DNA of 64,000 bases from contig NZ_BLPG01000001.1 of the NCBI RefSeq assembly GCF_011764445.1, positions 1,922,001-1,986,000 on the forward strand, read 5' to 3'. The notes under the pieces were generated by a model. It had not been told where the DNA came from and did no database searches. It was given only the letters and a program-made list of their open reading frames with translations. Positions 1 to 64,000 of this stretch are shown here, piece by piece. The position numbers were made by a program, and so were the translations under genes. The stretch comes from Phytohabitans rumicis. Lineage in GTDB: Bacteria; Actinomycetota; Actinomycetes; Mycobacteriales; Micromonosporaceae. The number at the start of each line of letters is the position of its first letter. Position 1 is the stretch's first letter.

Positions 1-494
1 TGCTGGTTGGTCGTCGCGCCGGTGTAGAAGATGTACGGCGACTGCTCCAGCCCCTCGTACTGCACGGGGTAGAACAGCAGCGACTTGTTCTCCTCGAAGA
101 CCGGCTTGACGGCCTTGCGGCTCGCCGAGGTCCAGCAGCCGAAGACCGCGGCGACCTTGTCCTCCTTGATGAGCTTCTCGGCCTTCTCGGCGAACGTCGG
201 CCAGTCCGAGGCGCCGTCCTCGCTGATCGGCTCGAGCTTCTTGCCGAGCACGCCGCCGGACGCGTTGATCTCCTCGATGGCCAGCTTGATCGAGTCGCGG
301 ACGGTCACCTCGCTGATGGCCATCGTGCCGGACAGCGAGTTGAGCAGGCCCACCTTGACGGTGTCGCCGGACGTGTCGGCGACCGCGCCGCTTGAAGATT
401 CGTTCTCGCCGGTCTTGCTCCCACACGCCGACAGCACCAATGCCGCGGCGAGCGGGAGGAGGGCGCCTTTCCAGCGCCCACGAATATCGAACAT
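1..494 (-). CDS. urtA: Urea ABC transporter substrate-binding protein UrtA (5' part only)
   Basis: Lipid-anchored extracellular binding protein that would deliver urea or a short amide to an UrtBCDE importer. The ATG at 494 follows a GGAGG ribosome site. A signal peptide ends in the lipobox LSAC with Cys24 as the lipidated residue. The mature part opens with [16 protein letters not shown] and contains [20 protein letters not shown] and [11 protein letters not shown], typical of UrtA rather than of leucine-binding proteins. The gene runs off the left edge after about 164 residues, so the rest of the protein and the permease/ATPase genes are not visible. A perfect 17-nt palindrome lies 80 bases upstream. 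Confidence 0.88.
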
Positions 495-573
495 CGGAAC
501 CTCCGCACCAGGGGATTCGGCGGGGTCAGCGTCTGTGAGAATCGTTGCGAATGCATTTCCCGGCCCTTAAGAG

Positions 574-590
574 GCTGTTTCCGAAACAGC
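574..590. promoter_or_regulatory. 17-nt perfect palindrome upstream of urtA (operator candidate)
   Basis: GCTGTTTC-C-GAAACAGC is a perfect inverted repeat with a 1-nt centre, 80 bases before the urtA start. The GAAAC half resembles the b-site of GlnR, which controls urea uptake in actinomycetes, but no GTNAC a-site sits at the required spacing. Which regulator binds here, if any, is unknown. Confidence 0.35.
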
Positions 591-604
591 ACTTTGCCGG
601 GCAT

Positions 605-632
605 AAAAAAAGGCCGGCACAATCGTGCCAGC
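605..632 (-). terminator. Intrinsic terminator of the AmiC-like gene
   Basis: On the minus strand an 8-bp stem (GCTGGCAC / GTGCCGGC, one G-T pair) with loop GATT is followed by C and seven T. This is a classical rho-independent terminator, rare in such GC-rich DNA. It lies 59 bases after the stop of the AmiC-like gene and before urtA, so the two genes are probably separate transcripts. Confidence 0.8.
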
Positions 633-690
633 ACATTACCGAATGGGCGTTACTTCCCACAGGAAGTATCTCGGCGCGGGCTTCCGGCTG

Positions 691-1757
691 TCAAGAGGTC
701 AATTCAGCGACGACGTTGAAATCCAGCGCGTCCGCCTGCGCCAGATAGATCCGCTGCCGCAGGTGCCGGTCGCGCAGCCACAGCCGGCCGCGCGGCCCCT
801 CGTACGACACCGACTCGGCGCTCGCCCCGATCGCGCGAACGTCCAGCGACCGCGCCTGGCCGATGAGCGCCGCGAGCAGGCGTACCCCTCGTAGCAGGAC
901 TCCCCCAGGCTGCCCAGCGGCGGCGCCTCGACGCCGAAGCGGTGGGCGTACCGGCCGTGGAAGTCGAGGTTTTCCTGGGTGACCAGGCCGGCGAAGAACC
1001 CGGCCGTGCTGTAGAGCCCACCGGTGGCCCTGGCCCCGCTGGCGAGCAGCATGTTCTCGTCCATCAGCGTGCTCAACCGCAGGCAGCGCGCGTCCAGCCC
1101 GGCCCGCGCGAAGGCCCGGTTGAACCGGACCGCGTCGCTGCCCACCAGCAGCATCACCACGGCGTCCGCCCCGGACTGCTCGATCCGGCGCAGCACCGCG
1201 CGGTAGTCGTGCGTGCCCAGCGCCAGGTACGCCTCGCCGCACACCCGGCCACCGCACTCGACCGCGTACCGCTGCGCCTTCCGGGCGGTGTGCCGCGGCC
1301 ACACGTAGTCGTTGCCCACCACGTACCACCGGCGGATCCGCCGCTCGCGGGCCAGCAGCCGCATCGCGGGCAGGAGCTGATCGGCCGGCGTCTCGCTGGT
1401 CATGAAGACGCCCTCGGTGCGCTCGCCACCCTCGTACAGCGCGGTGTAGACGTACGGGACCAGGTGGGCGACGCGCGGCGCCACCGCCTGCCGCACCGAC
1501 GAGATGTGCCAGCCGGTGACCCCGTCGACCGCACCCATCGTGACCAGCGCCTCGACCTCCGCGGCCACCCGCTCCGGACGCGCTCCGCCGTCAACCGGCA
1601 CCAGCCGCAGCTCCCGGCCGAGCACGCCACCGGCCGCGTTGATCTCCTCAACGGCCAGCCGCGCGCACAGCTCGCAGGTCGGGCCGAACATCCCGGCCGG
1701 TCCCTGCATCGGGTAGACCAGCGCGATGTTCACCACCGCACGGTCGACAGTCGACAT
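691..1757 (-). CDS. AmiC/UrtA-like cytoplasmic substrate-binding protein (one frameshift in this sequence)
   Basis: Periplasmic-binding-protein fold (Peripla_BP type 5/6). The N-terminus NIALVYPMQGPAGMFG and the EEINAAGGVLGRELRLVPVD stretch match the AmiC/FmdD/UrtA group. No signal peptide precedes the fold, so the protein is probably a cytoplasmic sensor, as AmiC is in the amidase operon. The frame breaks at a GGGG run at 885-888 (plus-strand cccc). Adding one G restores ...ESCYEGVRLLAALIGQ and a conserved end ...LRQRIYLAQADALDFN to the stop at 691. A terminator follows, then urtA. Ligand and partner are unknown; an amide or urea sensor is an inference from the neighbour. Confidence 0.75.
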
Positions 1758-1820
1758 GGCGTCATGATTCCGGGGACCCCGGGCTAACTCCAGGCTCTGC
1801 CGCTACCTGCGGCCGATCTG

Positions 1821-1826
1821 TAGCAT
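1821..1826 (+). promoter_or_regulatory. -10 element TAGCAT of a leaderless transcript
   Basis: TAGCAT ends 6 bases before the ATG at 1833, so transcription would begin at the start codon. No ribosome site precedes that ATG. The same arrangement recurs at many genes in the window. Confidence 0.5.
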
Positions 1827-1832
1827 GGGCCG

Positions 1833-2263
1833 ATGGCACCGCCGCCGGGGGACCTGTCGCTGTTGCTGACCCGCGCCGAGCGGCTGATGGCCCGCCGGGT
1901 CAGGACCGTCCTCGACGAGCTGGGCCACTCACCGGACGCGTGGCGGGTGCTGAGCACCCTGTCCGACGGCGCCGGCCACACCATGACCGAGCTCGCCGAC
2001 CGCGCCTTCCTGCCCCGGCGACCCTGACCAAGCTGGTCGACCACCTCGTCGACGACAACCTGGTCTACCGGCGGATCGACCCGATCGACCGGCGCCGGAT
2101 CCGCGCGTACCTCACGGCCCGCGGCCGCGCCACGCACGACCGCATCGACAGCGCCGTCCGGGCCGCATGGTCAGATTTGGGTACGTCGGACGACGCACTC
2201 CTCGCGGCGCTGCTGACCCGTCTGGTGGACGCGCTATCCGGCGCCGCTCACCTGCGGGTGTAG
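1833..2263 (+). CDS. MarR-family transcriptional regulator (one frameshift in this sequence)
   Basis: Small winged-helix regulator of about 143 residues. The first part reads PGDLSLLLTRAERLMARRV, then SPDAWRVLSTLSDGAGHTMT and ELADRAFLP. The frame breaks in cccc at 2013-2016. Adding one C gives ...AFLPPATLTKLVDHLV and DDNLVYRRIDPIDRRRIRAY, the recognition helix and wing of MarR proteins, running on to the stop at 2263. The C-terminal end overlaps the convergent hisS end by 30 bases. It is divergent from the AmiC-like gene with 75 bases between, so it may control that gene. Ligand unknown. Confidence 0.75.
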
Positions 2264-3565
2264 GTCCTGCGCCGGGGGCGTCCACGCGTCCGGCGCCGCC
2301 TCGACCTGCTCGCCCGAGCGGATGTCCTTGACCGTGTCGGCCGCGCCGTCCACGCCGGGGAACCAGACGTACGGGATGCCACGCCGCTCCGCGAACCGGA
2401 TCTGCTTGCCGTACTTGGCCGCGGTCGGCGACACCTCGGTGGCGATGCCGCGCCGGCGCAGGGCCGTGGCGGCGCGGTCGCAGTCGGCGCGCAGCTCCTC
2501 GCTCGGCAGCGCGACCAGCACGGACGTCGGCACCGACCGGCTCGTGGTGAGGGCACCCGCGCCGAAGAGCAGCCCGAGCAGCCGGGACACCCCGATGGAG
2601 ATCCCCACGCCCGGGAAGCGGTCGGCGCCGGAGGAGGCGAGGTTGTCGTACCGGCCGCCGGAGCAGATCGAGCCGAAGCGCTCGTACCCCCGCAGTTGGG
2701 TCTCGTAGACGGTGCCGGTGTAGTAGTCGAGCCCGCGGGCGATCTTCAGGTCGGCGACACACAGGCCGGGCGTGTGCGCGGCGGCCGCCTCCATCACGCG
2801 TACCAGCTCAGCCAGGCCCTCGTCGAGCAGTGGGTCCTCGACGCCCAGCGCGCGCACGGCGTCGGCGAACGAGGCGTCCGGCGCGGAGATCTCCGCGAGG
2901 CGCAGGCATGCCTTGGCCTGCGCGTCGCTCGCGCCCGCGGTCTCCGCCAGCAGCGCGGCCACCTTGTCCGGACCGATCTTGTCGAGCTTGTCGACGGCCC
3001 GCAGCGCCGCCTCCGGGTCGGCCAGGCCCAGGCCCCGGTAGTACCCCTCGAAGATCTTCCGGTTGTTGACCTGGATCCTGATGGGAGGAATCGGCAGGGA
3101 GCCGAGGGCGTCGCCGATGATCAGCGGGATCTCGGCCTCGTAGTGGGGCGGCAGCGTGTCCCGGTCGACGATGTCGATGTCGGCCTGCAGGAACTCCCGG
3201 TAGCGGCCCTCCTGCGGCCGCTCACCGCGCCACACCTTCTGGATCTGGTAGCGCCGGAACGGGAACGTCAGCTTGCCGGCGTTTTCAAGGACAAACCGGG
3301 CGAACGGCACGGTCAGGTCGAAGTGCAGGCCCAGCGCGTCGTCCGGCTCGTCCGCGGCCGCCTGGAGCCGGCGCAGGACGTACACCTCTTTGGAGGTCTC
3401 GCCCTTGCGCAGCAACTGGTCGAGCGGCTCGACGGCGCGCGTCTCCAGCGGCGCGAAGCCGTAGAGCTCGAAGGTGGACCGGATGCGGTCCACGACGTAC
3501 TGCTCGATCATCCGCTGCGGCGGCAGCCACTCGGGAAAACCGGAGATCGGCGTGGGCTTGCTCAT
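2234..3565 (-). CDS. hisS: Histidine-tRNA ligase
   Basis: Class II aminoacyl-tRNA synthetase that charges tRNA-His, cytoplasmic. The 443 residues match the usual length. Visible marks are the N-terminal PISGFPEWLPPQRMIEQ, class II motif 2 region FRRYQIQKVWRGERPQEGR, the histidine-specific signature ARGLDYYTGTVYE near residue 280, and motif 3 FPGVGISIGVSRL. The C-terminal anticodon domain contains ATEVSPTAAKYGKQIRFAE. Start ATG at 3565 overlaps the stop of the upstream MBL gene by 4 bases (ATGA), so translation is probably coupled. The order MBL-hisS is conserved in actinobacteria. Confidence 0.97.
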   Translation of the reverse strand: MSKPTPISGFPEWLPPQRMIEQYVVDRIRSTFELYGFAPLETRAVEPLDQLLRKGETSKEVYVLRRLQAAADEPDDALGLHFDLTVPFARFVLENAGKLTFPFRRYQIQKVWRGERPQEGRYREFLQADIDIVDRDTLPPHYEAEIPLIIGDALGSLPIPPIRIQVNNRKIFEGYYRGLGLADPEAALRAVDKLDKIGPDKVAALLAETAGASDAQAKACLRLAEISAPDASFADAVRALGVEDPLLDEGLAELVRVMEAAAAHTPGLCVADLKIARGLDYYTGTVYETQLRGYERFGSICSGGRYDNLASSGADRFPGVGISIGVSRLLGLLFGAGALTTSRSVPTSVLVALPSEELRADCDRAATALRRRGIATEVSPTAAKYGKQIRFAERRGIPYVWFPGVDGAADTVKDIRSGEQVEAAPDAWTPPAQDLHPQVSGAG

Positions 3566-4242
3566 GAACGGGTTCCCGCCTCGGCGACTTGGAGAAGGTA
3601 CGGGTTGGTGGCGCGCTCGCGACCGATGGTGGTGGCGGGCCCGTGGCCGGGCAGCACCACCGTCTCGTCATCGAGGGTAAGCACCTTGTCGCGCAGGCTC
3701 ACCACCATTTCCGCCATGCTGCCGCCGGGCAGGTCGACGCGGCCGATCGAGCCGGCGAAGAGCACGTCACCGGACAGGCAGAGCGGCGCCTCGTCGCCGG
3801 GCACGCGAAGCAGCACCGAGCCGCGGGTGTGGCCCGGCGCGTGGTCGACGGTGATCTCCAGCCCGGCGAGGCCGATCGTGGCGCCGTCGATCAGCGGGGC
3901 CACGTCGTCCGGCTCGCTCCACTCCAGCCCGCCCAGCAGCACCTTCGGGTCGATCGAGTTGATCGCCTTGGTCGGGTCGGCGAGCAGCTCCCGGTCGTCC
4001 GGGTGGATGTACGCGGTCACGCCGCGCGCGCCGCACACCGGCGTCACGGAGAACGTGTGGTCGAGGTGACCGTGCGTCAACAGCACCGCGACCGGATGCA
4101 GCCGGTGCTCGGCGATGAGCGCGTCGAGCCGGTCGATCACCCCGATACCGGGATCGACCACCACACACTGCTCCCCTGGTCCTGTTGCGACCACGTAACA
4201 GTTCGTGCCGAACGCATTCGCGGGGAAGCCCTTCACCAACAC
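3562..4242 (-). CDS. MBL-fold metallo-hydrolase (glyoxalase II-like)
   Basis: Cytoplasmic zinc hydrolase of 226 residues. The metal ligands are in THGHLDH (about residue 56), the His in HAPGHTRGS, Asp in LSGDVLFAGSIGR and His in VLPGHG. The family cleaves thioesters such as S-lactoylglutathione or a mycothiol conjugate; the true substrate cannot be read from sequence. It corresponds in position to Rv2581c of M. tuberculosis. The GTG start at 4242 has no ribosome site but carries TAGGCT six bases upstream, so it is probably leaderless and is the first gene of an operon with hisS. Confidence 0.88.
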   Translation of the reverse strand: MLVKGFPANAFGTNCYVVATGPGEQCVVVDPGIGVIDRLDALIAEHRLHPVAVLLTHGHLDHTFSVTPVCGARGVTAYIHPDDRELLADPTKAINSIDPKVLLGGLEWSEPDDVAPLIDGATIGLAGLEITVDHAPGHTRGSVLLRVPGDEAPLCLSGDVLFAGSIGRVDLPGGSMAEMVVSLRDKVLTLDDETVVLPGHGPATTIGRERATNPYLLQVAEAGTRS

Positions 4243-4248
4243 GTCCCC

Positions 4249-4254
4249 AGCCTA
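4249..4254 (-). promoter_or_regulatory. -10 element TAGGCT for the MBL-hisS operon
   Basis: On the minus strand TAGGCT is followed by six bases and then the GTG start at 4242, giving a leaderless transcript for MBL-hisS. Confidence 0.45.
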
Positions 4255-4355
4255 TCGGTGTTGACACTTGTCGACCTCGCACACCACCTTCCCAGGCACT
4301 ACCCGTACACTCTGGCGGGCGTGTGGCGTGCACAACATAGGGAGGGGTAGGTCGG

Positions 4356-5261
4356 GTGGCCACCAGCAAGACTCGGCAGCGCAAGCTGGCCCGGGAACGG
4401 TACGACCGGCAGATGGCCCGACGCGCGGCCGCCACCCGGCGCAAACGGCGCATCCAGGCCGGCATCGGCTCCGCCGTCGCCCTCCTGCTGATCGTGTTCG
4501 GCACGGTTTGGCTGCTCGGCGGCTTCGACTCCGAGCCGACCTCCGAGGCCGCCGACACGTGCTCCTGGACCAAGCAGGACACCACCACCAACACCAACCT
4601 CAAGGACGTCGGCACGCCGCCCACGAAGGACCTGACCACCACCGGCACGCGGACGATGACGATCACCACCAACCAGGGCGCCCCGATCACGGTGGACCTC
4701 GACCTGGCCAGCGCGCCGTGCGCCGGCGCCAGCTTCGCGTACCTGGCGGGCAACGGCTTCTTCGACAACACCAAGTGCCACGAGATCACCGCCGAGGGCG
4801 CGCTCCGCTGCGGCGACCCCAGCGGTACGGGCCAGGGCGGGCCGACGTACGCCTTCTACAACGAGAACGTCCCGTCCGTCCCGACCCCGTCGCCCTCGGC
4901 CACCCCGGACCCGGCCCAGCCGGCCGTGTACCCGAAGGGCACCGTGGCGTTGATCGGCAACCCGCCGGGCAGCAACGGCAGCCAGTTCCTGATCTTCTTC
5001 AAGGACTACACGCCGACCGACGCACCGGCGTACCCGATCGTCGGGCATGTGAACACGGGCATCGACGTGGTCGAAAAGATCGGCAAGATCAAGACGGTGG
5101 AAAACGACGCCGGCCAGAAGGTGAAGCCCGAGCAGGACGTGACCATCCAGAGCCTGACCGTCGGCGAGGCGCCAGCCGCCTCCCCGACCGCGGCCACGCC
5201 CGACGCGACACCGTCCGCGACCGCGTCGTCCACTCCGGCTGCGACGCCCAGCCAGTCCTGA
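4356..5261 (+). CDS. Membrane-anchored cyclophilin-type peptidyl-prolyl isomerase, copy 1
   Basis: Catalyses proline cis-trans isomerisation, probably for extracytoplasmic protein folding. A basic N-terminus (KTRQRKLARERYDRQ) precedes one membrane helix at about residues 36-55, a linker with a Cys, the cyclophilin domain with NPPGSNGSQFLIFF and HVNTGIDVVEKIG, and an Ala/Pro/Ser/Thr-rich tail from about residue 270. The GTG start at 4356 follows GGGAGGGG. A close paralogue follows 41 bases downstream. The position matches Rv2582 (ppiB). The domain contains an unusual Pro/Ser/Thr loop (VPTPSPSATPDPAQP) before the conserved core, absent from copy 2. Confidence 0.9.
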   Translation: MATSKTRQRKLARERYDRQMARRAAATRRKRRIQAGIGSAVALLLIVFGTVWLLGGFDSEPTSEAADTCSWTKQDTTTNTNLKDVGTPPTKDLTTTGTRTMTITTNQGAPITVDLDLASAPCAGASFAYLAGNGFFDNTKCHEITAEGALRCGDPSGTGQGGPTYAFYNENVPSVPTPSPSATPDPAQPAVYPKGTVALIGNPPGSNGSQFLIFFKDYTPTDAPAYPIVGHVNTGIDVVEKIGKIKTVENDAGQKVKPEQDVTIQSLTVGEAPAASPTAATPDATPSATASSTPAATPSQS

Positions 5262-5302
5262 GAAGCTTTAGGTAGGAGCACCACACCCCAGGAGGAAAGA
5301 GA

Positions 5303-6127
5303 GTGACGTCCACAAAGGAGCGGCAGCGCGCCGCGGCGCGGGCCCGCCTCGAAAAGGAGATGGCCCAGCGCTCCGCCGCGGCCAAGAAGCGTCGCCAGTG
5401 GCAGGCGAGCATCGGCGCAGGGGTGGCGCTGCTCATCGTCGCGGTCGGCGTGGTGTGGATCGTCGCCGCGGCCGGTGACGACGACTCGGACACCCCGGCC
5501 GCCGAGGCGTCCAACGCGACCGCGCCCCTGTGCATCTGGAACGAGGTGCCCAAAGACCAGCGGACGGCCACCACCAAGGACGTGGGCGTGCCGCCGACCA
5601 CCGCCCCGCCCAACACCGGCACCAAGACGATGGCCGTGACGACCAACTTCGGCGTCGTCAACGTCAACCTCGACCTGGCCAAGTCGCCGTGCGCCGCGGA
5701 GAGCTTCAGCTTCCTGGCGAGCAAGAAGTTCTTCGACGGCACCAAGTGCCACCGGATGTTCCCGGGCATGCTGCAGTGCGGCGACCCGAGCGCCAAGGGC
5801 AAGGGCTACCGGGAAAGCGACGGCACCGGCGGCCCGACCTACCGGTACGCCAACGAGTACCTGCCGGCGAACGAGCGGCCCGCGTACCCGGCCGGGGTCG
5901 TCGCGCTCGCCAACAGCGGTCCCGACTCCAACGGCAGCCAGTTCTTCTTCATCTACCAGGACGTCGAGCTCCAGCCCGACTACACCATCATCGGCAAGGT
6001 CGACCAGGCCGGCCTCGACGTCATCAAGAAGGCCACCGAGAAGGGCCACGACGGCGCCTTCGACCCCCAACCCGGCGGCGGCCACCCCAAGAACGACATC
6101 AACATCAACACCCTAACCGTCAGCTAG
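5303..6127 (+). CDS. Membrane-anchored cyclophilin-type peptidyl-prolyl isomerase, copy 2
   Basis: Tandem paralogue of the preceding gene, 274 residues. It has the same plan: basic coiled N-terminus (KERQRAAARARLEKEMAQR), one membrane helix at about 37-57, and a cyclophilin domain with NSGPDSNGSQFFFIY. The GTG start at 5303 follows AGGAGGAAAG. Unlike copy 1 it lacks the Ser/Pro tail and ends soon after the domain (NININTLTVS). Tandem retention suggests different client proteins or dosage; this is inference. Confidence 0.9.
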   Translation: MTSTKERQRAAARARLEKEMAQRSAAAKKRRQWQASIGAGVALLIVAVGVVWIVAAAGDDDSDTPAAEASNATAPLCIWNEVPKDQRTATTKDVGVPPTTAPPNTGTKTMAVTTNFGVVNVNLDLAKSPCAAESFSFLASKKFFDGTKCHRMFPGMLQCGDPSAKGKGYRESDGTGGPTYRYANEYLPANERPAYPAGVVALANSGPDSNGSQFFFIYQDVELQPDYTIIGKVDQAGLDVIKKATEKGHDGAFDPQPGGGHPKNDININTLTVS

Positions 6128-6131
6128 GACG

Positions 6132-6147
6132 GCCTGGCCTCAGGCCA
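6132..6147 (+). terminator. Short hairpin after the cyclophilin pair
   Basis: GGCCTG-gcct-CAGGCC, a 6-bp perfect stem five bases after the stop, no T-run. It is followed by imperfect pentamer repeats of GGCTC up to about 6178. Confidence 0.45.
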
Positions 6148-6178
6148 GCTCAGCTCGGCTCGGCTCGACTCAGCTCGG

Positions 6179-6234
6179 TGATCATGAACTTGTCCCCCGC
6201 GATACGGCGTGTCGCGGGGACAACTTCATGATCA
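6179..6234. repeat. Palindromic repeat family A, copy A1
   Basis: Arms begin TGATCATGAACTTG and end CAACTTCATGATCA. The 23-24 bp stem has one mismatch and one bulged C. The apex contains GGCGTGTCGCGG, the same apical motif as family C. It lies 51 bases after the cyclophilin stop. The stretch 6128-6548 has no gene: it holds the short hairpin, A1, about 190 bases of unstructured GC-rich DNA, and a family B element with its array. Confidence 0.85.
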
Positions 6235-6426
6235 GCCGGTTTGGCGGGGCGGGGTTGGGCCCAGTGGGGGTCCCCTACTGGGGAGTAGCGAGCACGCCAG
6301 CCGCAACTCGCAACTGCCCGCGCCCACGCGCCCCGCGCCCACGCCAAGCCGGCCCGGCAGGCGACACCCCGCCGGCCCGCCCCACCACCCGCCGGCCTAT
6401 CCGGCGCCGGGCCCACCCGGCGCCGC

Positions 6427-6508
6427 GTCGATCAAGGGATTCCGCGTCGATCAAGGGCAAACGGTCGTGGATCGGAGATCAAACCACGGCCATTCGCCCT
6501 TGATCGAC
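6427..6508. repeat. Palindromic repeat family B, copy B1
   Basis: A leading CGATCAAG box (GATC at 6430) is followed 19 nt later by the hairpin. The left arm is 6446-6470 (GTCGATCAAGGGCAAACG...), the 13-nt apex is atcggagatcaaa, and the right arm is 6484-6508. The 25-bp stem has three mismatches. It lies 3' of relA on the minus strand. Confidence 0.85.
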
Positions 6509-6547
6509 GGCATTAGCGGGCGGCACTAGCGGGCGGCACGAGAGGGG
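6509..6547. repeat. 13-bp tandem array x3 joining B1 to the relA stop
   Basis: Three units of 13 bp (ggcattagcgggc, ggcactagcgggc, ggcacgagagggg) begin directly after the B1 right arm and end one base before the relA stop codon at 6549. Confidence 0.75.
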
Positions 6548-6548
6548 G

Positions 6549-8979
6549 CTAGGCGCCGGAGGTTACGCGGTAGGCGTCGAAGACGCCGTCTACCTTGCGT
6601 ACGGCGGCCAGCAGGTGACCAAGGTGCTTCGGGTCGGCCATCTCGAACGAGAAGCGGCTCACCGCCACCCGGTCGCGCGTCGTGGTGACCGTCGCCGAGA
6701 GGATGTTGACCCGCTCGTCGGACAGCACCCGGGTCACGTCTGCCAGCAGCTTGTGCCGGTCCAGCGCCTCCACCTGGATCGCCACCAGGAACGTCGACGC
6801 CGACGTCGGCTTCCAGGTCACCTCGACGATGCGGTCGGGCTGTGCCTGGAGGTCTTCGGCGTTGGCGCAGTCGTCGCGGTGCACGCTGATCCCGCCGGAA
6901 CGGGTCACGAACCCGAACACCGCGTCACCCGGCACCGGCGTACAGCAGCGGGCCAGCTTGATCCAGACGTCGCTGACGCCCCGGACGACCACGCCCGGGT
7001 CGTGGGCCGCCTGACGCGCCCGCGGGGCCGGGTGGCGACCGCGGTCTCGGCGATGTCCTCGACCGCGCCCTCTTCGCCGCCGTACCCGGCGACCAGACGC
7101 TGGACCACCGACTGGGCGGACACCTGCGACTCGCCGACCGCCGCGTACAGCGAGGCGACGTCGGCCAGGTGCAGGTCGCGGGCGATCGCCATGAGCGCTT
7201 CGGTGGTGAGCATCCGGGTCAGCGGGAGGCCCTGCCGGCGCATCGCCTTGACGATCGACTCCTTGCCGGCCTCGATCGCCTCCTCGCGGCGCTCCTTGTT
7301 GAAGTACTGCCGGATCTTGGTGCGCGCCCGGGGCTCTTGACGAAGCCGAGCCAGTCCTGCGACGGGCCGGCCGTCTCGGACTTCGACGTGAAGATCTCGA
7401 TCACGTCGCCGTTGGACAGCGTCGACTCCAGCGGCACGAGCTTGCCGTTGACCCGGGCGCCGATGCACTTGTGCCCGACCTCGGTGTGTACGGCGTACGC
7501 GAAGTCGACCGGGGTGGAGCCCGTCGGCAGCGGGATGACGTCGCCCTTGGGGGTGAAGACGTACACCTCTTGGCTGGACAGGTCGAAGCGCAGCGCGTCC
7601 AGGAACTCGCTGGGGTCGCTGGCCTCACGCTGCCAGTCCAGCAGCTGCCGCAGCCACGTCATCTCGTCGATGTGGGCCGGCGGCCCGACGATCGTGGCGC
7701 CCTTTTGCTCCTTGTACTTCCAGTGCGCCGCGATGCCGAACTCGGCCGTCCGGTGCATGCTCACCGTGCGGATCTGCATCTCCACCGGCTTGCCGGTCGG
7801 GCCGATCACGGTGGTGTGCAGCGACTGGTACATGTTGAACTTCGGCATCGCGATGTAGTCCTTGAACCGGCCCGGCACGGGCTGCCAGTTCGCGTGGATC
7901 ACACCGAGTGCCGCGTAGCAGTCCCGGACCGTGTCGACCAGGATCCGCACGCCGATCAGGTCGTAGATGTCGTTGAAGTCCCGGCCCCGCACGATCATCT
8001 TCTGGTAGATCGAGTACAGGTGCTTGGGCCGCCCGGTCACCTCGGCCTTGATCTTCGCGGCCTTGAGGTCCATCTGGACCTTCTGCGTCACCTGGCGCAG
8101 CAGCGTGTCGCGCTGCGGCTGGTGCTCGCCGATCAGCCGGTTGATCTCCTCGAACCGCTTGGGGAACAGCGTGCCGAACGCGAGGTCTTCCAGCTCCCAC
8201 TTGATCGTGTTCATACCCAGGCGGTGGGCCAGCGGGGCCAGGATCTCCAGGGTCTCCTTGGCCTTCTGCTCCTGCTTGGGCCGGGGCAGGAAGGTCAGGG
8301 TGCGCATGTTGTGCAGCCGGTCGGCCAGCTTGATGACCAGCACCCGCGGGTCCTTGGCCATCGCGACGACCATCTTGCGGATGGTCTCCGCCTTGGCGGC
8401 GTCGCCCAGCTTGACCCGGTCGAGCTTGGTCACGCCGTCGACCAGCAGCGCGACCTCACCACCGAAGTCGGTACGCATCTCGTCGAGGCCGTAGTCGGTG
8501 TCCTCGATCGTGTCGTGCAGCAGCGCGGCCACCAGCGTGGTGGTGTCCATGCCCAGGTTGGCCAGGATCGTCGCCACCGCGAGCGGGTGCGTGATGTACG
8601 GGTCGCCGGACTTGCGGTACTGCCCGGAGTGCCAGCGCGCGGCCACGTCGAAGGCGCGCTGCAGCAGCCGCGCGTCCGCCTTGGGGTGGCAGGCGCGGTG
8701 GGTGGCGATCAGCGGCTCCAGGACCTCGCTGACCTGCGGGGTCTGCCAGGGCGCGTTGAAGCGGGCCAGCCTGGCCCGCACCCGGCGCCCGGTGGGCGCG
8801 CCGGCCAGCCCGAAGCCCGTCGCCGGCTCGGCCGACTCCTCACCAGGCTCCAGGTACGGTACGACCGCGGCGTCCGTACCAGTTTCAGAGGCGGCGGCAA
8901 CGACCTTCTCCTGGTCGGGCTGCGCCTCGCCAGTCGGGTGCACGCTGCCCTCCGCCGGACGGGCCACGTCCTGAGACAC
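6549..8979 (-). CDS. relA: Bifunctional (p)ppGpp synthetase/hydrolase RelA (two frameshifts in this sequence)
   Basis: Stringent-response enzyme making and degrading (p)ppGpp. Domains in order: N-terminal HD hydrolase ([22 protein letters not shown]), synthetase ([29 protein letters not shown]), TGS ([15 protein letters not shown]), and C-terminal helical and ACT regions ending in [10 protein letters not shown]. The frame breaks at gggg 7330-7333 and gggg 7024-7027. Restoring one base at each gives [17 protein letters not shown] and [17 protein letters not shown], and a protein of about 810 residues, normal for the family. The start is taken as GTG 8979 just after AGGAGG at 8983-8988, although the spacing is short; GTG 8991 is the alternative. 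apt lies upstream, as in M. tuberculosis. Confidence 0.9.
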
Positions 8980-9103
8980 CGGCCTCCTCACACTTCGCCG
9001 GGAATGAACCGACCGTATCCGGCCGGCACCACCCTCCGCTACCCGGGCCTCGCCGTTCCTGGCTGGTCGCGGACCGCAATCGTACCCGTCCGGCCTGCTC
9101 GAC

Positions 9104-9117
9104 GGCCCTTTCGGGCC
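9104..9117 (-). terminator. Short hairpin after apt
   Basis: GGCCC-gaaa-GGGCC on the minus strand, five bases beyond the apt stop. It is a 5-bp stem without a T-run, so only a weak terminator candidate. Confidence 0.4.
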
Positions 9118-9121
9118 ATCT

Positions 9122-9648
9122 TTAGACCGTCAACACCGCGTGTACGTCGCGCGGCGCGAGCCTCTGCCTCCCCGGCAGGAACGACAGCTCCAGCAACACC
9201 GTGAACCCGGCGATCCTTCCCCCGGCCCGCTCCACGAGATCGAGGGTGGTGGCCGCGGTACCCCGGTGGCCAGCACGTCGTCGACCACCAGCACCCGCTG
9301 GCCGGGCGTGAACGCGTCCCGGTGCAGTTCGAGGGCGGCCTCGCCGTACTCCAGGGCGTAGGAGGCGGCGTACGTCTCCCGGGGCAGCTTGCCGGCCTTG
9401 CGCACCGGCACCACCCCGATACCGGTGGCGTACGCGATCGCGGCGGCGATAACGAACCCGCGTGCCTCGATGCCGGCCACGACGTCGAACGAGTCCGCCC
9501 CGTGGTGCTCGACGATCCCGTCGATCACCTGCCGGAACGCCGGGCCGTCCGCGAACAGCGGGGTGAGGTCCTTGAACAGGATCCCCGCCTTCGGGAAGTC
9601 CGGGACGTCGACGATCCGGCTCGCGACGAGCTCGGCCAGGTCAGCCAC
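9122..9648 (-). CDS. apt: Adenine phosphoribosyltransferase (one frameshift in this sequence)
   Basis: Purine salvage: adenine plus PRPP to AMP. It starts at GTG 9648 ([22 protein letters not shown]) and contains the family stretch [13 protein letters not shown] and the PRPP-binding loop [12 protein letters not shown]. The frame breaks at cccc 9261-9264. Adding one base gives [33 protein letters not shown] and [13 protein letters not shown] to a TAA at 9122, about 175 residues. The start lies 4 bases after the secF stop, so it is the last gene of a secD-secF-apt run, as in M. tuberculosis. Confidence 0.88.
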
Positions 9649-9651
9649 GCC

Positions 9652-10830
9652 CTAGTGCCGCTTGCCGCGGCTGGGCCGGTTGCCCGGACGACCGCTCCGG
9701 TTGGCGGCCGGACGCTTGGCGGTCGGCCGTGCGCCCACCTTCGGGGCGGCGCCGGCCAGCGCGGCCACCTCCGCCTCGGAGCGCTCGGCCGGCTGCTTCG
9801 GCGACCGCGGCGCCTTCGGGGTGACGTCCCCGCGGGCGATGGCGGCGCGCCGGGCCAGCACCCGCTGGGAGTGCGCCTGGTACTTCGGCTCGTACCCCTT
9901 CAGCGTCGCCAGCACCGGCGTCGCGAAGAAGATCGACGAGTACACGGCGATGCCCATGCCGACGAAGAGCACCAGGCCCAGGTCGCGCAGCGTACCGGCG
10001 CCGAGCAGGAAGGCGCCGATGAAGAGCAGTCCGCCGACCGGCAACAGGGCGACCAGGCCGGTGTTGATCGAACGCATCAGCGTCTGATTGACCGCCAGGT
10101 TGGCCGCTTCCGTGTACGTCTGGGTGCTGCTCGCCGTGATGCCGCGGGTGTTCTCCTGCACCTTGTCGAACACGACCACGACGTCGTACAGGGCGAAACC
10201 GAGAATCGTGAGGAAGCCGATGACCGTCGACGGGGTGATCTCGAAGCCCACCAGCGAGTACACGCCCGCGGTGATGATCAGATCCAGGAAGAGCGACGAC
10301 ACGGCGGCGACCGCCATCCGCCACTCGAAGCGGACGACCAGGTAGAGCATCACGACCGCGATGAAGATGATCAGGCCGAGCAGCGCCCGGTCGGTGACCT
10401 GGCGGCCCCAGGACCCGCTGACCGCGCTGTTGCTGATCTCGTCGGCCGGGATCCCGAACGCCTCGACCAGGTCGGCCTTGACCGCCGCGGCCTGCTCGGG
10501 CGTCAACTCCGAGGTGCGGATCAGGTAGGTGCCGTCGCCGCCGCCGACCTGCTGCGCGGACGCCACCCCCAACTCCTCGCCGTCCGGGTTGGGCGCCTCG
10601 TCCAGCGCCTTCGCGACGGTGTCTTCGGCGTGCTGCAGCGTGCCGACCGAGGCCGGCACCTGGAACTCGTTGCCACCGGCGAAGTCGATGCCCAGTGTGA
10701 AGCCGCGCCAGAGGAAGCTGCTCAGCGCGATGACCACCGCGACGGCGGCCACCGTGAACCAGATCTTGCGGCGGCCGATGATGTTGAGGTCGGCCTGGCC
10801 CTTGTAGAGCCGGGTAGCGAGACCGCTCAT
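9652..10830 (-). CDS. secF: Protein translocase subunit SecF
   Basis: Inner-membrane partner of SecD that uses proton motive force to help SecYEG export. 392 residues with six membrane helices: one at the N-terminus (WFTVAAVAVVIALSSF), the characteristic IDFAGGNEFQVP after it, a periplasmic domain, then five helices with GFLTILGFALYDVVVVFDKV and SINTGLVALLPVGG. A basic Arg/Lys/Pro tail of about 70 residues follows, longer than in E. coli but common in actinobacteria. It starts at ATG 10830, 4 bases after the secD stop. Confidence 0.96.
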   Translation of the reverse strand: MSGLATRLYKGQADLNIIGRRKIWFTVAAVAVVIALSSFLWRGFTLGIDFAGGNEFQVPASVGTLQHAEDTVAKALDEAPNPDGEELGVASAQQVGGGDGTYLIRTSELTPEQAAAVKADLVEAFGIPADEISNSAVSGSWGRQVTDRALLGLIIFIAVVMLYLVVRFEWRMAVAAVSSLFLDLIITAGVYSLVGFEITPSTVIGFLTILGFALYDVVVVFDKVQENTRGITASSTQTYTEAANLAVNQTLMRSINTGLVALLPVGGLLFIGAFLLGAGTLRDLGLVLFVGMGIAVYSSIFFATPVLATLKGYEPKYQAHSQRVLARRAAIARGDVTPKAPRSPKQPAERSEAEVAALAGAAPKVGARPTAKRPAANRSGRPGNRPSRGKRH

Positions 10831-10834
10831 GTGG

Positions 10835-12730
10835 TCACGCCTCCTTCACGCGCGGGGTGCGGGGCTTGGCCGGCTCGGTGTCGGTGTCCTTCTCCAGGAC
10901 CCGGCCGAGCCCACTGACCCGCGGCGACAGGAACGCGCGGGTACGGGCGAACATCGTCATGATCGGATGCCGGAACAGGAACACCACGACCAGGTCGAGG
11001 ATGGTGGCGAGGCCGAGGGCGAACGCGAAGCCCTTCACCGTGCCGACCGACACGATGTAGAGCACCACGGCCGCCATGATCGTGATCGCGTTGGCCGAGA
11101 TGATCGTGCGGCGGGCCCGTACCCACGCCCGTGGCACGGCGCTGCGCGCACTGCGGCCCTCGCGTATCTCGTCCTTGAGCCGCTCGAAGTAGATGACGAA
11201 CGAGTCGGCGGCCACACCCAGCGAGACGATGAACCCGGAGATGCCGGCCAGGTTGAGGGTGTAGCCGATCTGCCGGCCCAGCACGATCAGCGCGCCGAAC
11301 ACCAGCAGGCCGGACAGGATCAGGCTGAGGAAGATCACCGTGCCGAGCAGGCGGTAGTAGAAGAACGCGTAGACGATGACCAGCAGCATGCCGATGCCGG
11401 CGGCCAGCAGACCCGCCTGCAGGTACTCGGTGCCCAGCGTCGCGGAGACGTTCTCGACCGCGGACTGGGTGAACGTCAGCGGCAGCGCGCCGTAGCGCAG
11501 CTTGCTGGCCAGCTCGTTGGCCGTCTTGGAGGTGAAGTTGCCGGTGATCTGGGAGTCGCCGGTCAGCACGCCCTGGATCTCCGGAGACGAGATGATCTCG
11601 TTGTCCAGCACCACCGCGACCCGGCACTTGCCCTGGTCGCCGAGGGCCGACGCGTCACACGCCCCGCCCTCGTTGTTGAACGCCTCGCGGGTCAGCGCGG
11701 TCCACTTCTCCTGCCCGCTGCCGGTGAAGTCGAGCGAGACGACCCAGCCGCCGCCCTGCTGGTCGAGCACGCCGCTCGCGTCGCTGACGTCGGTGCCCTC
11801 CACCTTGGCCACGTCGAGCAGCATCTTCTCCGGGCCCTCGCAGGCCACCGCCTGCTTGGAGATGTCCCGGATCGAGCCGGGCTGGCGCAGGTTGAGCTGC
11901 GCGCAGCCGATCGTCGGCACGTTGAACTGCATGGCCGGATCGAGGGAGTCGACCTCGGCGGGGGACAGCTTGCCGAACGCCTCAAGCGTCGTGAGCGCCG
12001 TCGGGTCGGTGCTCAGGTCCGGCGGGGCCTGCAGCGCGCTGGCCGCGGCCCAGGCCGCGGCGCCGACCTTCTTCTGCACCTCGGCGCGGATCTGCTCCCG
12101 GGTCAGGGTGGTGCCCGGCGCGACCGGGGTCGCGCTGGCCGACGGGCTCGGGCTCGCCGACGCGGAGCCGCTGGGCGTCGGGGTGGGCGTCGCCGCCACG
12201 CCACCGCCCTGGCCGCCGGGGCTCGCCGACGCGCTGGGGCTCACCGCGGCGCTGCCGCTCGCCGTCGCCGACGGCGTCGGCGTGGCACTGCCGGACGCGC
12301 TGGGCGTCGGGGTCGCCGCGACCGCCCCCGAGCTGTCCGCCGTGACCTTCAGGACCTTACGGAACCGCAGCTCCGCGGCCTGCCCCAGGTTGGCCAGCGC
12401 GTCGTCGCTCTTGCCGGCCAGCGAGACGACGATGTTCCTGTCGCCTTCGGTGACCACCTCGGCCTCGGACACGCCGTACGCGTTGGCCCGGCTCTCGATG
12501 ATCTGCCGCGCCTCTTCGAGCTGGTCGGCCTGGGGCGCCTGGCCCCCCGTGGTCGTCGCCGTGTACGTCACCCGGCTGCCGCCGATGAGGTCCAGGCCGA
12601 GCTTGGGCTCCAGCCGATTCTTGAGGCTTCCGTCGCCGCCCAGGAAGACGATCAGGTAGAGGATGACGAAGATGAGGCCGAGCACGGCGAGCTGCCGCCC
12701 GGGGCGCATCTGTCCCTGAGGTGGTGCCAC
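10835..12730 (-). CDS. secD: Protein translocase subunit SecD
   Basis: Partner of SecF. 631 residues. The N-terminal helix (LAVLGLIFVILYLIVFLGG) is followed by LGLDLIGGSRVTY (family D1 motif). The P1 head domain is interrupted by a Ser/Ala/Pro/Thr/Gly-rich low-complexity stretch at about residues 135-205. Then come LRYGALPLTFT and five helices with GFIVSLGVAADSFVIYFERLKDE. The low-complexity insert is longer than in most SecD proteins. It starts at GTG 12730. Upstream yajC completes the usual yajC-secD-secF cluster. Confidence 0.95.
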   Translation of the reverse strand: MAPPQGQMRPGRQLAVLGLIFVILYLIVFLGGDGSLKNRLEPKLGLDLIGGSRVTYTATTTGGQAPQADQLEEARQIIESRANAYGVSEAEVVTEGDRNIVVSLAGKSDDALANLGQAAELRFRKVLKVTADSSGAVAATPTPSASGSATPTPSATASGSAAVSPSASASPGGQGGGVAATPTPTPSGSASASPSPSASATPVAPGTTLTREQIRAEVQKKVGAAAWAAASALQAPPDLSTDPTALTTLEAFGKLSPAEVDSLDPAMQFNVPTIGCAQLNLRQPGSIRDISKQAVACEGPEKMLLDVAKVEGTDVSDASGVLDQQGGGWVVSLDFTGSGQEKWTALTREAFNNEGGACDASALGDQGKCRVAVVLDNEIISSPEIQGVLTGDSQITGNFTSKTANELASKLRYGALPLTFTQSAVENVSATLGTEYLQAGLLAAGIGMLLVIVYAFFYYRLLGTVIFLSLILSGLLVFGALIVLGRQIGYTLNLAGISGFIVSLGVAADSFVIYFERLKDEIREGRSARSAVPRAWVRARRTIISANAITIMAAVVLYIVSVGTVKGFAFALGLATILDLVVVFLFRHPIMTMFARTRAFLSPRVSGLGRVLEKDTDTEPAKPRTPRVKEA

Positions 12731-12843
12731 GGCTGTCGGGTCTCCTGTGCGGTCGGCCGCAGGGTACGTGCGGCGGGGTCGTGCGCCGGCGGGTGCCGGC
12801 AGCGGGCAGGGGTACCGGCGAAGTGGGCGCCGCCGGGGTGAAG

Positions 12844-13188
12844 CTAGTCCTTGACGTCCGCCTCGTCTGCGGCCTTCTCCACGGGTACGGCGACCGGCTC
12901 CGCCTTGGTGACCACGCGGGCGATCGCCGGGCGGGCGTAGCGGGTGTGCACGCCGGGGGCGACCTCAAGGGTGACCGTCTCGTTCTCGACGCTCACGACG
13001 GTGCCGTAGAGCCCGCCGATGGTGACAACCTCGGCGCCCGGACCAATCGTGTTCTGCATCTGCTCGGCCTCGCGGCGCCGCTTCTGCTGGGGCCGGATCA
13101 TCATGAAGTACATGACGCCGAAGAGCAGGACGATCATAAGAATCGGCATGAAGCTGCCGGCGCCGCCGGAGCTCGCTGCAAGAAACAC
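12844..13188 (-). CDS. yajC: Preprotein translocase subunit YajC
   Basis: Small single-span membrane protein accompanying SecDF, about 114 residues. The membrane helix MPILMIVLLFGVMYFMM is followed by the family motif IRPQQKRRRE and the domain TIGPGAEVVTIGGLYGTVVS. An acidic tail ends the protein. The start is GTG 13188 (VFLAASSGGAGS) because GGAAGG lies 9 bases upstream; the reading frame stays open further upstream but without family similarity. Confidence 0.92.
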   Translation of the reverse strand: MFLAASSGGAGSFMPILMIVLLFGVMYFMMIRPQQKRRREAEQMQNTIGPGAEVVTIGGLYGTVVSVENETVTLEVAPGVHTRYARPAIARVVTKAEPVAVPVEKAADEADVKD

Positions 13189-13314
13189 GGTAAGTGACCT
13201 TCCATTTGACCTGCGTTGCGGTACGGAGGCACCGGAGCGCAGGCGTAACCTCACGTCCTGTGCGGACCGCGGCGAGTCTAGTCGCTGTGACTGAGAACGC
13301 CTATACAGGGCTGC

Positions 13315-14369
<1,055 letters not shown>

Positions 14370-14373
<4 letters not shown>

Positions 14374-14972
14374 CGGGTCTTTCCTAGCAGGCGGATGGCC
14401 TGCTTGAGCAATACGGGCACGGGCGGCACCGTGCCGTCGACGGTCTCCGCGACCGCGGCGACCGCCTGGTCGGCCTGCGCCGCCGACCAGCCCAGCCCGA
14501 CCAGGCCCTGCCGCACCTGCTCGTGCCAGGCGCCCACGAGCACGCCGGCGCTGGTGTCGGTGCCGACGGCCACCGGGCCGATCCGGTCGCGCAGTTCCAA
14601 GACCAGGCGCTCGGCGCCCTTCTTGCCGATCCCGGGCACGCGGGTGAGCGTCGCCGTGTCCGCGGTGGCGATCGCCCGCCGTACCGTGTCGGGCGAGTGC
14701 ACGGCCAGGACCGCCTGCGCGAGCCGCGGCCCGACGCCGCTCGCGGTCTGCAGCAGCTCGAAGAGCTGCTTCTCGTCGTCGTCGGCGAAACCGTAGAGGG
14801 TGAGCGAGTCCTCCCGCACGATCAGGCTGGTGGCGAGCCGCGCCTGCTCGCCCAGCCGCAGCCCGGCGAGCGTGCCGGGCGCGCAGTGCACGGAGAGCCC
14901 GACACCGCCGACCTCGATCACCGCGCCGTCCGGCGACACCGACGCGACCAGCCCTCGTACGCTCGCGATCAT
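14370..14972 (-). CDS. ruvA: Holliday junction DNA helicase subunit RuvA
   Basis: Tetrameric junction-binding protein that loads RuvB. 200 residues: N-terminal OB-fold ([20 protein letters not shown]), two helix-hairpin-helix motifs ([11 protein letters not shown] and [16 protein letters not shown]), and a C-terminal RuvB-binding domain ([13 protein letters not shown]). The start ATG 14972 overlaps the ruvC stop by four bases (ATGA) and the stop overlaps ruvB likewise, giving a fully coupled trio. Confidence 0.96.
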
Positions 14973-15493
14973 CGTGCTCCTCCCCTGGTCTTCGCCACCG
15001 CGGCGGCCAGCTTGGACTGGGTGCCACCGCGCCAGATGTGACAGATCGCCAGCGCGAGGGCGTCGGCCGCGTCCGCCGGGCGGGGCGGGGCGTCCAGCCG
15101 CAGCAGCCGGGTCACCATCGACGTGACCTGCGCCTTGTCGGCCTGGCCCGAGCCGGTGATGGCCGCCTTGACCTCGCTCGGCGTGTACGTGCTGACGGGC
15201 AGTCCGGCGCGCGCCCCGGCCAGGACCGCGACGGCGCTGGCCTGCGCGGTGCCCATGACGGTCCGCACGTTGTGCTGGCTGAAGACCCGCTCGACGGCGA
15301 CGCTGCGCGGCTGGTGCTCGGCGACCAGGTCGGTGAGGGTGCGGTCCAGGTGGAGCAGGCGCAGCGACAGGTCGTCGGCGGGGTCGGTGTGGATCACGTA
15401 GTACGCGACCAGGGTGCACGGCCGGCCCGGGACGCCCTCGACGACGCCGACCCCGCACCGGGTCAGCCCCGGGTCGACGCCCAGCACCCGCAC
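14969..15493 (-). CDS. ruvC: Holliday junction resolvase RuvC
   Basis: Endonuclease that resolves Holliday junctions. 174 residues from GTG 15493 ([14 protein letters not shown]), preceded by GGGAGG; a longer frame exists upstream but lacks a ribosome site. Acidic catalytic residues are visible in VDPGL, VERVF and [12 protein letters not shown]. First gene of the ruvCAB operon. In M. tuberculosis ruvC is followed upstream by yebC and pdxT; here about 9.8 kb of other genes separates them. Confidence 0.95.
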
Positions 15494-15562
15494 GCCGCCC
15501 CCTCCCATACGTATGTTCGACACCCTACTGGGTCGGGGCTGGCGGCCGGCATGCCGACACGC

Positions 15563-16177
15563 TCAGGCCGCAATGCCCGCCAGGATGGCGTCGACCACGC
15601 GTTCGGGGAGCTTGCCCTCGTCCAGGTCGGGGTGCCACTTGAGCAGCTTCTGCATGAGCACCGGCCCGGTGAGCAGCGCCATGGTCAGCTCGATGTCGAT
15701 GTCGTCCCGGAGCTCGCCGGTGCGTACGCCGCGCCGGAGCACCTCCCGCATGATCTCTCGCCGGGGCTGAACCAGCTCCTGGTAGAGGGCGTACTGCTGC
15801 GGGCTGCGGTGCACCTCGGGGATCAGGCACGGCATGATCTTCGTGGCGCGCGGGTCGGTGTTGCGGCCGATGCCGCTGACCAGCAGGACCAGGTCGTCGC
15901 GGACCGACGCCCCGGACGGGACGGGCGGCTGGCCCTTCAGCGTCCGGAGCGCGTCGGCCAGCAGGGCGCCCTTGCCGGACCAGCGGCGGTAGATCGTCGC
16001 CTTGCCGACGCCGGCCTTGGCCGCGATGGCTTCGATCGACAGCGACTCGACGGTGCTGCCGGTGGAGAGGAGGTCGAGCACCGCCTCGATGATCGCCTCA
16101 TCGGCGCGGGTGCTCCGCGGTCGACCGGGCGACCGCGGAGCACTCTCGACAGAGGCACTGTCTACGGCGGAACTCAT
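15563..16177 (-). CDS. TetR/AcrR-family repressor of the adjacent MFS exporter
   Basis: 204 residues. The N-terminal TetR helix-turn-helix is SIEAIAAKAGVGKATIYRRW. A TetR_C-like ligand domain follows, with TKIMPCLIPEVHRSPQQYALYQ, of the type found in QacR-like efflux regulators. It starts 12 bases after the MFS stop on the same strand, so both are in one transcript. Two copies of a 19-bp palindrome just upstream of the MFS start are the likely operators, making this an autoregulated exporter-repressor operon. Inducer unknown. Confidence 0.88.
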   Translation of the reverse strand: MSSAVDSASVESAPRSPGRPRSTRADEAIIEAVLDLLSTGSTVESLSIEAIAAKAGVGKATIYRRWSGKGALLADALRTLKGQPPVPSGASVRDDLVLLVSGIGRNTDPRATKIMPCLIPEVHRSPQQYALYQELVQPRREIMREVLRRGVRTGELRDDIDIELTMALLTGPVLMQKLLKWHPDLDEGKLPERVVDAILAGIAA

Positions 16178-16188
16178 GGGATGCGATC

Positions 16189-17756
16189 CTAAGAGACTTC
16201 TGCCAATTCGGGCGCGGTGGCTGGTGTTGGCTCCACCTGGTGCGCTGCCGCCTTACCCGGCATCCACTTCAGCACCATCAGCACGCCGAACGCCGTGACG
16301 AGCGTGCCGATCCCGGCGGTCCAGTGCATCGCCGTGACGAACGCGTTGTTCGCCGCGTCGATCACGCCACCCCCAGCCGGGCCGAGCCGGTCGGCCACCC
16401 CGTACGCGCCGGAGATCGACTCCTCGACCGCGTCGCGGGCCGGTGCGGGTAGCGTCGCGGCGGCGGAGTCGACCTCCCCCGATAGACGCTGGCCAGCACC
16501 GAGCCGAGCACCGCCACGCCGAGGGCGCCACCGACCTGGCGGACGGTGTTGGCGACCGCCGAACCGACGCCCGCCTTCTCCCGGGGCAGCGACGACATGA
16601 TGGACTCCATCGCCGGCGGCATGAGGTTGGCCATCCCGACGCCCTGGATGAAGAACAGTGCCAGGATCACCCAGACCGGGGTGTCCACGCCGAGGAAGAT
16701 GAAGCCGCTCATGCCGACCGCGGTGAGCACCAGCCCGACCGTGGAGACGGCCTTCCCGCCGTACTTCTTGACCATGGCGGCGCTGCGCGGCGCGAACGCC
16801 ATCTGCGCCACCGCGAACGGCAGCAGCAGCAGGCCGGTCTCCAGCGGGCTGTACCCGCGTACAAGCTGCAGGTAGAAGGCGCTGAAGAAGAACACGCCCA
16901 GGGCGGCGAAGAAGACCAGCCCGATCAGCGCCACCGGAGCCGCGAACCGCGGCACCTTGAACAGGCGCACGTCCAGGGACGGGAATTCGACGCGCCGCTC
17001 GTACGCGATGAAGGCACCGAGGACCGCGAGGCCGCCGACGATGCTCGCCCAGACGACCGGCCGGCCGAAGCCGTGCTCGCCGCCGTCGATGATGCCGTAC
17101 GACAGGGCGACCAGGCCGACGACGGACAGCAGGACGCCGATGACGTCGATGCGGCCGGGCTTCGGGTCACGCGACTCGGGCACCAGCATGGTCACCAGGA
17201 CGAGGCCGGCCGCCACCACGGGCACGTTGATCAGGAAGACCGATCCCCACCAGAAGTTCTCCAGCAGCAGGCCGCCCAGGATCGGGCCGATCGCGATGGC
17301 GATGCCCACCGAGCCGGACCAGATGGCGATCGCCTTGCCGCGCTCGCGCGGGTCGAAGACGTTGGAGATGATCGACAGGGTGACCGGCATGATGGCCGCG
17401 CCACCGACGCCCATCAGCGCCCGGGCCCAGATCAGCTGGTCCGCGCTCTGGGCGTACGCGGACAGCAGCGACGCCAGCCCGAAGAGGGCCAGGCCGATCG
17501 TCAGGAAGCGCTTGCGCCCGTAGCGGTCGCCCAGCACGCCGGCGGTGAAGAGCAGGCCGGCGAAGACCAGCGTGTACGAGTTGATGGACCATTCCAGCTC
17601 GCCCTGGCTGGCGCCCAGGCCGTGCACCGGGTCGGCGAGCGTACGCAGCGCCACGTTGAGCACGGTGTTGTCGAGGACGACGACGAGCAGGCTGACGACG
17701 AGCACGCCCAGGATGATCCAGCGCCTGGGGTGTCCGGTGTTTTCTTGTGGTTGCAC
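16189..17756 (-). CDS. MFS multidrug exporter, EmrB/QacA (DHA2) type (one frameshift in this sequence)
   Basis: 14-helix drug:proton antiporter. It begins [21 protein letters not shown], has the DHA2 motif C region and [14 protein letters not shown] near the N-terminus, and [15 protein letters not shown] (motif A) after helix 2. The frame breaks in a five-C run at 16476-16480. Adding one base gives [17 protein letters not shown] and then ...[16 protein letters not shown] to the stop at 16189, about 522 residues, normal for the family. GTG start at 17756 follows GGGGGAG. Operators at 17773 and 17824 lie immediately upstream; the TetR gene is next in the operon. Confidence 0.88.
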
Positions 17757-17772
17757 TCCGCGTGCTCCCCCG

Positions 17773-17791
17773 ATACGGAACTGTCTCGTAT
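17773..17791. promoter_or_regulatory. TetR operator candidate, proximal copy
   Basis: ATACGGAACTGTCTCGTAT, a 19-bp interrupted palindrome with outer ATACG/CGTAT and inner AC/GT pairs, 17 bases before the exporter start. A TAATAC hexamer, a possible -10, overlaps it on the minus strand, so binding would block transcription. Confidence 0.7.
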
Positions 17792-17823
17792 TACATCAGC
17801 GAACGCTACGCCGGCCCGGAGCG

Positions 17824-17842
17824 ATACGGAACCGTCTCGTAT
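17824..17842. promoter_or_regulatory. TetR operator candidate, distal copy
   Basis: ATACGGAACCGTCTCGTAT, one base different from the proximal copy and 51 bp away centre to centre, about five helical turns. It is also 17 bases from the end of the aminotransferase gene. Repetition of the palindrome in the only spacer upstream of the exporter is the evidence. Confidence 0.7.
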
Positions 17843-17858
17843 TCAAAAGTGAGGGCCG

Positions 17859-18887
17859 TCACACGAGCGCTTCTAGGGCCATATCCACGTCCGCCTCCGT
17901 CGAGTACAGATGGAACGAGGCCCGGACCCGCCCGGCCCGCACCGCCGCCCGTACCCCGGCCGCGGCGAGCTTCGCCGCGGCGTCCGGCACGTCGACCGTG
18001 ACGATCGCGCTGTCCCGCGGCGGCTGGCCCAGCCCGGCCAGGAAGCGGTTCGCCAGCCCCACATTGTGCGCCCGGATGGCCGGCACGCCGACGCTTTCCA
18101 GCAACTCCATCGCCGGCGCCACGCCCACATAGCTGAACCACGCCGGCGAGATGTCGAACCGCCGCGCGTCGGACGCGAGCCGCAGCGGCGGGCCGTAGTA
18201 GGACGCGTGCATGTCCTCCCCCGCGTACCAGCCGGCCGCCGACGGGATCATCCGCTCGCGCAACGCCGGCGCCAGGTAGGCAAAGGCCACGCCGCGCGGC
18301 GCCATCAGCCACTTGTACGCCGCCACCACCACCGCGTCCGCCCGGCTCCCGTCGAACGGCAGCCACCCGCACCCCTGCGTCGCGTCGACCACCACCAGGG
18401 CGCCGTGCGCGCGGGCCGCGTCCACCACGTCGTCGTACCGGGCCACCGCCCCGTCCGCCGACTGCACCAGGGAGAACGCCACCAGGTCCGTCCCCGCGTC
18501 CACCGCCTCGGCGAGCCGGTCCGCGGGCACGGTGCGCACGCTCACGCCGGGCCGCACCAGCCACGGGAAGAGGTTCGAGGTGAACTCGACGTCCGGCACC
18601 AGCACCCGGGCGCCGTCCGCCAGGGCGGAGGCGACGGGCGCGAGCAACTGGGACACCGCCGCGCCCACGGCCACGTCGGTGGTGGGCACGGCCACGAGCC
18701 GCGCGAAAGCGCCGCGGGCCAACCCGGTCGACGCGTCCCAGCCTTCCCATGAGGTACGCCCAGCGCGCCACTCGGCGAGCGCGGACTGGAGCGCGTCCCA
18801 CGCGGGGCGAGGGGGCAGCCCGTAGCTCGCCGTGTTGAGCCAGCCCGGCTCCGGATTCCACAGTTCCCGCGCCTCGACAAGATCCAT
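17859..18887 (-). CDS. Class V PLP-dependent aminotransferase (CsdB/isopenicillin-epimerase-like)
   Basis: 342 residues. The N-terminus LNTASYGLPPRPAWDAL is the family start. HGALVVVDATQGCGWLPFD holds the Asp that contacts pyridoxal nitrogen, and AAYKWLMAPRGVAF holds the Schiff-base Lys. The family covers cysteine desulfurases, selenocysteine lyases and epimerases; the lack of a conserved Cys loop argues against a desulfurase for Fe-S clusters. Substrate unknown. ATG at 18887 with TAGCCT six bases upstream, so probably leaderless. Confidence 0.82.
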   Translation of the reverse strand: MDLVEARELWNPEPGWLNTASYGLPPRPAWDALQSALAEWRAGRTSWEGWDASTGLARGAFARLVAVPTTDVAVGAAVSQLLAPVASALADGARVLVPDVEFTSNLFPWLVRPGVSVRTVPADRLAEAVDAGTDLVAFSLVQSADGAVARYDDVVDAARAHGALVVVDATQGCGWLPFDGSRADAVVVAAYKWLMAPRGVAFAYLAPALRERMIPSAAGWYAGEDMHASYYGPPLRLASDARRFDISPAWFSYVGVAPAMELLESVGVPAIRAHNVGLANRFLAGLGQPPRDSAIVTVDVPDAAAKLAAAGVRAAVRAGRVRASFHLYSTEADVDMALEALV

Positions 18888-18893
18888 ACACCC

Positions 18894-18899
18894 AGGCTA
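18894..18899 (-). promoter_or_regulatory. -10 element TAGCCT for the aminotransferase
   Basis: TAGCCT on the minus strand, six bases before ATG 18887: leaderless signature. Confidence 0.45.
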
Positions 18900-18909
18900 G
18901 ACAATTGCA

Positions 18910-18955
18910 AGGAAGGGCCCCTGTTAGCGCTTTTTGCATAACAGGGGCCCTTCCT
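18910..18955. repeat. Palindromic repeat family D
   Basis: 17-bp perfect stem AGGAAGGGCCCCTGTTA / TAACAGGGGCCCTTCCT with a 12-nt apex gcgctttttgca. From memory, very similar AGGAAGGGCCCC palindromes are frequent between genes in Micromonospora-type genomes. It sits between two divergent genes, 22 bases upstream of the aminotransferase, so it is not a simple terminator here. Confidence 0.85.
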
Positions 18956-19025
18956 AACGCGCAGACTAGACATCCACGGTTGTCGAACTTATTCTGGGCG
19001 CTACCGCGGTGTTTCATCCCATAGA

Positions 19026-19068
19026 TGTCGAAATGCTCGTCGAAGCGCTTCGATCCCTGCTTTCGACA
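19026..19068. promoter_or_regulatory. Nested palindromes upstream of the GH12 gene (LacI-type operator candidate)
   Basis: The centre is a perfect 14-bp palindrome TCGAAGCGCTTCGA at 19040-19053. It is flanked almost concentrically by TGTCGAAA (19026-19033) and TTTCGACA (19061-19068). A central GCGC in an AAGCGCTT-like core is typical of LacI-family sites such as CebR and CelR, which control cellulase genes in actinomycetes. It lies 20-60 bases before the GH12 start. Confidence 0.6.
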
Positions 19069-19088
19069 TTCTCAGCTAAGGAGAGACC

Positions 19089-19781
19089 ATGTTCAGAGCA
19101 GCGCGGCTCGCGATCCCCGCTCTCCTGCTCGCGGTCGTCGTCGGCGCCACGGCCGCACCCGCCCAGGCCGCCGTCTGGAGCTCGACCGACCGCTGGGGCA
19201 CCTGGAACAACGGCGGCTACACGCTCTACAACAACATCTGGGGCAGCGGCTACGGCCCGCAGACCATCTGGGCCAACTCGTACAGCAACTGGGGCGTCTG
19301 GGCCAACCACCCCAACACCGGCGGGATCAAGTCGTACCCGAACGCCACCCGTGCGGTGAACCGCCGGCTCAGCTCGCTCGGCAGCGCCAGCAGCAGCTTC
19401 AACGTGAGCGTGCCGAACGCCGGCGCCTACACCAGCGCGTACGACATCTGGGCCGACGGCCACACGTACGAGATCATGCTGTGGATGAACAAGTACGGTC
19501 CGGTCGGGCCGCTCGGCTCGTTCCAGACCAACGCCTCGGTGGGCGGGCACAGCTGGGCCGTCTACCGCGGCTCCAACGGCTCCAACCAGGTCTTCTCGTT
19601 CATCCGGAGTTCCAACACCAGTTCCGGCACGGTAGACATCCGCGCGGTGATGAACTGGATCAGGGGCCGCGGCTGGTTCGGCGACGTCACCCTGAGCACC
19701 GTCCAATTCGGCTACGAGATCACCAGCTCGAGCGGCGGCCTGGACTTCCGCACCAACTCCTTCTCCGTCTCCTACAGCTAG
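19089..19781 (+). CDS. Secreted glycoside hydrolase family 12 endoglucanase/xyloglucanase
   Basis: 230 residues. The Sec signal peptide (LAIPALLLAVVVGATAAPAQA) is cleaved after AQA at residue 28. The GH12 fold shows WNNGGYTLYNNIWG, a YEIMLWMNKYGP segment with the nucleophile Glu, and FGYEITSSSGG with the acid/base Glu. The lysine-poor, Ser/Asn/Tyr/Trp-rich composition suits a secreted beta-jelly-roll. No cellulose-binding module is attached. GGAGAG ribosome site before ATG 19089. The palindrome just upstream suggests control by a sugar-responsive LacI repressor. Exact substrate (cellulose or xyloglucan) is not decidable here. Confidence 0.9.
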   Translation: MFRAARLAIPALLLAVVVGATAAPAQAAVWSSTDRWGTWNNGGYTLYNNIWGSGYGPQTIWANSYSNWGVWANHPNTGGIKSYPNATRAVNRRLSSLGSASSSFNVSVPNAGAYTSAYDIWADGHTYEIMLWMNKYGPVGPLGSFQTNASVGGHSWAVYRGSNGSNQVFSFIRSSNTSSGTVDIRAVMNWIRGRGWFGDVTLSTVQFGYEITSSSGGLDFRTNSFSVSYS

Positions 19782-19787
19782 CCCCGG

Positions 19788-19844
19788 TGATCATGAAGTT
19801 ATCCCCCGCGACACGCCGGTCTACGGGGGATAACTTCATGATCA
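19788..19844. repeat. Palindromic repeat family A, copy A2 (bidirectional terminator candidate)
   Basis: A perfect 21-bp stem starts TGATCATGAAGTTA. The apex reads GGCGTGTCGCGG in the reverse orientation to A1. It fills the space between two convergent stop codons: GH12 ends 6 bases to the left and dctA ends 4 bases to the right. Confidence 0.88.
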
Positions 19845-19848
19845 ACCG

Positions 19849-21203
19849 CTAGACCCGGACCGCGACCGCCGGGGAGACGGGGGCGGGGTCCTCGTGCTCG
19901 TCGAGCATCGTGGTCTCGTCGAAGGGGGACTCGCCGGACAGGACCGCGCGGGCCTGGTCCTTGTCGAACTCGCCGGTCCAGGTGCCGATGAGGACGGTGG
20001 CGACCGCGTTGCCGGCGAAGTTGGTCAGGGCGCGCGCCTCGGACATGAAGCGGTCGATGCCGACGATCAGGCCCACGCCGTCGACCAGTTCCGGACGGTG
20101 GCTCTGCAGCCCGCCGGCCAGCGTGGCCAGCCCGGCGCCGGTGATCCCGGCCGCGCCCTTGGAAGCGATGATCATGAAGACCAGCAGCGAGATCTGTTCG
20201 CTCACCGACAGCGGGTCGCCCATCGCCTGGGCCACGAACAGCGACGCCATCGTCAGGTAGATGGCCGTGCCGTCCAGGTTGAACGAGTACCCGGTCGGCA
20301 CCGTGATGCCGACGACCGGCTTGCTGACCCCGAAGTGCTCCATCTTCGCGATCAGTCGGGGCAGCGCCGACTCGGACGACGACGTCGACAGGATCAGCAG
20401 GAACTCCCGGCCGAGGTAGCGCAGCAGCGCGAAGAGGTTGATCCCGGCGACCGTCCGCAGCAGCAGGCCGAGCACCACGAAGACGAAGATGAAGCAGGTC
20501 GCGTAGAAGCCGAACATGATCTGCGCCAGGCTCTTCAGCGCGTCCACGCCGGTGGCGCCGACGACCGCGGCCATCGCCCCGAACGCCCCGATCGGCGCCA
20601 GCCACATGATCATCGTGAGGATCTTGAAGACCAGCCGCTGGATGGTCCCGACCGCACGCAGCACGGGCTCGCCCCGCGTACCCATGGCCTGCACCGCGAA
20701 CCCGACGAGCAGCGCCACCAGCAGGGTCTGCAGCACCTCGCCGGCGGTCAGCGCGGACACCAGCGACGTCGGGATGATGCCCAGCAGGAAGTCGGCCGTG
20801 CTCTCGTGGACCGCACCGCTGGCCGCCTTCTGGCCGGCCTCGGCCACCGAGGCGCCCAGGTCCAGGCCCGAGCCGGGGTGGATGAGGTTGCCGACGACCA
20901 GCCCGATGGCCAGCGCGACCGTGGACATCACGAGGAAGTAGCCGAGCGCCAGGCCGCCGACCTTGCCGACCTTGGCGGCCTGCCGTACGGAGCCGACGCC
21001 GAGCACGATCGTGCAGAAGATGACCGGACTGATCATCATCTTGATCAGGTTGACGAAGCCGGTGCCGATCGGCCGGAGCTCCTTGGCGAAGTCCGGCGCG
21101 ACCAGGCCGACCAGGATGCCGGCGGCGACGGCGGCGACCACGGCGATGTAAAGGTAGTGCGTGCGGTCCCGCCTGACCCGCGGGAGGGGCTTTGGGTCTC
21201 CAT
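19849..21203 (-). CDS. dctA: Dicarboxylate/cation symporter DctA (one frameshift near the N-terminus in this sequence)
   Basis: Proton or sodium symporter of the DAACS family for C4-dicarboxylates. Family marks: GFVNLIKMMISPVIFCTIV, STSSSESALPRL (re-entrant loop), GYSFNLDGTAIY and FAGNAVATVLIG. A long open frame begins only at GTG 21141. A start at ATG 21203 followed by METQSP and, after restoring one base in gggg 21186-21189, LPRVRRDRTHYLYIAVVAAV gives the expected basic N-terminus and first helix, about 451 residues. Divergent from a CitA/CitB-type two-component pair, 85 bases apart, which probably controls it in response to its substrate. Confidence 0.88.
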
Positions 21204-21288
21204 GCCGCAGACTGTGGTCTGGGTCTCATCGGAAAGCACCGTTGCGTTCATTAAGTTCACCGCGGGGACCTGGAACGGAAACACGCAC

Positions 21289-22869
21289 ATGACACGTCGT
21301 TGGAGCATCGCCGGGCAGCTCTTCGCCCTCCAGGTGCTGGTCGTGAGCCTCCTCGTGGCGGGCGGCACGGCCGGCGCCGTCCTGCTCGCGCGCGCCGACG
21401 CCCGGGACGCGGCGAGCGAAAAGGTGCTGGCCGTGGCGTACACCGTGGCCAACGCACCGTTCGTGGCGCAGGCGCTGCGCTCGCCCGATCCGACCAGCCG
21501 GCTGCAGCCGTACGCGGAGGCCACCCGGCTGGCGACGGAGACCGACTTCGTCGTGGTGATGGCGCCCGACCGCACCCGGTACACGCACCCCACCCAGGCG
21601 CTGATCCACAAGCAGTTCAGCGGCACGATCGACGCGGCGCTGGCCGGCGGCGAGGTCGTCGAGGAGTTCACCGGCAGCCTGGGCGAGTCGGTGCGCGCGG
21701 TGGTCCCGGTGCGCGACGACGGCAACCAGATCGTCGGCTTGGTCTCGGTCGGCATCACGACCGAGACGATCAATCGCAAGCTGCTGCACCAGGCACCCAC
21801 CGTCGCGACCGCCACCGCCGCCGCGCTGCTGCTCGCCGCCGCCGGCGCGTGGCTGCTCAGCCGGCGGCTGCGCCGCCAGACCCACGGCCTCGGCCCCGCC
21901 GAGATGACCCGGATGTACGAGTACTACGACGCCGTCCTGCATTCGGTACGGGAGGGTCTGGTGGTGGTCGACCGCGACGGTCGGGTGGCGCTGGTCAACG
22001 ACGAGGGACGGCGCCTGCTCGACCTGCCCGACGGCGGCGTGACCGACCGCCAGGTGACCGAGCTGGACCTGCCGCCCGCCGTCGGTGAGCTGCTCGCCTC
22101 CGGCCGCCCCGCCGCCGACGAACCGGTGCTGGCCGGCACCCGCGTCCTGGTGGCCAACCAGCAGGTCACCCGCTTCGACGGCCGGCCGCTGGGCACCGTG
22201 CTGACCCTGCGCGACCACACCGAGCTGCGCGCGCTGACCGGCGAGCTGGACTCCGTACGCGGGCTGACCGAGGCCCTGCAGGCCCAGGCGCACGAGGCCG
22301 CCAACCGGCTGCACACCGTCCTCACCCTGGTCGAGCTGGGCCGCTCCGACGAGGCCGTACGCCTCGCCACCGCCGAGCTGGCCCTCGCCCAGCAGCTCAC
22401 CGACCAGGTGGTGGGCGCGGTGACCGAGCCGGCCCTCGCCGCGCTGCTGCTGGGCAAGTCGGCGCAGGCCAGCGAGCGCGGCGTCGAACTGGTGATCGAC
22501 GAGGACTCCCGGCTGGACGGCGAGCCGCTGCCCAGCCGCGACCTGCTGACCGTGGTCGGCAACCTGGTCGACAACGCCCTGGAGGCGGTCGCCGGCACCG
22601 ACCCGCCCCGCAAGGTCACCGTGCTGGTCCGCTCCTCCGCCGAGGAGGTGCTCATCCGGGTCACCGACACCGGCCCCGGGCTGCCCGCCGACCACGTCGC
22701 CGACGCGTTCCGCCGCGGCTGGTCCACCAAGCAGCGGGAGGGCCGCGGGCTCGGACTCGCCCTGGTCGGCCAGGTCATCGAGCGGTACGGCGGCCGGTAC
22801 GAGGTGGCGTCCGGCCCCGGCGCCGCCATCACGGTCTGGTTGCCTGTTCTCAAGAGGCACAGTTCATGA
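21289..22869 (+). CDS. CitA/DcuS-family sensor histidine kinase
   Basis: 526-residue membrane kinase sensing extracellular di- or tricarboxylates. Helix 1 ([21 protein letters not shown]), extracytoplasmic PAS/sCache domain about residues 40-165, helix 2 (ATATAAALLLAAAGAWLL), cytoplasmic PAS (VREGLVVVDRDGRVALVND), the family H-box QAHEAANRLHTV, then HATPase with N-box NLVDNALEAV, DTGPGLP and GRGLGLALV. It starts at ATG 21289; a much longer frame extends upstream only because it reads antisense through dctA. The stop overlaps the regulator start by ATGA. Divergent dctA is the likely target. Confidence 0.92.
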   Translation: MTRRWSIAGQLFALQVLVVSLLVAGGTAGAVLLARADARDAASEKVLAVAYTVANAPFVAQALRSPDPTSRLQPYAEATRLATETDFVVVMAPDRTRYTHPTQALIHKQFSGTIDAALAGGEVVEEFTGSLGESVRAVVPVRDDGNQIVGLVSVGITTETINRKLLHQAPTVATATAAALLLAAAGAWLLSRRLRRQTHGLGPAEMTRMYEYYDAVLHSVREGLVVVDRDGRVALVNDEGRRLLDLPDGGVTDRQVTELDLPPAVGELLASGRPAADEPVLAGTRVLVANQQVTRFDGRPLGTVLTLRDHTELRALTGELDSVRGLTEALQAQAHEAANRLHTVLTLVELGRSDEAVRLATAELALAQQLTDQVVGAVTEPALAALLLGKSAQASERGVELVIDEDSRLDGEPLPSRDLLTVVGNLVDNALEAVAGTDPPRKVTVLVRSSAEEVLIRVTDTGPGLPADHVADAFRRGWSTKQREGRGLGLALVGQVIERYGGRYEVASGPGAAITVWLPVLKRHSS

Positions 22870-23539
22870 CCATCCGAGTACTCGTCGTCGAGGACGAGCC
22901 GCTGATCGCCGAGGCGCACCGTGCCTATACCGAGCGGGTGACCGGCTTTTCCGTGGTGGGCGTCGCGCACACCGCCCGCGACGCGATGGCCGTGCTGCGG
23001 GGCGAGCCCGTCGACCTCGTACTCCTGGATCTGAATCTGCCCGACAAGCACGGCCTGGACGTGTGCCGCGCGCTGCGCGCGGCCGGGAGCGGCACCGACG
23101 TCCTAGCCGTGACGTCCGCGCGGGACATCGCGATGGTCCGGGCCGCGGTCGCCCTGGGGTGACGCACTACCTGCTCAAGCCGTTCACGTTCGCGGCGTTC
23201 CAGGACAAGCTCATGCGGTACGCCCAGTACCGCAGCCAGGTGCTCGCGGCCGGCGAGGTGGCCGCCCAGCACGAGGTGGACCGGGTGTTCGCGATGCTGC
23301 GCGGCGAGTCGACCGGCTCGCTGCCGAAGGGCCTGGACGCGGGCACGCTCGACCTGGTCCTGGCCGCCCTGCGGGCCGACCCGAGCGGCCTGTCGGCGGC
23401 CGAGGTGGCGGCGCGCACCGGCACGTCCCGGGTGACCGCCCGCCGCTACCTGGAGCACCTGGCCGAGGCGCGCCGCGTGGTCCGCGCCTCGCGCTACGGC
23501 GCCCCCGGACGCCCCGAAGTCGAATACCGCCCGGCCTAG
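22866..23539 (+). CDS. CitB/DcuR-family response regulator (one frameshift in this sequence)
   Basis: Partner of the preceding kinase. The receiver domain has VVEDEP (acidic pair), phospho-acceptor Asp in LVLLDLNLPDKHG, and Thr in LAVTSARD. The frame breaks at gggg 23156-23159. One added G gives AVALGVTHYLLKPFTFAAF with the conserved KP of receivers. The C-terminal helix-turn-helix is SAAEVAARTGTSRVTARRY. The complete protein is about 224 residues, as usual for CitB/DcuR. The stop shares the palindrome CTAG with the convergent lipoprotein stop. Confidence 0.88.
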
Positions 23540-24690
23540 CGGATGTTGCCGGTGTGGCCTAGCGAGTAGCGGCCGGGCTGGGGCCAGATGGTCAGCCCGT
23601 GCGGGCCGGCGCCGACCGGGATGCGGGCCAGCAGCTTGCCGTCCGCCGTGCTGATCGCGTACACCTCGCCGTCGTACCGGCCGGAGAGCCACAGCACCGT
23701 CCCGTCCGCCGAGACGCCACCCATGTCGGGGCTGCCGCCGCCCGGGATGCGCCAGGTCGCGGCCGGCTTGAGGGTGGCGGTGTCGAGCACGGTGATGGTC
23801 CCCTCGCCCCGGTTCGACACGTACGCCCGCGCGCCGTCCCGGCTGAAGTAGATGCCGTGCGTGCCCTTGCCGGTCTTGATGAAGCCGGTGCGCCTGGTGG
23901 CGGCGCCGTCGAAGACGTAGACGCCGTTGGCGTGCATGTCGGCGACCAGGAAGTGCTTGCCGTCCGGGGTCAGCCGGGTGTCCTGCGGCATCCCGTGCGG
24001 CACCACGTCGAGGTCGAACTGGCGCAACTTCTTGTGTGTGGTGCCGTCCAGCACGATCATCCGGTTGGCGAACTCGCAGCTGAACAGCATCGTCTTGGCG
24101 TCGGCCGAGTAGTCCATGTGGTTGATGCCGCCGCACTCGGGAAAGTGCAGCGACTTCGTCCGCTTCCACGTCTTCGGGTCGTAGAAGTCCAGCCGCTGGT
24201 ACGCCTCGGCCACCACGATCGCGCTCTTGCCGTCCGGCGTGAAATACAGGTTGTAGACGTCCTGCACGTTGATCAACTTGCCCGACTTGCCGGTACGCGG
24301 GTCGATCGGCACCAGCCCGCCGGTCGGCACCCGGCTGGAGGCGACGTAGAGGGTGCGCAGGTCGTACCCCGGGACGACGTGCTGCGGCTCCGGCCCACCG
24401 TAGAAGGTGTCCACCACCTTGTACGTCTTCGGGTCGATCACCGTCACGTCGTCGCTCATCGTGTTGGGCACGTAGACCAGCTCGCGGTGGCCCCGCACGG
24501 TCTCGCTGAGCATCCCCGGCCCGGCCGCGGCGTACACGTTGAGCGGCGCGGCGGCCGCCGGGGTCGCCGCGGTGGCAGGCTCGGCGGGCGTCACGGTGGA
24601 CGCGGGCGGCTTGGCGTCCCCTTCGCCGCCGCACCCGGCGACGAGGACCAGCGCGAGCGTTCCGGCGATGAACGGCCTGAGCGTCAACAC
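23536..24690 (-). CDS. Lipoprotein with YVTN-type seven-bladed beta-propeller
   Basis: 384 residues. A signal peptide with lipobox LVAGC is followed by an Ala/Pro/Thr linker and repeating blades such as ELVYVPNTMSDDVTVIDPKT, YFTPDGKSAIVVAEA, RLTPDGKHFLVADMHANG and YVSNRGEGTITVLDTATLK. Such surface propellers bind proteins or ligands, and some are metal- or quinone-linked oxidoreductases; no catalytic signature is visible. GTG 24690 carries TAACGT six bases upstream, so it is likely leaderless. Function unknown. Confidence 0.8.
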   Translation of the reverse strand: MLTLRPFIAGTLALVLVAGCGGEGDAKPPASTVTPAEPATAATPAAAAPLNVYAAAGPGMLSETVRGHRELVYVPNTMSDDVTVIDPKTYKVVDTFYGGPEPQHVVPGYDLRTLYVASSRVPTGGLVPIDPRTGKSGKLINVQDVYNLYFTPDGKSAIVVAEAYQRLDFYDPKTWKRTKSLHFPECGGINHMDYSADAKTMLFSCEFANRMIVLDGTTHKKLRQFDLDVVPHGMPQDTRLTPDGKHFLVADMHANGVYVFDGAATRRTGFIKTGKGTHGIYFSRDGARAYVSNRGEGTITVLDTATLKPAATWRIPGGGSPDMGGVSADGTVLWLSGRYDGEVYAISTADGKLLARIPVGAGPHGLTIWPQPGRYSLGHTGNIR

Positions 24691-24696
24691 CCTCAG

Positions 24697-24702
24697 ACGT
24701 TA
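24697..24702 (-). promoter_or_regulatory. -10 element TAACGT for the beta-propeller lipoprotein
   Basis: TAACGT on the minus strand, six bases before GTG 24690: leaderless signature. Confidence 0.45.
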
Positions 24703-24804
24703 GCCAAAATGCCCCTTTTGCCCGACCCGAACGCCAAGATCGCCCAAGCCCCACCCACCCCGCGCGTAGTAGGGCGCGCCCGAAGGCAGGGTAGCCCGAT
24801 AGCC

Positions 24805-24868
24805 GCGGTGATCATGAAGTTAGCGTCAGGGCAAGCGCTCTCCCCCACGCTAACCTCATGATCACCGC
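24805..24868. repeat. Palindromic repeat family A, copy A3
   Basis: 22-bp stem starting GCGGTGATCATGAAG with one mismatch and a 20-nt apex. Unlike A1 and A2 the apex lacks GGCGTGT. First of four palindromes in the 609-base gene-free stretch 24691-25299, which otherwise holds a promoter and unstructured DNA. Confidence 0.82.
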
Positions 24869-24889
24869 AGGCTGGCGTCGATCGCTCGC

Positions 24890-24938
24890 CGGGATCTTGG
24901 GCCCGGTTATGTCGGACACGTCCGGACGCAAGATCCCG
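24890..24938. repeat. Palindrome family F, single copy
   Basis: Outer arms CGGGATCTTG / CAAGATCCCG (10 bp) enclose an inner hairpin GTCGGA-cacg-TCCGGAC. No second copy was found in the window. Confidence 0.6.
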
Positions 24939-24991
24939 CCCTGCCCCACCAAGTCCACTGGTGCGGCCACCGCCACCCGCCACCCGCGTGA

Positions 24992-25042
24992 GTGGAACGC
25001 CAGTGCTGTTACCCGGCGGCCAAGACAGCACTGGTGTTCCAC
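24992..25042. repeat. Palindrome family E, single copy
   Basis: 18-bp stem starting GTGGAACGCCAGTGCTGT with one G-T mismatch and a 15-nt apex. No second copy was found in the window. Confidence 0.7.
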
Positions 25043-25130
25043 CGACGCCACCCAGCCGCTCGGGCGCGCTCGAAAGGCGCGCTCCGCCACCCCGAGCGCC
25101 GCCGCCCGCACCCACGCACCGCCACGGTCC

Positions 25131-25212
25131 GCCGATCAAGGATTTCTACGTCGATCAAGGGCAAACGGCCGCGGATTGGAGATCAAACCACGACCGTTTG
25201 CCCTTGATCGAC
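25131..25212. repeat. Palindromic repeat family B, copy B2
   Basis: A leading CGATCAAG box (GATC at 25134) is followed 19 nt later by the hairpin: left arm 25150-25174, apex attggagatcaaa, right arm 25188-25212. Two mismatches in 25 bp. It lies 3' of yebC (minus strand). Confidence 0.85.
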
Positions 25213-25260
25213 GCACGAGAGGGAGCACGCACGAGAGCGCGCACGCACGAGAGGGAGCGC
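25213..25260. repeat. 16-bp tandem array x3 next to B2
   Basis: Units gcacgagagggagcac, gcacgagagcgcgcac and gcacgagagggagcgc start directly after the B2 right arm. They are followed by purine-rich DNA up to the yebC stop at 25300. Confidence 0.75.
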
Positions 25261-25299
25261 GCGGAGGGCGCAGGGAGGAAGAGCGAGGAAGGACCAAGG

Positions 25300-26049
<750 letters not shown>

Positions 26050-26058
26050 CAAGCCCTC

Positions 26059-26640
26059 CTATCCCAGAAACCCGCGCACCAGTTCCACGAAGTAACGGTG
26101 GACCCGCAGGTCTCCGGTCAACTCCGGATGGAAGGCCGTGGCGAGCAGACCGCCCTCCCGAACCGCAACGATCCTACCGGCGGCGGTACCAAGCACCCGC
26201 ACCTCCCCGCCCACGCTCTCCACCCAGGGCGCGCGGATGAAGACCGCGTGGAACGGTTCGTCGAAATCGGCCAGCGTCACCGGCCCTTCGAACGAGTCGA
26301 CCTGCCGGCCGAACGCGTTGCGCCGCACGGTCATGTCGATGCCGCCGAAGGACTCCTGGTCGGGGCGGCCGTCAAGAATCCGGTCGGCCAGCATGATCAT
26401 GCCGGCGCACGAGCCGTACACCGGCATGCCCCCGGCGATCCGCTTGCGGATCGGCTCCAGCAGGCCGAACTCGACGGACAGCTTGCTCATCGTGGTCGAC
26501 TCCCCGCCGGGGATGACCAGCGCGTCGACCGAGTCCAGCTCCGATGGGCGGCGGACCGGAGTGGCGGTCGCGCCACACGACGACAGGGCCCGCAGGTGCT
26601 CCCGCACATCCCCCTGCAGGGCGAATACCCCTATGTTCAC
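26059..26640 (-). CDS. pdxT: Pyridoxal 5'-phosphate synthase glutaminase subunit PdxT
   Basis: Supplies ammonia from glutamine to PdxS. 193 residues. [26 protein letters not shown], catalytic Cys in [13 protein letters not shown], and the His-Glu pair in [11 protein letters not shown] are all present. The start is GTG 26640, overlapping the pdxS stop by GTGA. The frame is open upstream of this but that part is antisense-free pdxS DNA read in another frame. Confidence 0.95.
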
Positions 26641-27548
26641 CAACCGCGCTCCGCCAACCGGTGCGGCTGCGGGATGTCGTCGACGTTGATGCCGACCATG
26701 GCCTCGCCCAGGCCGCGGGAGACCTTGGCGATCACGTCCGGGTCGTCGTGGAACGTGGTGGCCTTGACGATCGCGGCCGCCCGCTGGGCCGGGTTGCCGG
26801 ACTTGAAGATGCCCGAGCCGACGAACACGCCCTCGGCGCCGAGCTGCATCATCATCGCGGCGTCGGCCGGCGTGGCGATGCCGCCCGCGGTGAAGAGCAC
26901 GACCGGCAGCTTGCCCGTGGCCGCGACCTCCTTGACCAGCTCGTACGGCGCCTGCAGCTCCTTGGCCGCCACGTACAGCTCGTCTTCCGGCAGCGAGGTC
27001 AGCCGGCGCAGCTCCGCCCGGATCTGGCGCATGTGCGTGGTCGCGTTGGAAACGTCGCCGGTGCCCGCCTCGCCCTTGGAACGGATCATCGCGGCGCCCT
27101 CGGTGATCCGGCGCAGCGCCTCGCCCAGGTTGGTCGCCCCGCACACGAACGGCACCGTGAACGCCCACTTGTCGATGTGGTTGGCGTAGTCGGCCGGGGT
27201 CAGCACCTCGGACTCGTCGACGTAGTCGACGCCGAGCGCCTGCAGCACCCGCGCCTCGACGAAGTGGCCGATGCGGGCCTTGGCCATCACCGGGATGGAG
27301 ACGGCGCTGATGATGCTGTCGATCATGTCGGGGTCGCTCATCCGCGACACGCCGCCCTGCGCGCGGATGTCGGCGGGCACCCGCTCGAGCGCCATGACCG
27401 CGACCGCACCGGCGTCCTCGGCGATCTTGGCCTGCTCGGCGGTGACCACGTCCATGATGACGCCGCCCTTGAGCATCTCGGCCATGCCCCGCTTGACGCG
27501 GGCAGTGCCGGTGACGGGCGCACTTGACTGCGTGGTGATCTCGGCCAT
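26637..27548 (-). CDS. pdxS: Pyridoxal 5'-phosphate synthase lyase subunit PdxS
   Basis: Makes PLP from ribose 5-phosphate, glyceraldehyde 3-phosphate and ammonia (DXP-independent route). 303 residues. [18 protein letters not shown], active-site Lys regions [17 protein letters not shown] and [13 protein letters not shown], phosphate loops GEAGTGDV and [16 protein letters not shown] 27548 with TAAAAT seven bases upstream suggests a leaderless pdxS-pdxT-yebC transcript. Confidence 0.97.
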
Positions 27549-27555
27549 GACCAGG

Positions 27556-27561
27556 ATTTTA
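27556..27561 (-). promoter_or_regulatory. -10 element TAAAAT for pdxS-pdxT
   Basis: TAAAAT on the minus strand, seven bases before ATG 27548. It is the most AT-rich hexamer in the neighbourhood and fits a leaderless start. Confidence 0.5.
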
Positions 27562-27598
27562 GTCCCGGCCCAGGACCCCTCCCACAGCCAATCGCCCC

Positions 27599-28093
27599 CT
27601 AGGTGGCCTGCTCCACAACGGGCACGGCCGCCGGCGCGAGGACCGGGTCGTCGATGTCGAAGTAGGCCGGTGCGGCGTGCCGGCGGGTCATCCGCAACAG
27701 GCGTACCACCGGGCGGCGCCGCGCGGTCAGCGCGTCCCGGACCAGGTCCGTGTGCACCTGCCGGGCCAGGGCGAGCCGCCGGCTCGCCGCCACCAGCCCG
27801 TCGGCGTCCACGGCGAGGGCCACCGTCCGCAGCTGCCGGGTCAGATCATTCTCCGCGGCCTCGCGCTCGCCCGGCACGGCGTCCAGCGCGATCCGGGCCG
27901 CCGCGTAAAGCTCACCCGCCGCGCGCTCTTCCGCGAGTACGGCCGCCGCGGCGGCCCGGCGCAGCAGGTGCGCGTCGAGGGCCTTGGCCGCGGCCGCCGC
28001 CCGGGCGTGCAGGCGGTCGACCCGGCTGGCCGTCCAGGTCAGGTACGTCGAAACGAGCGCGACCACGGTGACCACGCCCACGACCCACCACAT
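27599..28093 (-). CDS. Single-span membrane protein next to pimA (Rv2609c-position)
   Basis: About 164 residues. An N-terminal membrane helix ([20 protein letters not shown]) is followed by an Ala/Arg-rich, coiled-coil-like cytoplasmic part ([21 protein letters not shown] ...). No enzymatic motif seen. Position downstream of pimA, 20 bases apart, matches a conserved membrane gene in mycobacteria. A link to phosphatidylinositol mannoside assembly is inference from neighbours only. ATG 28093 chosen because the helix starts there. Confidence 0.65.
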
Positions 28094-28113
28094 GCCCGGA
28101 ATGGTAGAGGGTC

Positions 28114-29250
28114 TTAACTGGGCTCTTGTTCCATCACCCTGCCGTCGGTGGCCTCGATCGCCGTGGCGTACACCTCCAGGACCCGCCCGGCGACGACCGG
28201 CCAATCGAAGTCCCTGACCACCTGCTGGGCGTGCGCGGCGAGCGCGGCCCGGCGCGCGGGGTCGTCCAGCAGGTCCGCCACGCACCCGGCCAGCGCGTCG
28301 GTGTCGCCCACCGGAAACAGCTGGCCGGCCCGCCCGCCGTCCAGCACCCGGCGGAACGCGTCGAGGTCGCTGGCCACGATCGGGGTCCCGGCCGCCATCG
28401 CCTCCGTCAGGATCATCCCGAACGACTCACCGCCGGTGTTCGGGGCGACATACAGGTCGACGCTGCGCAGCATCCGCGCCTTGTCCGCTTCGGACACCTT
28501 GCCCAGGTACTCCACCCGGTCGTGCAGGTCGGAAGGCACGCCGTCGAGCAGTTCGTCGCGCTCGCCCGGCCCGGCTACCAACAGGCGCAGGCCGGGCCGC
28601 TGCCGGGCCAGCGCCACGTACGCCGTACGCAGGTGCGCGAAGCCCTTGCGCGGCTCGGTGAAGCGGCCCAGGAAGCCGAGCGCGCCGCCGTCGGCCGGCC
28701 AGCCGGGCAGCGGCACGGCGTCGGCGAACTTGGCCACCGCCACCCCGTTCGGGATCTCCACGGCGCCGCCGGCCATGTGCTCCACCTGCACCTTGCGGGC
28801 CAGCGCGCTGACCGCGATCCGGGCGGTGATCCGCTCCAGCACGAGCTGCAGCAGGCCCTGCGCGGCGGCCATCGCCCGGGACCGGGTCATCGCCGTGTGG
28901 AACGTGGCGACCACCGGCCCCCGCGCGGACAGCACCGCCAGCATCGACAGGCTCAGCGAGAACGGCTCGTGCACGTGCAGCACGTCGAACTCGCCCCGGG
29001 ACAGCCACCGCCGCACCCGCGCGGTCGACACCGGCCCGAAGCTGATCCGCGCCACCGACCCGTTGTAGGGGAACGGCACCGACCGCCCGGCCGGCACCAC
29101 GTACGGCGGCAGCGGCGCGTCCTCGTCCGCCGGTGCGAGCACGCTGACCTCGTGCCCGAGCGCCATCAGCGCCTCGGCGAGGTCCATCACGTGGTTCTGG
29201 ACGCCGCCTGGGACGTCGAAGGAGTACGGGCACACGATGCCGATCCGCAC
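28114..29250 (-). CDS. pimA: Phosphatidylinositol alpha-mannosyltransferase PimA
   Basis: GT4 glycosyltransferase adding the first mannose from GDP-mannose to phosphatidylinositol at the inner membrane face. 378 residues. CPYSFDVPGGVQNHVMDLAE (acceptor side), FLGRFTEPRKGF, and the GDP-sugar site GGESFGMILTEAMAAGTPIVAS with the family EX7E. GTG 29250 follows GGAGGGGG. Lies directly after the acyltransferase, the order pgsA-acyltransferase-pimA being conserved with M. tuberculosis Rv2612c-Rv2610c. Confidence 0.93.
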   Translation of the reverse strand: MRIGIVCPYSFDVPGGVQNHVMDLAEALMALGHEVSVLAPADEDAPLPPYVVPAGRSVPFPYNGSVARISFGPVSTARVRRWLSRGEFDVLHVHEPFSLSLSMLAVLSARGPVVATFHTAMTRSRAMAAAQGLLQLVLERITARIAVSALARKVQVEHMAGGAVEIPNGVAVAKFADAVPLPGWPADGGALGFLGRFTEPRKGFAHLRTAYVALARQRPGLRLLVAGPGERDELLDGVPSDLHDRVEYLGKVSEADKARMLRSVDLYVAPNTGGESFGMILTEAMAAGTPIVASDLDAFRRVLDGGRAGQLFPVGDTDALAGCVADLLDDPARRAALAAHAQQVVRDFDWPVVAGRVLEVYATAIEATDGRVMEQEPS

Positions 29251-29268
29251 TGCGGCCCCCTCCCTGTG

Positions 29269-30183
29269 TTAGATCTGTGCGGTTGCCGGGCTGTCCAGCC
29301 ACAGTCGCTGCAGCATGTGCCAGTCCTCGGGGTACTGGGCGATGCCCGCCGCCAGGCCGTCGGCGACCTGCTGGGTCAGCGCCCGCGCCCGCTGGTCGAG
29401 GGGGCCGTCCGCGGGCACCGTGAGCGGGCCGGCCAGGGCGCCCCGGGCGCGGTCCTCCTCGTACCACATGGTGACGGTGTATAGCGGGCAGCCGGTACGC
29501 AGGGCCAGCAGCGCCGGCCCGGCGGGCATCCGGGCCCGGCCGCCGAAGAAGCTCACCTCGACGCCGCGGGCGGACAGGTCCCGGTCGGCGAGCAGCGGCA
29601 CGACGTACCCCTGCTGGAGGCGCTCGACCAGGACGTCGAACGCGCCGCCGTCGGCCGGCAGGATCTCCATGCCCAAACCCCGCCGGTACGCGAGGAAGCG
29701 CTGGTAGACGCCCTCGGGCTTGAGGCGTTCGGCGACCGTGACGATGGGCCAGCCGCGGGCGGCGACCCAGGCGCCGGCGGCGTCCCAGTTGCCGCCGTGC
29801 GGGAGCGCCACGACCGACCCCCGGCCGGCCGCGACGTTCTCGGCGAGCATGTGGTCGCCGTCGAGGCTGAAGTCGCGCAGGATCTCCTCCTTCGACCGCG
29901 ACGGCAGCCGGAACGCCTCCATCCAGTAGCGCGCGTACGAGCGCAGTGCCCGCTTCAAGAGCGCGTCAAACTCGCGCTCCGACGAATCCTGGCCTACCAC
30001 CCTGCGCAAGTTGGCAGCTAGCCGCCGCGTACCCCTGCCGCGTTTGCGCGCCGCGTAGTCGGCGCCGGCCCGGAAGGCCGCCGCCGCGACCGGCCTGGGC
30101 AGCGCCCGGACCAGCCGCCACCCGGCGGCATACCCGATTTCGGCGAGGCTGAGCCGGCTGGTTCCCTCGCTACGCTCGGTCAT
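29269..30183 (-). CDS. patA: Phosphatidylinositol mannoside acyltransferase (LpxL/HtrB family)
   Basis: Transfers a fatty acyl chain to the mannose of PIM. 304 residues. The catalytic HX4D is LPHGGNWD; LLADRDLSARGVEVSFFGGRARMPAGPALLAL is the conserved downstream region (split here by family usage). A short basic N-terminus may bind membrane. ATG 30183 overlaps the pgsA stop by ATGA. Homologue in position of Rv2611c. Name patA is by synteny. Confidence 0.88.
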   Translation of the reverse strand: MTERSEGTSRLSLAEIGYAAGWRLVRALPRPVAAAAFRAGADYAARKRGRGTRRLAANLRRVVGQDSSEREFDALLKRALRSYARYWMEAFRLPSRSKEEILRDFSLDGDHMLAENVAAGRGSVVALPHGGNWDAAGAWVAARGWPIVTVAERLKPEGVYQRFLAYRRGLGMEILPADGGAFDVLVERLQQGYVVPLLADRDLSARGVEVSFFGGRARMPAGPALLALRTGCPLYTVTMWYEEDRARGALAGPLTVPADGPLDQRARALTQQVADGLAAGIAQYPEDWHMLQRLWLDSPATAQI

Positions 30184-30800
30184 ACGTTCGTGTTCGCGTT
30201 CGCTTGCTTGTAGACGTGCGCGATGCGCTGGCCGACGGTGATCACGGACAGCCCGGCGAGGATCCACAGCGCGGCCGGCAGCGCCCACGCGAGACCCAGC
30301 CCGGCCAGCAGGCCGCCGACGCCGACGCTGAGCAGCCGCTCGGGGCGTTCGGCGATGCCGACGTTGCAGGTCATGCCGAGGCCCTCGGCACGGGCCTTGA
30401 CGTAGGAGACGATCTGCCCGACGGCCAGGCAGAGCAGCGCCGCGACCATGCCCCAGCGGTCGTCCCGCGTGGCCAGGTAGTACGCCACCGCGCCGAAGAT
30501 GCCGGCGTCGGCGACCCGGTCCATCGAGGAGTCGAGGAACGCCCCGAACTTCGTCGAGCCGCCCTTCATCCGGGCCATCGTGCCGTCGAGGAAGTCGGTG
30601 AGCGCGAACACGACCACGATCGTGAGTGCGATGATCAGGTGGCCGCGGGCACCGAAGCCGATCGCGCCGACGAGCACGCCGACGGTCCCGGCCACCGTGA
30701 CGGCGTTCGGAGTGATACCCAGCTTGAGGAGGGCGCGGGCAATGGGCTCTGCGACGGAGCTGAGGGCCGTCCGAGCGGATACGCGGAAGATCTTCGCCAT
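30180..30800 (-). CDS. pgsA: CDP-alcohol phosphatidyltransferase PgsA (phosphatidylinositol phosphate synthase)
   Basis: Integral membrane enzyme joining CDP-diacylglycerol to inositol phosphate. About 206 residues with six predicted helices. The catalytic signature DGX2ARX8GX3DX3D is visible as DFLDGTMARM then GAFLDSSMD. ATG 30800 (MAKIFRVS) is preferred; GTG 30812 is in frame. First gene of pgsA-patA-pimA. In M. tuberculosis thrS and the HIT gene lie directly upstream; here an EF-G2 and an aldo/keto reductase gene intervene. Confidence 0.92.
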   Translation of the reverse strand: MAKIFRVSARTALSSVAEPIARALLKLGITPNAVTVAGTVGVLVGAIGFGARGHLIIALTIVVVFALTDFLDGTMARMKGGSTKFGAFLDSSMDRVADAGIFGAVAYYLATRDDRWGMVAALLCLAVGQIVSYVKARAEGLGMTCNVGIAERPERLLSVGVGGLLAGLGLAWALPAALWILAGLSVITVGQRIAHVYKQANANTNV

Positions 30801-30954
30801 GGCGGCTCTCACGATAACGGTCCGCGGACCTCGACCGGGCCGCGGCCAGGCTGTGTTACTTCGCGCGTCGGGGTTGTGTACGGCGTGTTGCGGGTGTGGG
30901 ATCGAAGGGCGAACGTGAGGTAGCTCACGCTCATCGGCTGAGGGAGGTTCTCCG

Positions 30955-33114
30955 GTGGCGCAAAAGAGTCAGGAGAAGGGAGTCACCGGCTCCGCGCCGG
31001 TGGTGGACGCGCCCGGCAGGGTACGCAACGTGGTGCTCGTCGGGCACTCCGGCGCAGGAAAGACCACGCTGGTCGAGGCGTTGCTCGCCGCGACCGGCAC
31101 GATCCCCAGAGCCGGGGCGGTCACCGAGGGCACCACGGTCTGCGACCACGACGCCGCCGCGGTCAAGCAGCAGCGGTCGGTGAGCCTGGCCTGCGCTCCC
31201 CTGGTCCACAACGGCATCAAGGTCAACCTGCTGGACACCCCCGGATACGCCGACTTCGTCGGTGAGCTGCGCGCCGGGCTGCGCGCCGCCGACGCCGCCC
31301 TCTTCGTGGTGTCCGCCGTCGACGGCATGGACGCGGCCACCGCCGCGCTGTGGGAGGAGTGCGCCGCGGTCGGCATGCCCCGCGCGGTCGCCGTGACCCG
31401 GCTCGACCACCAGCGGGCCGACTTCGACGAGACGGTGGCTTTGTGCCAGCGGGTGTTCGGCGACAACGTGCTCCCGCTGTACCTGCCGATGCTGGGCGAC
31501 GACGGCGAGTCCACGGTCGGCCTGATGGGGCTGATCACGCGGCGGGTCTTCGACTACACGGACGGCTACCCGCCCGAGGTCCGCGACCCCGACCCCGAGC
31601 ACCTGCCGGCCATCGACGAGGCCCGCAACGAGCTGATCGAGGGCATCATCGCGGAGAGCGAAGACGAGACCCTGATGGACCGCTACCTCGGCGGCGAGGA
31701 GATCGAGGTCGAGGTGCTCATCACCGACCTGGAGAAGGCGGTCGCCCGCGGCCACTTCTACCCGGTCGTGCCCGTCTGCGCGGAGACCCAGGTCGGCCTC
31801 GACGCGCTGCTGGAGCTGCTCACCGCCGCGTTCCCGACGCCGCAGGAGCACGACCTGCCCGCGGTCACCGGCATCGACGGATCCCCGCAGCCGCCGCTGA
31901 CCTGCGACCCGAACGGCCCGCTGGTCGCCGAGGTGGTCAAGACCACCATCGACCGGCACGTCGGGCGGGTCTCCCTGGTCCGGGTCTTCTCCGGCACGCT
32001 CCGCCCGGAGGCCACCGTGCACGTCTCCGGCCACGGCATGGAGGACCGCGGCCACCCCGACCACGACGCCGACGAGCGGATCGCGCACATCTACTCGCCG
32101 CTGGGCGCGTCCCTGCGCGAGGTGCCCGCCGCCATCGCCGGCGACATCTGCGCGATCACCAAGTCGGGCAGCGCGGAGACCGGCGACACGGTCTCGGCCA
32201 AGGACCACCCGCTGCTGGTCGAGCCGTGGGAGATGCCCGAGCCGCTGCTGCCGGTGGCCATCGTGGCGAAGAGCCGCGCCGACGAGGACGCCCTGGCGAA
32301 AAACCTGGGCCGCCTGGTCGCCGGCGACCCCACCATGCGCCTGGAGCGCAACGCCGAGACCCACCAGCTCGTGCTGTGGTGCATGGGCGAGGCGCACGCC
32401 GACGTGGTCCTCGACCGGCTCCGCGCCGGCGGCGTCGACCTGGAGACCGTGGCGGTACGCGTGGCGCTGCGCGAGACGTTCGGGGCCGGCTCGGCCGGTC
32501 ACGGCCGCCACGTCAAGCAGTCCGGCGGCCACGGCCAGTATGCGGTCTGCGACATCAGGGTGGAGCCGCTGCCTCGGGGCAGCGGTTTCGAGTTCGTGGA
32601 CAAGATCGTGGGCGGCGTGGTGCCGCACAACTACATCCCGTCGGTGGAGAAGGGTGTCCGCGCCCAGATGGAGCGCGGCATCGTCGCCGGCTACCCGGTG
32701 GTGGACCTGCGGGTCACCCTCTTCGACGGCAAGGCGCACAGCGTCGACTCCTCGGACGCCGCGTTCCAGACCGCGGGCGCGCTCGCGCTCAAGGACGCGG
32801 CCGAGAAGGGCCAGCTGACCCTGCTCGAACCGGTCGACGAGATCGTCATCCGGGTGCCCGACTCGTTCGTCGGCGCGGTCATGAGCGACATGTCCAGCCG
32901 CCGCGGCCGCGTCCTCGGCACCGAGGCCGACCCGAGCGGCAACGAGCGCACCCTGGTCCGCGCCGAGGTCCCGGCCACGGAGTTGGTGAGGTACGCGGTG
33001 GAGTTGCGCTCCATGACCAGCGGCGCCGGCACCTTCACCAGGACCTTCGCCAGGCACGACCCCATGCCCACCCACCTGGCCGAGCAGGTCAAAAAGGAAC
33101 ACGCGTCCGCCTGA
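30955..33114 (+). CDS. Elongation factor G-like GTPase EF-G2
   Basis: 719 residues with all EF-G domains: P-loop GHSGAGKTT, DTPGYADFVGE (G3), domain II, and domains III-V ending with PMPTHLAEQVKKEH. The G4 motif is VTRLDHQ, where canonical EF-G has NKXD. Switch regions are also shortened (QRSVSLACAPL for the switch II approach). This fits the actinobacterial EF-G2 paralogue (Rv0120c type), which is not the main translocase; its role is unsettled. GTG 30955 after GGGAGG. Inserted between pgsA and thrS relative to mycobacterial order. Confidence 0.9.
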   Translation: MAQKSQEKGVTGSAPVVDAPGRVRNVVLVGHSGAGKTTLVEALLAATGTIPRAGAVTEGTTVCDHDAAAVKQQRSVSLACAPLVHNGIKVNLLDTPGYADFVGELRAGLRAADAALFVVSAVDGMDAATAALWEECAAVGMPRAVAVTRLDHQRADFDETVALCQRVFGDNVLPLYLPMLGDDGESTVGLMGLITRRVFDYTDGYPPEVRDPDPEHLPAIDEARNELIEGIIAESEDETLMDRYLGGEEIEVEVLITDLEKAVARGHFYPVVPVCAETQVGLDALLELLTAAFPTPQEHDLPAVTGIDGSPQPPLTCDPNGPLVAEVVKTTIDRHVGRVSLVRVFSGTLRPEATVHVSGHGMEDRGHPDHDADERIAHIYSPLGASLREVPAAIAGDICAITKSGSAETGDTVSAKDHPLLVEPWEMPEPLLPVAIVAKSRADEDALAKNLGRLVAGDPTMRLERNAETHQLVLWCMGEAHADVVLDRLRAGGVDLETVAVRVALRETFGAGSAGHGRHVKQSGGHGQYAVCDIRVEPLPRGSGFEFVDKIVGGVVPHNYIPSVEKGVRAQMERGIVAGYPVVDLRVTLFDGKAHSVDSSDAAFQTAGALALKDAAEKGQLTLLEPVDEIVIRVPDSFVGAVMSDMSSRRGRVLGTEADPSGNERTLVRAEVPATELVRYAVELRSMTSGAGTFTRTFARHDPMPTHLAEQVKKEHASA

Positions 33115-33132
33115 CCCGTCCCGTCTCTCCAA

Positions 33133-33193
33133 GTTGATCAGGGAGTTTGTCTGGCGTGTCGCGGCGCGCCGCTAGACGAACTCCCTGATCAAC
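33133..33193. repeat. Palindromic repeat family C, copy C1 (between convergent genes)
   Basis: A 24-bp stem starts GTTGATCAGGGAGTT, has two G-T-type mismatches, and its apex contains GGCGTGTCGCGG. The right arm (33170-33193) is the 3' end of the aldo/keto reductase gene and encodes its last residues LIREFV plus the stop. Confidence 0.88.
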
Positions 33194-34146
33194 CGCTCGA
33201 CCTCGGCGTAAGCGTCCGGCGGGAGAGGGCCCCGCGACAGCGCCCCGGCGTTCTCCTCCACCTGGGCCACCGTGCGGCAGCCCGGGATCGGGATCGTGTG
33301 GCCGTTGCGGGCCCAGAGCCAGCCCAGCGCGCCCTGCGCCAACGTACGGCCGTCCGCGGTCAGCGCCTCCCGGACGGCGGCCACCCGGTCCAGCCACTCC
33401 GGCGACGGCTTCCCGTCCCGGAAGAACGACAGCCAATCCGGCGCGATCCCCCGTACGTCGTCCGGCCCGAGCGTCGACGCGGCCGTGAACTTGCCGGTCA
33501 GCAGCCCCATCGCGAGCGGCCCGCGGTTGATGCTGGCCAGGTCGTACTTGTCCACCACCGCCAGCACCTCGGGCGAGTCCTGCAGCACCGACATCGCGTG
33601 CTGGATGGCCACCGCACCGGCCTGGGCGTACACGGTGGCGCGGTCCGCGAAGTCCGTGCTCCAGCCGTACGCCCGGATCTTGCCGGCGTCCACAAGGGAC
33701 TCCAGCACCGGGAGCAGCTCCCGCGCCTGCGCGATCGGCAGGTCGTTCAGGTGCAGCTGATAGAGGTCGATGTGGTCGGTGCCGAGCCGGCGCAGCGAGC
33801 CCTCCACGGCCGTACGCAGGTACGCCGGCGACGCGTCCGTGCCGGTGAGCTGCCGGGTCGACTCGTCGAAGACGTTGCCCCACTTGGTGGCGATCACCAC
33901 CTCGTCCCGCCGCCCGGCGAACGCCCGCCCCACGATCCGCTCGCTGTGCCCGGTGCCGTACACGTCGGCGGTGTCGAAGAAGGTGACGCCTAGCTCCAGC
34001 GCGCGGCGCAGCGCCCTGATCGACTCCTCGTCGTCCACCCGGCCCCAACCGAGCGGCTGCTCCCCCGCCCAGAACGGCCCGCCGATCGCCCAGCACCCGA
34101 TGCCGAGCGCACTCACCTCGATGCCGCTGTGTCCCAGAGTCTTCAT
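33172..34146 (-). CDS. Aldo/keto reductase
   Basis: 324-residue NADP(H)-dependent (alpha/beta)8 oxidoreductase. LGHSGIEVSALGIGCWAIGG start, catalytic tetrad Asp in FFDTADVYG with Tyr, Lys in VIATKWGN, His in LYQLHLND. C-terminal cofactor loop IPIPGCRTVAQVEENAGAL. Start ATG 34146. Substrate unknown. Its last codons form one arm of palindrome C1. Confidence 0.9.
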   Translation of the reverse strand: MKTLGHSGIEVSALGIGCWAIGGPFWAGEQPLGWGRVDDEESIRALRRALELGVTFFDTADVYGTGHSERIVGRAFAGRRDEVVIATKWGNVFDESTRQLTGTDASPAYLRTAVEGSLRRLGTDHIDLYQLHLNDLPIAQARELLPVLESLVDAGKIRAYGWSTDFADRATVYAQAGAVAIQHAMSVLQDSPEVLAVVDKYDLASINRGPLAMGLLTGKFTAASTLGPDDVRGIAPDWLSFFRDGKPSPEWLDRVAAVREALTADGRTLAQGALGWLWARNGHTIPIPGCRTVAQVEENAGALSRGPLPPDAYAEVERLIREFV

Positions 34147-34253
34147 GCGTGACACGGTTCCAGTTCGAGCACGCTGGAAGTCAAGCGCCGCCCCCGCAAC
34201 CGGGACGCCAGCAAGATCCGGACAAAACTCCGCGGGTGTGACCCGACCGCCCC

Positions 34254-34362
34254 GCCGATCAAGGAAAACCGCGTCGATCAAGGGCAAACGGTCGTGGTTT
34301 GGAGATCAAAGCACGACCATATGCCCTTGATCGACGCGAGCCGCGAGCTGCCCTTGATCGAC
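34254..34362. repeat. Palindromic repeat family B, copy B3
   Basis: A leading CGATCAAG box (GATC at 34257) is 19 nt from the hairpin: left arm 34273-34297, apex tttggagatcaaa, right arm 34311-34335 with three mismatches. An extra CCTTGATCGACGCG half-box follows 27 nt further right, breaking the 19-nt rule. 3' of the HIT gene (minus strand). The stretch 34147-34417 holds nothing else recognisable. Confidence 0.83.
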
Positions 34363-34417
34363 GCGGAGAGCGGGCGCCGGCCGAGCGACGCGGGCCAAGC
34401 GCGGGCACGGGCGGAGG

Positions 34418-34909
34418 TTAGTCCTCGGGCCAGGCGTCTATGAGGAGGTCGCGTGTGTCGGTGAGGAGTTGGGGGAGGACCTTGGTTTGGCCGACCACGG
34501 GCATGAAGTTGCTGTCGCCGCCCCACCGGGGCACGACGTGTTGGTGCAGGTGGGCGGCGATGCCGGCGCCGGCGACCGAGCCCTGGTTCATCCCGATGTT
34601 GAAGCCGTGCGCGCCGCTGACCTGCCGGATCACCCGCATCGCCGTCTGCGTGAAGTGCGCCAGCTCGGCCGTCTCATCCGCGTCGATGTCGGTGTAGTCG
34701 GGCAGGTGCCGGTACGGGCACACGAGCAGGTGCCCCGGGTTGTACGGGTACAGGTTGAGCACCGCGTAGACGAGCTTGCCCCGGGCGACCACCAGGCTGC
34801 CGTCCTCCAGGGTCGGAGCGACGCAGAAGGGGCACCCGGGCGGCTGGTTCTGCCCGGCGATGTACGTCATCCGATGCGGCGTCCACAGCCGCTCCAACCC
34901 GTCCGTCAC
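34418..34909 (-). CDS. HIT-family hydrolase/AP4A phosphorylase-like
   Basis: 163 residues. Histidine triad HLHQHVVPRW near residue 125 and a Zn-type CPFC pair near residue 26. Position after thrS matches Rv2613c, reported as a diadenosine tetraphosphate phosphorylase, which suggests removal of AP4A made by aminoacyl-tRNA synthetases. GTG 34909, nine bases after the thrS stop, so co-transcribed. Confidence 0.88.
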   Translation of the reverse strand: MTDGLERLWTPHRMTYIAGQNQPPGCPFCVAPTLEDGSLVVARGKLVYAVLNLYPYNPGHLLVCPYRHLPDYTDIDADETAELAHFTQTAMRVIRQVSGAHGFNIGMNQGSVAGAGIAAHLHQHVVPRWGGDSNFMPVVGQTKVLPQLLTDTRDLLIDAWPED

Positions 34910-34918
34910 ACCCTGATC

Positions 34919-36937
34919 CTATGGGGCTGACGGACCTTCATTCGTGCGCGAGTTGACGATCTCGATCACGTGCGCCACGGCCTCCGCCAGCGGTACGCCG
35001 TTGCGCTGCGACCCGTCCCGGTACCGGAACGACACCGTGCCCGCCTCGACGTCCGCGTCCCCGGCGATGGCCATGAACGGGATCTTCTGCTGCTGCGCCG
35101 TACGGATCTTCTTCTGCATCCGGTCGTCGGAGGTGTCCACCTCCGCCCGGATGCCCGCGTCCCGGAGCGTCGAGACGAAGTCGGCCAGGTACGCGGCGTG
35201 GTCGTCGCGGATCGGGATGCCCACCACCTGCACCGGCGCCAGCCAGGCCGGGAACGCGCCGGCGTAGTGCTCGGTCAGGACACCGAAGAACCGCTCGATC
35301 GACCCGAACAGCGCCCGGTGGATCATGATGGGCTGCTGCCGGGTGCCGTCCGACGCCTGGTACTCCAGCCCGAAGCGCTTCGGCTGGTTGAAGTCCAGCT
35401 GGATGGTCGACATCTGCCAGGTGCGCCCGATCGCGTCGCGCGCCTGCACGGAGATCTTCGGCCCGTAGAACGCCGCGCCGCCCGGGTCCGGCACCAGCTC
35501 CAGGCCGGAGTCCTCGGCGGCCTGCCGCAGCGTCTCGGTCGCCTCGGCCCACTCCTCGTCGGAGCCGATGAACTTCTCCGAGTCGCCCCGGGTGGACAGC
35601 TCCAGGTAGAAGTCCTCCAGGCCGTAGTCGCGCAGCAGGTCGAGCACGAACGCCAGCAGCGTGCGCAGCTCGCCGGGCATCTGCTCCTTGGTGCAGTAGA
35701 TGTGCGAGTCGTCCATGGTCAGCCCGCGCACCCGGGTCAGCCCGTGCACGACGCCGGACTTCTCGTACCGGTACACCGTGCCGAACTCGAACAGCCGCAG
35801 CGGCAGCTCCCGGTACGACCGCCCGCGCGCCCGGAAGATCAGGTTGTGCATCGGGCAGTTCATCGCCTTGAGGTAGTACTGCGCGCCTTCCAGCTCCATC
35901 GGCGGGAACATGGTCTCCGCGTAGTACGGCAGGTGCCCCGACGTCTCGAACAGGTGCGCCTTGGTGATGTGCGGCGTGTTGACGAACTCGTACCCGGCCT
36001 GCTCGTGCCGGCGCCGCGAGTAGTTCTCCATCTCGCGCCGGATGATCCCACCCTTCGGGTGGAAGACCGGCAGGCCCGAGCCGATCTCGTCCGGGAACGA
36101 GAAGAGGTCCAGGTCCGCGCCCAGCTTGCGGTGGTCGCGGCGCGCGGCCTCTTCCAACAGCCGCTGGTACGCCTTGAGCGCGTCCCGGGTCGGCCAGGCC
36201 GTCCCGTAGACCCGCTGTAGCTGCGGGTTCTTCTCCGAGCCGCGCCAGTACGCCGCGGCGCTGCGCATCAGCTTGAACGCCCCGATCAGCCGGGTGTTCG
36301 GCAGGTGCGGCCCGCGGCACAGGTCGGACCAGCACACCTTGTCGGACGCCGCGTCCACGTTGTCGTAGATGGTGAGCTCGCCCGCGCCCACCTCCATGAT
36401 CTCGGCGGAGTCGAAGCCGCCGGCGCCGGCCGTGCCGACCAGCTCCAGCTTGTACGGCTCGTCGGCCAGCTCGGACTGCGCCGCCGCGACGTTGTCGAAG
36501 CGCCGCCGGCGGAAGCGCTGCCCCGCCTTGACGATCTCCTGCATCCGCTTTTCGAGCTTGTCCAGGTCGTCCGGCTGGAACGGCCGCGGCACGTCGAAGT
36601 CGTAGTAGAACCCGTTGTCGATCGGCGGCCCGATGCCGAGCTTCGCCTCCGGGTACAGGTCCTGCACCGCCTGGGCGAGCACGTGCGCGGTGGAGTGGCG
36701 CAGCACGTTGAGCCCGTCCGGCTCGTCGATCGCCACCGGCGTCACGGTCACGTCCGCGTCCGGGGCCCAGTCAAGATCAAGCAGACGGCCCGCAGAGCCA
36801 TCCGCTAGAAGTTCGCGTACCACGACGATGGCCTTGGGTCCCGCGACCGGAAGGCCGGCGGCGGACACCGCGTCGGCCGCCGTCGTCCCGGCCGGGACGA
36901 CGAGGTCGGCCACGACAGGGGTACGGGGTGCGGACAC
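34919..36937 (-). CDS. thrS: Threonine-tRNA ligase
   Basis: 672-residue class II synthetase. TGS domain first, then the editing domain with [11 protein letters not shown] (HXXXH) and the second metal site, catalytic core with MNCPMHN (Zn Cys), [22 protein letters not shown] (motif 2 and Zn His) and [17 protein letters not shown] (motif 3), and the anticodon-binding domain. GTG 36937 follows AGGAG. No T-box or long leader is evident in the 89 bases to the divergent methyltransferase-like gene. Confidence 0.97.
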
Positions 36938-37014
36938 GGCGATCTCCTCAGTGTGTTCAGCAGTCGGTAACCGCTGCCATGCTATAGAGCCGCGCCGGAA
37001 GTGCCGCGCAGCGG

Positions 37015-37020
37015 TAGATT
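37015..37020 (+). promoter_or_regulatory. -10 element TAGATT for the CFA-synthase-like gene
   Basis: TAGATT ends six bases before GTG 37027, leaderless signature; no ribosome site is present. Confidence 0.5.
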
Positions 37021-37026
37021 GCCGGT

Positions 37027-38184
37027 GTGGCAGGCACCGATATGATCGCCGCGCTCCAGCGCCGCTACCAGGAATTCTTCGCCTCGCGACCGGCCGTGCC
37101 GTTCGCGGTGGCCGCGGTGGGCGGTGCGGCCCACCGGTTTGGCTCAGGGGACCCCCTCTTCACGATCACCGTCAAGGACACGCGCGGGGCGCGGGCGCTG
37201 ACCGGGCTGGACCAGCTCGGCATCGCCGTGGCGTACCTACAAGGCTGGCTGGACGTCGACGGCGACCTGGTCGCGGCGCTCAAGATGCGCGAGTTCTTCA
37301 AGGACTTCCACCCGATCGCGTTCCTGTCCCGGTTCACCCCGGCGGCCCTGTGGCGGGGCCGCAAGGAGGACGACCGCCGGGCCATCTCGCACCACTACGA
37401 CGAGGACTCGGAGTTCTTCCTGACGTTCCTCGACGAGCGGCACCGCTGCTACACCGAGGGCGTGTTCGCGGCCGACGACGAGCGGCTCGAGGACGCGATG
37501 ACCCGCAAGATGGACCTCGCGATGGACGCGATCGGGGTCAAGCCCGGCGACCGGGTGCTGGAGGTGGGCGGCGGCTGGGGCGCGTTCTCCGAGCACGCCG
37601 CGCGGCGCGGGATCGACGTCACCACCACGACCCTGTCGAAGGAGTCCGAGCGCTACCTGACCGAGCTGTTCGCCCGGGAGAAACTCCCCGTGACGGTGGT
37701 CCGGCAGCACATCTTCGGCTACCGGAGCCCGCAGCCCTTCGACGCGATCGTCAACATGGGCGTCACCGAGCACCTGCCCGACTACCGCACCACGCTGCGC
37801 AAGTACGCCGAGTTGCTGCGCCCCGGCGGCCGCGTCTACCTCGACGCCCTCGCCATGCGCCGCAAGCACCTGGCCTCGACGTTCATGAAGCGCTACATCT
37901 ACCCGGGCAACTCGGCGCCGCTGCTGCTGCACCAGTACCTGCGGCAGGTCTCCCGGTCGCCGTTCGAGCTGCTCAGCGTCGACGACGACCGGCACAACTA
38001 CTTCCTGACCTGCCGGGAGTGGGCCAAGCGCCTGGACGGTGCCCGCGAGGAGATCGTGGCCCGCTGGGGCGAGCCGCTGTACCGCCGCTTCCGCCTGTTC
38101 CTGTGGGGCTCGGCGGCGGGCTTCGACACCGGCATGGTCCAGGCGTACCGCTGGGTCCTGCGCCTGCCGCCCGCCACCGCCTGA
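37027..38184 (+). CDS. Cyclopropane-fatty-acyl-phospholipid synthase family methyltransferase
   Basis: 385 residues. SAM site [18 protein letters not shown] near residue 180, followed by the family features [26 protein letters not shown] (bicarbonate/acid site equivalent) and [12 protein letters not shown]. An N-terminal lipid-binding region of about 150 residues precedes the Rossmann domain. Products could be cyclopropane, methyl-branched or other mid-chain modified lipids; sequence alone does not decide. Divergent from thrS. Confidence 0.85.
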
Positions 38185-38253
38185 TCGGTCGCCGCCCCCA
38201 CCGGCGCTGGCCTGCCCCCGCCGGCCGGCCGACGCCGCCGGCGGCGTCGGCGC

Positions 38254-38354
38254 GTCGATCAAGGACTTCCTCGCCGATCAAGGGCGAACGGTCGTGCTTT
38301 GATCTCCAAACCACGACCGTTTGCCCTTGATCGACGCGCAAAGCCTTGATCGGC
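38254..38354. repeat. Palindromic repeat family B, copy B4 (inverted, complete)
   Basis: Half-boxes lie on both sides, each 19 nt from the hairpin (GATC at 38257, 38276, 38329, 38348). The left arm is 38273-38297 and the right arm 38311-38335. The apex tttgatctccaaa is the reverse complement of the B3 apex, so this copy is inverted. It lies 3' of the glycosidase gene. Together with the array it fills most of 38185-38573. Confidence 0.88.
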
Positions 38355-38356
38355 GC

Positions 38357-38532
38357 GGGCCGCGCGGAGACCGGGCCGCGCGGAGACCGGGCCGCGCGGA
38401 GACCGGGCCGCGCGGAGACCGGGCCGCGCGGAGACCGGGCCGCGCGGAGACCGGGCCGCGCGGAGACCGGGCCGCGCGGAGACCGGGCCGCGCGGAGACC
38501 GGGCCGCGCGGAGACCGGGCCGCGCGGAGACC
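38357..38532. repeat. 16-bp tandem array, 11 perfect copies
   Basis: Unit gggccgcgcggagacc repeated 11 times without change (176 bp), starting two bases after B4. The period is not a multiple of three, so frames read through it only as artefacts. Perfect identity implies recent expansion. It ends about 40 bases before the glycosidase stop. Confidence 0.95.
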
Positions 38533-38573
38533 GCCACGCGAGGGCGGCGGCGGGCGAGGGCGGCGGCGCGGGG

Positions 38574-39935
38574 TTAGTCGGCGGCGAGCAGGTCCAAGGC
38601 GAGCGCGGCCGTCCAGCTGAAGGCGGCCGCGCCGATCCCGGCGCCGTCGATCGGGTCGAAGTACTCGTAGCAGCCGCCCCGGCGGATCACGTCGAGCATC
38701 GCGGTGCGCAGGGTGCCGGCCGCCGCCGCGTGCCCGTGCGTCCGCAGGCCGCGCCACAGCAGCCAGTTCACATTGATCCAGACCGGGCCGCGCCAGTACC
38801 GCAGCCGGTCGAAGTCCGGCGCCGTGCGGTCGTACGAGGGCACCGGCGGGCCGGCGTACCCGAACCGGCCCGAACCAGCCTCGGCCAGCAACGCGGCCAC
38901 CCGGTCCTCGGGCAGCCCGGGGAGGATCAGCGGCAGCAGGCCGCTGACGCAGCGGGCCGGGGTCAGCTCCCCGGTGCGTACGTCGCGGGCGTGGAACATG
39001 CCCGTCGCCGGGTCGAGGAGCCGGTCGAGCAGCGCCTTGGTGATGTGCTCGGCCCGGTCCCGGTGCGGCGCCGGGTCGGCGCCGACCACCTCGGCGATGT
39101 CGGCGAGGGCGTGCTCGGCGGCGCCCAGGATCGCGTTGAACGCCGGGCACTCCACCAGGAACAGGTGCCGCTGCGCCAGCCCGGCGTCGGCGTACCCGCT
39201 GTCCCGGTACGCGGCGGCGAGCGCGATGTACCGGGCGTAGTCGGTGTCGGTGGGCCGGTGCGAGGAGTCCGCGACGTTGGTGTCCTGCCGGCGGTGGCGC
39301 CGCAGCAGGCTCAGGTCGGCCGGCACCGCGGCGAGCGCCCGGTCCCAGGCGGGGCTGTTGTCCAGGCCCGACTCCCACGGGTGCACGATGCTGGCCAGGC
39401 CCGCTCCGCCCACGTCGCGCGCGCCGAACAGGTACTCCTGCTGGCGGACCAGCCGCGGGTAGAGCCAGGTCAGCTCCGCGCGGGCGGCCGGGCGGTCGGT
39501 CGCCCGCCGGTAGACCTCCCACGCGGCGACGGCGTGCACCGGCGGCTGGACGATGCCGGTGGTCAGCCCGGCGAGCCGGCCGGGCACCGGCGGGGCGTCC
39601 CAGAACGCCGGGCCGGGAAAGTAGTCGCGCTCGGAGACGTTCGGGTCGAACACGATGTGCGGCACCCGGCCGTCGGCCCACTGCGCGGCGAAGAGGCTGC
39701 GCAGATCCCACCAGGCCCGCTCGGGCGCGTGGTGCGCCAGACCCACCGCGATGAACGCGGCGTCCCAGCTCCACTGGTGCGGATACAGGGCCCGGGACGG
39801 CACCGTGTGGTCCCGTTCCCAGTTGGCGTCGAGGACCTCCGCGGCGCGTTGCCGCAGGTCGGCCTCTGTCAGCGCGGCGCCGGCCTGCGGGGCCGGCGTC
39901 GGGGGTACGTGGGTGGCGCGGTTCACTCGGACCAT
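38574..39935 (-). CDS. MGH1/GH63-like glycoside hydrolase ((alpha/alpha)6 barrel)
   Basis: About 453 residues. LYPHQWSWDAAFIAVGL, RVPHIVFDPNVSERDYFPGP, and the C-terminal RYWRGPVWINVNWLLWRGL with GCYEYFDPIDGAGIG are typical of trehalase/glucosidase-I/mannosylglycerate hydrolase-like enzymes. No signal peptide, so it acts in the cytoplasm. Substrate may be a compatible-solute glycoside; unproven. ATG 39935 chosen because the upstream frame is antisense to the regulator; ribosome site is weak. Confidence 0.78.
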   Translation of the reverse strand: MVRVNRATHVPPTPAPQAGAALTEADLRQRAAEVLDANWERDHTVPSRALYPHQWSWDAAFIAVGLAHHAPERAWWDLRSLFAAQWADGRVPHIVFDPNVSERDYFPGPAFWDAPPVPGRLAGLTTGIVQPPVHAVAAWEVYRRATDRPAARAELTWLYPRLVRQQEYLFGARDVGGAGLASIVHPWESGLDNSPAWDRALAAVPADLSLLRRHRRQDTNVADSSHRPTDTDYARYIALAAAYRDSGYADAGLAQRHLFLVECPAFNAILGAAEHALADIAEVVGADPAPHRDRAEHITKALLDRLLDPATGMFHARDVRTGELTPARCVSGLLPLILPGLPEDRVAALLAEAGSGRFGYAGPPVPSYDRTAPDFDRLRYWRGPVWINVNWLLWRGLRTHGHAAAAGTLRTAMLDVIRRGGCYEYFDPIDGAGIGAAAFSWTAALALDLLAAD

Positions 39936-40067
39936 GCTGGCAGGTACCCCCTGGCTGGCCAGATATGGCACGCCGCCATCCCGATTATCGGTACGAAGGG
40001 GGATCAGCAAAGCCCGCTTTGTCCACATACTGCGAAACCGGAAAGGACGCCGCCTTGCCAAGGGCAG

Positions 40068-40073
40068 TACCGT
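40068..40073 (+). promoter_or_regulatory. -10 element TACCGT for the OmpR-type regulator
   Basis: TACCGT ends six bases before ATG 40080; leaderless signature. Confidence 0.45.
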
Positions 40074-40079
40074 CTTCGC

Positions 40080-40769
40080 ATGGCCACCGTGCTCCTGGTC
40101 GAGGATGACCATGTCGTGCGCGGCGCGATGCTGCGTTCGCTGGCCGACCGAGGGCATGCCGTGCACGCGGTCGGGACGGCGCTCGACGCGCTGCGCCGGG
40201 TCGCTTCGGAGACCCCTGACCTCGTAGTACTCGACCTCGGCCTGCCCGATCTGGACGGCGCCGACGCGCTGCGGATGCTGCGCGGCATCACCGACATCCC
40301 GATCATCATCGCCACCGCCCGCGACGACGAGCAGGCGATCGTCCGGCTGTTACGGGCCGGTGCCGACGACTACATGGTCAAGCCGTTCACCGGTGCCCAC
40401 CTGGACGCGCGCATCACCAGCGTGCTGCGCCGCGCCGGCCGGGCCAGCCGTACCGTGCAGCCGGCCGTACACGAGGTCGGCGGCCTGAAGGTCGACGTCG
40501 GCGAGCGCAGCGCGCAACTGGACGGCGTACCCCTGGCATTGACCCGCAAGGAATTCGATCTGCTGGCCTATCTGGCGGCGCGACCCGGCCGCGTAGTTTC
40601 TCGCCGGGAGCTGTTGGAGGAGGTATGGCGGCAACCGTCGGTAGGCGAGGACCAGACCATCGACGTGCATCTGTACTGGCTACGCCGCAAGCTGGGCGAG
40701 TCCGCGGCGAAGCCTCGCTACCTGCGCACCGTGCGGGGGGTCGGCTTCCGGCTGGTGGCACCGGACTAA
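40080..40769 (+). CDS. OmpR/PhoB-family response regulator
   Basis: 229 residues. Receiver domain with LLVEDDHVV, phospho-acceptor in LVVLDLGLPDLDG, Thr in IATARDDEQ and Lys in YMVKPFTG. Winged helix ends in the usual TIDVHLYWLRRKLGE and LRTVRGVGFRLVAPD. A histidine kinase gene follows directly. Divergent from the glycosidase gene, 144 bases apart, which could be a target. Confidence 0.93.
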   Translation: MATVLLVEDDHVVRGAMLRSLADRGHAVHAVGTALDALRRVASETPDLVVLDLGLPDLDGADALRMLRGITDIPIIIATARDDEQAIVRLLRAGADDYMVKPFTGAHLDARITSVLRRAGRASRTVQPAVHEVGGLKVDVGERSAQLDGVPLALTRKEFDLLAYLAARPGRVVSRRELLEEVWRQPSVGEDQTIDVHLYWLRRKLGESAAKPRYLRTVRGVGFRLVAPD

Positions 40770-42178
40770 GGCAGGCCCACGCGTACGTCACCGCCGCCCT
40801 CACCACCATCGCGGCGCTGGCCTTCATGATCCCGCTCGGGCTGGAGCAGCGGGCCGACGCCCGCGACGAGGCCATCGCCGAGGCGCAGCGCCGCAGCGCC
40901 ACGGTCGCGGGCGCGCTCACCGTCGCGTCCGGCAACGACGTGGTACGCCGTGCCGTGCAGGCCGCCGGACCCGGTGGGCAGGCTCCCGTCGTACACGGGA
41001 TGGATGCCGCGACCGACGGCGCGAAAGCGACGCCGGAGGACGTGGCGGAGGCGGCCAGCGGCACCAAGTCGGTCGTCAACGACGTGGACGGCGGCGTGGT
41101 CTACCTGCAGCCGGTACGACTACAGAGCGCCACCGCGGTGATCGAGGTGTTCGTGCCCGCGGGCGACCTCGGCGGCGCCAACTGGTGGCTGCTGATCGGC
41201 CTCACCCTGGGCCTGGTGATCGCGTCGGTGATCGTGGTGGACCGGCTGGCCTCGGTGGCGGTCGGGTCGGCGCGGTCGCTGGTGCAGGCCGCGATGGCGG
41301 TCGGCGACGGCGACCTGGCCGTACGCGTGCAGCCCAGCGGCCCGCGCGAGCTGGCCGAGGCCGGCTTCGCGTTCAACCGGATGGCGGACAAGCTGGTCAC
41401 CTCGCGCAGCAACGAGCGCGAACTCGTCGCCGACCTCTCGCACCGGCTGCGCACCCCGCTGACCGTGCTGCGGCTGGACGCCGACGCCCTGGACTCGGAC
41501 GACACGAGCGTGGGCCAGTTCAGCGCCGCCGAACTGGACCGGCGCCGCACCATCCGGCGGATCCGGCAGGCGATCGTCACCCTCGAAGGCGAGGTCGACG
41601 TGCTCATCAAGACCAGCCGCAAGGTGGTCGAGCAGGCGGCCGAGCCCGAAGAGAGCGTGTGCGACGCCAGCGAGGTGGTCCGCGACCGGATGGTCTTCTG
41701 GTCCGCGCTGGCCAGCGACCAGCAGCGCCCCAACCAGGTGCTCGGCGCGCACACCCGGATCCCGGTCCCGCTACCACGCGCCGAACTGGCCGCGGCGCTG
41801 GACGCCGTGCTGGGCAACGTGTTCCGCTACACGCCGCAGGGCGCCGCGTTCGAGGTGGCGATCTCGCGCCGGGACGGCTACGTGGCGCTGCGCGTCGACG
41901 ACGCCGGCCCCGGCATCGCCAACCCCGACCGGGCGCTTGCCCGGGGCATGAGCGACCGCGGCTCGACCGGCCTCGGCCTCGACATCGCCCGCCGGGCGGC
42001 CCAGCAGGCACGCGGCTCGGTCAGCATCGACCGGGCCCAGCTCGGCGGCGCCAGCGTCATCATGCTGCTCGCCGACGCCGAGGCCACCCCACGCACGGTC
42101 AGCCGCTTCGGCCTGGTGGGCCGGCTAGCTAGGGAGCCTGGATCCCGGCGGTGGCCGCGGCAGCGGTCCAATCCGTAG
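40766..42178 (+). CDS. Sensor histidine kinase (start codon unresolved)
   Basis: About 470 residues. First helix ALTTIAALAFMIPLGLEQ, extracytoplasmic segment, second helix WWLLIGLTLGLVIASVIVV, HAMP, phospho-acceptor His in ELVADLSHRLRTPLTVL, then HATPase with LGNVFRYTPQG, DDAGPGI and STGLGLDIARR. Paired with the preceding regulator. The conserved N-terminus RQAHAYVTAALTT begins right after the regulator stop, but the codon before it is CTA; the nearest in-frame start codons are far upstream (40625, inside the regulator) or inside helix 1. A local sequence error or a non-standard start is possible. The stop lies in a hairpin. Confidence 0.85.
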   Translation, partial: LRQAHAYVTAALTTIAALAFMIPLGLEQRADARDEAIAEAQRRSATVAGALTVASGNDVVRRAVQAAGPGGQAPVVHGMDAATDGAKATPEDVAEAASGTKSVVNDVDGGVVYLQPVRLQSATAVIEVFVPAGDLGGANWWLLIGLTLGLVIASVIVVDRLASVAVGSARSLVQAAMAVGDGDLAVRVQPSGPRELAEAGFAFNRMADKLVTSRSNERELVADLSHRLRTPLTVLRLDADALDSDDTSVGQFSAAELDRRRTIRRIRQAIVTLEGEVDVLIKTSRKVVEQAAEPEESVCDASEVVRDRMVFWSALASDQQRPNQVLGAHTRIPVPLPRAELAAALDAVLGNVFRYTPQGAAFEVAISRRDGYVALRVDDAGPGIANPDRALARGMSDRGSTGLGLDIARRAAQQARGSVSIDRAQLGGASVIMLLADAEATPRTVSRFGLVGRLAREPGSRRWPRQRSNP

Positions 42179-42215
42179 CTGGGCGCGGAGCGATCAGATA
42201 CGGATTGGACCGCTG
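42161..42215. terminator. Hairpin overlapping the kinase stop codon
   Basis: 17-bp perfect stem CAGCGGTCCAATCCGTA / TACGGATTGGACCGCTG with a 21-nt loop. The left arm contains the last codons and part of the TAG stop (42176-42178). A third partial copy, cggcagcggtcca, lies at about 42252-42264. No T-run. Confidence 0.65.
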
Positions 42216-42488
42216 TCCGGGGCCGAAGCGAGCGAAGCGAGCCAGCAGGCACAGCCACGGCAGCGGTCCACAGGAGACCGATAAGTCTTCCTTAGGTCTG
42301 AGTTAACGGGGCGTAGTCGGCGCCGGCAGGGTGGCAGCATGGTCATCGATCCCATCCGGTTCCATCGGACCACCGCCCGCAGTATGTCCACCCACCCCGG
42401 TCCGGTGGGGCTCTTGCGCGCGCGGCGGGAAACGGTCCCCCAACCCAGATCCCGCCGCGCGCCCACCCCTGTGAGGAGGTCACCCGCG
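42216..42488. other. Gene-free leader before a small membrane protein
   Basis: Holds the partial third arm copy of the preceding hairpin and an AT-richer stretch (agtcttccttaggtctgagttaa, about 42283-42305) that could carry a promoter. The end contains GAGGAGG, the ribosome site of the next gene. No coding sequence is supported. Confidence 0.5.
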
Positions 42489-42617
42489 GTGGAGGCGGAC
42501 CAGGAGGAGCGCACCCGCTCCATTCCGAGGCGCCGCCTCATCCGCTGGGCCGCCATCATCGCGGGCGTGATCCTGGCCGTACTGGCCTGCTGGCAAGACC
42601 CCCTCTACGCCATCTAA
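42489..42617 (+). CDS. Small single-span membrane protein (42 residues)
   Basis: GTG 42489 lies nine bases after AGGAGG. The product begins VEADQEERTRSIPRRRLIRW, a charged segment with an Arg cluster, and continues with one helix AAIIAGVILAVLACW and a short end QDPLYAI. The orientation is probably N-in. It follows the two-component system in the same direction. No known family recognised; could be a small regulator of the kinase or an envelope protein. Confidence 0.6.
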   Translation: MEADQEERTRSIPRRRLIRWAAIIAGVILAVLACWQDPLYAI

Positions 42618-42638
42618 CGGCCGCGCCGAGCCCTCCCC

Positions 42639-42698
42639 GTTGATCAGGGACCAGCTCCGCGTGTCGTCGGCGTGCCGGGAGAGCCGCTCCCTGATCAC
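42639..42698. repeat. Palindromic repeat family C, copy C2
   Basis: The outer stem starts GTTGATCAGGGA and is matched by TCCCTGATCAC. The inner part pairs imperfectly. The apex carries GCGTGTCGTCGG, a variant of the family motif. It begins 21 bases after the stop of the small membrane protein. Confidence 0.8.
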
Positions 42699-42755
42699 CG
42701 CCGGTGCGTCGAACGCGCGCAGGAGCGGCGAGGGCGCAGACTCCTCCCACCGAGC

Positions 42756-42857
42756 GTCGATCAAGGATTTGCGCGTCGATCAAGGGCAAACGGTCGTGGT
42801 TTAGAGATCAAAGCACGACCGTTTGCCCTTGATCGACGCGGAGACCTTTGATCGGCG
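42756..42857. repeat. Palindromic repeat family B, copy B5 (complete)
   Basis: GATC cores lie at 42759, 42778, 42831 and 42850, with 19-nt steps on both sides. Left arm 42775-42799, apex tttagagatcaaa, right arm 42813-42837, near-perfect. 3' of the deaminase gene (minus strand). Confidence 0.9.
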
Positions 42858-42920
42858 CGAAGACGGCGCGAAGACGGCGCGGACCGGCGCGAACAGCGCG
42901 GATCGACGCGGACCAGCGCG
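42854..42920. repeat. Imperfect 10-11 bp tandem array next to B5
   Basis: It begins with two identical ggcgcgaagac units, then drifting ggcgcggacc, ggcgcgaaca and similar copies, up to about 22 bases before the deaminase stop at 42942. Together with C2 and B5 it accounts for the 324-base gene-free stretch. Confidence 0.6.
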
Positions 42921-42941
42921 GGCGCGACGGGGGCGGGGCGC

Positions 42942-43946
42942 CTAGCCGCCGTACGCGTCGATTTCGGCGGCGAGCCGGGACTGCTCCGCCGGCCCGAGGA
43001 ACGACGCCGCCACCGCGTCCTTCGCCAGCCCGGCCACCCCGGCCTCGTCCAGCCCCAGCAGCCGGGCCGCCACCGCGTACTCGTCGTTGAGCGTGGTGCC
43101 GAACATGGGCGGGTCGTCGGAGTTGACCGTCACCAGGACGCCGGCGTCGCGCAGCACCGGCAGCGGGTGCTCGTCGAGCGACGCGACCGCTCGGGTGCGT
43201 ACGTTGGAGGTCGGGCACACCTCCAGCGGGATCCGGTGCTCGGCCAGGTACGCCATCAGCGCGGGATCCTGCGCCGCCGCGATGCCGTGCCCGATCCGCT
43301 CGGCGCCCAGTTCCCGGATCGCGTCCCAGATGGTTGCCGGGCCGGTCGTCTCCCCCGCGTGCGGCACCGAGCGCAGCCCCGCCGCCCGCGCCTTGTCGAA
43401 GTACGGCTTGAACTGCGGCCGCGGCACCCCGATCTCCGGGCCGCCGAGGCCGAAGCTGACCAGCCCGTCCGGCCGTTCGTCCAGCGCGATCCGCAGCGTC
43501 TCCTCGGCCGCCGGCAGCCCCGCCTCGCCCGGGATGTCGAAGCACCACCGCAGCACGATGCCCAGCTCCCGTTCGGCGTGCACGCGGGCGTCCTCGATCG
43601 CCGCGCAGAACTCCGGCGCCGGGATCCCGCGCTTCACGTGGGAGTACGGCGTGACGGTGAGCTCCGCGTACCGCACCTGTTGGCGGGCCAGCTCGCGGGC
43701 CACCTCGAAGGTCAGGATCCGCACGTCCTCCGGCTCGCGGATCAGATCGACCACGCTGAGGTAGATCTCCACGAAGTGGGCGAAGTCCCGAAACACGAAG
43801 TACTCCGCGATCGCCGCCGGGTCGGCCGGCACCGGCGTACGGCCCTCGTGGCGGGCGGCCAGCTCGGCCACGATCCGCGGCGAGGCCGACCCGACGTGGT
43901 GCACGTGCAGCTCGACCTTGGGCAGCCCGGCGATGAACGTCTCCAC
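42942..43946 (-). CDS. Adenosine/6-amino-6-deoxyfutalosine deaminase-family protein
   Basis: 334-residue zinc amidohydrolase. Metal ligands in ELHVHHVGS, His and catalytic Glu in VPHAGETTG, then RIGHGI and NSDDPPMF with the metal Asp. The two His after VELHV and the VGSASPRIVAELA stretch are typical of the actinobacterial group that includes adenosine deaminases and the futalosine-pathway enzyme. Which base it deaminates is not decidable here. GTG 43946 after AAGGGGG. Followed by a repeat cluster on its 3' side. Confidence 0.85.
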   Translation of the reverse strand: METFIAGLPKVELHVHHVGSASPRIVAELAARHEGRTPVPADPAAIAEYFVFRDFAHFVEIYLSVVDLIREPEDVRILTFEVARELARQQVRYAELTVTPYSHVKRGIPAPEFCAAIEDARVHAERELGIVLRWCFDIPGEAGLPAAEETLRIALDERPDGLVSFGLGGPEIGVPRPQFKPYFDKARAAGLRSVPHAGETTGPATIWDAIRELGAERIGHGIAAAQDPALMAYLAEHRIPLEVCPTSNVRTRAVASLDEHPLPVLRDAGVLVTVNSDDPPMFGTTLNDEYAVAARLLGLDEAGVAGLAKDAVAASFLGPAEQSRLAAEIDAYGG

Positions 43947-43959
43947 GAGGAGACCCCCT

Positions 43960-44706
43960 TTAGGTACGCGCGACGAAGAAGACCCGCCGGAACGGGAACG
44001 CCACGACGCTACCGCGCGCGGGATACGCGAGGGCCAGGCGCGCGCCGAGCGTGGCCCGGAACACGGCCCACTCGTCGGCGTCCAGTGCCGCCCGCACCGG
44101 CCGCAGCGCGGTCCCCTCCATCCAGGTCAGCACCGGGTGGTCCGCACCCGCCACGAACGGCAACTGATGCACGTACGTGGTCTCCCAGGCGTCGACCGTG
44201 CACCCGGCGTCGGCCAGCAGTGCGGCGTAGCCCACCGGGTCGAGGACCGGATCGTCCCGAAGCAGCGATCGCGCGGCGACCTCGCGCAGCGCCCGGTGCG
44301 ACGGCGCGTCGAAGTTGCCGGGCACCTGCACGGCCAGCCATGCCCCCGTGGGCAGCTCGGCCGCCCAGCGCACCAGCAGGCCCTCGTGCCCGGGCACCCA
44401 CTGCAGGGCCGCGTTGGACACGACCACGTCCACGTCCGGCTCCGGGGTCCAGTCGCGCAGGTCGCCCACCGAAAATCCCACCGGGTACGCCTCAGCCGAT
44501 GCCTTTTCGATCATCTCCGCCGAGGAGTCGATGCCCCGTACCCGGGCGTCGGGCCAGCGCTGGGCGAGCGTGGCGGTGAGGTTGCCGGGCCCGCAGCCGA
44601 GGTCGACGACGGCGCGCGGCCGGTCCGCCCCGACGCGGGCCACCAGGTCGTAGAACGGTCGCGACCGCTCGTCCCCGTACCGCAGATACGTGCTCGGATC
44701 CCACAT
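43960..44706 (-). CDS. tam: Trans-aconitate 2-methyltransferase-like SAM methyltransferase
   Basis: 248 residues. [21 protein letters not shown] is the Tam N-terminus; SAM motif [34 protein letters not shown] is the family motif after it. Detoxifies trans-aconitate formed from citrate or aconitate leakage. ATG 44706 after GGGGGAC; the frame is open upstream but divergent from the next gene. Co-directional with the deaminase, 13 bases apart. Confidence 0.87.
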
Positions 44707-44747
44707 GAGTCCCCCAAACCGTACGTACGTCTTGCTAACCATACCGC

Positions 44748-44753
44748 TAGTGT
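44748..44753 (+). promoter_or_regulatory. -10 element TAGTGT for the aldo/keto reductase
   Basis: TAGTGT ends six bases before GTG 44760; leaderless signature. Confidence 0.5.
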
Positions 44754-44759
44754 GGGCCC

Positions 44760-45803
44760 GTGGAGAAGCGGAATTTCGGCCGGCTGGCTGCAGCCGCGCC
44801 CGCGGCACCATCGGGGGCAAGCGCCGCACACGCGGACGCAGCATCATTAGGCCGCGACGCGGGCGTGATCGGACTCGGCGCCTGGCAGCTCGGCGCGGAC
44901 TGGGGCGAGGTGAGCGAGGACGCGGCGTTCGCGACGCTCGCGGCCGCGGTCGAGTCCGGCGTCACGTTCATCGACACCGCCGACGTGTACGGCGACGGCC
45001 GCAGCGAGCAGCTCATCGGCCGGTTCCTGCGCCAGCACGGCGGGGACCTGTTCGTCGCCACCAAGATGGGCCGGCGCGTGCCGCAGGAGCCCTCGGCGTA
45101 CACGCTGGACAACTTCCGGGCCTGGAACGACCGGTCCCGCACCAACCTCGGCGTCGACACGCTCGACCTGGTGCAGCTGCACTGCCCGCCCACGCCCGTG
45201 TACCACACCGGGGCGGTCTTCGACGCGCTGGACACCCTGGTGCAGGAGAAGCGCATCGCCGCGTACGGGGTGAGCGTGGAGACCTGCGACGAGGCGCTCG
45301 CCGCCATCGCCCGCCCCGGCGTGGCCAGCGTCCAGATCATCCTGAACGCCCTGCGCCTCAAGCCGCTGGAGCAGGTCCTGCCCGCCGCGGCCGCCGCCGG
45401 CGTGGGCATCATCGCCCGGGTGCCACTGGCCAGCGGGCTGCTCTCCGGCCGGTACGACGAGAACACCCGGTTCGCCGCGGACGACCACCGCAACTACAAC
45501 CGGCACGGCGAGTCGTTCGACGTGGGCGAGACCTTCTCCGGCGTCGACTACGCCACCGGCCTGTCCGCCGTACGCCGCCTCAAGCCGCTGGTGCCGGCCG
45601 GCGAGACGATGGCCCAGTTCGCGCTGCGCTGGATCGTCGACCAGCCCGCCGTGACCGTGGTGATCCCCGGCGCGCGCAACCCCGAGCAGGCCCACGCGAA
45701 CGCCTCGGCCGCCGCGCTCGCACCGTTGCCGCCCGAGGCGCACGCCACGGTCACCGCCGTGTACGACGAGCTCGTCCGCCCCCAGGTGCACCACCGGTGG
45801 TGA
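44760..45803 (+). CDS. Aldo/keto reductase with an Ala-rich N-terminal insertion
   Basis: 347 residues. After MEKRNFGRL comes about 25 Ala/Ser/Pro/Asp-rich residues, then the normal start of the barrel [18 protein letters not shown]. Catalytic residues: Asp/Tyr in [11 protein letters not shown], Lys in FVATKMGR, His in [10 protein letters not shown]. The insertion contains a TTA leucine codon (near 44850), a rare codon in GC-rich actinomycetes and the target of bldA control in Streptomyces. Substrate unknown. GTG 44760, probably leaderless. Confidence 0.85.
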
Positions 45804-45807
45804 CCTC

Positions 45808-46002
45808 GTGAAGGCGTGGCTGCCGCTGGCCCTCGGGCTGCTCGCCGTCGTGGTGGGCTGCGTCTGGACCCTGCAGGGCCTGGGCTACCTGACCGGCAGC
45901 GTGATGACCGACGTGACCGCGTGGGCCATCGCCGGCCCCATCGTCGGCGTGCTCGGCCTGATCCTCATCGCCATCGGCCTCCGCGCCCGCCGAAAGCAGT
46001 GA
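45808..46002 (+). CDS. Small two-span membrane protein
   Basis: 64 residues from GTG 45808, four bases after the reductase stop. Two helices (LPLALGLLAVVVGCVWTL and AIAGPIVGVLGLILIAIGL) and a basic end RARRKQ. Conserved-looking actinobacterial hypothetical; function unknown. Likely co-transcribed with the reductase. Confidence 0.75.
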   Translation: MKAWLPLALGLLAVVVGCVWTLQGLGYLTGSVMTDVTAWAIAGPIVGVLGLILIAIGLRARRKQ

Positions 46003-46018
46003 GGGAGCGAGCTGGCGC

Positions 46019-46088
46019 GGCGACGTTTCCCTGTGGCGTCGCGCCCCCGTGACCACCACGGACCCCGCCGCCACAGGGAGACGTCGCC
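46019..46088. terminator. Long hairpin after the small membrane protein
   Basis: 20-bp stem GGCGACGTTTCCCTGTGGCG with its complement at 46069-46088, one G-T mismatch, loop of 30 nt. Begins 17 bases after the stop; no T-run. Confidence 0.6.
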
Positions 46089-46098
46089 CTAAAGCGCC

Positions 46099-46153
46099 GC
46101 GCGAGCGATCCGAACCATCAAACACAGCGCGAGCGATCGAACCCATCAACACA
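46099..46153. repeat. Direct tandem duplication, two units of 28/27 bp
   Basis: Both units start gcgcgagcgatc and end with atcaa(a)caca; they differ by small indels. It lies between two hairpins in the convergent spacer before cspA. No function apparent. Confidence 0.65.
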
Positions 46154-46154
46154 G

Positions 46155-46196
46155 CGTCGAGCCCCCGCATACAGGGCAGGATGCGGGGGCTCGACG
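46155..46196 (-). terminator. cspA terminator, 16-bp perfect stem
   Basis: CGTCGAGCCCCCGCAT / ATGCGGGGGCTCGACG with loop acagggcagg, starting nine bases after the cspA stop. A strong hairpin without T-run, the I-shaped type common in actinobacteria. Confidence 0.75.
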
Positions 46197-46205
46197 GACT
46201 GAGGA

Positions 46206-46409
46206 TCAGATGGGGCGGACCTGCTCAGCCTGCGGGCCCTTCTGGCCCTGCGCGATCTCGAACTCCACCCGCTGGTTCTCCTCCAGCGTCCGGTAGCCGC
46301 TGGTCTGGATCGCCGAGAAGTGGACGAAGACGTCGGAACCCCCGCCGTCAACGGTGATGAAGCCGAAGCCCTTGTCTGCGTTGAACCACTTCACGGTTCC
46401 CTGCGCCAT
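46206..46409 (-). CDS. cspA: Cold shock protein CspA family
   Basis: 67-residue single OB-fold RNA chaperone. RNP1 KGFGFITVD and RNP2 [22 protein letters not shown] start. ATG 46409 after AAGGAGA. The upstream 234-base spacer to the next gene is AT-richer than the window and could hold a long 5' leader of the kind seen in cold-shock genes; no specific structure was resolved. Confidence 0.95.
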
Positions 46410-46643
46410 GCTGTATCTCCTTCTAAAACTGGCGGCCGAGCACACCGTGCGGCCGATTGGCCGTTTTCGAGCAGCGGCGCCTGAGCCGGCCCCCGATGAA
46501 GGAGTCTTCCCAACCACGCCATCTCTCAACAGCGTGGACCAGCAAACCACGTACGCAAAAACTTCGCACAGCTTACCCGACGATTTTCTCCGACATGTGA
46601 CCTGATCCAGCGTTAAATTGGGTCCGCTTTAGCCGGATACGGG

Positions 46644-46922
46644 TCAATGCGGCCACTTGCCGGTGAGGCTGCGGACCCCTGCGGCGCCGCCCCGGTCGAC
46701 CGCGGCCTTCACCACGGCGAAGATCGCGCCCTGGAGCGCGGCGGCCGCCAGGACCTCGCCCCACCCGCGTTCCTCGTCGGTGGCGTCGGGGGCGTCGTCG
46801 TCGCCAGCGGCCACCTTCCAGACCTGCTTGAAGATGACGCCGGCCAGCAAACCGGCACCGATCCCCAGCAGCATCCCGACCGGCTTATAAGCGACCTTTC
46901 CCATCAATCCACTCACTTTCAC
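46644..46922 (-). CDS. DUF4235 membrane protein
   Basis: 92 residues. MGKVAYKPVGMLLGIGAGLLAGVIFKQVWKV with a glycine-zipper-like helix, an acidic loop DDDAPDATDEERGW, then a second helix-like VLAAAALQGAIFAVVKAAVDRG. Matches the DUF4235 pattern. GTG 46922 overlaps the DUF3618 stop by GTGA. Part of a holin-like/DUF3618/DUF4235 trio typical of actinobacteria, thought to be envelope associated; function unknown. Confidence 0.82.
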   Translation of the reverse strand: MKVSGLMGKVAYKPVGMLLGIGAGLLAGVIFKQVWKVAAGDDDAPDATDEERGWGEVLAAAALQGAIFAVVKAAVDRGGAAGVRSLTGKWPH

Positions 46923-47173
46923 CGGCGCCTCCGCCGGATCATCAGCAACACGACAACGGCCACGAGGGCGCCGGTCACCATGGAGGCGGCGGCGGCCAAC
47001 GGTACGGGGTGCGCGCGGGCGCTTTCGACGCGGTGCGCGGCGGAACGGCGTACCCGGGCCTTGACATCGGCCTTGGCGGCGAGCGCCTGGACCGTTTCGC
47101 CGAGATCGGCGCGCGTCCGCTGGATCTCCGCCCGCAAAGCCTGGGTGTCGACCTTCCCGTTGACAGTGGCCAT
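46919..47173 (-). CDS. DUF3618 membrane protein
   Basis: 84 residues. LRAEIQRTRADLGETVQALAAKADVKARVR is the DUF3618 signature helix, and a C-terminal membrane helix (AASMVTGALVAVVVLLM) ends in IRRRRR. ATG 47173 overlaps the previous stop by one base (TGATG). Middle gene of the trio. Confidence 0.85.
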   Translation of the reverse strand: MATVNGKVDTQALRAEIQRTRADLGETVQALAAKADVKARVRRSAAHRVESARAHPVPLAAAASMVTGALVAVVVLLMIRRRRR

Positions 47174-47619
47174 CACAACCGCCCGCCGTTCGTGCCGTGC
47201 GACCGCACGGCCGTGGTCACCGCGTCGAGGTCGGCGCGCAGGCCCGAGGCGGCCGCCTCGGGCATCGGCGGCACCGCCCGGCTGACCTGCCCCTTGCCCA
47301 CCAGCGCGAGCACGGCCGCGATGATGAAGAGCGCGCCGGCCACGATCAGCGCGGCCGCCCACGCCGGCAGGACCAGGTCCAGGAGCAGCACGCCCCCGGC
47401 GACCAGCGCCCCGACGCCGTAGAACGCCAGTGCGCCCCCGCCGCCGAACAGGCCCAGCCCGACCCCGGCGTGCTTGGCCTTGTCGGTGAGCTCGGCCTTG
47501 GCGAGCGTCAGCTCGTCGCGGACCAGCAGGGAAATCTGTTCGCTGGCGCGTTGCACCAACTCGGCGGTGGACTGCTCGGCGACCGGCCGAGCCGGAGCGC
47601 GTTCGAGAACATCGGCCAT
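47173..47619 (-). CDS. Phage-holin-superfamily (Phage_holin_3_6-like) membrane protein
   Basis: 148 residues. Amphipathic N-terminus STAELVQRASEQISLLVRDELTLAKAEL, then two helices LFGGGGALAFYGVGALVAGG and AAALIVAGALFIIAAVLALVG. Despite the family name these are chromosomal actinobacterial membrane proteins, not lysis genes here; there is no phage gene around. ATG 47619 after AAGGAGG. First gene of the trio. Confidence 0.82.
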   Translation of the reverse strand: MADVLERAPARPVAEQSTAELVQRASEQISLLVRDELTLAKAELTDKAKHAGVGLGLFGGGGALAFYGVGALVAGGVLLLDLVLPAWAAALIVAGALFIIAAVLALVGKGQVSRAVPPMPEAAASGLRADLDAVTTAVRSHGTNGGRL

Positions 47620-47683
47620 GGCGTCCTCCTTCACCCCATTACCGGGACTATGCCCAGCCTAGGAGTACGCCAACCCTTGCGCC

Positions 47684-48859
47684 CTATGTTCTTGATCGGT
47701 CCGCCGGGCCCTCGAAGTCGGCCGCTCGGGCCTCGCCCTCCTGGCTGCCGCCGAAGACCCGCGCGTCGTGGTCCGGCTCGCCCTCCACGGGCGCCTCGCG
47801 CAGCGGCTTGGACCACTGCCACACGAGCTGGTTGGCGCCGTCGCCGACCTCCGCGCGCAGGCGCGGCAGCGCGGTCGGGTGCTGCTCGCGGATCCACCCG
47901 ACCAGGTGCTCGCGGACCAGGCAGCGCAGGTCCCAGAGGGTCGGCGCGTCCACGGCGCTGACCAGCGCCCGGATCCGGACCATGCCGCCGACCGCGTCGG
48001 TGACCTGCAGGACGCACACCCGGCCGTCCCACAGCTGGGTGCCCTCCATCAGGCGGCGCAGCTCCTCGCGCATGGCCTGGACCGGCACCGCCCAGTCCAC
48101 GTCGAGCTCCGCGGTGCCCAGCACCGCCGCCCGGGTCCGGGTCCAGTTTTGGAACGGCTTGGAGGTGAAGTACGTCGTCGGCATGATCAACCGGCGGTCG
48201 TCCCAGATCTGCACCACCACGTACGTGAGGGTCAGCTCCTCGATGCGGCCCCACTCGTTCTCGACGACCACCACGTCGTCCAGGCGCAGCGCGTCGCTGA
48301 AGGTGAGCTGGAGCCCGGCGAACACGTTGCTCAGCGTGCTCTGCGCGGCCAACCCGGCCAGCACACCGATGATCCCCGCGGAGGCCAGCAGGCTGGCGCC
48401 CACGGCCCGGACGTGCGGAAACGTCATCAGCATCACGCCGAACGTGATCACGACGATCGCCGCGACCGTCACCCTGCGCAGCATCACCACCTGGGTGTGC
48501 AGCTTCCGGGCCCGCCGGTTGTCGGGCACGTCGGTGCGGAAGCGGTCCAGCGCCACGTCCTCGACGACCAGCATGAGCGCGCCCACCAGCCAGGCGAACG
48601 CGCCGATCACGGCCAGGACCAGCAGGTGTACGACGGCCGTCCGCCCCGCGAAGTCCCCCACCGCGCTGCGGACGGCTACCTCGGCCGCCAGCAGCGACGC
48701 CGCCACCTGGAACGGCCGGTGGGCGTGATCGGACAGCTCCCGTAGGAGAATCGAGTGCCGGCCGAGCCGGCGGATGACCCGGTGCACCACCTCGACCGCG
48801 CCGAGGGCGACCGCCGCGGCGCCGAGCGTCGCAGCGATCGCCCACAGCAGGGTCTCCAC
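47684..48859 (-). CDS. MscS-family mechanosensitive ion channel
   Basis: 391 residues. Several N-terminal helices; pore helix with GIIGVLAGLAAQSTLSNVFAGLQLTFSDALRLDDVVVV; beta domain VENEWGRIEELTLTYVVVQIWDDRRLIMPT; long C-terminal cytoplasmic domain with an acidic end. Releases solutes on osmotic down-shock. GTG 48859 after GGGGGC; the frame upstream of it is antisense-free but unrelated. Precedes no obvious operon partner. Confidence 0.88.
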   Translation of the reverse strand: METLLWAIAATLGAAAVALGAVEVVHRVIRRLGRHSILLRELSDHAHRPFQVAASLLAAEVAVRSAVGDFAGRTAVVHLLVLAVIGAFAWLVGALMLVVEDVALDRFRTDVPDNRRARKLHTQVVMLRRVTVAAIVVITFGVMLMTFPHVRAVGASLLASAGIIGVLAGLAAQSTLSNVFAGLQLTFSDALRLDDVVVVENEWGRIEELTLTYVVVQIWDDRRLIMPTTYFTSKPFQNWTRTRAAVLGTAELDVDWAVPVQAMREELRRLMEGTQLWDGRVCVLQVTDAVGGMVRIRALVSAVDAPTLWDLRCLVREHLVGWIREQHPTALPRLRAEVGDGANQLVWQWSKPLREAPVEGEPDHDARVFGGSQEGEARAADFEGPADRSRT

Positions 48860-48870
48860 AGGTATGCCCC

Positions 48871-49194
48871 CTACCGGGCTATCTTGACCACCACCTGGTC
48901 GTCGTTGACGCTCTCCAGGGTCACGTTCAGCCCGCTGACGTCGGTGCCCTGCTGGCCGACGGTCAGCGTCAGCTGCTCCCCGGCCACCTCCACGGTCACC
49001 TTGTCGCCGTCGACGCCGACCAGCTTCGCGTCCACGCCGAGGACGCTGGCGTTCGCCTCCACGCCCCGGTCGAACGTCACCGTGCACGCGTCGAGGCCGC
49101 AGTCCGTGGACGCCCCCTCGGAGCTGCAGCCGGACAGGACGGTCACTGCGAGGGCCAGGCCAATCGCCACGCGGGCGGTCAGTCGCTTCGTCAC
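48871..49194 (-). CDS. Small lipoprotein
   Basis: 107 residues from GTG 49194. Signal RLTARVAIGLALAVTVLSGC with lipobox LSGC. The mature part has a likely disulfide pair CGLDAC and alternating beta-like segments (VTFDRGVEANASVLGV, KVTVEVAGEQLTLTVG). The start is supported by TACCCT six bases upstream. Function unknown; possibly co-regulated with the channel gene 11 bases downstream. Confidence 0.75.
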   Translation of the reverse strand: MTKRLTARVAIGLALAVTVLSGCSSEGASTDCGLDACTVTFDRGVEANASVLGVDAKLVGVDGDKVTVEVAGEQLTLTVGQQGTDVSGLNVTLESVNDDQVVVKIAR

Positions 49195-49200
49195 CCGGCC

Positions 49201-49206
49201 AGGGTA
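49201..49206 (-). promoter_or_regulatory. -10 element TACCCT for the small lipoprotein
   Basis: TACCCT on the minus strand, six bases before GTG 49194; leaderless signature. Confidence 0.45.
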
Positions 49207-49231
49207 CGCGTGGATCACCACCCCCGCAGGT

Positions 49232-49996
49232 TCAAACGGCGTGCTCGGGTGCCGGCAGGTCGTCGAACGGGAACAGCCGCGCGAACGCGGGCCAGGTCAC
49301 GGTGATGCGTACCCGATCCTGGGCGACCGCGGGCGCCGGCTCGACGACGAGGCCGGCGATCTCGCCCAGCTGGGTGAGCGCCCGCCGGATCTCCTCGACC
49401 GGCATGCGCAGCGCGCCGGCCAGCGCGCCGATGTCGGTCTCGACCAGGCGGCGCCGCCAGCGCGGGCGGCTGTGCTCGGCCAGCTCCCGCACGGTGATCG
49501 CGACCAGCACGGTGCGGTCGTCCTGCTGGGCCCGGTGCTCGTTGACGACCTCCTCGCCGACCAGCGGCAGGACGTCGACCGGGTTCTGATCGAGCCGGGG
49601 CAGCAGCCACTCACCGTCCATCTCGAACAGTCCGAACCCGACCAGACAGGCCAGCAGCTCGTCCAGGGTGTGCGGCACCGGCAGCCCGCGCCGGAGGCAC
49701 ATCTCGGTGAAGAGCTCGACCCGGGCCGCCCGCACCCGCACCACCCGGTCGTAGTGGTCCCGGGCGTGCAGCTCGGCGTGGTCGGCCTCGCGGCGTGGGT
49801 GGTAGCGCTGCGCCTGGACGACCCAGTCGTCGACCGACCCGGGGTCACACCAGACCGGTTTGTCCCACGGCAGCATTGACCACGCCGAGCGGCGGAACCG
49901 CTCCTGATCGGGCACGACCGTCAGAAAAGCGAACGAACACGGCAGCCAGCGGATCCACGAAGGCACCATCACGGCGCGCTGCCAATCGGTGGCCAC
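49232..49996 (-). CDS. Uncharacterised protein with winged-helix-like C-terminal part
   Basis: 254 residues, no signal peptide or membrane helix, Trp/Arg-rich. Segment ALRMPVEEIRRALTQLGEIAGLVV looks like a winged-helix recognition region, preceded by charged helices (YDRVVRVRAARVELFTEMCLRR). I do not recognise the family. Start GTG 49996 is chosen because TATCGT lies six bases upstream; the frame continues open further upstream. Next to nagZ in the same direction. Confidence 0.6.
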   Translation of the reverse strand: MATDWQRAVMVPSWIRWLPCSFAFLTVVPDQERFRRSAWSMLPWDKPVWCDPGSVDDWVVQAQRYHPRREADHAELHARDHYDRVVRVRAARVELFTEMCLRRGLPVPHTLDELLACLVGFGLFEMDGEWLLPRLDQNPVDVLPLVGEEVVNEHRAQQDDRTVLVAITVRELAEHSRPRWRRRLVETDIGALAGALRMPVEEIRRALTQLGEIAGLVVEPAPAVAQDRVRITVTWPAFARLFPFDDLPAPEHAV

Positions 49997-50002
49997 GAAT
50001 GG

Positions 50003-50008
50003 ACGATA
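50003..50008 (-). promoter_or_regulatory. -10 element TATCGT for the uncharacterised gene
   Basis: TATCGT on the minus strand, six bases before GTG 49996; leaderless signature. Confidence 0.4.
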
Positions 50009-50055
50009 GTGCAACTCCGCGTATCCGTGGGGGCACACTCCGCTGTGGACAGTGG

Positions 50056-51528
50056 TCAGGCCGTCCGTCCGGCGAGGACCTCGGCGGCCGCCTGCCCGCA
50101 CGCCCGGGTCGCCCCGAACGTCGCCACGTGCACCGCACCCACCACCTTCTCCGCCACGCCCATCTCCACCACCACCGCGTCCGGCCGGGCGGCCAGCGCC
50201 GACGCCACCGCGCGCGCCATCCAGTCGTACCGGTGTAGGTCGCGCACGACAAGCACGAGCGGCCGCCCGTCAGCCGCAAGGATGAATCCGTCGGCCTCCG
50301 CCGACAGCCGCGTGGCCGTCGTGCCCGGCAGCAGAGCCAGCAGGGGTACGGCGACGCCCCACGGCGTCTCCGGCCCGATCGCCATGTTGAGGGGCGGCTC
50401 GAACTCCACGACGTGCGGCGGCGCGGCGAGCGGCAGGCCGGTGCCGATGACCCGTACCGCTCGCCGCGCCGCCGCCAGGCCGACCGGGGCCCCGCCCGGT
50501 CGGTCCGGCATCGCGGCGGCCCGCGCCTGGGCGGTCCACGCGGCGAGCTGCTCGACCCGCTTGGCCGCCTCGGCGAGCCGCTCCTCCGGCAGCGCCCCCG
50601 AGGTCACCGCCTCGACGATCGCGGCGCGCAGCCGGCTCGCCGTACCCTCGTCGGCGTGGTCGCCCCCGACGCAGATGGCGTCCACGCCCGCGGCGAGCGA
50701 CTGGACCGCGGCCCCTTCCAGGCCGTAGCGGCGGGTGAGCGCGCGCATCTCGATGCCGTCGGTGATCACCGCGCCGGGAAAGCCGAGCTCGTCGCGGAGC
50801 AGATCGGTCACGACCGCGCGGCTCAGCGTCGCCGGCCGGTACGGGTCGACCGCCGGCACGAGCAGGTGACCCGTCATGATCGCCTGGACCCCGGCGGCGA
50901 TCGCCGCGCGAAACGGCGGCAATTCCCGCACGTCCAGCTCCGCCCGCGACGATCCGATCCGGGGTACGTCGATGTGCGAGTCGACGCTCGTGTCCCCGTG
51001 CCCCGGGAAGTGCTTGGCGCAGGCGGCCACCCCGGCGGACTGCAGCCCGGTGATCCAGGCGGCGGTGTGCCGGGCCACCAGATCCGGGTCGGCCCCGAAC
51101 GCGCGCACGCCGATCACCGGGTTGTCCGGGTTGACGTTGACGTCGGCGTCCGGCGCGTAGTCCAGCGTGATGCCCGCCTGCGCCAGGTCGTGGCCCAGGT
51201 CGCGGGCGACCGCCTCGGTCAGCGCCACGTCGTCGACCGCACCGAGCGCCAGGTTGCCCGGACGCGAGCTGCCCTGCCGCGTCTCGAACCGGGTGACGTC
51301 GCCGGCCTCCTCGTCGATCGCCACGATCACGTCCGGCCGCTCGGCGCGCAGCGCGGCGGTCAGGGCGGCCACCTGCGCGGGGTTCTCGACGTTGCGCCCG
51401 AAGAGCGCCACCCCACCGAGCCCTTCGCCCAGCCAGCGACGGACCCACGGCGGCGGTGACGTGCCCTCGAAGCCCGGCTGCAACACCGCGCCGGCGAGGC
51501 GAACCAGGTCGCGGCCAGCTTCGGACAT
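50056..51528 (-). CDS. nagZ: Glycoside hydrolase family 3 beta-N-acetylhexosaminidase (NagZ-like)
   Basis: 490 residues. VALFGRNVENPAQV, VAIDEEAGDVTRF, the NagZ loop KHFPGHGDTSVDSH with the His-Asp general acid/base pair, and nucleophile Asp in VITDGIEMRAL. A C-terminal extra domain of about 130 residues follows the barrel, as in actinobacterial NagZ. No signal peptide, so peptidoglycan fragments would be processed in the cytoplasm. ATG 51528 after GGGGGG. Confidence 0.92.
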   Translation of the reverse strand: MSEAGRDLVRLAGAVLQPGFEGTSPPPWVRRWLGEGLGGVALFGRNVENPAQVAALTAALRAERPDVIVAIDEEAGDVTRFETRQGSSRPGNLALGAVDDVALTEAVARDLGHDLAQAGITLDYAPDADVNVNPDNPVIGVRAFGADPDLVARHTAAWITGLQSAGVAACAKHFPGHGDTSVDSHIDVPRIGSSRAELDVRELPPFRAAIAAGVQAIMTGHLLVPAVDPYRPATLSRAVVTDLLRDELGFPGAVITDGIEMRALTRRYGLEGAAVQSLAAGVDAICVGGDHADEGTASRLRAAIVEAVTSGALPEERLAEAAKRVEQLAAWTAQARAAAMPDRPGGAPVGLAAARRAVRVIGTGLPLAAPPHVVEFEPPLNMAIGPETPWGVAVPLLALLPGTTATRLSAEADGFILAADGRPLVLVVRDLHRYDWMARAVASALAARPDAVVVEMGVAEKVVGAVHVATFGATRACGQAAAEVLAGRTA

Positions 51529-51715
51529 GAGACCCCCCGGAATTCCATAGTGGACGGTGGACCGTAAGGGCCCCCCGGTGCGCGTACGTCATGGTGACAC
51601 CCGTAACCCGAAATAGTCAACAAACCTTCCAGTTTCCCGAACCCCTCCCCTTGATCGGCGCGCCGGGGCCACCGGGGGGCGCTTGAATCTCGACAGCGCG
51701 TGCGACAGTGCCAGG

Positions 51716-51859
51716 ATGGATGCGCTGTACGTCGCCGCGGTGCACGCCGCCGAGGACCGGAGCTGGTTCGACATCCCCGCCGTACGCGTGGTGGGCGCCA
51801 TCCTCGGCGCACTCCTGCTCCTCGCCGCGATCCGTTCCATGTTCGGCAAGGGGAGATGA
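51716..51859 (+). CDS. Small single-span membrane protein (47 residues)
   Basis: ATG 51716 begins MDALYVAAVHAAEDRSWFDI, followed by PAVRVVGAILGALLLLAAIR and a basic end SMFGKGR, stop TGA at 51859. One membrane helix; GC pattern across codon positions looks coding. Downstream MarR gene is in the same direction, 121 bases on. From memory similar short proteins occur next to such a regulator in Micromonosporaceae. Function unknown. Confidence 0.65.
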   Translation: MDALYVAAVHAAEDRSWFDIPAVRVVGAILGALLLLAAIRSMFGKGR

Positions 51860-51980
51860 CCGTTTAAGGAACATCTGTGGAAGACGGTGCCTTTCTGTGA
51901 CTGTTACGCCGGGTGCGGCTGGAGTAACGTGACCGCCGGTACGAACAGCGCTGCTCCCCCAGCCAAAGAGGCAGATACAC

Positions 51981-52592
51981 GTGGACCTCGAAACCTCAAC
52001 CCGCCAGCTCGCCACCGGCCTGGCCCGCGTGGCGGTCGCCGTCCACGTGGCCGAGGGACCGTCGGCGAAGTTGGAGCGCACCATCGCCCAACAACAAGTG
52101 CTCCTCCTGCTCAGCCGCCGCAGCGAGATCTACCCGCTCGCCGACCTGTCCGCCGACCTCAACATGACCACCCAGGCGACCATGGCGGCCGTGTCGACGC
52201 TCGCCCGCGAGGGCCTGGTCACGGTCGACCCGTCCCCGTCGTACGCGCCGCACTCGGTGCGGGTGGCGCTGACGGCGCAGGGGCGCGTCCAGTCCCCCGA
52301 GCTGCTCAACTGGGCCGCCGACCTGCTCGCCGAGTTGCACAACCTCGACCACGAGGGGCAGTACCAGCTGCTCGGCGTGGTCAGTGACCACATCCGGCGG
52401 ATGCAGCGCGAGGGCCAGATCCCGGTCACCAAGATGTGCGTGACGTGCCGGTTCTTCGACGGGTACGCGCATCCCGGCACCGAGGAGCCACACCACTGCT
52501 GGCTGATCGACAAGCCGTTCGGCCACCAGCATCTGCGGGTGCGCTGCCCGGAGGGTCAGCCCGGCGAGGGACCCACCAGGCCGGAGGCATAA
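51981..52592 (+). CDS. MarR-family regulator with Cys/His metal-binding-like tail
   Basis: 203 residues. The winged helix PLADLSADLNMTTQATMAAVSTLAREGLVTV is standard MarR. It is followed by a C-terminal segment KMCVTCRFFDGYAHPG ... HHCWLIDKPFG then HQHLRVRCPE, holding CXXC, HHC, HXH and a last Cys. This tail could bind zinc or an Fe-S cluster and may sense metal or redox state. GTG 51981 after AAAGAGG. Target unknown; recQ follows. Confidence 0.87.
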   Translation: MDLETSTRQLATGLARVAVAVHVAEGPSAKLERTIAQQQVLLLLSRRSEIYPLADLSADLNMTTQATMAAVSTLAREGLVTVDPSPSYAPHSVRVALTAQGRVQSPELLNWAADLLAELHNLDHEGQYQLLGVVSDHIRRMQREGQIPVTKMCVTCRFFDGYAHPGTEEPHHCWLIDKPFGHQHLRVRCPEGQPGEGPTRPEA

Positions 52593-52624
52593 CCGCCCGC
52601 CCGGCGGGGCAAGATGGCGGGGCC

Positions 52625-54265
52625 ATGATGCTGCCGCTGTTCCTCTCCCGCCGGGTGCGCCGCGCCGCGCGTACCCAATTTGGCTGGCGTCGCCTGCGAC
52701 CCGGCCAGCTCGGTCCGATGAAGGCCGTGCTGCGCCGCCGCGACGCGCTCGTCGTCCTGCCGACCGGCGGCGGCAAGTCCGCCGTCTACCAGGTGCCGGC
52801 GACGCTGCTGCCCGGACCCACGGTGGTGATCTCCCCGCTGCTCGCCCTGCAGCAGGACCAGATCGCCGCGCTCAACAACCGACCCGGCATGCACGCCGTC
52901 CGGGTCAGCTCCGCCGAGACGCCCGGCCAGCGGGCCGCGGCCCTGGAAGCGTTGCGCCGCGGCGAGGCCCGGTTCCTGTTCATCACCCCGGAGCAGCTCG
53001 CCCAGCCGGAGCGGCTGGCCGAGGTGCGCGCCCTGAAGCCGAGCCTGGTCGCGGTCGACGAGGCGCACTGCATCTCCTCCTGGGGGTACGACTTCCGCCC
53101 CGACTACCTAGCGCTCGGTCACTTCATCGACGGGCTGGGCCGGCCTCCCGTCCTCGCGCTCACCGCCACGGCCTCCCCGCCGGTCCGCGACGACATCACC
53201 GCCCGGCTCCGCCTGCGCGACCCGCTCGTCGTGGTGTCCGGGCTGGACCGGTCCAACCTCTTCCTCGAGGTGGCCCACTGCCCCGACGAGGACTACCGCT
53301 GGCGCCGCCTCGTCGCGCTGCTCCGAGCGGACACCGGGCCCGGCATCGTGTACGTCCCGACCCGGCGCGCCGCCGAGGAGCTGGGCGAGCGGCTGTCCGC
53401 GGCCGGGTTCGGGGCGCAGGCGTACCACGGCGGGATGGCCGCGGGCATGCGGGAGAAGCGGCACCGGGACTTCCTCGCGGGCAAGGTGCCGGTCATGGTC
53501 GCCACGTCGGCGTTCGGGATGGGCATCGACAAGCCGGACATCCGGTGGGTGGCGCACATGGCGCTGCCGGACTCGCCGGACAGCTACCAGCAGGAGATCG
53601 GGCGCGCCGGGCGGGACGGCGACCCGGCGCGGGCGCTGCTGCTGTGGCGGGCCGAGGACGTGGCGCTGCAGCGGTTCTTCACCGGCGGCGCGCCGGACGA
53701 GAAGGAGCTGCGCGACCTGGCCGCCGTGCTGCGCACCGGCCCGCTGAGCCGCACCGCGCTGCGCGACCGCACCGGGCTGGGCACCCGCCGGCTCGGCCAG
53801 CTGCTCGGCCTGCTGGAGGAGGTCGGCGCGGCGGTGCCGGCCGGACCGCACAAGCTCACCGCGCCCCCGTACGCGCCGATCCCCGCCGAGGCGGCCCGCG
53901 CCGCGCTGGCCGAGGTGGAGCGGCAGCAGGCCCTGCAGCGCTCGCGCACCGACATGATGCGGGCGTTCGCCGAACGCCGCTCGTGCCGCGGCCAGGCGCT
54001 GCTCGCGTACTTCGGCGAGCACCTCAGCAAGCCCTGCGGGCACTGCGACAACTGCGCCGCCGGGCGCGCGCACCGCTCCAACGGCGCCGGGCCGTTTCCG
54101 CTGCACAGCACGGTACGGCACGCGGAGTGGGGCCTCGGCATGGTGCTGGCGTACGAGGCGGACCGGATGACGGTTCTGTTCGACGACGTCGGGTACAAGA
54201 CCCTATCGGTGCCGGTCGTCCGGGCCCAGGGATTGCTGTCTACCCTGAGCGGGGTCGACCGCTGA
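52625..54265 (+). CDS. recQ: RecQ-family ATP-dependent DNA helicase
   Basis: 546 residues. Motif I LPTGGGKSAVYQVP, motif II VDEAHCISSWGYDFRPDY, motif III LALTATASPPV, motif VI QEIGRAGRDG, and a C-terminal Zn site PCGHCDNCAAG. No HRDC domain is visible. The end WGLGMVLAYEADRMTVLFDDVGYKTLS is a small beta domain. Start ATG 52625; open frame upstream is the tail of the MarR gene in another frame. Confidence 0.93.
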   Translation: MMLPLFLSRRVRRAARTQFGWRRLRPGQLGPMKAVLRRRDALVVLPTGGGKSAVYQVPATLLPGPTVVISPLLALQQDQIAALNNRPGMHAVRVSSAETPGQRAAALEALRRGEARFLFITPEQLAQPERLAEVRALKPSLVAVDEAHCISSWGYDFRPDYLALGHFIDGLGRPPVLALTATASPPVRDDITARLRLRDPLVVVSGLDRSNLFLEVAHCPDEDYRWRRLVALLRADTGPGIVYVPTRRAAEELGERLSAAGFGAQAYHGGMAAGMREKRHRDFLAGKVPVMVATSAFGMGIDKPDIRWVAHMALPDSPDSYQQEIGRAGRDGDPARALLLWRAEDVALQRFFTGGAPDEKELRDLAAVLRTGPLSRTALRDRTGLGTRRLGQLLGLLEEVGAAVPAGPHKLTAPPYAPIPAEAARAALAEVERQQALQRSRTDMMRAFAERRSCRGQALLAYFGEHLSKPCGHCDNCAAGRAHRSNGAGPFPLHSTVRHAEWGLGMVLAYEADRMTVLFDDVGYKTLSVPVVRAQGLLSTLSGVDR

Positions 54266-54281
54266 GGAAAGAGGCGAGCAC

Positions 54282-54785
54282 GTGACGGAACAACCGGTGT
54301 ACTCGACGCTCGGGTTCTCCGACGAGGAGTGGGGGCTGCTGGTCGGCCTGCCGCAGTCGGTCCTCATCGCGGCCAGCGCCGCCGAGTCGGACGGCACCCG
54401 CCGCACGCACGCCGAGAACGCGGCGGGCCTTTCAGCAATCGCCGCCGGCCGGGAGGGCGCGAGCCCGCTCGTCGCCGCGGTCGCGCTGGAGGTCGTCGCG
54501 CGGGTGGGCGACCCGGAGGCCGGCGAGGAACTGCCCGCGATCGCGCCGAGCGACCCCGAGGCGTACACCGCCGACGTGCTCAAGCGGGCCGGCGAGGCGG
54601 CCACCCTGCTGCACGGCAAGGTCAGCGCGGGCGAGGCCGGGGCGTACGCGCACTGGCTGGTCAGCGTCGCCGAGCAGGTGGTCACCGCGGCGCCCAGCGG
54701 CGGCCTGCTGGGCCTCGGCGGCGACCTGGTGACTGAGCCGGAGCGCCGGTTCCGCGACGAGCTCGCCAAGGTCCTGAACGACTAA
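54282..54785 (+). CDS. Conserved hypothetical protein, Ala-rich helical
   Basis: 167 residues from GTG 54282 after GAGGAAAG. TLGFSDEEWGLLVGLPQSVLIAASAAESDGT near the N-terminus, then helices rich in Ala and Glu, then LVSVAEQVVTAAPSGGLLGLGGD. No signal peptide or membrane helix. I do not recognise a named domain. Follows recQ by 16 bases, so likely co-transcribed, and its stop overlaps the convergent methyltransferase stop by four bases. Confidence 0.7.
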   Translation: MTEQPVYSTLGFSDEEWGLLVGLPQSVLIAASAAESDGTRRTHAENAAGLSAIAAGREGASPLVAAVALEVVARVGDPEAGEELPAIAPSDPEAYTADVLKRAGEAATLLHGKVSAGEAGAYAHWLVSVAEQVVTAAPSGGLLGLGGDLVTEPERRFRDELAKVLND

Positions 54786-55549
54786 CTCCAGATGACGAGC
54801 TCGACCGGGTGGGTGTGCTCGGTGAAGGGCCCGCCGCCGAGCAGGGCGCGCAGGTCCCGCTCGAAGTCGGCCAGCCGCTCGCCGAACAGGTGCGGCGCGG
54901 CGTTCGACAGCGAGAAGACGGCGGCTACCACCTCGTCCGTGGAGCGTTCGACGGCCGTGTCGCCGCCGACCACCAGCCGCGCCGGGCCGCGGTAGCCGGC
55001 GGCCCGCATGACGTCCTCCTCCCCGCCCAGGGTGCCGCCGGGCAGGAGGCCCTGCCCGGCCCGCCGCACCGGCCCGAGGTAGCGGGCGATCAGGGCGTCG
55101 ATCTCGTCGTACGGCGGCGCGCCCGCCTGGACCCGGCCGCGGTGCGTGATGGCGCCGACGTGCACCCAGGCGCCGCCGGCCTCGAGCATCGGCCGGACCA
55201 GGCCCGCGACCCGCTGCCGGTCCATCCAGTGGAACGACTGCGCGAACGTCACCACCCGGAACGTGCCCAGGTCGCCGGGCAGCTCCTCGGCCCGCATCCG
55301 GCGCCACGTCACGCCAGGGACGGCCGGCGCGGCGGCGAGCATCCCGGCGTCCGCGTCGATCCCGACCGTTGCCGCGAACAGCGGCGCCAGCAGCCGCGTC
55401 AGCGACCCCGGTCCGCAGCCCACGTCCAGCAACCGTCCGGTGCCGTCCAGCCCCAGCTCGCGCCGGAGCGCGTCGGCCACCTCTTGCGGGTACGGCATGC
55501 GGCCCACCGCGTAGTACGGGGCGCTGCCGGCGTACAGGGTCTCGTCCAC
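54782..55549 (-). CDS. Class I SAM-dependent methyltransferase (UbiE/small-molecule type)
   Basis: 255 residues from GTG 55549 ([21 protein letters not shown]). SAM motif [20 protein letters not shown], motif [14 protein letters not shown]. Substrate unknown. ATG 55591 is an alternative start but would overlap the divergent gene start at 55570. The shared 20-base region holds TACCGT/ACGGTA on both strands as possible divergent -10 elements. Confidence 0.8.
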
Positions 55550-55556
55550 GCGACGG

Positions 55557-55562
55557 TACGGT
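55557..55562 (+). promoter_or_regulatory. -10 element TACGGT for the PPOX-family gene
   Basis: TACGGT ends seven bases before GTG 55570; leaderless signature. The complement supplies a similar element for the divergent methyltransferase. Confidence 0.4.
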
Positions 55563-55569
55563 AGCCGGC

Positions 55570-55947
55570 GTGATCGTGGCTGGCGAGACATTTAGGGCGT
55601 TCTGGCGCGAGCGGCACCTGTGCACGCTGACCACGCTGCGCCCGGACGGCTCGCCACACGTCACCCCGGTCGGCGTCACGCTCGACCCGGACGCCGGCGT
55701 GGCCCGCGTCATCACCTCGCGCGACTCCCGCAAGGCGCGCCACGCCGCCGCCACCGGGCGGGTCGCGATCTGCCAGGTCGACGGCCGCACCTGGTCCACT
55801 CTGGAGGGTCACGCGGTGGTGCGCGACGACCCGGCCGCCGTCCGCGACGCCGAGCGCCGGTACGCCGAGCGCTACCGCACGCCGCGCGCCAACCCGCGGC
55901 GCGTCGTCATCGAGATCACCGTCACCCGGGTGCTCGGCAATGCCTGA
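55570..55947 (+). CDS. PPOX-class (F420- or FMN-dependent) oxidoreductase
   Basis: 125 residues, split beta-barrel. [27 protein letters not shown], then [23 protein letters not shown], resemble the Rv1155-type F420-binding family. Cofactor choice is not certain from sequence. Its end overlaps the cobL start by eight bases, so it is the first gene of the cobL-cobM transcript, but no role in cobalamin synthesis is known. Confidence 0.8.
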
Positions 55948-57133
55948 CGTGACCGTGGTCGGCATCGGCGCCGACGGCTGGGCCGGCCTGTCCGCCACCG
56001 CCCAGGACGCCGTACGCGCCGCCGAGGTGCTGCTCGGCAGCCGGCGCCAGCTCGACCTGGTCCCGGACGAGGCCAAGGGCGAGCGGGTGCCGTGGCCATC
56101 CCCGCTGCTGCCCGCCCTGCCCGGCCTCCTCGAACGGCACCGCGACGCCCGCACGTGCGTGCTGGCCAGCGGCGACCCTATGTTCTACGGCATCGGCTCC
56201 ACGGTGGTGCGGATCCTCGGACCCGACCGGGTCACGGTGCTCCCGCAGGCGGCGTCGACGTCGCTGGCCTGCGCCCGGCTCGGCTGGGCCGCCGAGGAGG
56301 TCGAGGTGGTCAGCCTGGTCGGCCGCCCGGTCGAACTGCTGCACACCGCCGTCCACCCCGGCCGCCGCCTGCTCGTGCTCTCCGCCGGTGCCGCCTCCCC
56401 CGCGGCCATCGCCGCGCTGCTCACCTCCAAGGGGTACGGCGAGAGCGCGCTGACCGTGCTGGCACAGCTCGGCGGTCCCGGCGAACGGATCGTGCGGGGC
56501 ACCGCCCAGGACTCGTGGGACGCGGCCGACCCGCTCAACCTGGTGGCCGTCCAGTGCCGGGGCACCGCCGTGCTGCCGACCGTGCCCGGCCTGCCCGACG
56601 CGGCGTACGACCACGACGGGCAGCTCACCAAGCGGGAGATCCGGGCGATCACGCTGGCCCGCCTGGCGCCCGTGCCCGGCCAACTCCTGTGGGACGTCGG
56701 GGCCGGCGCCGGCAGCATCGCGATCGAGTGGATGCGCGCGCACCGGGCGTGCCGGGCGATCGCGGTCGAGTCCGACGGTGCACGGGCCGCACGCATCTGC
56801 GCCAATGCCCAGTCGCTGGGCGTACCCGGACTTGTCGTGGTGGAAGGCCGGGCGCCGGCGGCGCTTTCCGGCCTCGCGGCGCCGGACGCCGTGTTCGTCG
56901 GCGGCGGGGTGACCGCGCCCGGGATGGTGGAGCAGTGCTGGGCGGCGCTGCGCCCCGGCGGGCGGCTGGTGGTCAACGCGGTGACGCTGGAGTCCGAGCG
57001 CGTCGTGACCGACTGGTACGGCCGGGTGGGCGGCGACCTGACCCGCATCGCCATCAACCGGGCGGCGCCGGTGGGGGGCTTCACCGGCTGGCGGCCGGCG
57101 CTGCCGGTAACACAGTGGACGGTGCACAAGTGA
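55940..57133 (+). CDS. cobL: Precorrin-6Y C5,15-methyltransferase (decarboxylating), CbiE-CbiT fusion
   Basis: 397 residues. The N-terminal CbiE domain is a tetrapyrrole methylase ([31 protein letters not shown]). The C-terminal CbiT domain has [36 protein letters not shown], the SAM site. It methylates C5 and C15 and removes the C12 acetate carboxyl of precorrin-6Y. The stop overlaps cobM by GTGA. Confidence 0.94.
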
Positions 57134-57887
57134 CTGTCCACTTCATCGGCGCGGGACCGGGTGCGGCCGACCTGATCACCGTGCGGGGCGGGACCTGATC
57201 GCGGCCAGCCCGGTCTGCCTGTACGCCGGCAGCCTCGTCCCGTTGGAGTTGCTGGCGCACTGCCCGACCGGTGCGCGCACAGTGGACACCGCCCGGCTGA
57301 CCCTGGACGAGATCGTCGCCGAGATGGTGTCCGCCCACGCCGGTGGGCTCGACGTGGCGCGGCTGCACTCGGGCGACCCGTCGGTGTTCAGCGCGATGGC
57401 CGAGCAGATGCGCCGCCTCGACGCGGCCGGCGTGCCGTACGACGTGACCCCGGGCGTGCCCGCCTTCGCGGCGGCGGCCGCGTCGCTGGGCCGCGAACTG
57501 ACTGTGCCCACAGTCGGGCAGACCGTGATCCTGACCCGCGTATCAGGACAGGCCACCCCGATGCCGCCCGGCGAGGACCTGGCCACCCTCGGCGCCAGCC
57601 GCGCCACGATCGTGCTGCACCTGGCCGTCCAGCGCATCGACGACGTGGTGGCCGCGCTGGTCCCGCACTACGGGGCGGACTGCCCGGCCGCCGTGGTCGC
57701 GTACGCCAGCCGCCCCGACGAGCTCATCCTCCGCGGCCCGCTGTCCACCATCGCGGCCCAGGTCCACGCGGCCGCCGTGAAACGCACCGCCGTCATCGTC
57801 GTAGGCCAGGTGCTGACCGCCCTGAACTTCCCCGACAGCCACCTCTACTCCCCCACCCGCCCCGCTAGCCCCCGCCTCGCGAGTTGA
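57130..57887 (+). CDS. cobM: Precorrin-4 C11-methyltransferase (one frameshift near the N-terminus in this sequence)
   Basis: Tetrapyrrole methylase. It starts [20 protein letters not shown] at GTG 57130. The frame then breaks near 57189, where adding one C gives VRGRDLIAASPVCLYAGS, the usual family N-terminus, and continues LDEIVAEMVSAHAGG, VARLHSGDPSVFSAM, RELTVPTVGQTVILTR to the stop at 57887, about 252 residues. Follows cobL with a GTGA overlap. The last codons are part of palindrome C3. Confidence 0.88.
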
Positions 57888-57942
57888 TCAGGGAATAGCT
57901 CTGGCGTGTTGCGGAGTGGCGCGGGAGCAGGTCCCTGATCAC
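57883..57942. repeat. Palindromic repeat family C, copy C3
   Basis: The left arm GTTGATCAGGGA includes the cobM stop TGA (57885-57887). The right arm is GGTCCCTGATCAC. The apex contains GGCGTGTTGCGG. The inner stem pairs imperfectly. Confidence 0.82.
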
Positions 57943-57960
57943 GGGGATCTTGACCTGCGG

Positions 57961-57983
57961 TACCTGACGGAAGGTGGCAGGTA
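57961..57983. promoter_or_regulatory. Inverted repeat before the VOC gene (operator candidate)
   Basis: TACCTG ... CAGGTA, 23 bp overall, 19 bases before ATG 58003. Possible operator; no matching regulator is identified in the window. Confidence 0.3.
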
Positions 57984-58002
57984 TGGGCGGCAGGCTGGGG
58001 GC

Positions 58003-58368
58003 ATGACAGCGATTGCCAACCTCGTCATGGTCAACATCGACGGGCCGGACCCGGCCGCGCTCGCCCGCTTCTACCACCAGGTGCTCGGGTGGGAGGTGAC
58101 CCACAGCGAGCACGAGTACGCGATGATCAGCGACGGGACCACCTCGATCGGCTTCGGGCGGGTCGAGGACTACCAGCCGCCGGCGTGGCCCAACCCGGGT
58201 GGCACCAAGCAGTTCCACCTCGACGTGGGCGTGGAGGATCTGGACAAGGCCGAGGAGCTCTACCTGGCCGCGGGCGCGACGAAGCCCGAGTTCCAGCCCG
58301 GTGGCGAGCGCTGGCGGGTGCTGATCGACCCGGCCGGCCACCCGTTCTGCATCTGTCCCCGCGGCTGA
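58003..58368 (+). CDS. VOC-superfamily protein (glyoxalase/bleomycin-resistance fold)
   Basis: 121 residues. LVMVNIDGPDPAALARFYHQVLGWEV, then FHLDVGVEDLDKAEELYLAAGA and VLIDPAGHPFCICP, the typical repeated beta-alpha-beta units with metal ligands near His and Glu positions. Catalytic activity unknown. It is flanked on both sides by family C palindromes inside the cobalamin region, so it is an independent unit. Confidence 0.83.
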   Translation: MTAIANLVMVNIDGPDPAALARFYHQVLGWEVTHSEHEYAMISDGTTSIGFGRVEDYQPPAWPNPGGTKQFHLDVGVEDLDKAEELYLAAGATKPEFQPGGERWRVLIDPAGHPFCICPRG

Positions 58369-58384
58369 CGTCCGCCCAAGATCG

Positions 58385-58447
58385 CGTTGATCAGGGATCC
58401 GCTCTCCCGGCGCACCGCAACACGCCCGAGCTACTCCCTGATCAACG
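58385..58447. repeat. Palindromic repeat family C, copy C4 (inverted)
   Basis: The outer stem is CGTTGATCAGGGA / TCCCTGATCAACG. The apex reads GGCGTGTTGCGG on the minus strand, so this copy is in the opposite orientation to C3. It begins 16 bases after the VOC stop. Confidence 0.85.
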
Positions 58448-58495
58448 TGGGCGCCAACGTGGCGAGGGGTTGTGGGGGCCCGGCACACTGTGGCG

Positions 58496-59971
58496 GTGAT
58501 GAGACGGGTGGTCGTCGCGCTCAGTGTTGGCGTCGTCGCGGCGTGTGGCACCGAGCCGGAGGTGCGGTTCGTGACCGGGTCGCCGCCGGCCACCCCGGTC
58601 GAGGCCGTGACGGTCGCCCCGGCGTCGTTCGAGGGGTGGTCGGACCCGGCCAAGGTGGGCCAGCCGTACGGCGAGACGGTCGACGGGCTGCTCACCTTCC
58701 GCGGCAACCCGACGCGGACGTACTACGGCACCGGGCCGGTGCCGCGCACCAAGCCGGCCCAGCGGTGGCAGTTCCCGCGTACGGGCGGGCTGTGCGCGAA
58801 GTCGACCGACTCAAAGGGCGAGCGGGTCTGGTGCGGATCGGGCTGGACCGGTCAGCCGGCCGTCTTCGAGCGCCAGGGCCGCACCTGGGTGGTCTTCGGC
58901 GCGTACGACCGGGCGGTGCACTTCCTCGACGCGAAGACCGGCGAGCGGATCCTGCCGGACTTTCCCACCGGCGACATCATCAAGGGTTCGGTCACTGTGG
59001 ACCCCGACGGCTTTCCGCTGGTCTACACCGGCTCACGGGACAACTACTACCGGATCCTCGCGATCGACCGCGGCAAGCCCACCGAGCTGTGGCGGCTGTC
59101 GGCCACCGCTGTCTCCCCCACGATGTGGAACAACGACTGGGACGGCTCCGCGCTCGTCATCGACGACTACCTCTTCGAGGGCGGGGAGAACAGCCAGTTC
59201 CACGTCGTCAAGCTCAACCGCGGGTACGGGCCGGACGGCAAGGTGCGGGTGAAGCCGAAGGTGGTCTTCCACGCACCGGGCTGGGACGCCCAACTGCTCA
59301 AGGACGTCGGCGACCAGAACGTGTCCATCGAGGGCTCGGTCGCGGTGTCCGGCAACGTGGTGTACTTCGCGAACTCCGGCGGCCTGGTCCAGGGCTGGGA
59401 CATCAGCGGGCTCAAGCAGGGCCGTACGCCGAAGCGGGTGTTTCGCTTCTGGACCGGCGACGACACGGACGCCACCATCGTCGCCGACGAGAAGGGCGCG
59501 CTCTACATCGGCGCGCAGTACGAGCGGGGCACCGCCCGGTCCCGGCAGGTCGGCCAGATGATGAAGCTGGACCCGAGCCGCCCCAAGGATCCGCTGGTGT
59601 GGAAGGTGGACGACCACGCCACCAAGCCCGCCGGGATCTGGGGCACGCCGGCCCTCTACAAGGACGTCGTCATCTACGACACGACCGGCGGCGACGTGGT
59701 CGGCGTCGACCGGGACAGCGGCGCGGTGCGCTGGCGCTTCCACCTGCCGCCCACGACCTGGCAGTCGCCGGTCGTGGTCGACGACGTGCTGCTCATCGGG
59801 GACTGCAAGGGCGACATGCACGCGTACGACGTACGGGACACGAAGGCCCAGCCGAAGCCACTGTGGACGGTCCACATCGGCGGCTGTGTCGAGTCGACGC
59901 CCGCGGTGTGGAAGGGCACGCTGTACTTCGGCACCCGGGCCGGCGCGTTCCACGCGATCGGGGCGGCCTAG
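58496..59971 (+). CDS. Lipoprotein with PQQ-like beta-propeller
   Basis: About 491 residues. Signal MRRVVVALSVGVVAACG with lipobox VAAC. The mature part has blades such as TWVVFGAYDRAVHFLDAKTGERI, VDPDGFPLVYTGSRDNYYRILAIDRG, VVIYDTTGGDVVGVDRDSGAVRW and LLIGDCKGDMHAYDVRD. No dehydrogenase active site is evident. GTG 58496 (with CACACT six bases upstream) or ATG 58499 may be the start. Its stop abuts cobK, with which it is probably co-transcribed; a role in cobalt or corrinoid binding is only a guess. Confidence 0.82.
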   Translation: MMRRVVVALSVGVVAACGTEPEVRFVTGSPPATPVEAVTVAPASFEGWSDPAKVGQPYGETVDGLLTFRGNPTRTYYGTGPVPRTKPAQRWQFPRTGGLCAKSTDSKGERVWCGSGWTGQPAVFERQGRTWVVFGAYDRAVHFLDAKTGERILPDFPTGDIIKGSVTVDPDGFPLVYTGSRDNYYRILAIDRGKPTELWRLSATAVSPTMWNNDWDGSALVIDDYLFEGGENSQFHVVKLNRGYGPDGKVRVKPKVVFHAPGWDAQLLKDVGDQNVSIEGSVAVSGNVVYFANSGGLVQGWDISGLKQGRTPKRVFRFWTGDDTDATIVADEKGALYIGAQYERGTARSRQVGQMMKLDPSRPKDPLVWKVDDHATKPAGIWGTPALYKDVVIYDTTGGDVVGVDRDSGAVRWRFHLPPTTWQSPVVVDDVLLIGDCKGDMHAYDVRDTKAQPKPLWTVHIGGCVESTPAVWKGTLYFGTRAGAFHAIGAA

Positions 59972-60703
59972 ATGCGGCTACTGATCCTCGGCGGCACCGG
60001 CGAGGCCCGCGCCCTGGCCCTCGCCTGCGCGGGCTGGCACGTGGTGACCTCGCTCGCCGGCCGGGTACGCGATCCGCGCCTGCCCGCCGGACAGGTGCGG
60101 ATCGGCGGTTTCGGCGGTCCGGAAGGGCTGGCCACCTGGCTGGCGGAGCAGCGGATCGACGCCGTCGTGGACGCCACGCACCCGTTCGCGAGCCGGATCA
60201 GCGCCTCCGCTCGGGCGGCCACCGCCCAGACCGGCGTGCCGCTGCTGGCGCTGCACCGGCCGGGCTGGACCGCGGAGCCGGGCGACGACTGGCGCCGGGT
60301 GCCGACCGTGGCTCAGGCCGCGGCCGCGCTGCCCGGACTGGGCAAGCGGGTGATGCTGACCACCGGACGGCAGAGCCTGGCCGTGTTCGCCCCGCTGGAC
60401 CTGTGGTTTCTCATCCGCACCGTGGACCCGCCGGAGCCGCCGCTGCCGGCCCGGCACCTGCTGCTGCTGGACCGGGGACCGTACACGGTGGACGGCGAGG
60501 CGGCGCTCATGCGGGAGCAGGCGATCGACGTACTGGTCACGAAGGACAGCGGCGGCGAGATGACCGCGGCGAAGCTGGTGGCGGCCCGCCAGCTCGGCCT
60601 GCCCGTCGTGATGGTCGACCGGCCGGCCCCGGCCGCGGTCGTGCCAGCGGTGTCCACCGTGGACGAAGCGGTCGCGTGGCTCAGGGATAACGCCGTGGTG
60701 TGA
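59972..60703 (+). CDS. cobK: Precorrin-6A reductase
   Basis: 243 residues. MRLLILGGTGEARALALACAGW (NADPH site), VVDATHPFASRIS, KRVMLTTGRQSL, VLVTKDSGGEMTAAKLVAA are family motifs. Reduces precorrin-6A to 6Y, the substrate of CobL. ATG directly follows the stop of the propeller gene. Its 3' end overlaps the convergent cobIJ end by 23 bases. Confidence 0.94.
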   Translation: MRLLILGGTGEARALALACAGWHVVTSLAGRVRDPRLPAGQVRIGGFGGPEGLATWLAEQRIDAVVDATHPFASRISASARAATAQTGVPLLALHRPGWTAEPGDDWRRVPTVAQAAAALPGLGKRVMLTTGRQSLAVFAPLDLWFLIRTVDPPEPPLPARHLLLLDRGPYTVDGEAALMREQAIDVLVTKDSGGEMTAAKLVAARQLGLPVVMVDRPAPAAVVPAVSTVDEAVAWLRDNAVV

Positions 60704-62168
60704 ACACCGCGCTCCCGGCCACGCGCGTGGTCGACGAGCCGACGATCAGCAGGCAGCGCATGTCGATCCCGGCCGGGTCGAGGTCGGCCAGGCGCACCAC
60801 CCGTACGTCCTCCGCGGGCCCACCGACGTCCCGGCCGACCACCACCGGCGTGTCCGGCGCCCGGTGCTCCAGCAGCAGATCCCGGGCCTTCTCCACCTGC
60901 CACGTACGGCTGCGCGACGCCGGGTTGTAGATGGCGATGACCAGGTCGGCGCGGGCCGCGGCGGTGAGCCGCTCGACGATGACGTCCCACGGCTTGAGCC
61001 GGTCCGACAGCGACAGCACGCAGTAGTCGTGCCCGAGCGGCGCCCCGGCCCGGCTGGCCACGGCCTGGGCGGCGGTGAGGCCGGGCACGATCCGCACCGG
61101 CACGCCCGCGAAGCGCGGCTCCGCGGCCACCTCGAGGACCGCGCTGGCCATCGCGAACACGCCCGGGTCCCCGGACGACACGACCGCGACCCGCGCACCG
61201 GAGGCGGCCAGGTCCAGCGCGTACGCGGCGCGCGCCGCCTCCTCCCGGTTGTCCGACGGGTGCCGGCGTTGGCGCGGGTTCGGCGGCACCCGGTCCAGGT
61301 ACGGGCCGTACCCGACCAGGTCGTCGGCGGCGGCGAGGGCGGACTGCGCCTCGGGTGTCGTCCACTCCCGACCGGCCGGGCCGAGGCCGACGACGATCAC
61401 CTCACCGGTGGCGGTGGCGGGTGCCGGCCGCGCGACGACCGGTGCCGCGGCCACCCGGCTGGGCAGCATGGCGAGGGAGAAGTACGGCACGGTCGCGGGG
61501 TCCACATCGGACAGCGGAACGGCGCGCTCCCGGTCGGTGGTGGCGCGCTCGACGTACCACGCCTCGTCCAGGCGGCCGGCCTCGGCGAGCGCGTCCCGCA
61601 CGGCGCCGAACGTGCGGCCCAGCTTGAGGATCGCGGCCGAGTCGGTGCCGGCGAGCCGCCGGGCCAACTCGTCCGGCGCCAGCGTGCCGGGCAGCACGGT
61701 CAGCACCTCGTCGCGCTCGACGAGCGGGCGGCCCAGCGTGGCAGCCGCCGCGCTGACCGAGGTGACGCCGGGTACGACCTCGGTGGGGTACCGGTGCGCC
61801 AACCGCTTGTGCATGTGCATGTAGGACCCGTAGAAGAACGGGTCGCCCTCGCACAGCACCACCACGTCGCGGCCGGCCTCCAGGTGGGCGGCCAGGCGCC
61901 CGGCGCAGTCGGCGTAGAAGTCCTCGATGGCGCCCCGGTAGCCGCCCGGGTGCGCGGTCGTCTCGGTGGTCACCGGGTAGACCAGCGCCTCCTCGATCTG
62001 CCCGGCCCGCAGGTACGGCTCGGCCACCGAACGCGCGATGCTGCGGCCGTGCCGGGCGCTGTGGTAGGCGACCACGTCGGCCCGTTCGACGAGCCGGGCG
62101 GCCTTGACGGTCACCAGCTCCGGGTCGCCCGGTCCGAGCCCCACGCCCCACAGACGCCCCGTGCCCAT
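60681..62168 (-). CDS. cobIJ: CobI-CobJ fusion: precorrin-2 C20- and precorrin-3B C17-methyltransferase
   Basis: 495 residues, two tetrapyrrole methylases in one chain. The CobI half (about 1-240) has WGVGLGPGDPELVTVKAARLVERADVVAYHS and VLCEGDPFFYGSYMH. The CobJ half (about 250-495) has VIVVGLGPAGREWTTPEAQSAL, VAVVSSGDPGVFAMASAV and VIAIYNPASRSR. Fusions of this kind are common in actinobacteria. Together they carry precorrin-2 to precorrin-4 with CobG. ATG 62168 overlaps the cobH stop by one base. Confidence 0.94.
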   Translation of the reverse strand: MGTGRLWGVGLGPGDPELVTVKAARLVERADVVAYHSARHGRSIARSVAEPYLRAGQIEEALVYPVTTETTAHPGGYRGAIEDFYADCAGRLAAHLEAGRDVVVLCEGDPFFYGSYMHMHKRLAHRYPTEVVPGVTSVSAAAATLGRPLVERDEVLTVLPGTLAPDELARRLAGTDSAAILKLGRTFGAVRDALAEAGRLDEAWYVERATTDRERAVPLSDVDPATVPYFSLAMLPSRVAAAPVVARPAPATATGEVIVVGLGPAGREWTTPEAQSALAAADDLVGYGPYLDRVPPNPRQRRHPSDNREEAARAAYALDLAASGARVAVVSSGDPGVFAMASAVLEVAAEPRFAGVPVRIVPGLTAAQAVASRAGAPLGHDYCVLSLSDRLKPWDVIVERLTAAARADLVIAIYNPASRSRTWQVEKARDLLLEHRAPDTPVVVGRDVGGPAEDVRVVRLADLDPAGIDMRCLLIVGSSTTRVAGSAVFTPRRYP

Positions 62169-62788
62169 CACTCCTCCTCGCTCGCGATGGCGTTGATCGC
62201 CGCCGCGGTCATCGCGCTGCCGCCCCGCCGGCCGTGCACCACCAGGTGTTCCAGCCCGCTGCCCGCCAGCGCCTGCTTCGACTCGGCCGCCCCGATGAAC
62301 CCGACCGGGATGCCGAGCACCGCGGCCGGGCGGCCGGCGCCCTCGCCGACCAGCTCCAGGAGCCGGAACAGCGCGGTGGGCGCGTTGCCGACCGCGACGA
62401 CCGCGCCGTCGAGGCGGTCCCGCCACAGCTCCAGCGCGGCGGCGCTGCGCGTGGTGCCGAGCCGGGCGGCCAGGTCGGGCACCCGCGGATCGCGGAGCGT
62501 GCAGACCACCTCGTTGTCCGCGGGCAGCCGGCGGCGGGTCACCCCGGCGGCCACCATCGCGGCGTCGCACAGGATCGGGGCGCCGCCGCGCAGCGCCGCC
62601 TCGGCGGCCGCGACGACCCCCGCCGACCAGGCCAGGTCCGCGACCAGGTCGACCATCCCGCAGGCGTGGATCATGCGTACGGCCACCCGGGCCACGCCGT
62701 CCGGCAGCCCGGCGAGGTCCGCCTCGGCCCGGATCGTCGCGAACGACCGGCGGTAGATCTCCGCACCGTCCTTGATGTACGCCGTCAT
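62168..62788 (-). CDS. cobH: Precorrin-8X methylmutase
   Basis: 206 residues. [25 protein letters not shown] start, catalytic His in [13 protein letters not shown], then [21 protein letters not shown] and [16 protein letters not shown]. Converts precorrin-8X to hydrogenobyrinate. ATG 62788 overlaps the cobG stop by ATGA. Confidence 0.95.
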
Positions 62789-63900
62789 GGCTGCGTCTCC
62801 ATGTACCCGTCCTCGGTCGCCAGCATCCGCACGTGGTCGGCCGCCGGGCTGCCGCAGGCGCGCGGGCAGCCCACCCAGTGCACCGGCAGCGGGGGCGACG
62901 ACTGTCCACTGTGGTGGGCGATCGCGTCGGCGCGTACGTCGGTCGCGGACTTGGCGCAGCCGGTGGAGCCCGCGCAGGCGGTCACGCCGACCCACGACGA
63001 GCCGGGATCCGTTGCCAGGCCGGCGTTTTCCAGCGCGGGCAGGAGCCCGAGGTCGGGCAGGTCGACCGCGACCACGCTCCGCCACGGCGTGACGACCACG
63101 CCCGGCGCCGCACACAGGACCTTGATCTGGGCGCGGTCGAGCCGGCCCAGCGGCGCGGTCGCGGCGATCGCCAACCGGCAGTCAGCCTGCGGGATGACGC
63201 CGATCGGGCCGTGCGCCACCGGTCGCGCGGGCGGCGCCGCCGCCGGCCCGGAGCCCAGGCGGGCCGCCACGAGCGCCGCGCCATCGTCTATTTCGGACAG
63301 CCGCCAGTGGTCGCCGCGCAGCGCCAGGAACGCGTGCGCCGCCGCCAGCAACACCGGCACCGCCTCGTCCGGGGCCACCCGCAGGCCGCTGTCCTGGCCG
63401 GCGAGCAGCACCGTCCGGCCGCGCAGTCCCACATCGGCGCCCAGCCCGGCCACGTCGCCGCGCCCGTCGTCGAGCGCGAACAGGAAGCGGCCGGGCAGCT
63501 GCGCCAGCGCCGGATCGGCGCACAGGGCCCGGTCGAGCGCCGCCACGAGCGACCGGACATCCAGCACGCCCCGCCCGTCGCGCCCGCTCAACGGCGAGGC
63601 GACGATGTTCCGTACCCGCTCATGGGTGACCGACGGCAGCAGGCCGGCCGCCGACAGCCGCGCGGCGAGCGCCGTCTCCGCGCCGGCCGCGAGGCCGCGG
63701 ACCTGGAGGTTGGCCCGGGACGTGAGCTCCAGCCCGCCGTCGCCCAGTTCGGCCGTCGCGTCCGCGAGCGCCCGCCACTGGGCGGCGGTCAGCGCGCCGC
63801 CGGGCACGCGGACCCGCGCCAGCCCGCCGTCGACGGCGCGGTGCACGTCGATCGCGCCGGGGCAGGCGTCGGGGTGGGACCGCCGGGGTGACCTGGGCAC
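62785..63900 (-). CDS. cobG: Precorrin-3B synthase CobG
   Basis: Monooxygenase with a 4Fe-4S cluster, the step that marks the aerobic cobalamin route. 371 residues from GTG 63900 ([21 protein letters not shown]). Two ferredoxin-like half domains ([15 protein letters not shown]) of the nitrite/sulfite reductase fold; cluster ligands in [15 protein letters not shown] and [13 protein letters not shown]. The GTG has TAGTAT seven bases upstream and no ribosome site, so it is leaderless and heads cobG-cobH-cobIJ. Divergent from the riboswitch. Confidence 0.92.
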
Positions 63901-63907
63901 GGGCCGG

Positions 63908-63913
63908 ATACTA
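63908..63913 (-). promoter_or_regulatory. -10 element TAGTAT for cobG-cobH-cobIJ
   Basis: TAGTAT on the minus strand, seven bases before GTG 63900; leaderless signature. No riboswitch lies on this strand. Confidence 0.55.
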
Positions 63914-63921
63914 CGGGCAGC

Positions 63922-64000
63922 TACGCTGGGGTCCGCAACCCGCGGCGACAAGCGGAGGAAGCCGGTGCGAGTCCGGCGCGGTCCCGCCACTGTCACTGAG
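63922..64000 (+). promoter_or_regulatory. Promoter and cobalamin riboswitch, cut by the window edge
   Basis: TACGCT (63922-63927) is a likely -10. Downstream, GGAGGAAGCCGGTGCGAGTC then CGGCGCGG and the B12-box core GGTCCCGCCACTGT (63980-63993) match the adenosylcobalamin riboswitch consensus. The element reads rightward and would repress, when cobalamin is plentiful, a gene beyond the window, for instance a cobalt transporter or cobN; which one is unknown. Confidence 0.88.

Follow-up and report, generated by a model that had tools for sequence, protein, structure and literature searches.

The window, i.e. the whole stretch of 64,000 nucleotides of Phytohabitans rumicis DNA that was analysed, contains five copies of a palindromic element (B1 to B5; collectively B), and all of the copies that an earlier sequence-only reading had claimed were found where it placed them. 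B1 (6427–6509, plus strand; 101.3 bits, E 4.9e-28) consists of an outer box (6429–6437) and a palindrome whose inner GATC is at 6449 and whose mirror GATC ends at 6505. A spacer (6510–6548, minus strand) lies between it and the stop codon of a gene call containing an ACT domain (6549–6992, minus strand); behind this call is a RelA/SpoT-domain gene call (7219–8979), and the two are possibly one gene that was split by the gene finder. B2 (25131–25213, plus strand; 103.8 bits) likewise has an outer box (25133–25141) and a palindrome, and the spacer that extends from it to the stop codon of the YebC/TACO1 gene (spacer 25214–25299, gene 25300–26049, both minus strand) contains a short 16-nt tandem array. 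B3 (34254–34336, plus strand; 99.9 bits), with its outer box at 34256–34264, is separated by the spacer 34337–34417 (minus strand) from the stop codon of a HIT-domain gene (34418–34909, minus strand); an extra CCTTGATCG is present nearby at 34352, its distance from the right arm being 27 nt instead of 19 nt. The gap containing B3 was found to be without B in genomes G001, G002, G003, and G004.

The two remaining copies carry boxes on both sides of the palindrome. B4 (38254–38354, minus strand; 111.1 bits on that strand), which is inverted relative to the other four as had been noted, follows the stop codon of a CMAS-family methyltransferase gene (37042–38184, plus strand) across the spacer 38185–38253 (plus strand), and its boxes are phased at 19 nt on each side. 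In B5 (42756–42856, plus strand; 114.3 bits), the left box and a right box with one mismatch are also both at 19 nt, and the spacer 42857–42941 (minus strand) leads to the stop codon of an adenosine deaminase gene (42942–43946, minus strand). All five copies have the box that lies 19 nt outward of the left-arm GATC, and B4 and B5 have its mirrored counterpart as well, both as originally described. The 25-bp hairpin is also present, but its arms are imperfect, with 21–23 of 24 positions matching in the five copies; similarly, the supposedly conserved 13-nt apex is exact in B3 and in the reverse-read B4 but differs at 1–2 positions in B1, B2, and B5. The window contains the motif CGATCAAGG 18 times, compared to 0.34 expected from dinucleotide shuffles, and 17 of these occurrences are within the five elements. 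No match to B was obtained in Rfam at the gathering score, where the sole match in the window was a cobalamin riboswitch (63912–64000).

Family size, box phasing and hairpin conservation

B1–B5 are members of one dispersed family that extends beyond the window. In 80 systematic 20-kb stretches (1.6 Mb) of the same genome, whose assembly (G000) is stated as 96% complete, 88 copies were identified, from which about 590 copies per genome are extrapolated. Of these 88 copies, 86 had no mismatches in the two 8-mers and the other two had one. A search of the same 1.6 Mb for decayed relics, which tolerated spacings of 44–62 and as many as 5 mismatches across both 8-mers, revealed no convincing extra copy.

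Freely varying box spacing across the genome had been named in the sequence-only reading as a refutation of its element model, and beyond the window no such free variation was seen. Among 100 copies, a box at the 19-nt phase was present on the left side in 97 and on the right side in 49, and none of the other phases between 14 and 25 was observed in more than one copy. Same-strand pairs of GATCAAGG within 150 nt of each other (864 kb, including the window) were 19 nt apart 66 times and 38 nt apart four times, and the remaining pairs showed seven other distances, each represented by one pair. As a control for this phase, an 18-nt-spaced pattern matched 8 sites in the whole genome when as many as 2 mismatches were tolerated, two of these matches being exact.

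Within the hairpin, 31 of 61 positions are invariant in the 100 copies, which nevertheless comprise 96 distinct hairpins; the variable positions vary independently and the same positions are degenerate in both arms. The palindrome is conserved over its whole 57 nt, and the fixed part of its apex across the 100 copies is GAGATC. The predicted folding energies of the 101-nt B1–B5 sequences range from -52 to -68 kcal/mol, with z scores between -6.7 and -13.1. The arms show no covariation within the genome (93.3% paired versus 93.2% after shuffling, 46 copies), which indicates that pairing alone is not what keeps these letters fixed. These observations bear upon a first alternative, viz. that B is a plain hairpin terminator that was repeated by chance duplication and involves no sequence-specific factor. 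The strong predicted hairpin and the placement at gene ends described below would be expected of such a terminator; however, neither the invariant positions nor the phased boxes are needed for a hairpin, and the absence of within-genome covariation is also contrary to it, so that we consider this explanation highly improbable.

A coding origin of B was also considered. By hand count, 7 of the 12 variable positions that are independent share a single 3-nt phase (p about 0.07), and the reading frame of that phase has a stop inside only one of the 100 copies; however, the frame closes at a median of 84 nt downstream of GATC, and A or T predominates at its third positions despite the 72% GC content of the genome. 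Based upon this closure and third-position composition, a coding origin was rejected.

Placement at gene ends

The sequence-only reading overlooked the main context of these elements, namely their placement at gene ends, the C-rich approach to them and the other palindrome that a related species sometimes has in these places. The placement counts, all of which are based upon gene calls from a simple purpose-made gene finder and not upon annotation, show that none of the 100 copies is inside a predicted gene. In the systematic sample, 35 of 88 copies were in convergent gaps, for which gap length alone predicts 16.0 (p 2e-6), and divergent gaps contained 7 copies against a prediction of 24.4 (p 4e-6). 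Of the 100 copies, 60 have a facing stop codon no more than 100 nt away and 72 no more than 200 nt away. In convergent gaps the nearer stop codon was on the right side of the element in 36 of 45 cases (p 3e-5), the outer box usually being on the side opposite to it, and in tandem gaps a weak orientation preference (29 versus 19) was observed.

C-rich tracts are present on both approaches to B. The right-hand stop-to-stem spacers of 11–200 nt (n = 58, including the right box where present) contain 50.6% C and 27.6% G, as against 33.7% C and 33.4% G in 322 control gene 3' flanks (80 nt, from gaps of at least 100 nt without B). At least three T residues within the 8 nt following the stem were found in 14 of 100 copies in the sense of the right gene and in one of 100 in the sense of the left gene, which indicates that B is not a classical intrinsic terminator. 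A stable stem after stop codons and a C-rich, G-poor approach are both expected of a tail-less (I-shaped) or Rho-linked 3' end, and both are seen here, the stem by prediction. In gaps of 40–300 nt without B, another strong hairpin was found in 39% of 56 convergent gaps, in 5.6% of the first 90 tandem gaps and in none of the first 90 divergent gaps, nor in shuffled sequences.

Comparison across the genus and the question of mobility

Of the six genomes of the genus that were compared, B is abundant in only two species. In the sister carrier lineage all 99 scored candidates were positive, and the four other congeners have only 1–4 matches per genome at E values up to 0.001. The G001 set of 43 matches includes one false positive of a loose filter (L162 11562); copy L205, near a contig end, was missed by the scan and caught by reading, and L156 10869 was counted among the comparable intervals. 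Eight of 11 such intervals were not common to the two carriers, and where B was present in one carrier only, the other carrier has another hairpin in four intervals and none by eye in four; hence, intervals that lack B do not always have a terminator-like structure instead. A slot is conserved behind an NlpC/P60 gene (Pfam): all six species have a GATC-ended palindrome there, at most about 75 nt from the stop codon, and it is B-like in four of them, B in one and unrelated in the species of the window.

The arm changes between the two carriers are compensated, with 36 double-changed cells versus 21.9 after shuffling (0 of 500 shuffles; 15 + 15 copies), an excess that amounts, in essence, to a single two-species comparison. 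This result is of importance for a second alternative, in which B is a BIME-like binding array occupied by a nucleoid or supercoiling protein, with a dimer on the palindrome and further subunits on the 19-bp boxes, termination being a by-product or absent. Positive supercoils are expected to gather between convergent genes, where B is placed, and the invariant box bases, the independent variation of the degenerate positions in both arms and the nearly absolute 19-bp phase are all in keeping with such an array. However, the conserved 57-nt palindrome exceeds the need of one dimer, the changes between species are in compensated pairs and the C-rich tracts on both approaches are not predicted by it. 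The earlier suggestion of binding by a protein, here a putative one, fits the strong base-level constraint beyond what pairing needs; we regard a supercoiling array as improbable.

The other earlier suggestion, that B represents the ends of a mobile element, has only indirect support, from the abundance of the family in just two species and the intervals that these do not share. A third alternative is related to it, viz. that B is a REPIN-like or MITE-like selfish repeat whose boxes are read by a putative transposase and whose bias towards gene ends reflects selection against insertions in genes and promoters. The high copy number in one species, its abundance in the sister and near absence from four congeners, the intervals not shared between carriers, and B3, which resembles a gain, all favour mobility. 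Against this, target duplications of 3–9 nt showed no excess over shuffled flanks in 100 copies, so that this mark of a MITE of a DDE transposon is lacking, and no Y1/RAYT gene (Y1_Tnp, PF01797) was detected in this genome (assembly 96% complete) or five congeners by a search that was positive in 5 of the 14 genomes used as controls. Decayed relics are absent from the 1.6-Mb sample, and the sites are bimodal, either invariant or freely variable, which neutral decay after amplification would not produce. We therefore think a selfish repeat unlikely. For the Y2 transposase (PF04986, IS91-like) there was no match in the genome, but the control genomes were without a match too. Complementarity of the outer flanks, which would suggest that B had inserted into an older hairpin's loop, was not clearly above that of shuffled flanks in 46 copies (6.09 versus 5.83, sd 0.22); in 100 copies it was slightly above, with 4 of 200 shuffles as high and 6 copies scoring at least 10 compared to 3.5 expected. 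Such insertion is possible for a few copies.

Interpretation and likeness to known systems

Based upon these sequence comparisons, we give about even chances to the explanation that B is a dispersed 3'-end palindrome serving as a bidirectional transcription terminator or maker of mRNA 3' ends; the 7 of 100 copies in divergent gaps count against it. RNA polymerase, after passing the stop codon, would transcribe a short C-rich, G-poor stretch, which may act as a Rho-loading tract, followed by the predicted 25-bp hairpin, which lacks a trailing U-tract. Transcription would then be stopped by Rho, or by B acting as a tail-less terminator, with the hairpin shielding the 3' end, and due to its palindromy B could do this for each of two convergent genes. 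As the half-site bases are much more constrained than pairing needs and the box is at a fixed 19 bp, we propose that a candidate sequence-specific factor, which probably reads B through CGATCAAGG, is also involved. The whole B set differs in its letters between the two species, and the copies would have been spread and homogenised within each species by some copying process. In a broader and rather doubtful form of this proposal, gene ends throughout the Micromonosporaceae would be recognised by a sequence-specific factor through their GATC-ended palindromes and 19-bp-phased boxes, and the factor would stop RNA polymerase or fix 3' ends there; as its preferred sequence shifts, whole genomes would swap their several hundred sites and terminators would evolve in concert, in the manner of sites for one DNA-reading protein.

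B may thus mark where the transcription of genes stops, with letters that have been rewritten genome-wide between two related species. This bears on how high-GC actinomycetes terminate transcripts without U-tracts, and on how dispersed palindromes lacking RAYT spread and yet stay uniform. Several hundred replicates per genome, the fixed box spacing, a second species with different letters and four copy-poor congeners make both questions directly testable.

In the open-licence literature (titles and abstract openings), no published name for a B-like element was found, Micromonosporaceae palindromic repeats included, nor any paper on REPIN and RAYT in actinobacteria, and the matches listed for GATCAAGG and TTGATCAAGAGG as text included no paper with a relevant title. 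The main text of PMC3733652 contains no mention of Salinispora, Micromonospora, Frankia or Actinobacteria. Our best reading is that B is REP-like, not a REPIN. As in the REP/BIME/REPIN systems (Bertels and Rainey 2011, PMC3116915; Di Nocera et al. 2013, PMC3733652), B comprises hundreds of short, species-specific extragenic palindromes that lie close to the 3' ends of genes and in convergent gaps, and a high-copy inverted pair forms one long hairpin (100 copies; predicted for B1–B5). However, B has one 25-bp stem and outer boxes phased at 19 nt, in place of the two short REPs of a REPIN, and it lacks a Y1/RAYT gene in the six genomes; moreover, its halves are not each imperfect palindromes, as four arm segments, taken only from B3 and B5, gave folds that were not superior to those of shuffles (z 0.73, -0.33, 0.11, and 0.82). 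Most B arms have CGTC before the ATC of the GATC foot, which is reminiscent of the CGTC-tagged REPs, for which no dedicated transposase is known according to the available part of PMC3733652, and T is present at that CGTC position in 83 of 100 left arms. In those REPs the tag is unpaired, with a stem of 8–9 bp and a loop of 4–5 nt, whereas in B these bases are inside the paired 25-bp stem.

The I-shaped, U-lacking ends of Streptomyces clavuligerus, also a high-GC actinomycete, are similar to B in having a stable stem and no U-tract, and bidirectional transcript ends have been reported for this species (PMC8269248); the available portion of that paper does not describe them as a repeated, box-bearing family, and for B the terminator role is our inference. 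Lastly, DNA uptake sequences in inverted pairs (see PMC1590033) resemble B in consisting of a short genome-wide box that partly occurs in inverted pairs folding as stem-loops, and B differs from them in being about 100 bp in length and of fixed architecture.

B copy number and anatomy

The B element, a 25-bp hairpin with GATC-footed arms and an outer box 19 nt outside the arm GATC, represents a high-copy family whose boxes keep a fixed 19-nt distance. Individual bases of the element are tightly constrained, and the copies are placed at gene ends with C-rich approaches. All five copies placed in the window by the sequence-only reading (B1-B5, starting at 6427, 25131, 34254, 38254 and 42756, with B4 inverted) are present at those coordinates. 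Of the 18 occurrences of the motif CGATCAAGG in the window, against an expectation of 0.34, 17 are within the five elements; a lone box at 51649-51657 has no surrounding palindrome. Directly adjoining B4 is a tandem array (38356-38533) in which a 16-bp unit is perfectly repeated 11.1 times, and shorter 10-19 bp arrays adjoin B1, B2 and B5.

The family was counted in 1.6 Mb of the Phytohabitans rumicis genome (G000; 10.7 Mb, three contigs), sampled systematically as 80 stretches of 20 kb, using a finder based upon a 53-nt GATC-to-GATC spacing, no more than three mismatches in two 8-mers and at least 16 of 24 matching arm positions. This census yielded 88 palindromes (55 per Mb), corresponding by extrapolation to about 590 copies in the whole genome, and 38 of the 80 stretches contained none. 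Together with the five window copies and seven from stretches chosen for synteny, 100 copies were analysed, of which 98 have no mismatch in the 8-mers and two have one. When the 1.6 Mb was rescanned far more permissively, with spacings of 44-62 and as many as five mismatches allowed, no further convincing B-like copy with a GAGATC apex appeared, and decayed relics are therefore missing from this sample; a single copy with a 52-nt spacing was met outside it (stretch L157, position 4028). A second GATCAAGG-footed family of this genome, GTGATCAAGGCGTCC..GGACGCCTTGATCAC (L041 3267, L046 2252, L053 7284, L064 12682), has a GATC spacing of 46 nt or shorter and is without a phased box.

When oriented by the apex GGAGATCAA, the element consists of the outer box GTCGATCAAGG, seven variable nucleotides and the palindrome, which has the arm consensus CG(T/C)CGATCAAGGGC(A/G)(A/T)A(C/T)GG(T/C)CGTGG followed by its mirror; about half of the copies also have a mirrored outer box on the right. 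With one mismatch allowed, 97/100 copies have a left-hand box at phase 19 and 49/100 a right-hand one, and phases 14-18 and 20-25 are occupied in at most 1/100 on either side; two or three phased units are present on one side in 11/100. In an 864-kb sample, 66 pairs of same-strand boxes had a spacing of 19; for facing boxes, spacings of 53, 72, 91, 110 and 46 were seen in 44, 62, 22, 4 and 3 pairs, respectively, and every other spacing observed occurred in one pair. That a protein reads these boxes is, like the manner in which the copies spread, something that we infer. Two copies (L076 16949 and L051 1679) are enclosed by a longer GC-rich inverted repeat in the flanking DNA, which gives them the appearance of sitting within an older hairpin's loop.

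Placement at gene ends

Based upon gene calls from a simple purpose-made finder (87% coding), none of the 100 copies is inside a predicted gene, and the gaps that contain them are convergent in 45 cases, tandem in 48 and divergent in 7. For the 88 systematic copies, 35 are in convergent gaps versus 16.0 expected by gap length, 7 in divergent gaps versus 24.4 expected, and 46 in tandem gaps. Within convergent gaps the right-hand stop codon is nearer in 36 of 45 cases (medians 76 nt on the right versus 254 nt on the left), so that the nearly constant box is usually behind the hairpin when seen from the nearer gene. The right-hand stop-to-B spacers (n = 58) contain 50.6% C and 27.6% G and the left-hand spacers (n = 25) 44.6% and 32.8%, the corresponding values for gene 3' flanks without B (n = 322) being 33.7% and 33.4%. 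The predicted folding energies of B1-B5 are -52 to -68 kcal/mol, and a U-tract behind the stem is mostly absent (at least three T in 8 nt in only 14/100 and 1/100 copies in the two senses). Transcripts would be expected to end at B, possibly by Rho or tail-less termination.

Among B-less gaps of 40-300 nt, another strong hairpin was present in 39% of 56 convergent gaps, in 5.6% of the first 90 tandem gaps and in 0 of the first 90 divergent gaps; shuffles gave none. The 1.6-Mb sample also contains 20 GATC-footed palindromes that do not start with GATCAAGG, one of them a B variant, and six control tetramers as feet gave 1-5 palindromes each, the tetramer frequencies themselves differing widely. 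Five non-B GATC-footed palindromes of the GATCATGA.. and GATCAGGG.. kinds in the window (6180-6233, 19789-19843, 24810-24863, 33136-33190 and 42642-42696) are probably other terminator-like families. By the purpose-made gene calls, four of them lie 7-52 nt past a plus-strand stop; for the palindrome at 24810, the nearest facing stop is 436 nt away.

Arm constraint and turnover between species

Of 61 hairpin positions, 31 are invariant in the 100 copies, 38 show no more than 2% change and 16 vary at 10-50%, and 96 distinct hairpin sequences are found. Four of the 120 variable-site pairs tested gave p < 4e-4, each involving positions one or two apart. Variable sites are mirrored between the arms yet independent, with 93.3% pairing versus 93.2% after right-arm shuffling (46 copies). 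The constraint thus looks like that of two half-sites each held by sequence, rather than of a stem held by pairing alone, and the variation does not look like the product of neutral decay after a recent burst. By a hand count in the 100 copies, 7 of 12 independent variable hairpin positions fall on one 3-nt phase; a coding origin of the hairpin was tested and is unsupported.

Over a longer time scale, the palindromy is maintained, and B has undergone species-wide re-lettering in two species. The arm core in P. rumicis is GG(T/C)CG in both arms of 99/100 copies (the remaining copy has GGTTG in one arm). Of 43 matches in the sister carrier (G001), 33 have GCACG as the core of both arms, nine more are one base off in one arm and the last is a false positive. 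One arm pair is CG in one carrier species and GC in the other, as compared in 15 of 46 aligned G000 copies and 15 of 42 true G001 copies; the double-changed cells exceeded all 500 shuffles, relatedness remaining in this control and the comparison being essentially one two-species contrast.

Of 11 intervals comparable between these species, B is present in both at three (one, behind yebC, judged from a single flank) and in only one at eight. Read by eye, the species without B has another GATC-footed palindrome at three of the eight, a different hairpin at one and no hairpin at four (B3, L156 10869, L126 8105 and L157 9126), two of which include gene-like sequence. In the four further congeners (G002-G005), B is absent from all orthologous B1-B5 gaps read (four species for B1, three for each other); unrelated hairpins occur in some, e.g., B1, and the B5 gap of G003 contains two lone boxes 249 nt apart. 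Other repeats were read by eye in the B1-orthologous gap of L117, L120 and L112 (G003, G004 and G002) and in L116 at B5, one being a repeated palindrome, GATCGTGG(T/A)..CCACGATC, and the other a repeat that includes GGAGGGTGAGGCCGCGGGAGCA. Behind an NlpC/P60 gene, a GATC-ended palindrome is present in 6/6 species of the genus compared. In G002-G005 it is a hairpin resembling B and accompanied by a box at 19 nt, G001 has one of its typical copies there, and the G000 palindrome (GATCTTGG) is unrelated. Paired changes, e.g., A-T to G-C, are seen among the four orthologous hairpins.

Relatives and comparison with known systems

A covariance model built from 46 copies gave a positive score to each of the 99 candidates scored in G000 and in G001; G002-G005 gave only 1-3 matches at E <= 0.001, and 1-4 with laxer filters, both strands of one palindrome counting as two. 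The model matched 12 of 41 genomes, those outside the genus being G014 (48 matches), G015 (25), G013 (10), G008 (3), G010 (1) and G012 (1). Within the GTDB r220 contig collection, the sister carrier (20 stretches) was the one other species to show the exact box-spacing pattern, in a search that may leave out records of the window's own genome. An unrooted tree based upon nine genes from a single region (8,686 alignment columns) grouped G000 with G001 with support of 1.0. In the G001 draft, almost certainly Micromonospora sp. CPCC 205371, several contigs among L089-L108 end inside a B copy, and hence the repeat may break short-read assemblies. The palindromes of other genera have their own sequences and the same kind of stem foot (e.g., GATCAAGGGAAG, GATCTAGGG and GATCATGGAG). 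Their loci, not a random sample because they were picked by the covariance model, are between convergent genes in 17/27 cases and between divergent genes in 2/27. An outer GATC at 19 nt is present in 6/31 relatives' loci of this model-biased sample, four of the six being one orthologous site.

Rfam gave no match for B; a cobalamin riboswitch is present at 63912-64000, cut by the window end. Target duplication was not found among the 100 copies, and no Y1 transposase was detected in six genomes of the genus; a Y2 search gave no match, the control genomes being equally silent. The arm segments of B3 and B5, the two copies so examined, do not fold alone and by that test are not REP doublets. B behaves like a REP/BIME-type 3'-end palindrome and fails two REPIN-defining tests; for this reason, it is not filed as a REPIN.
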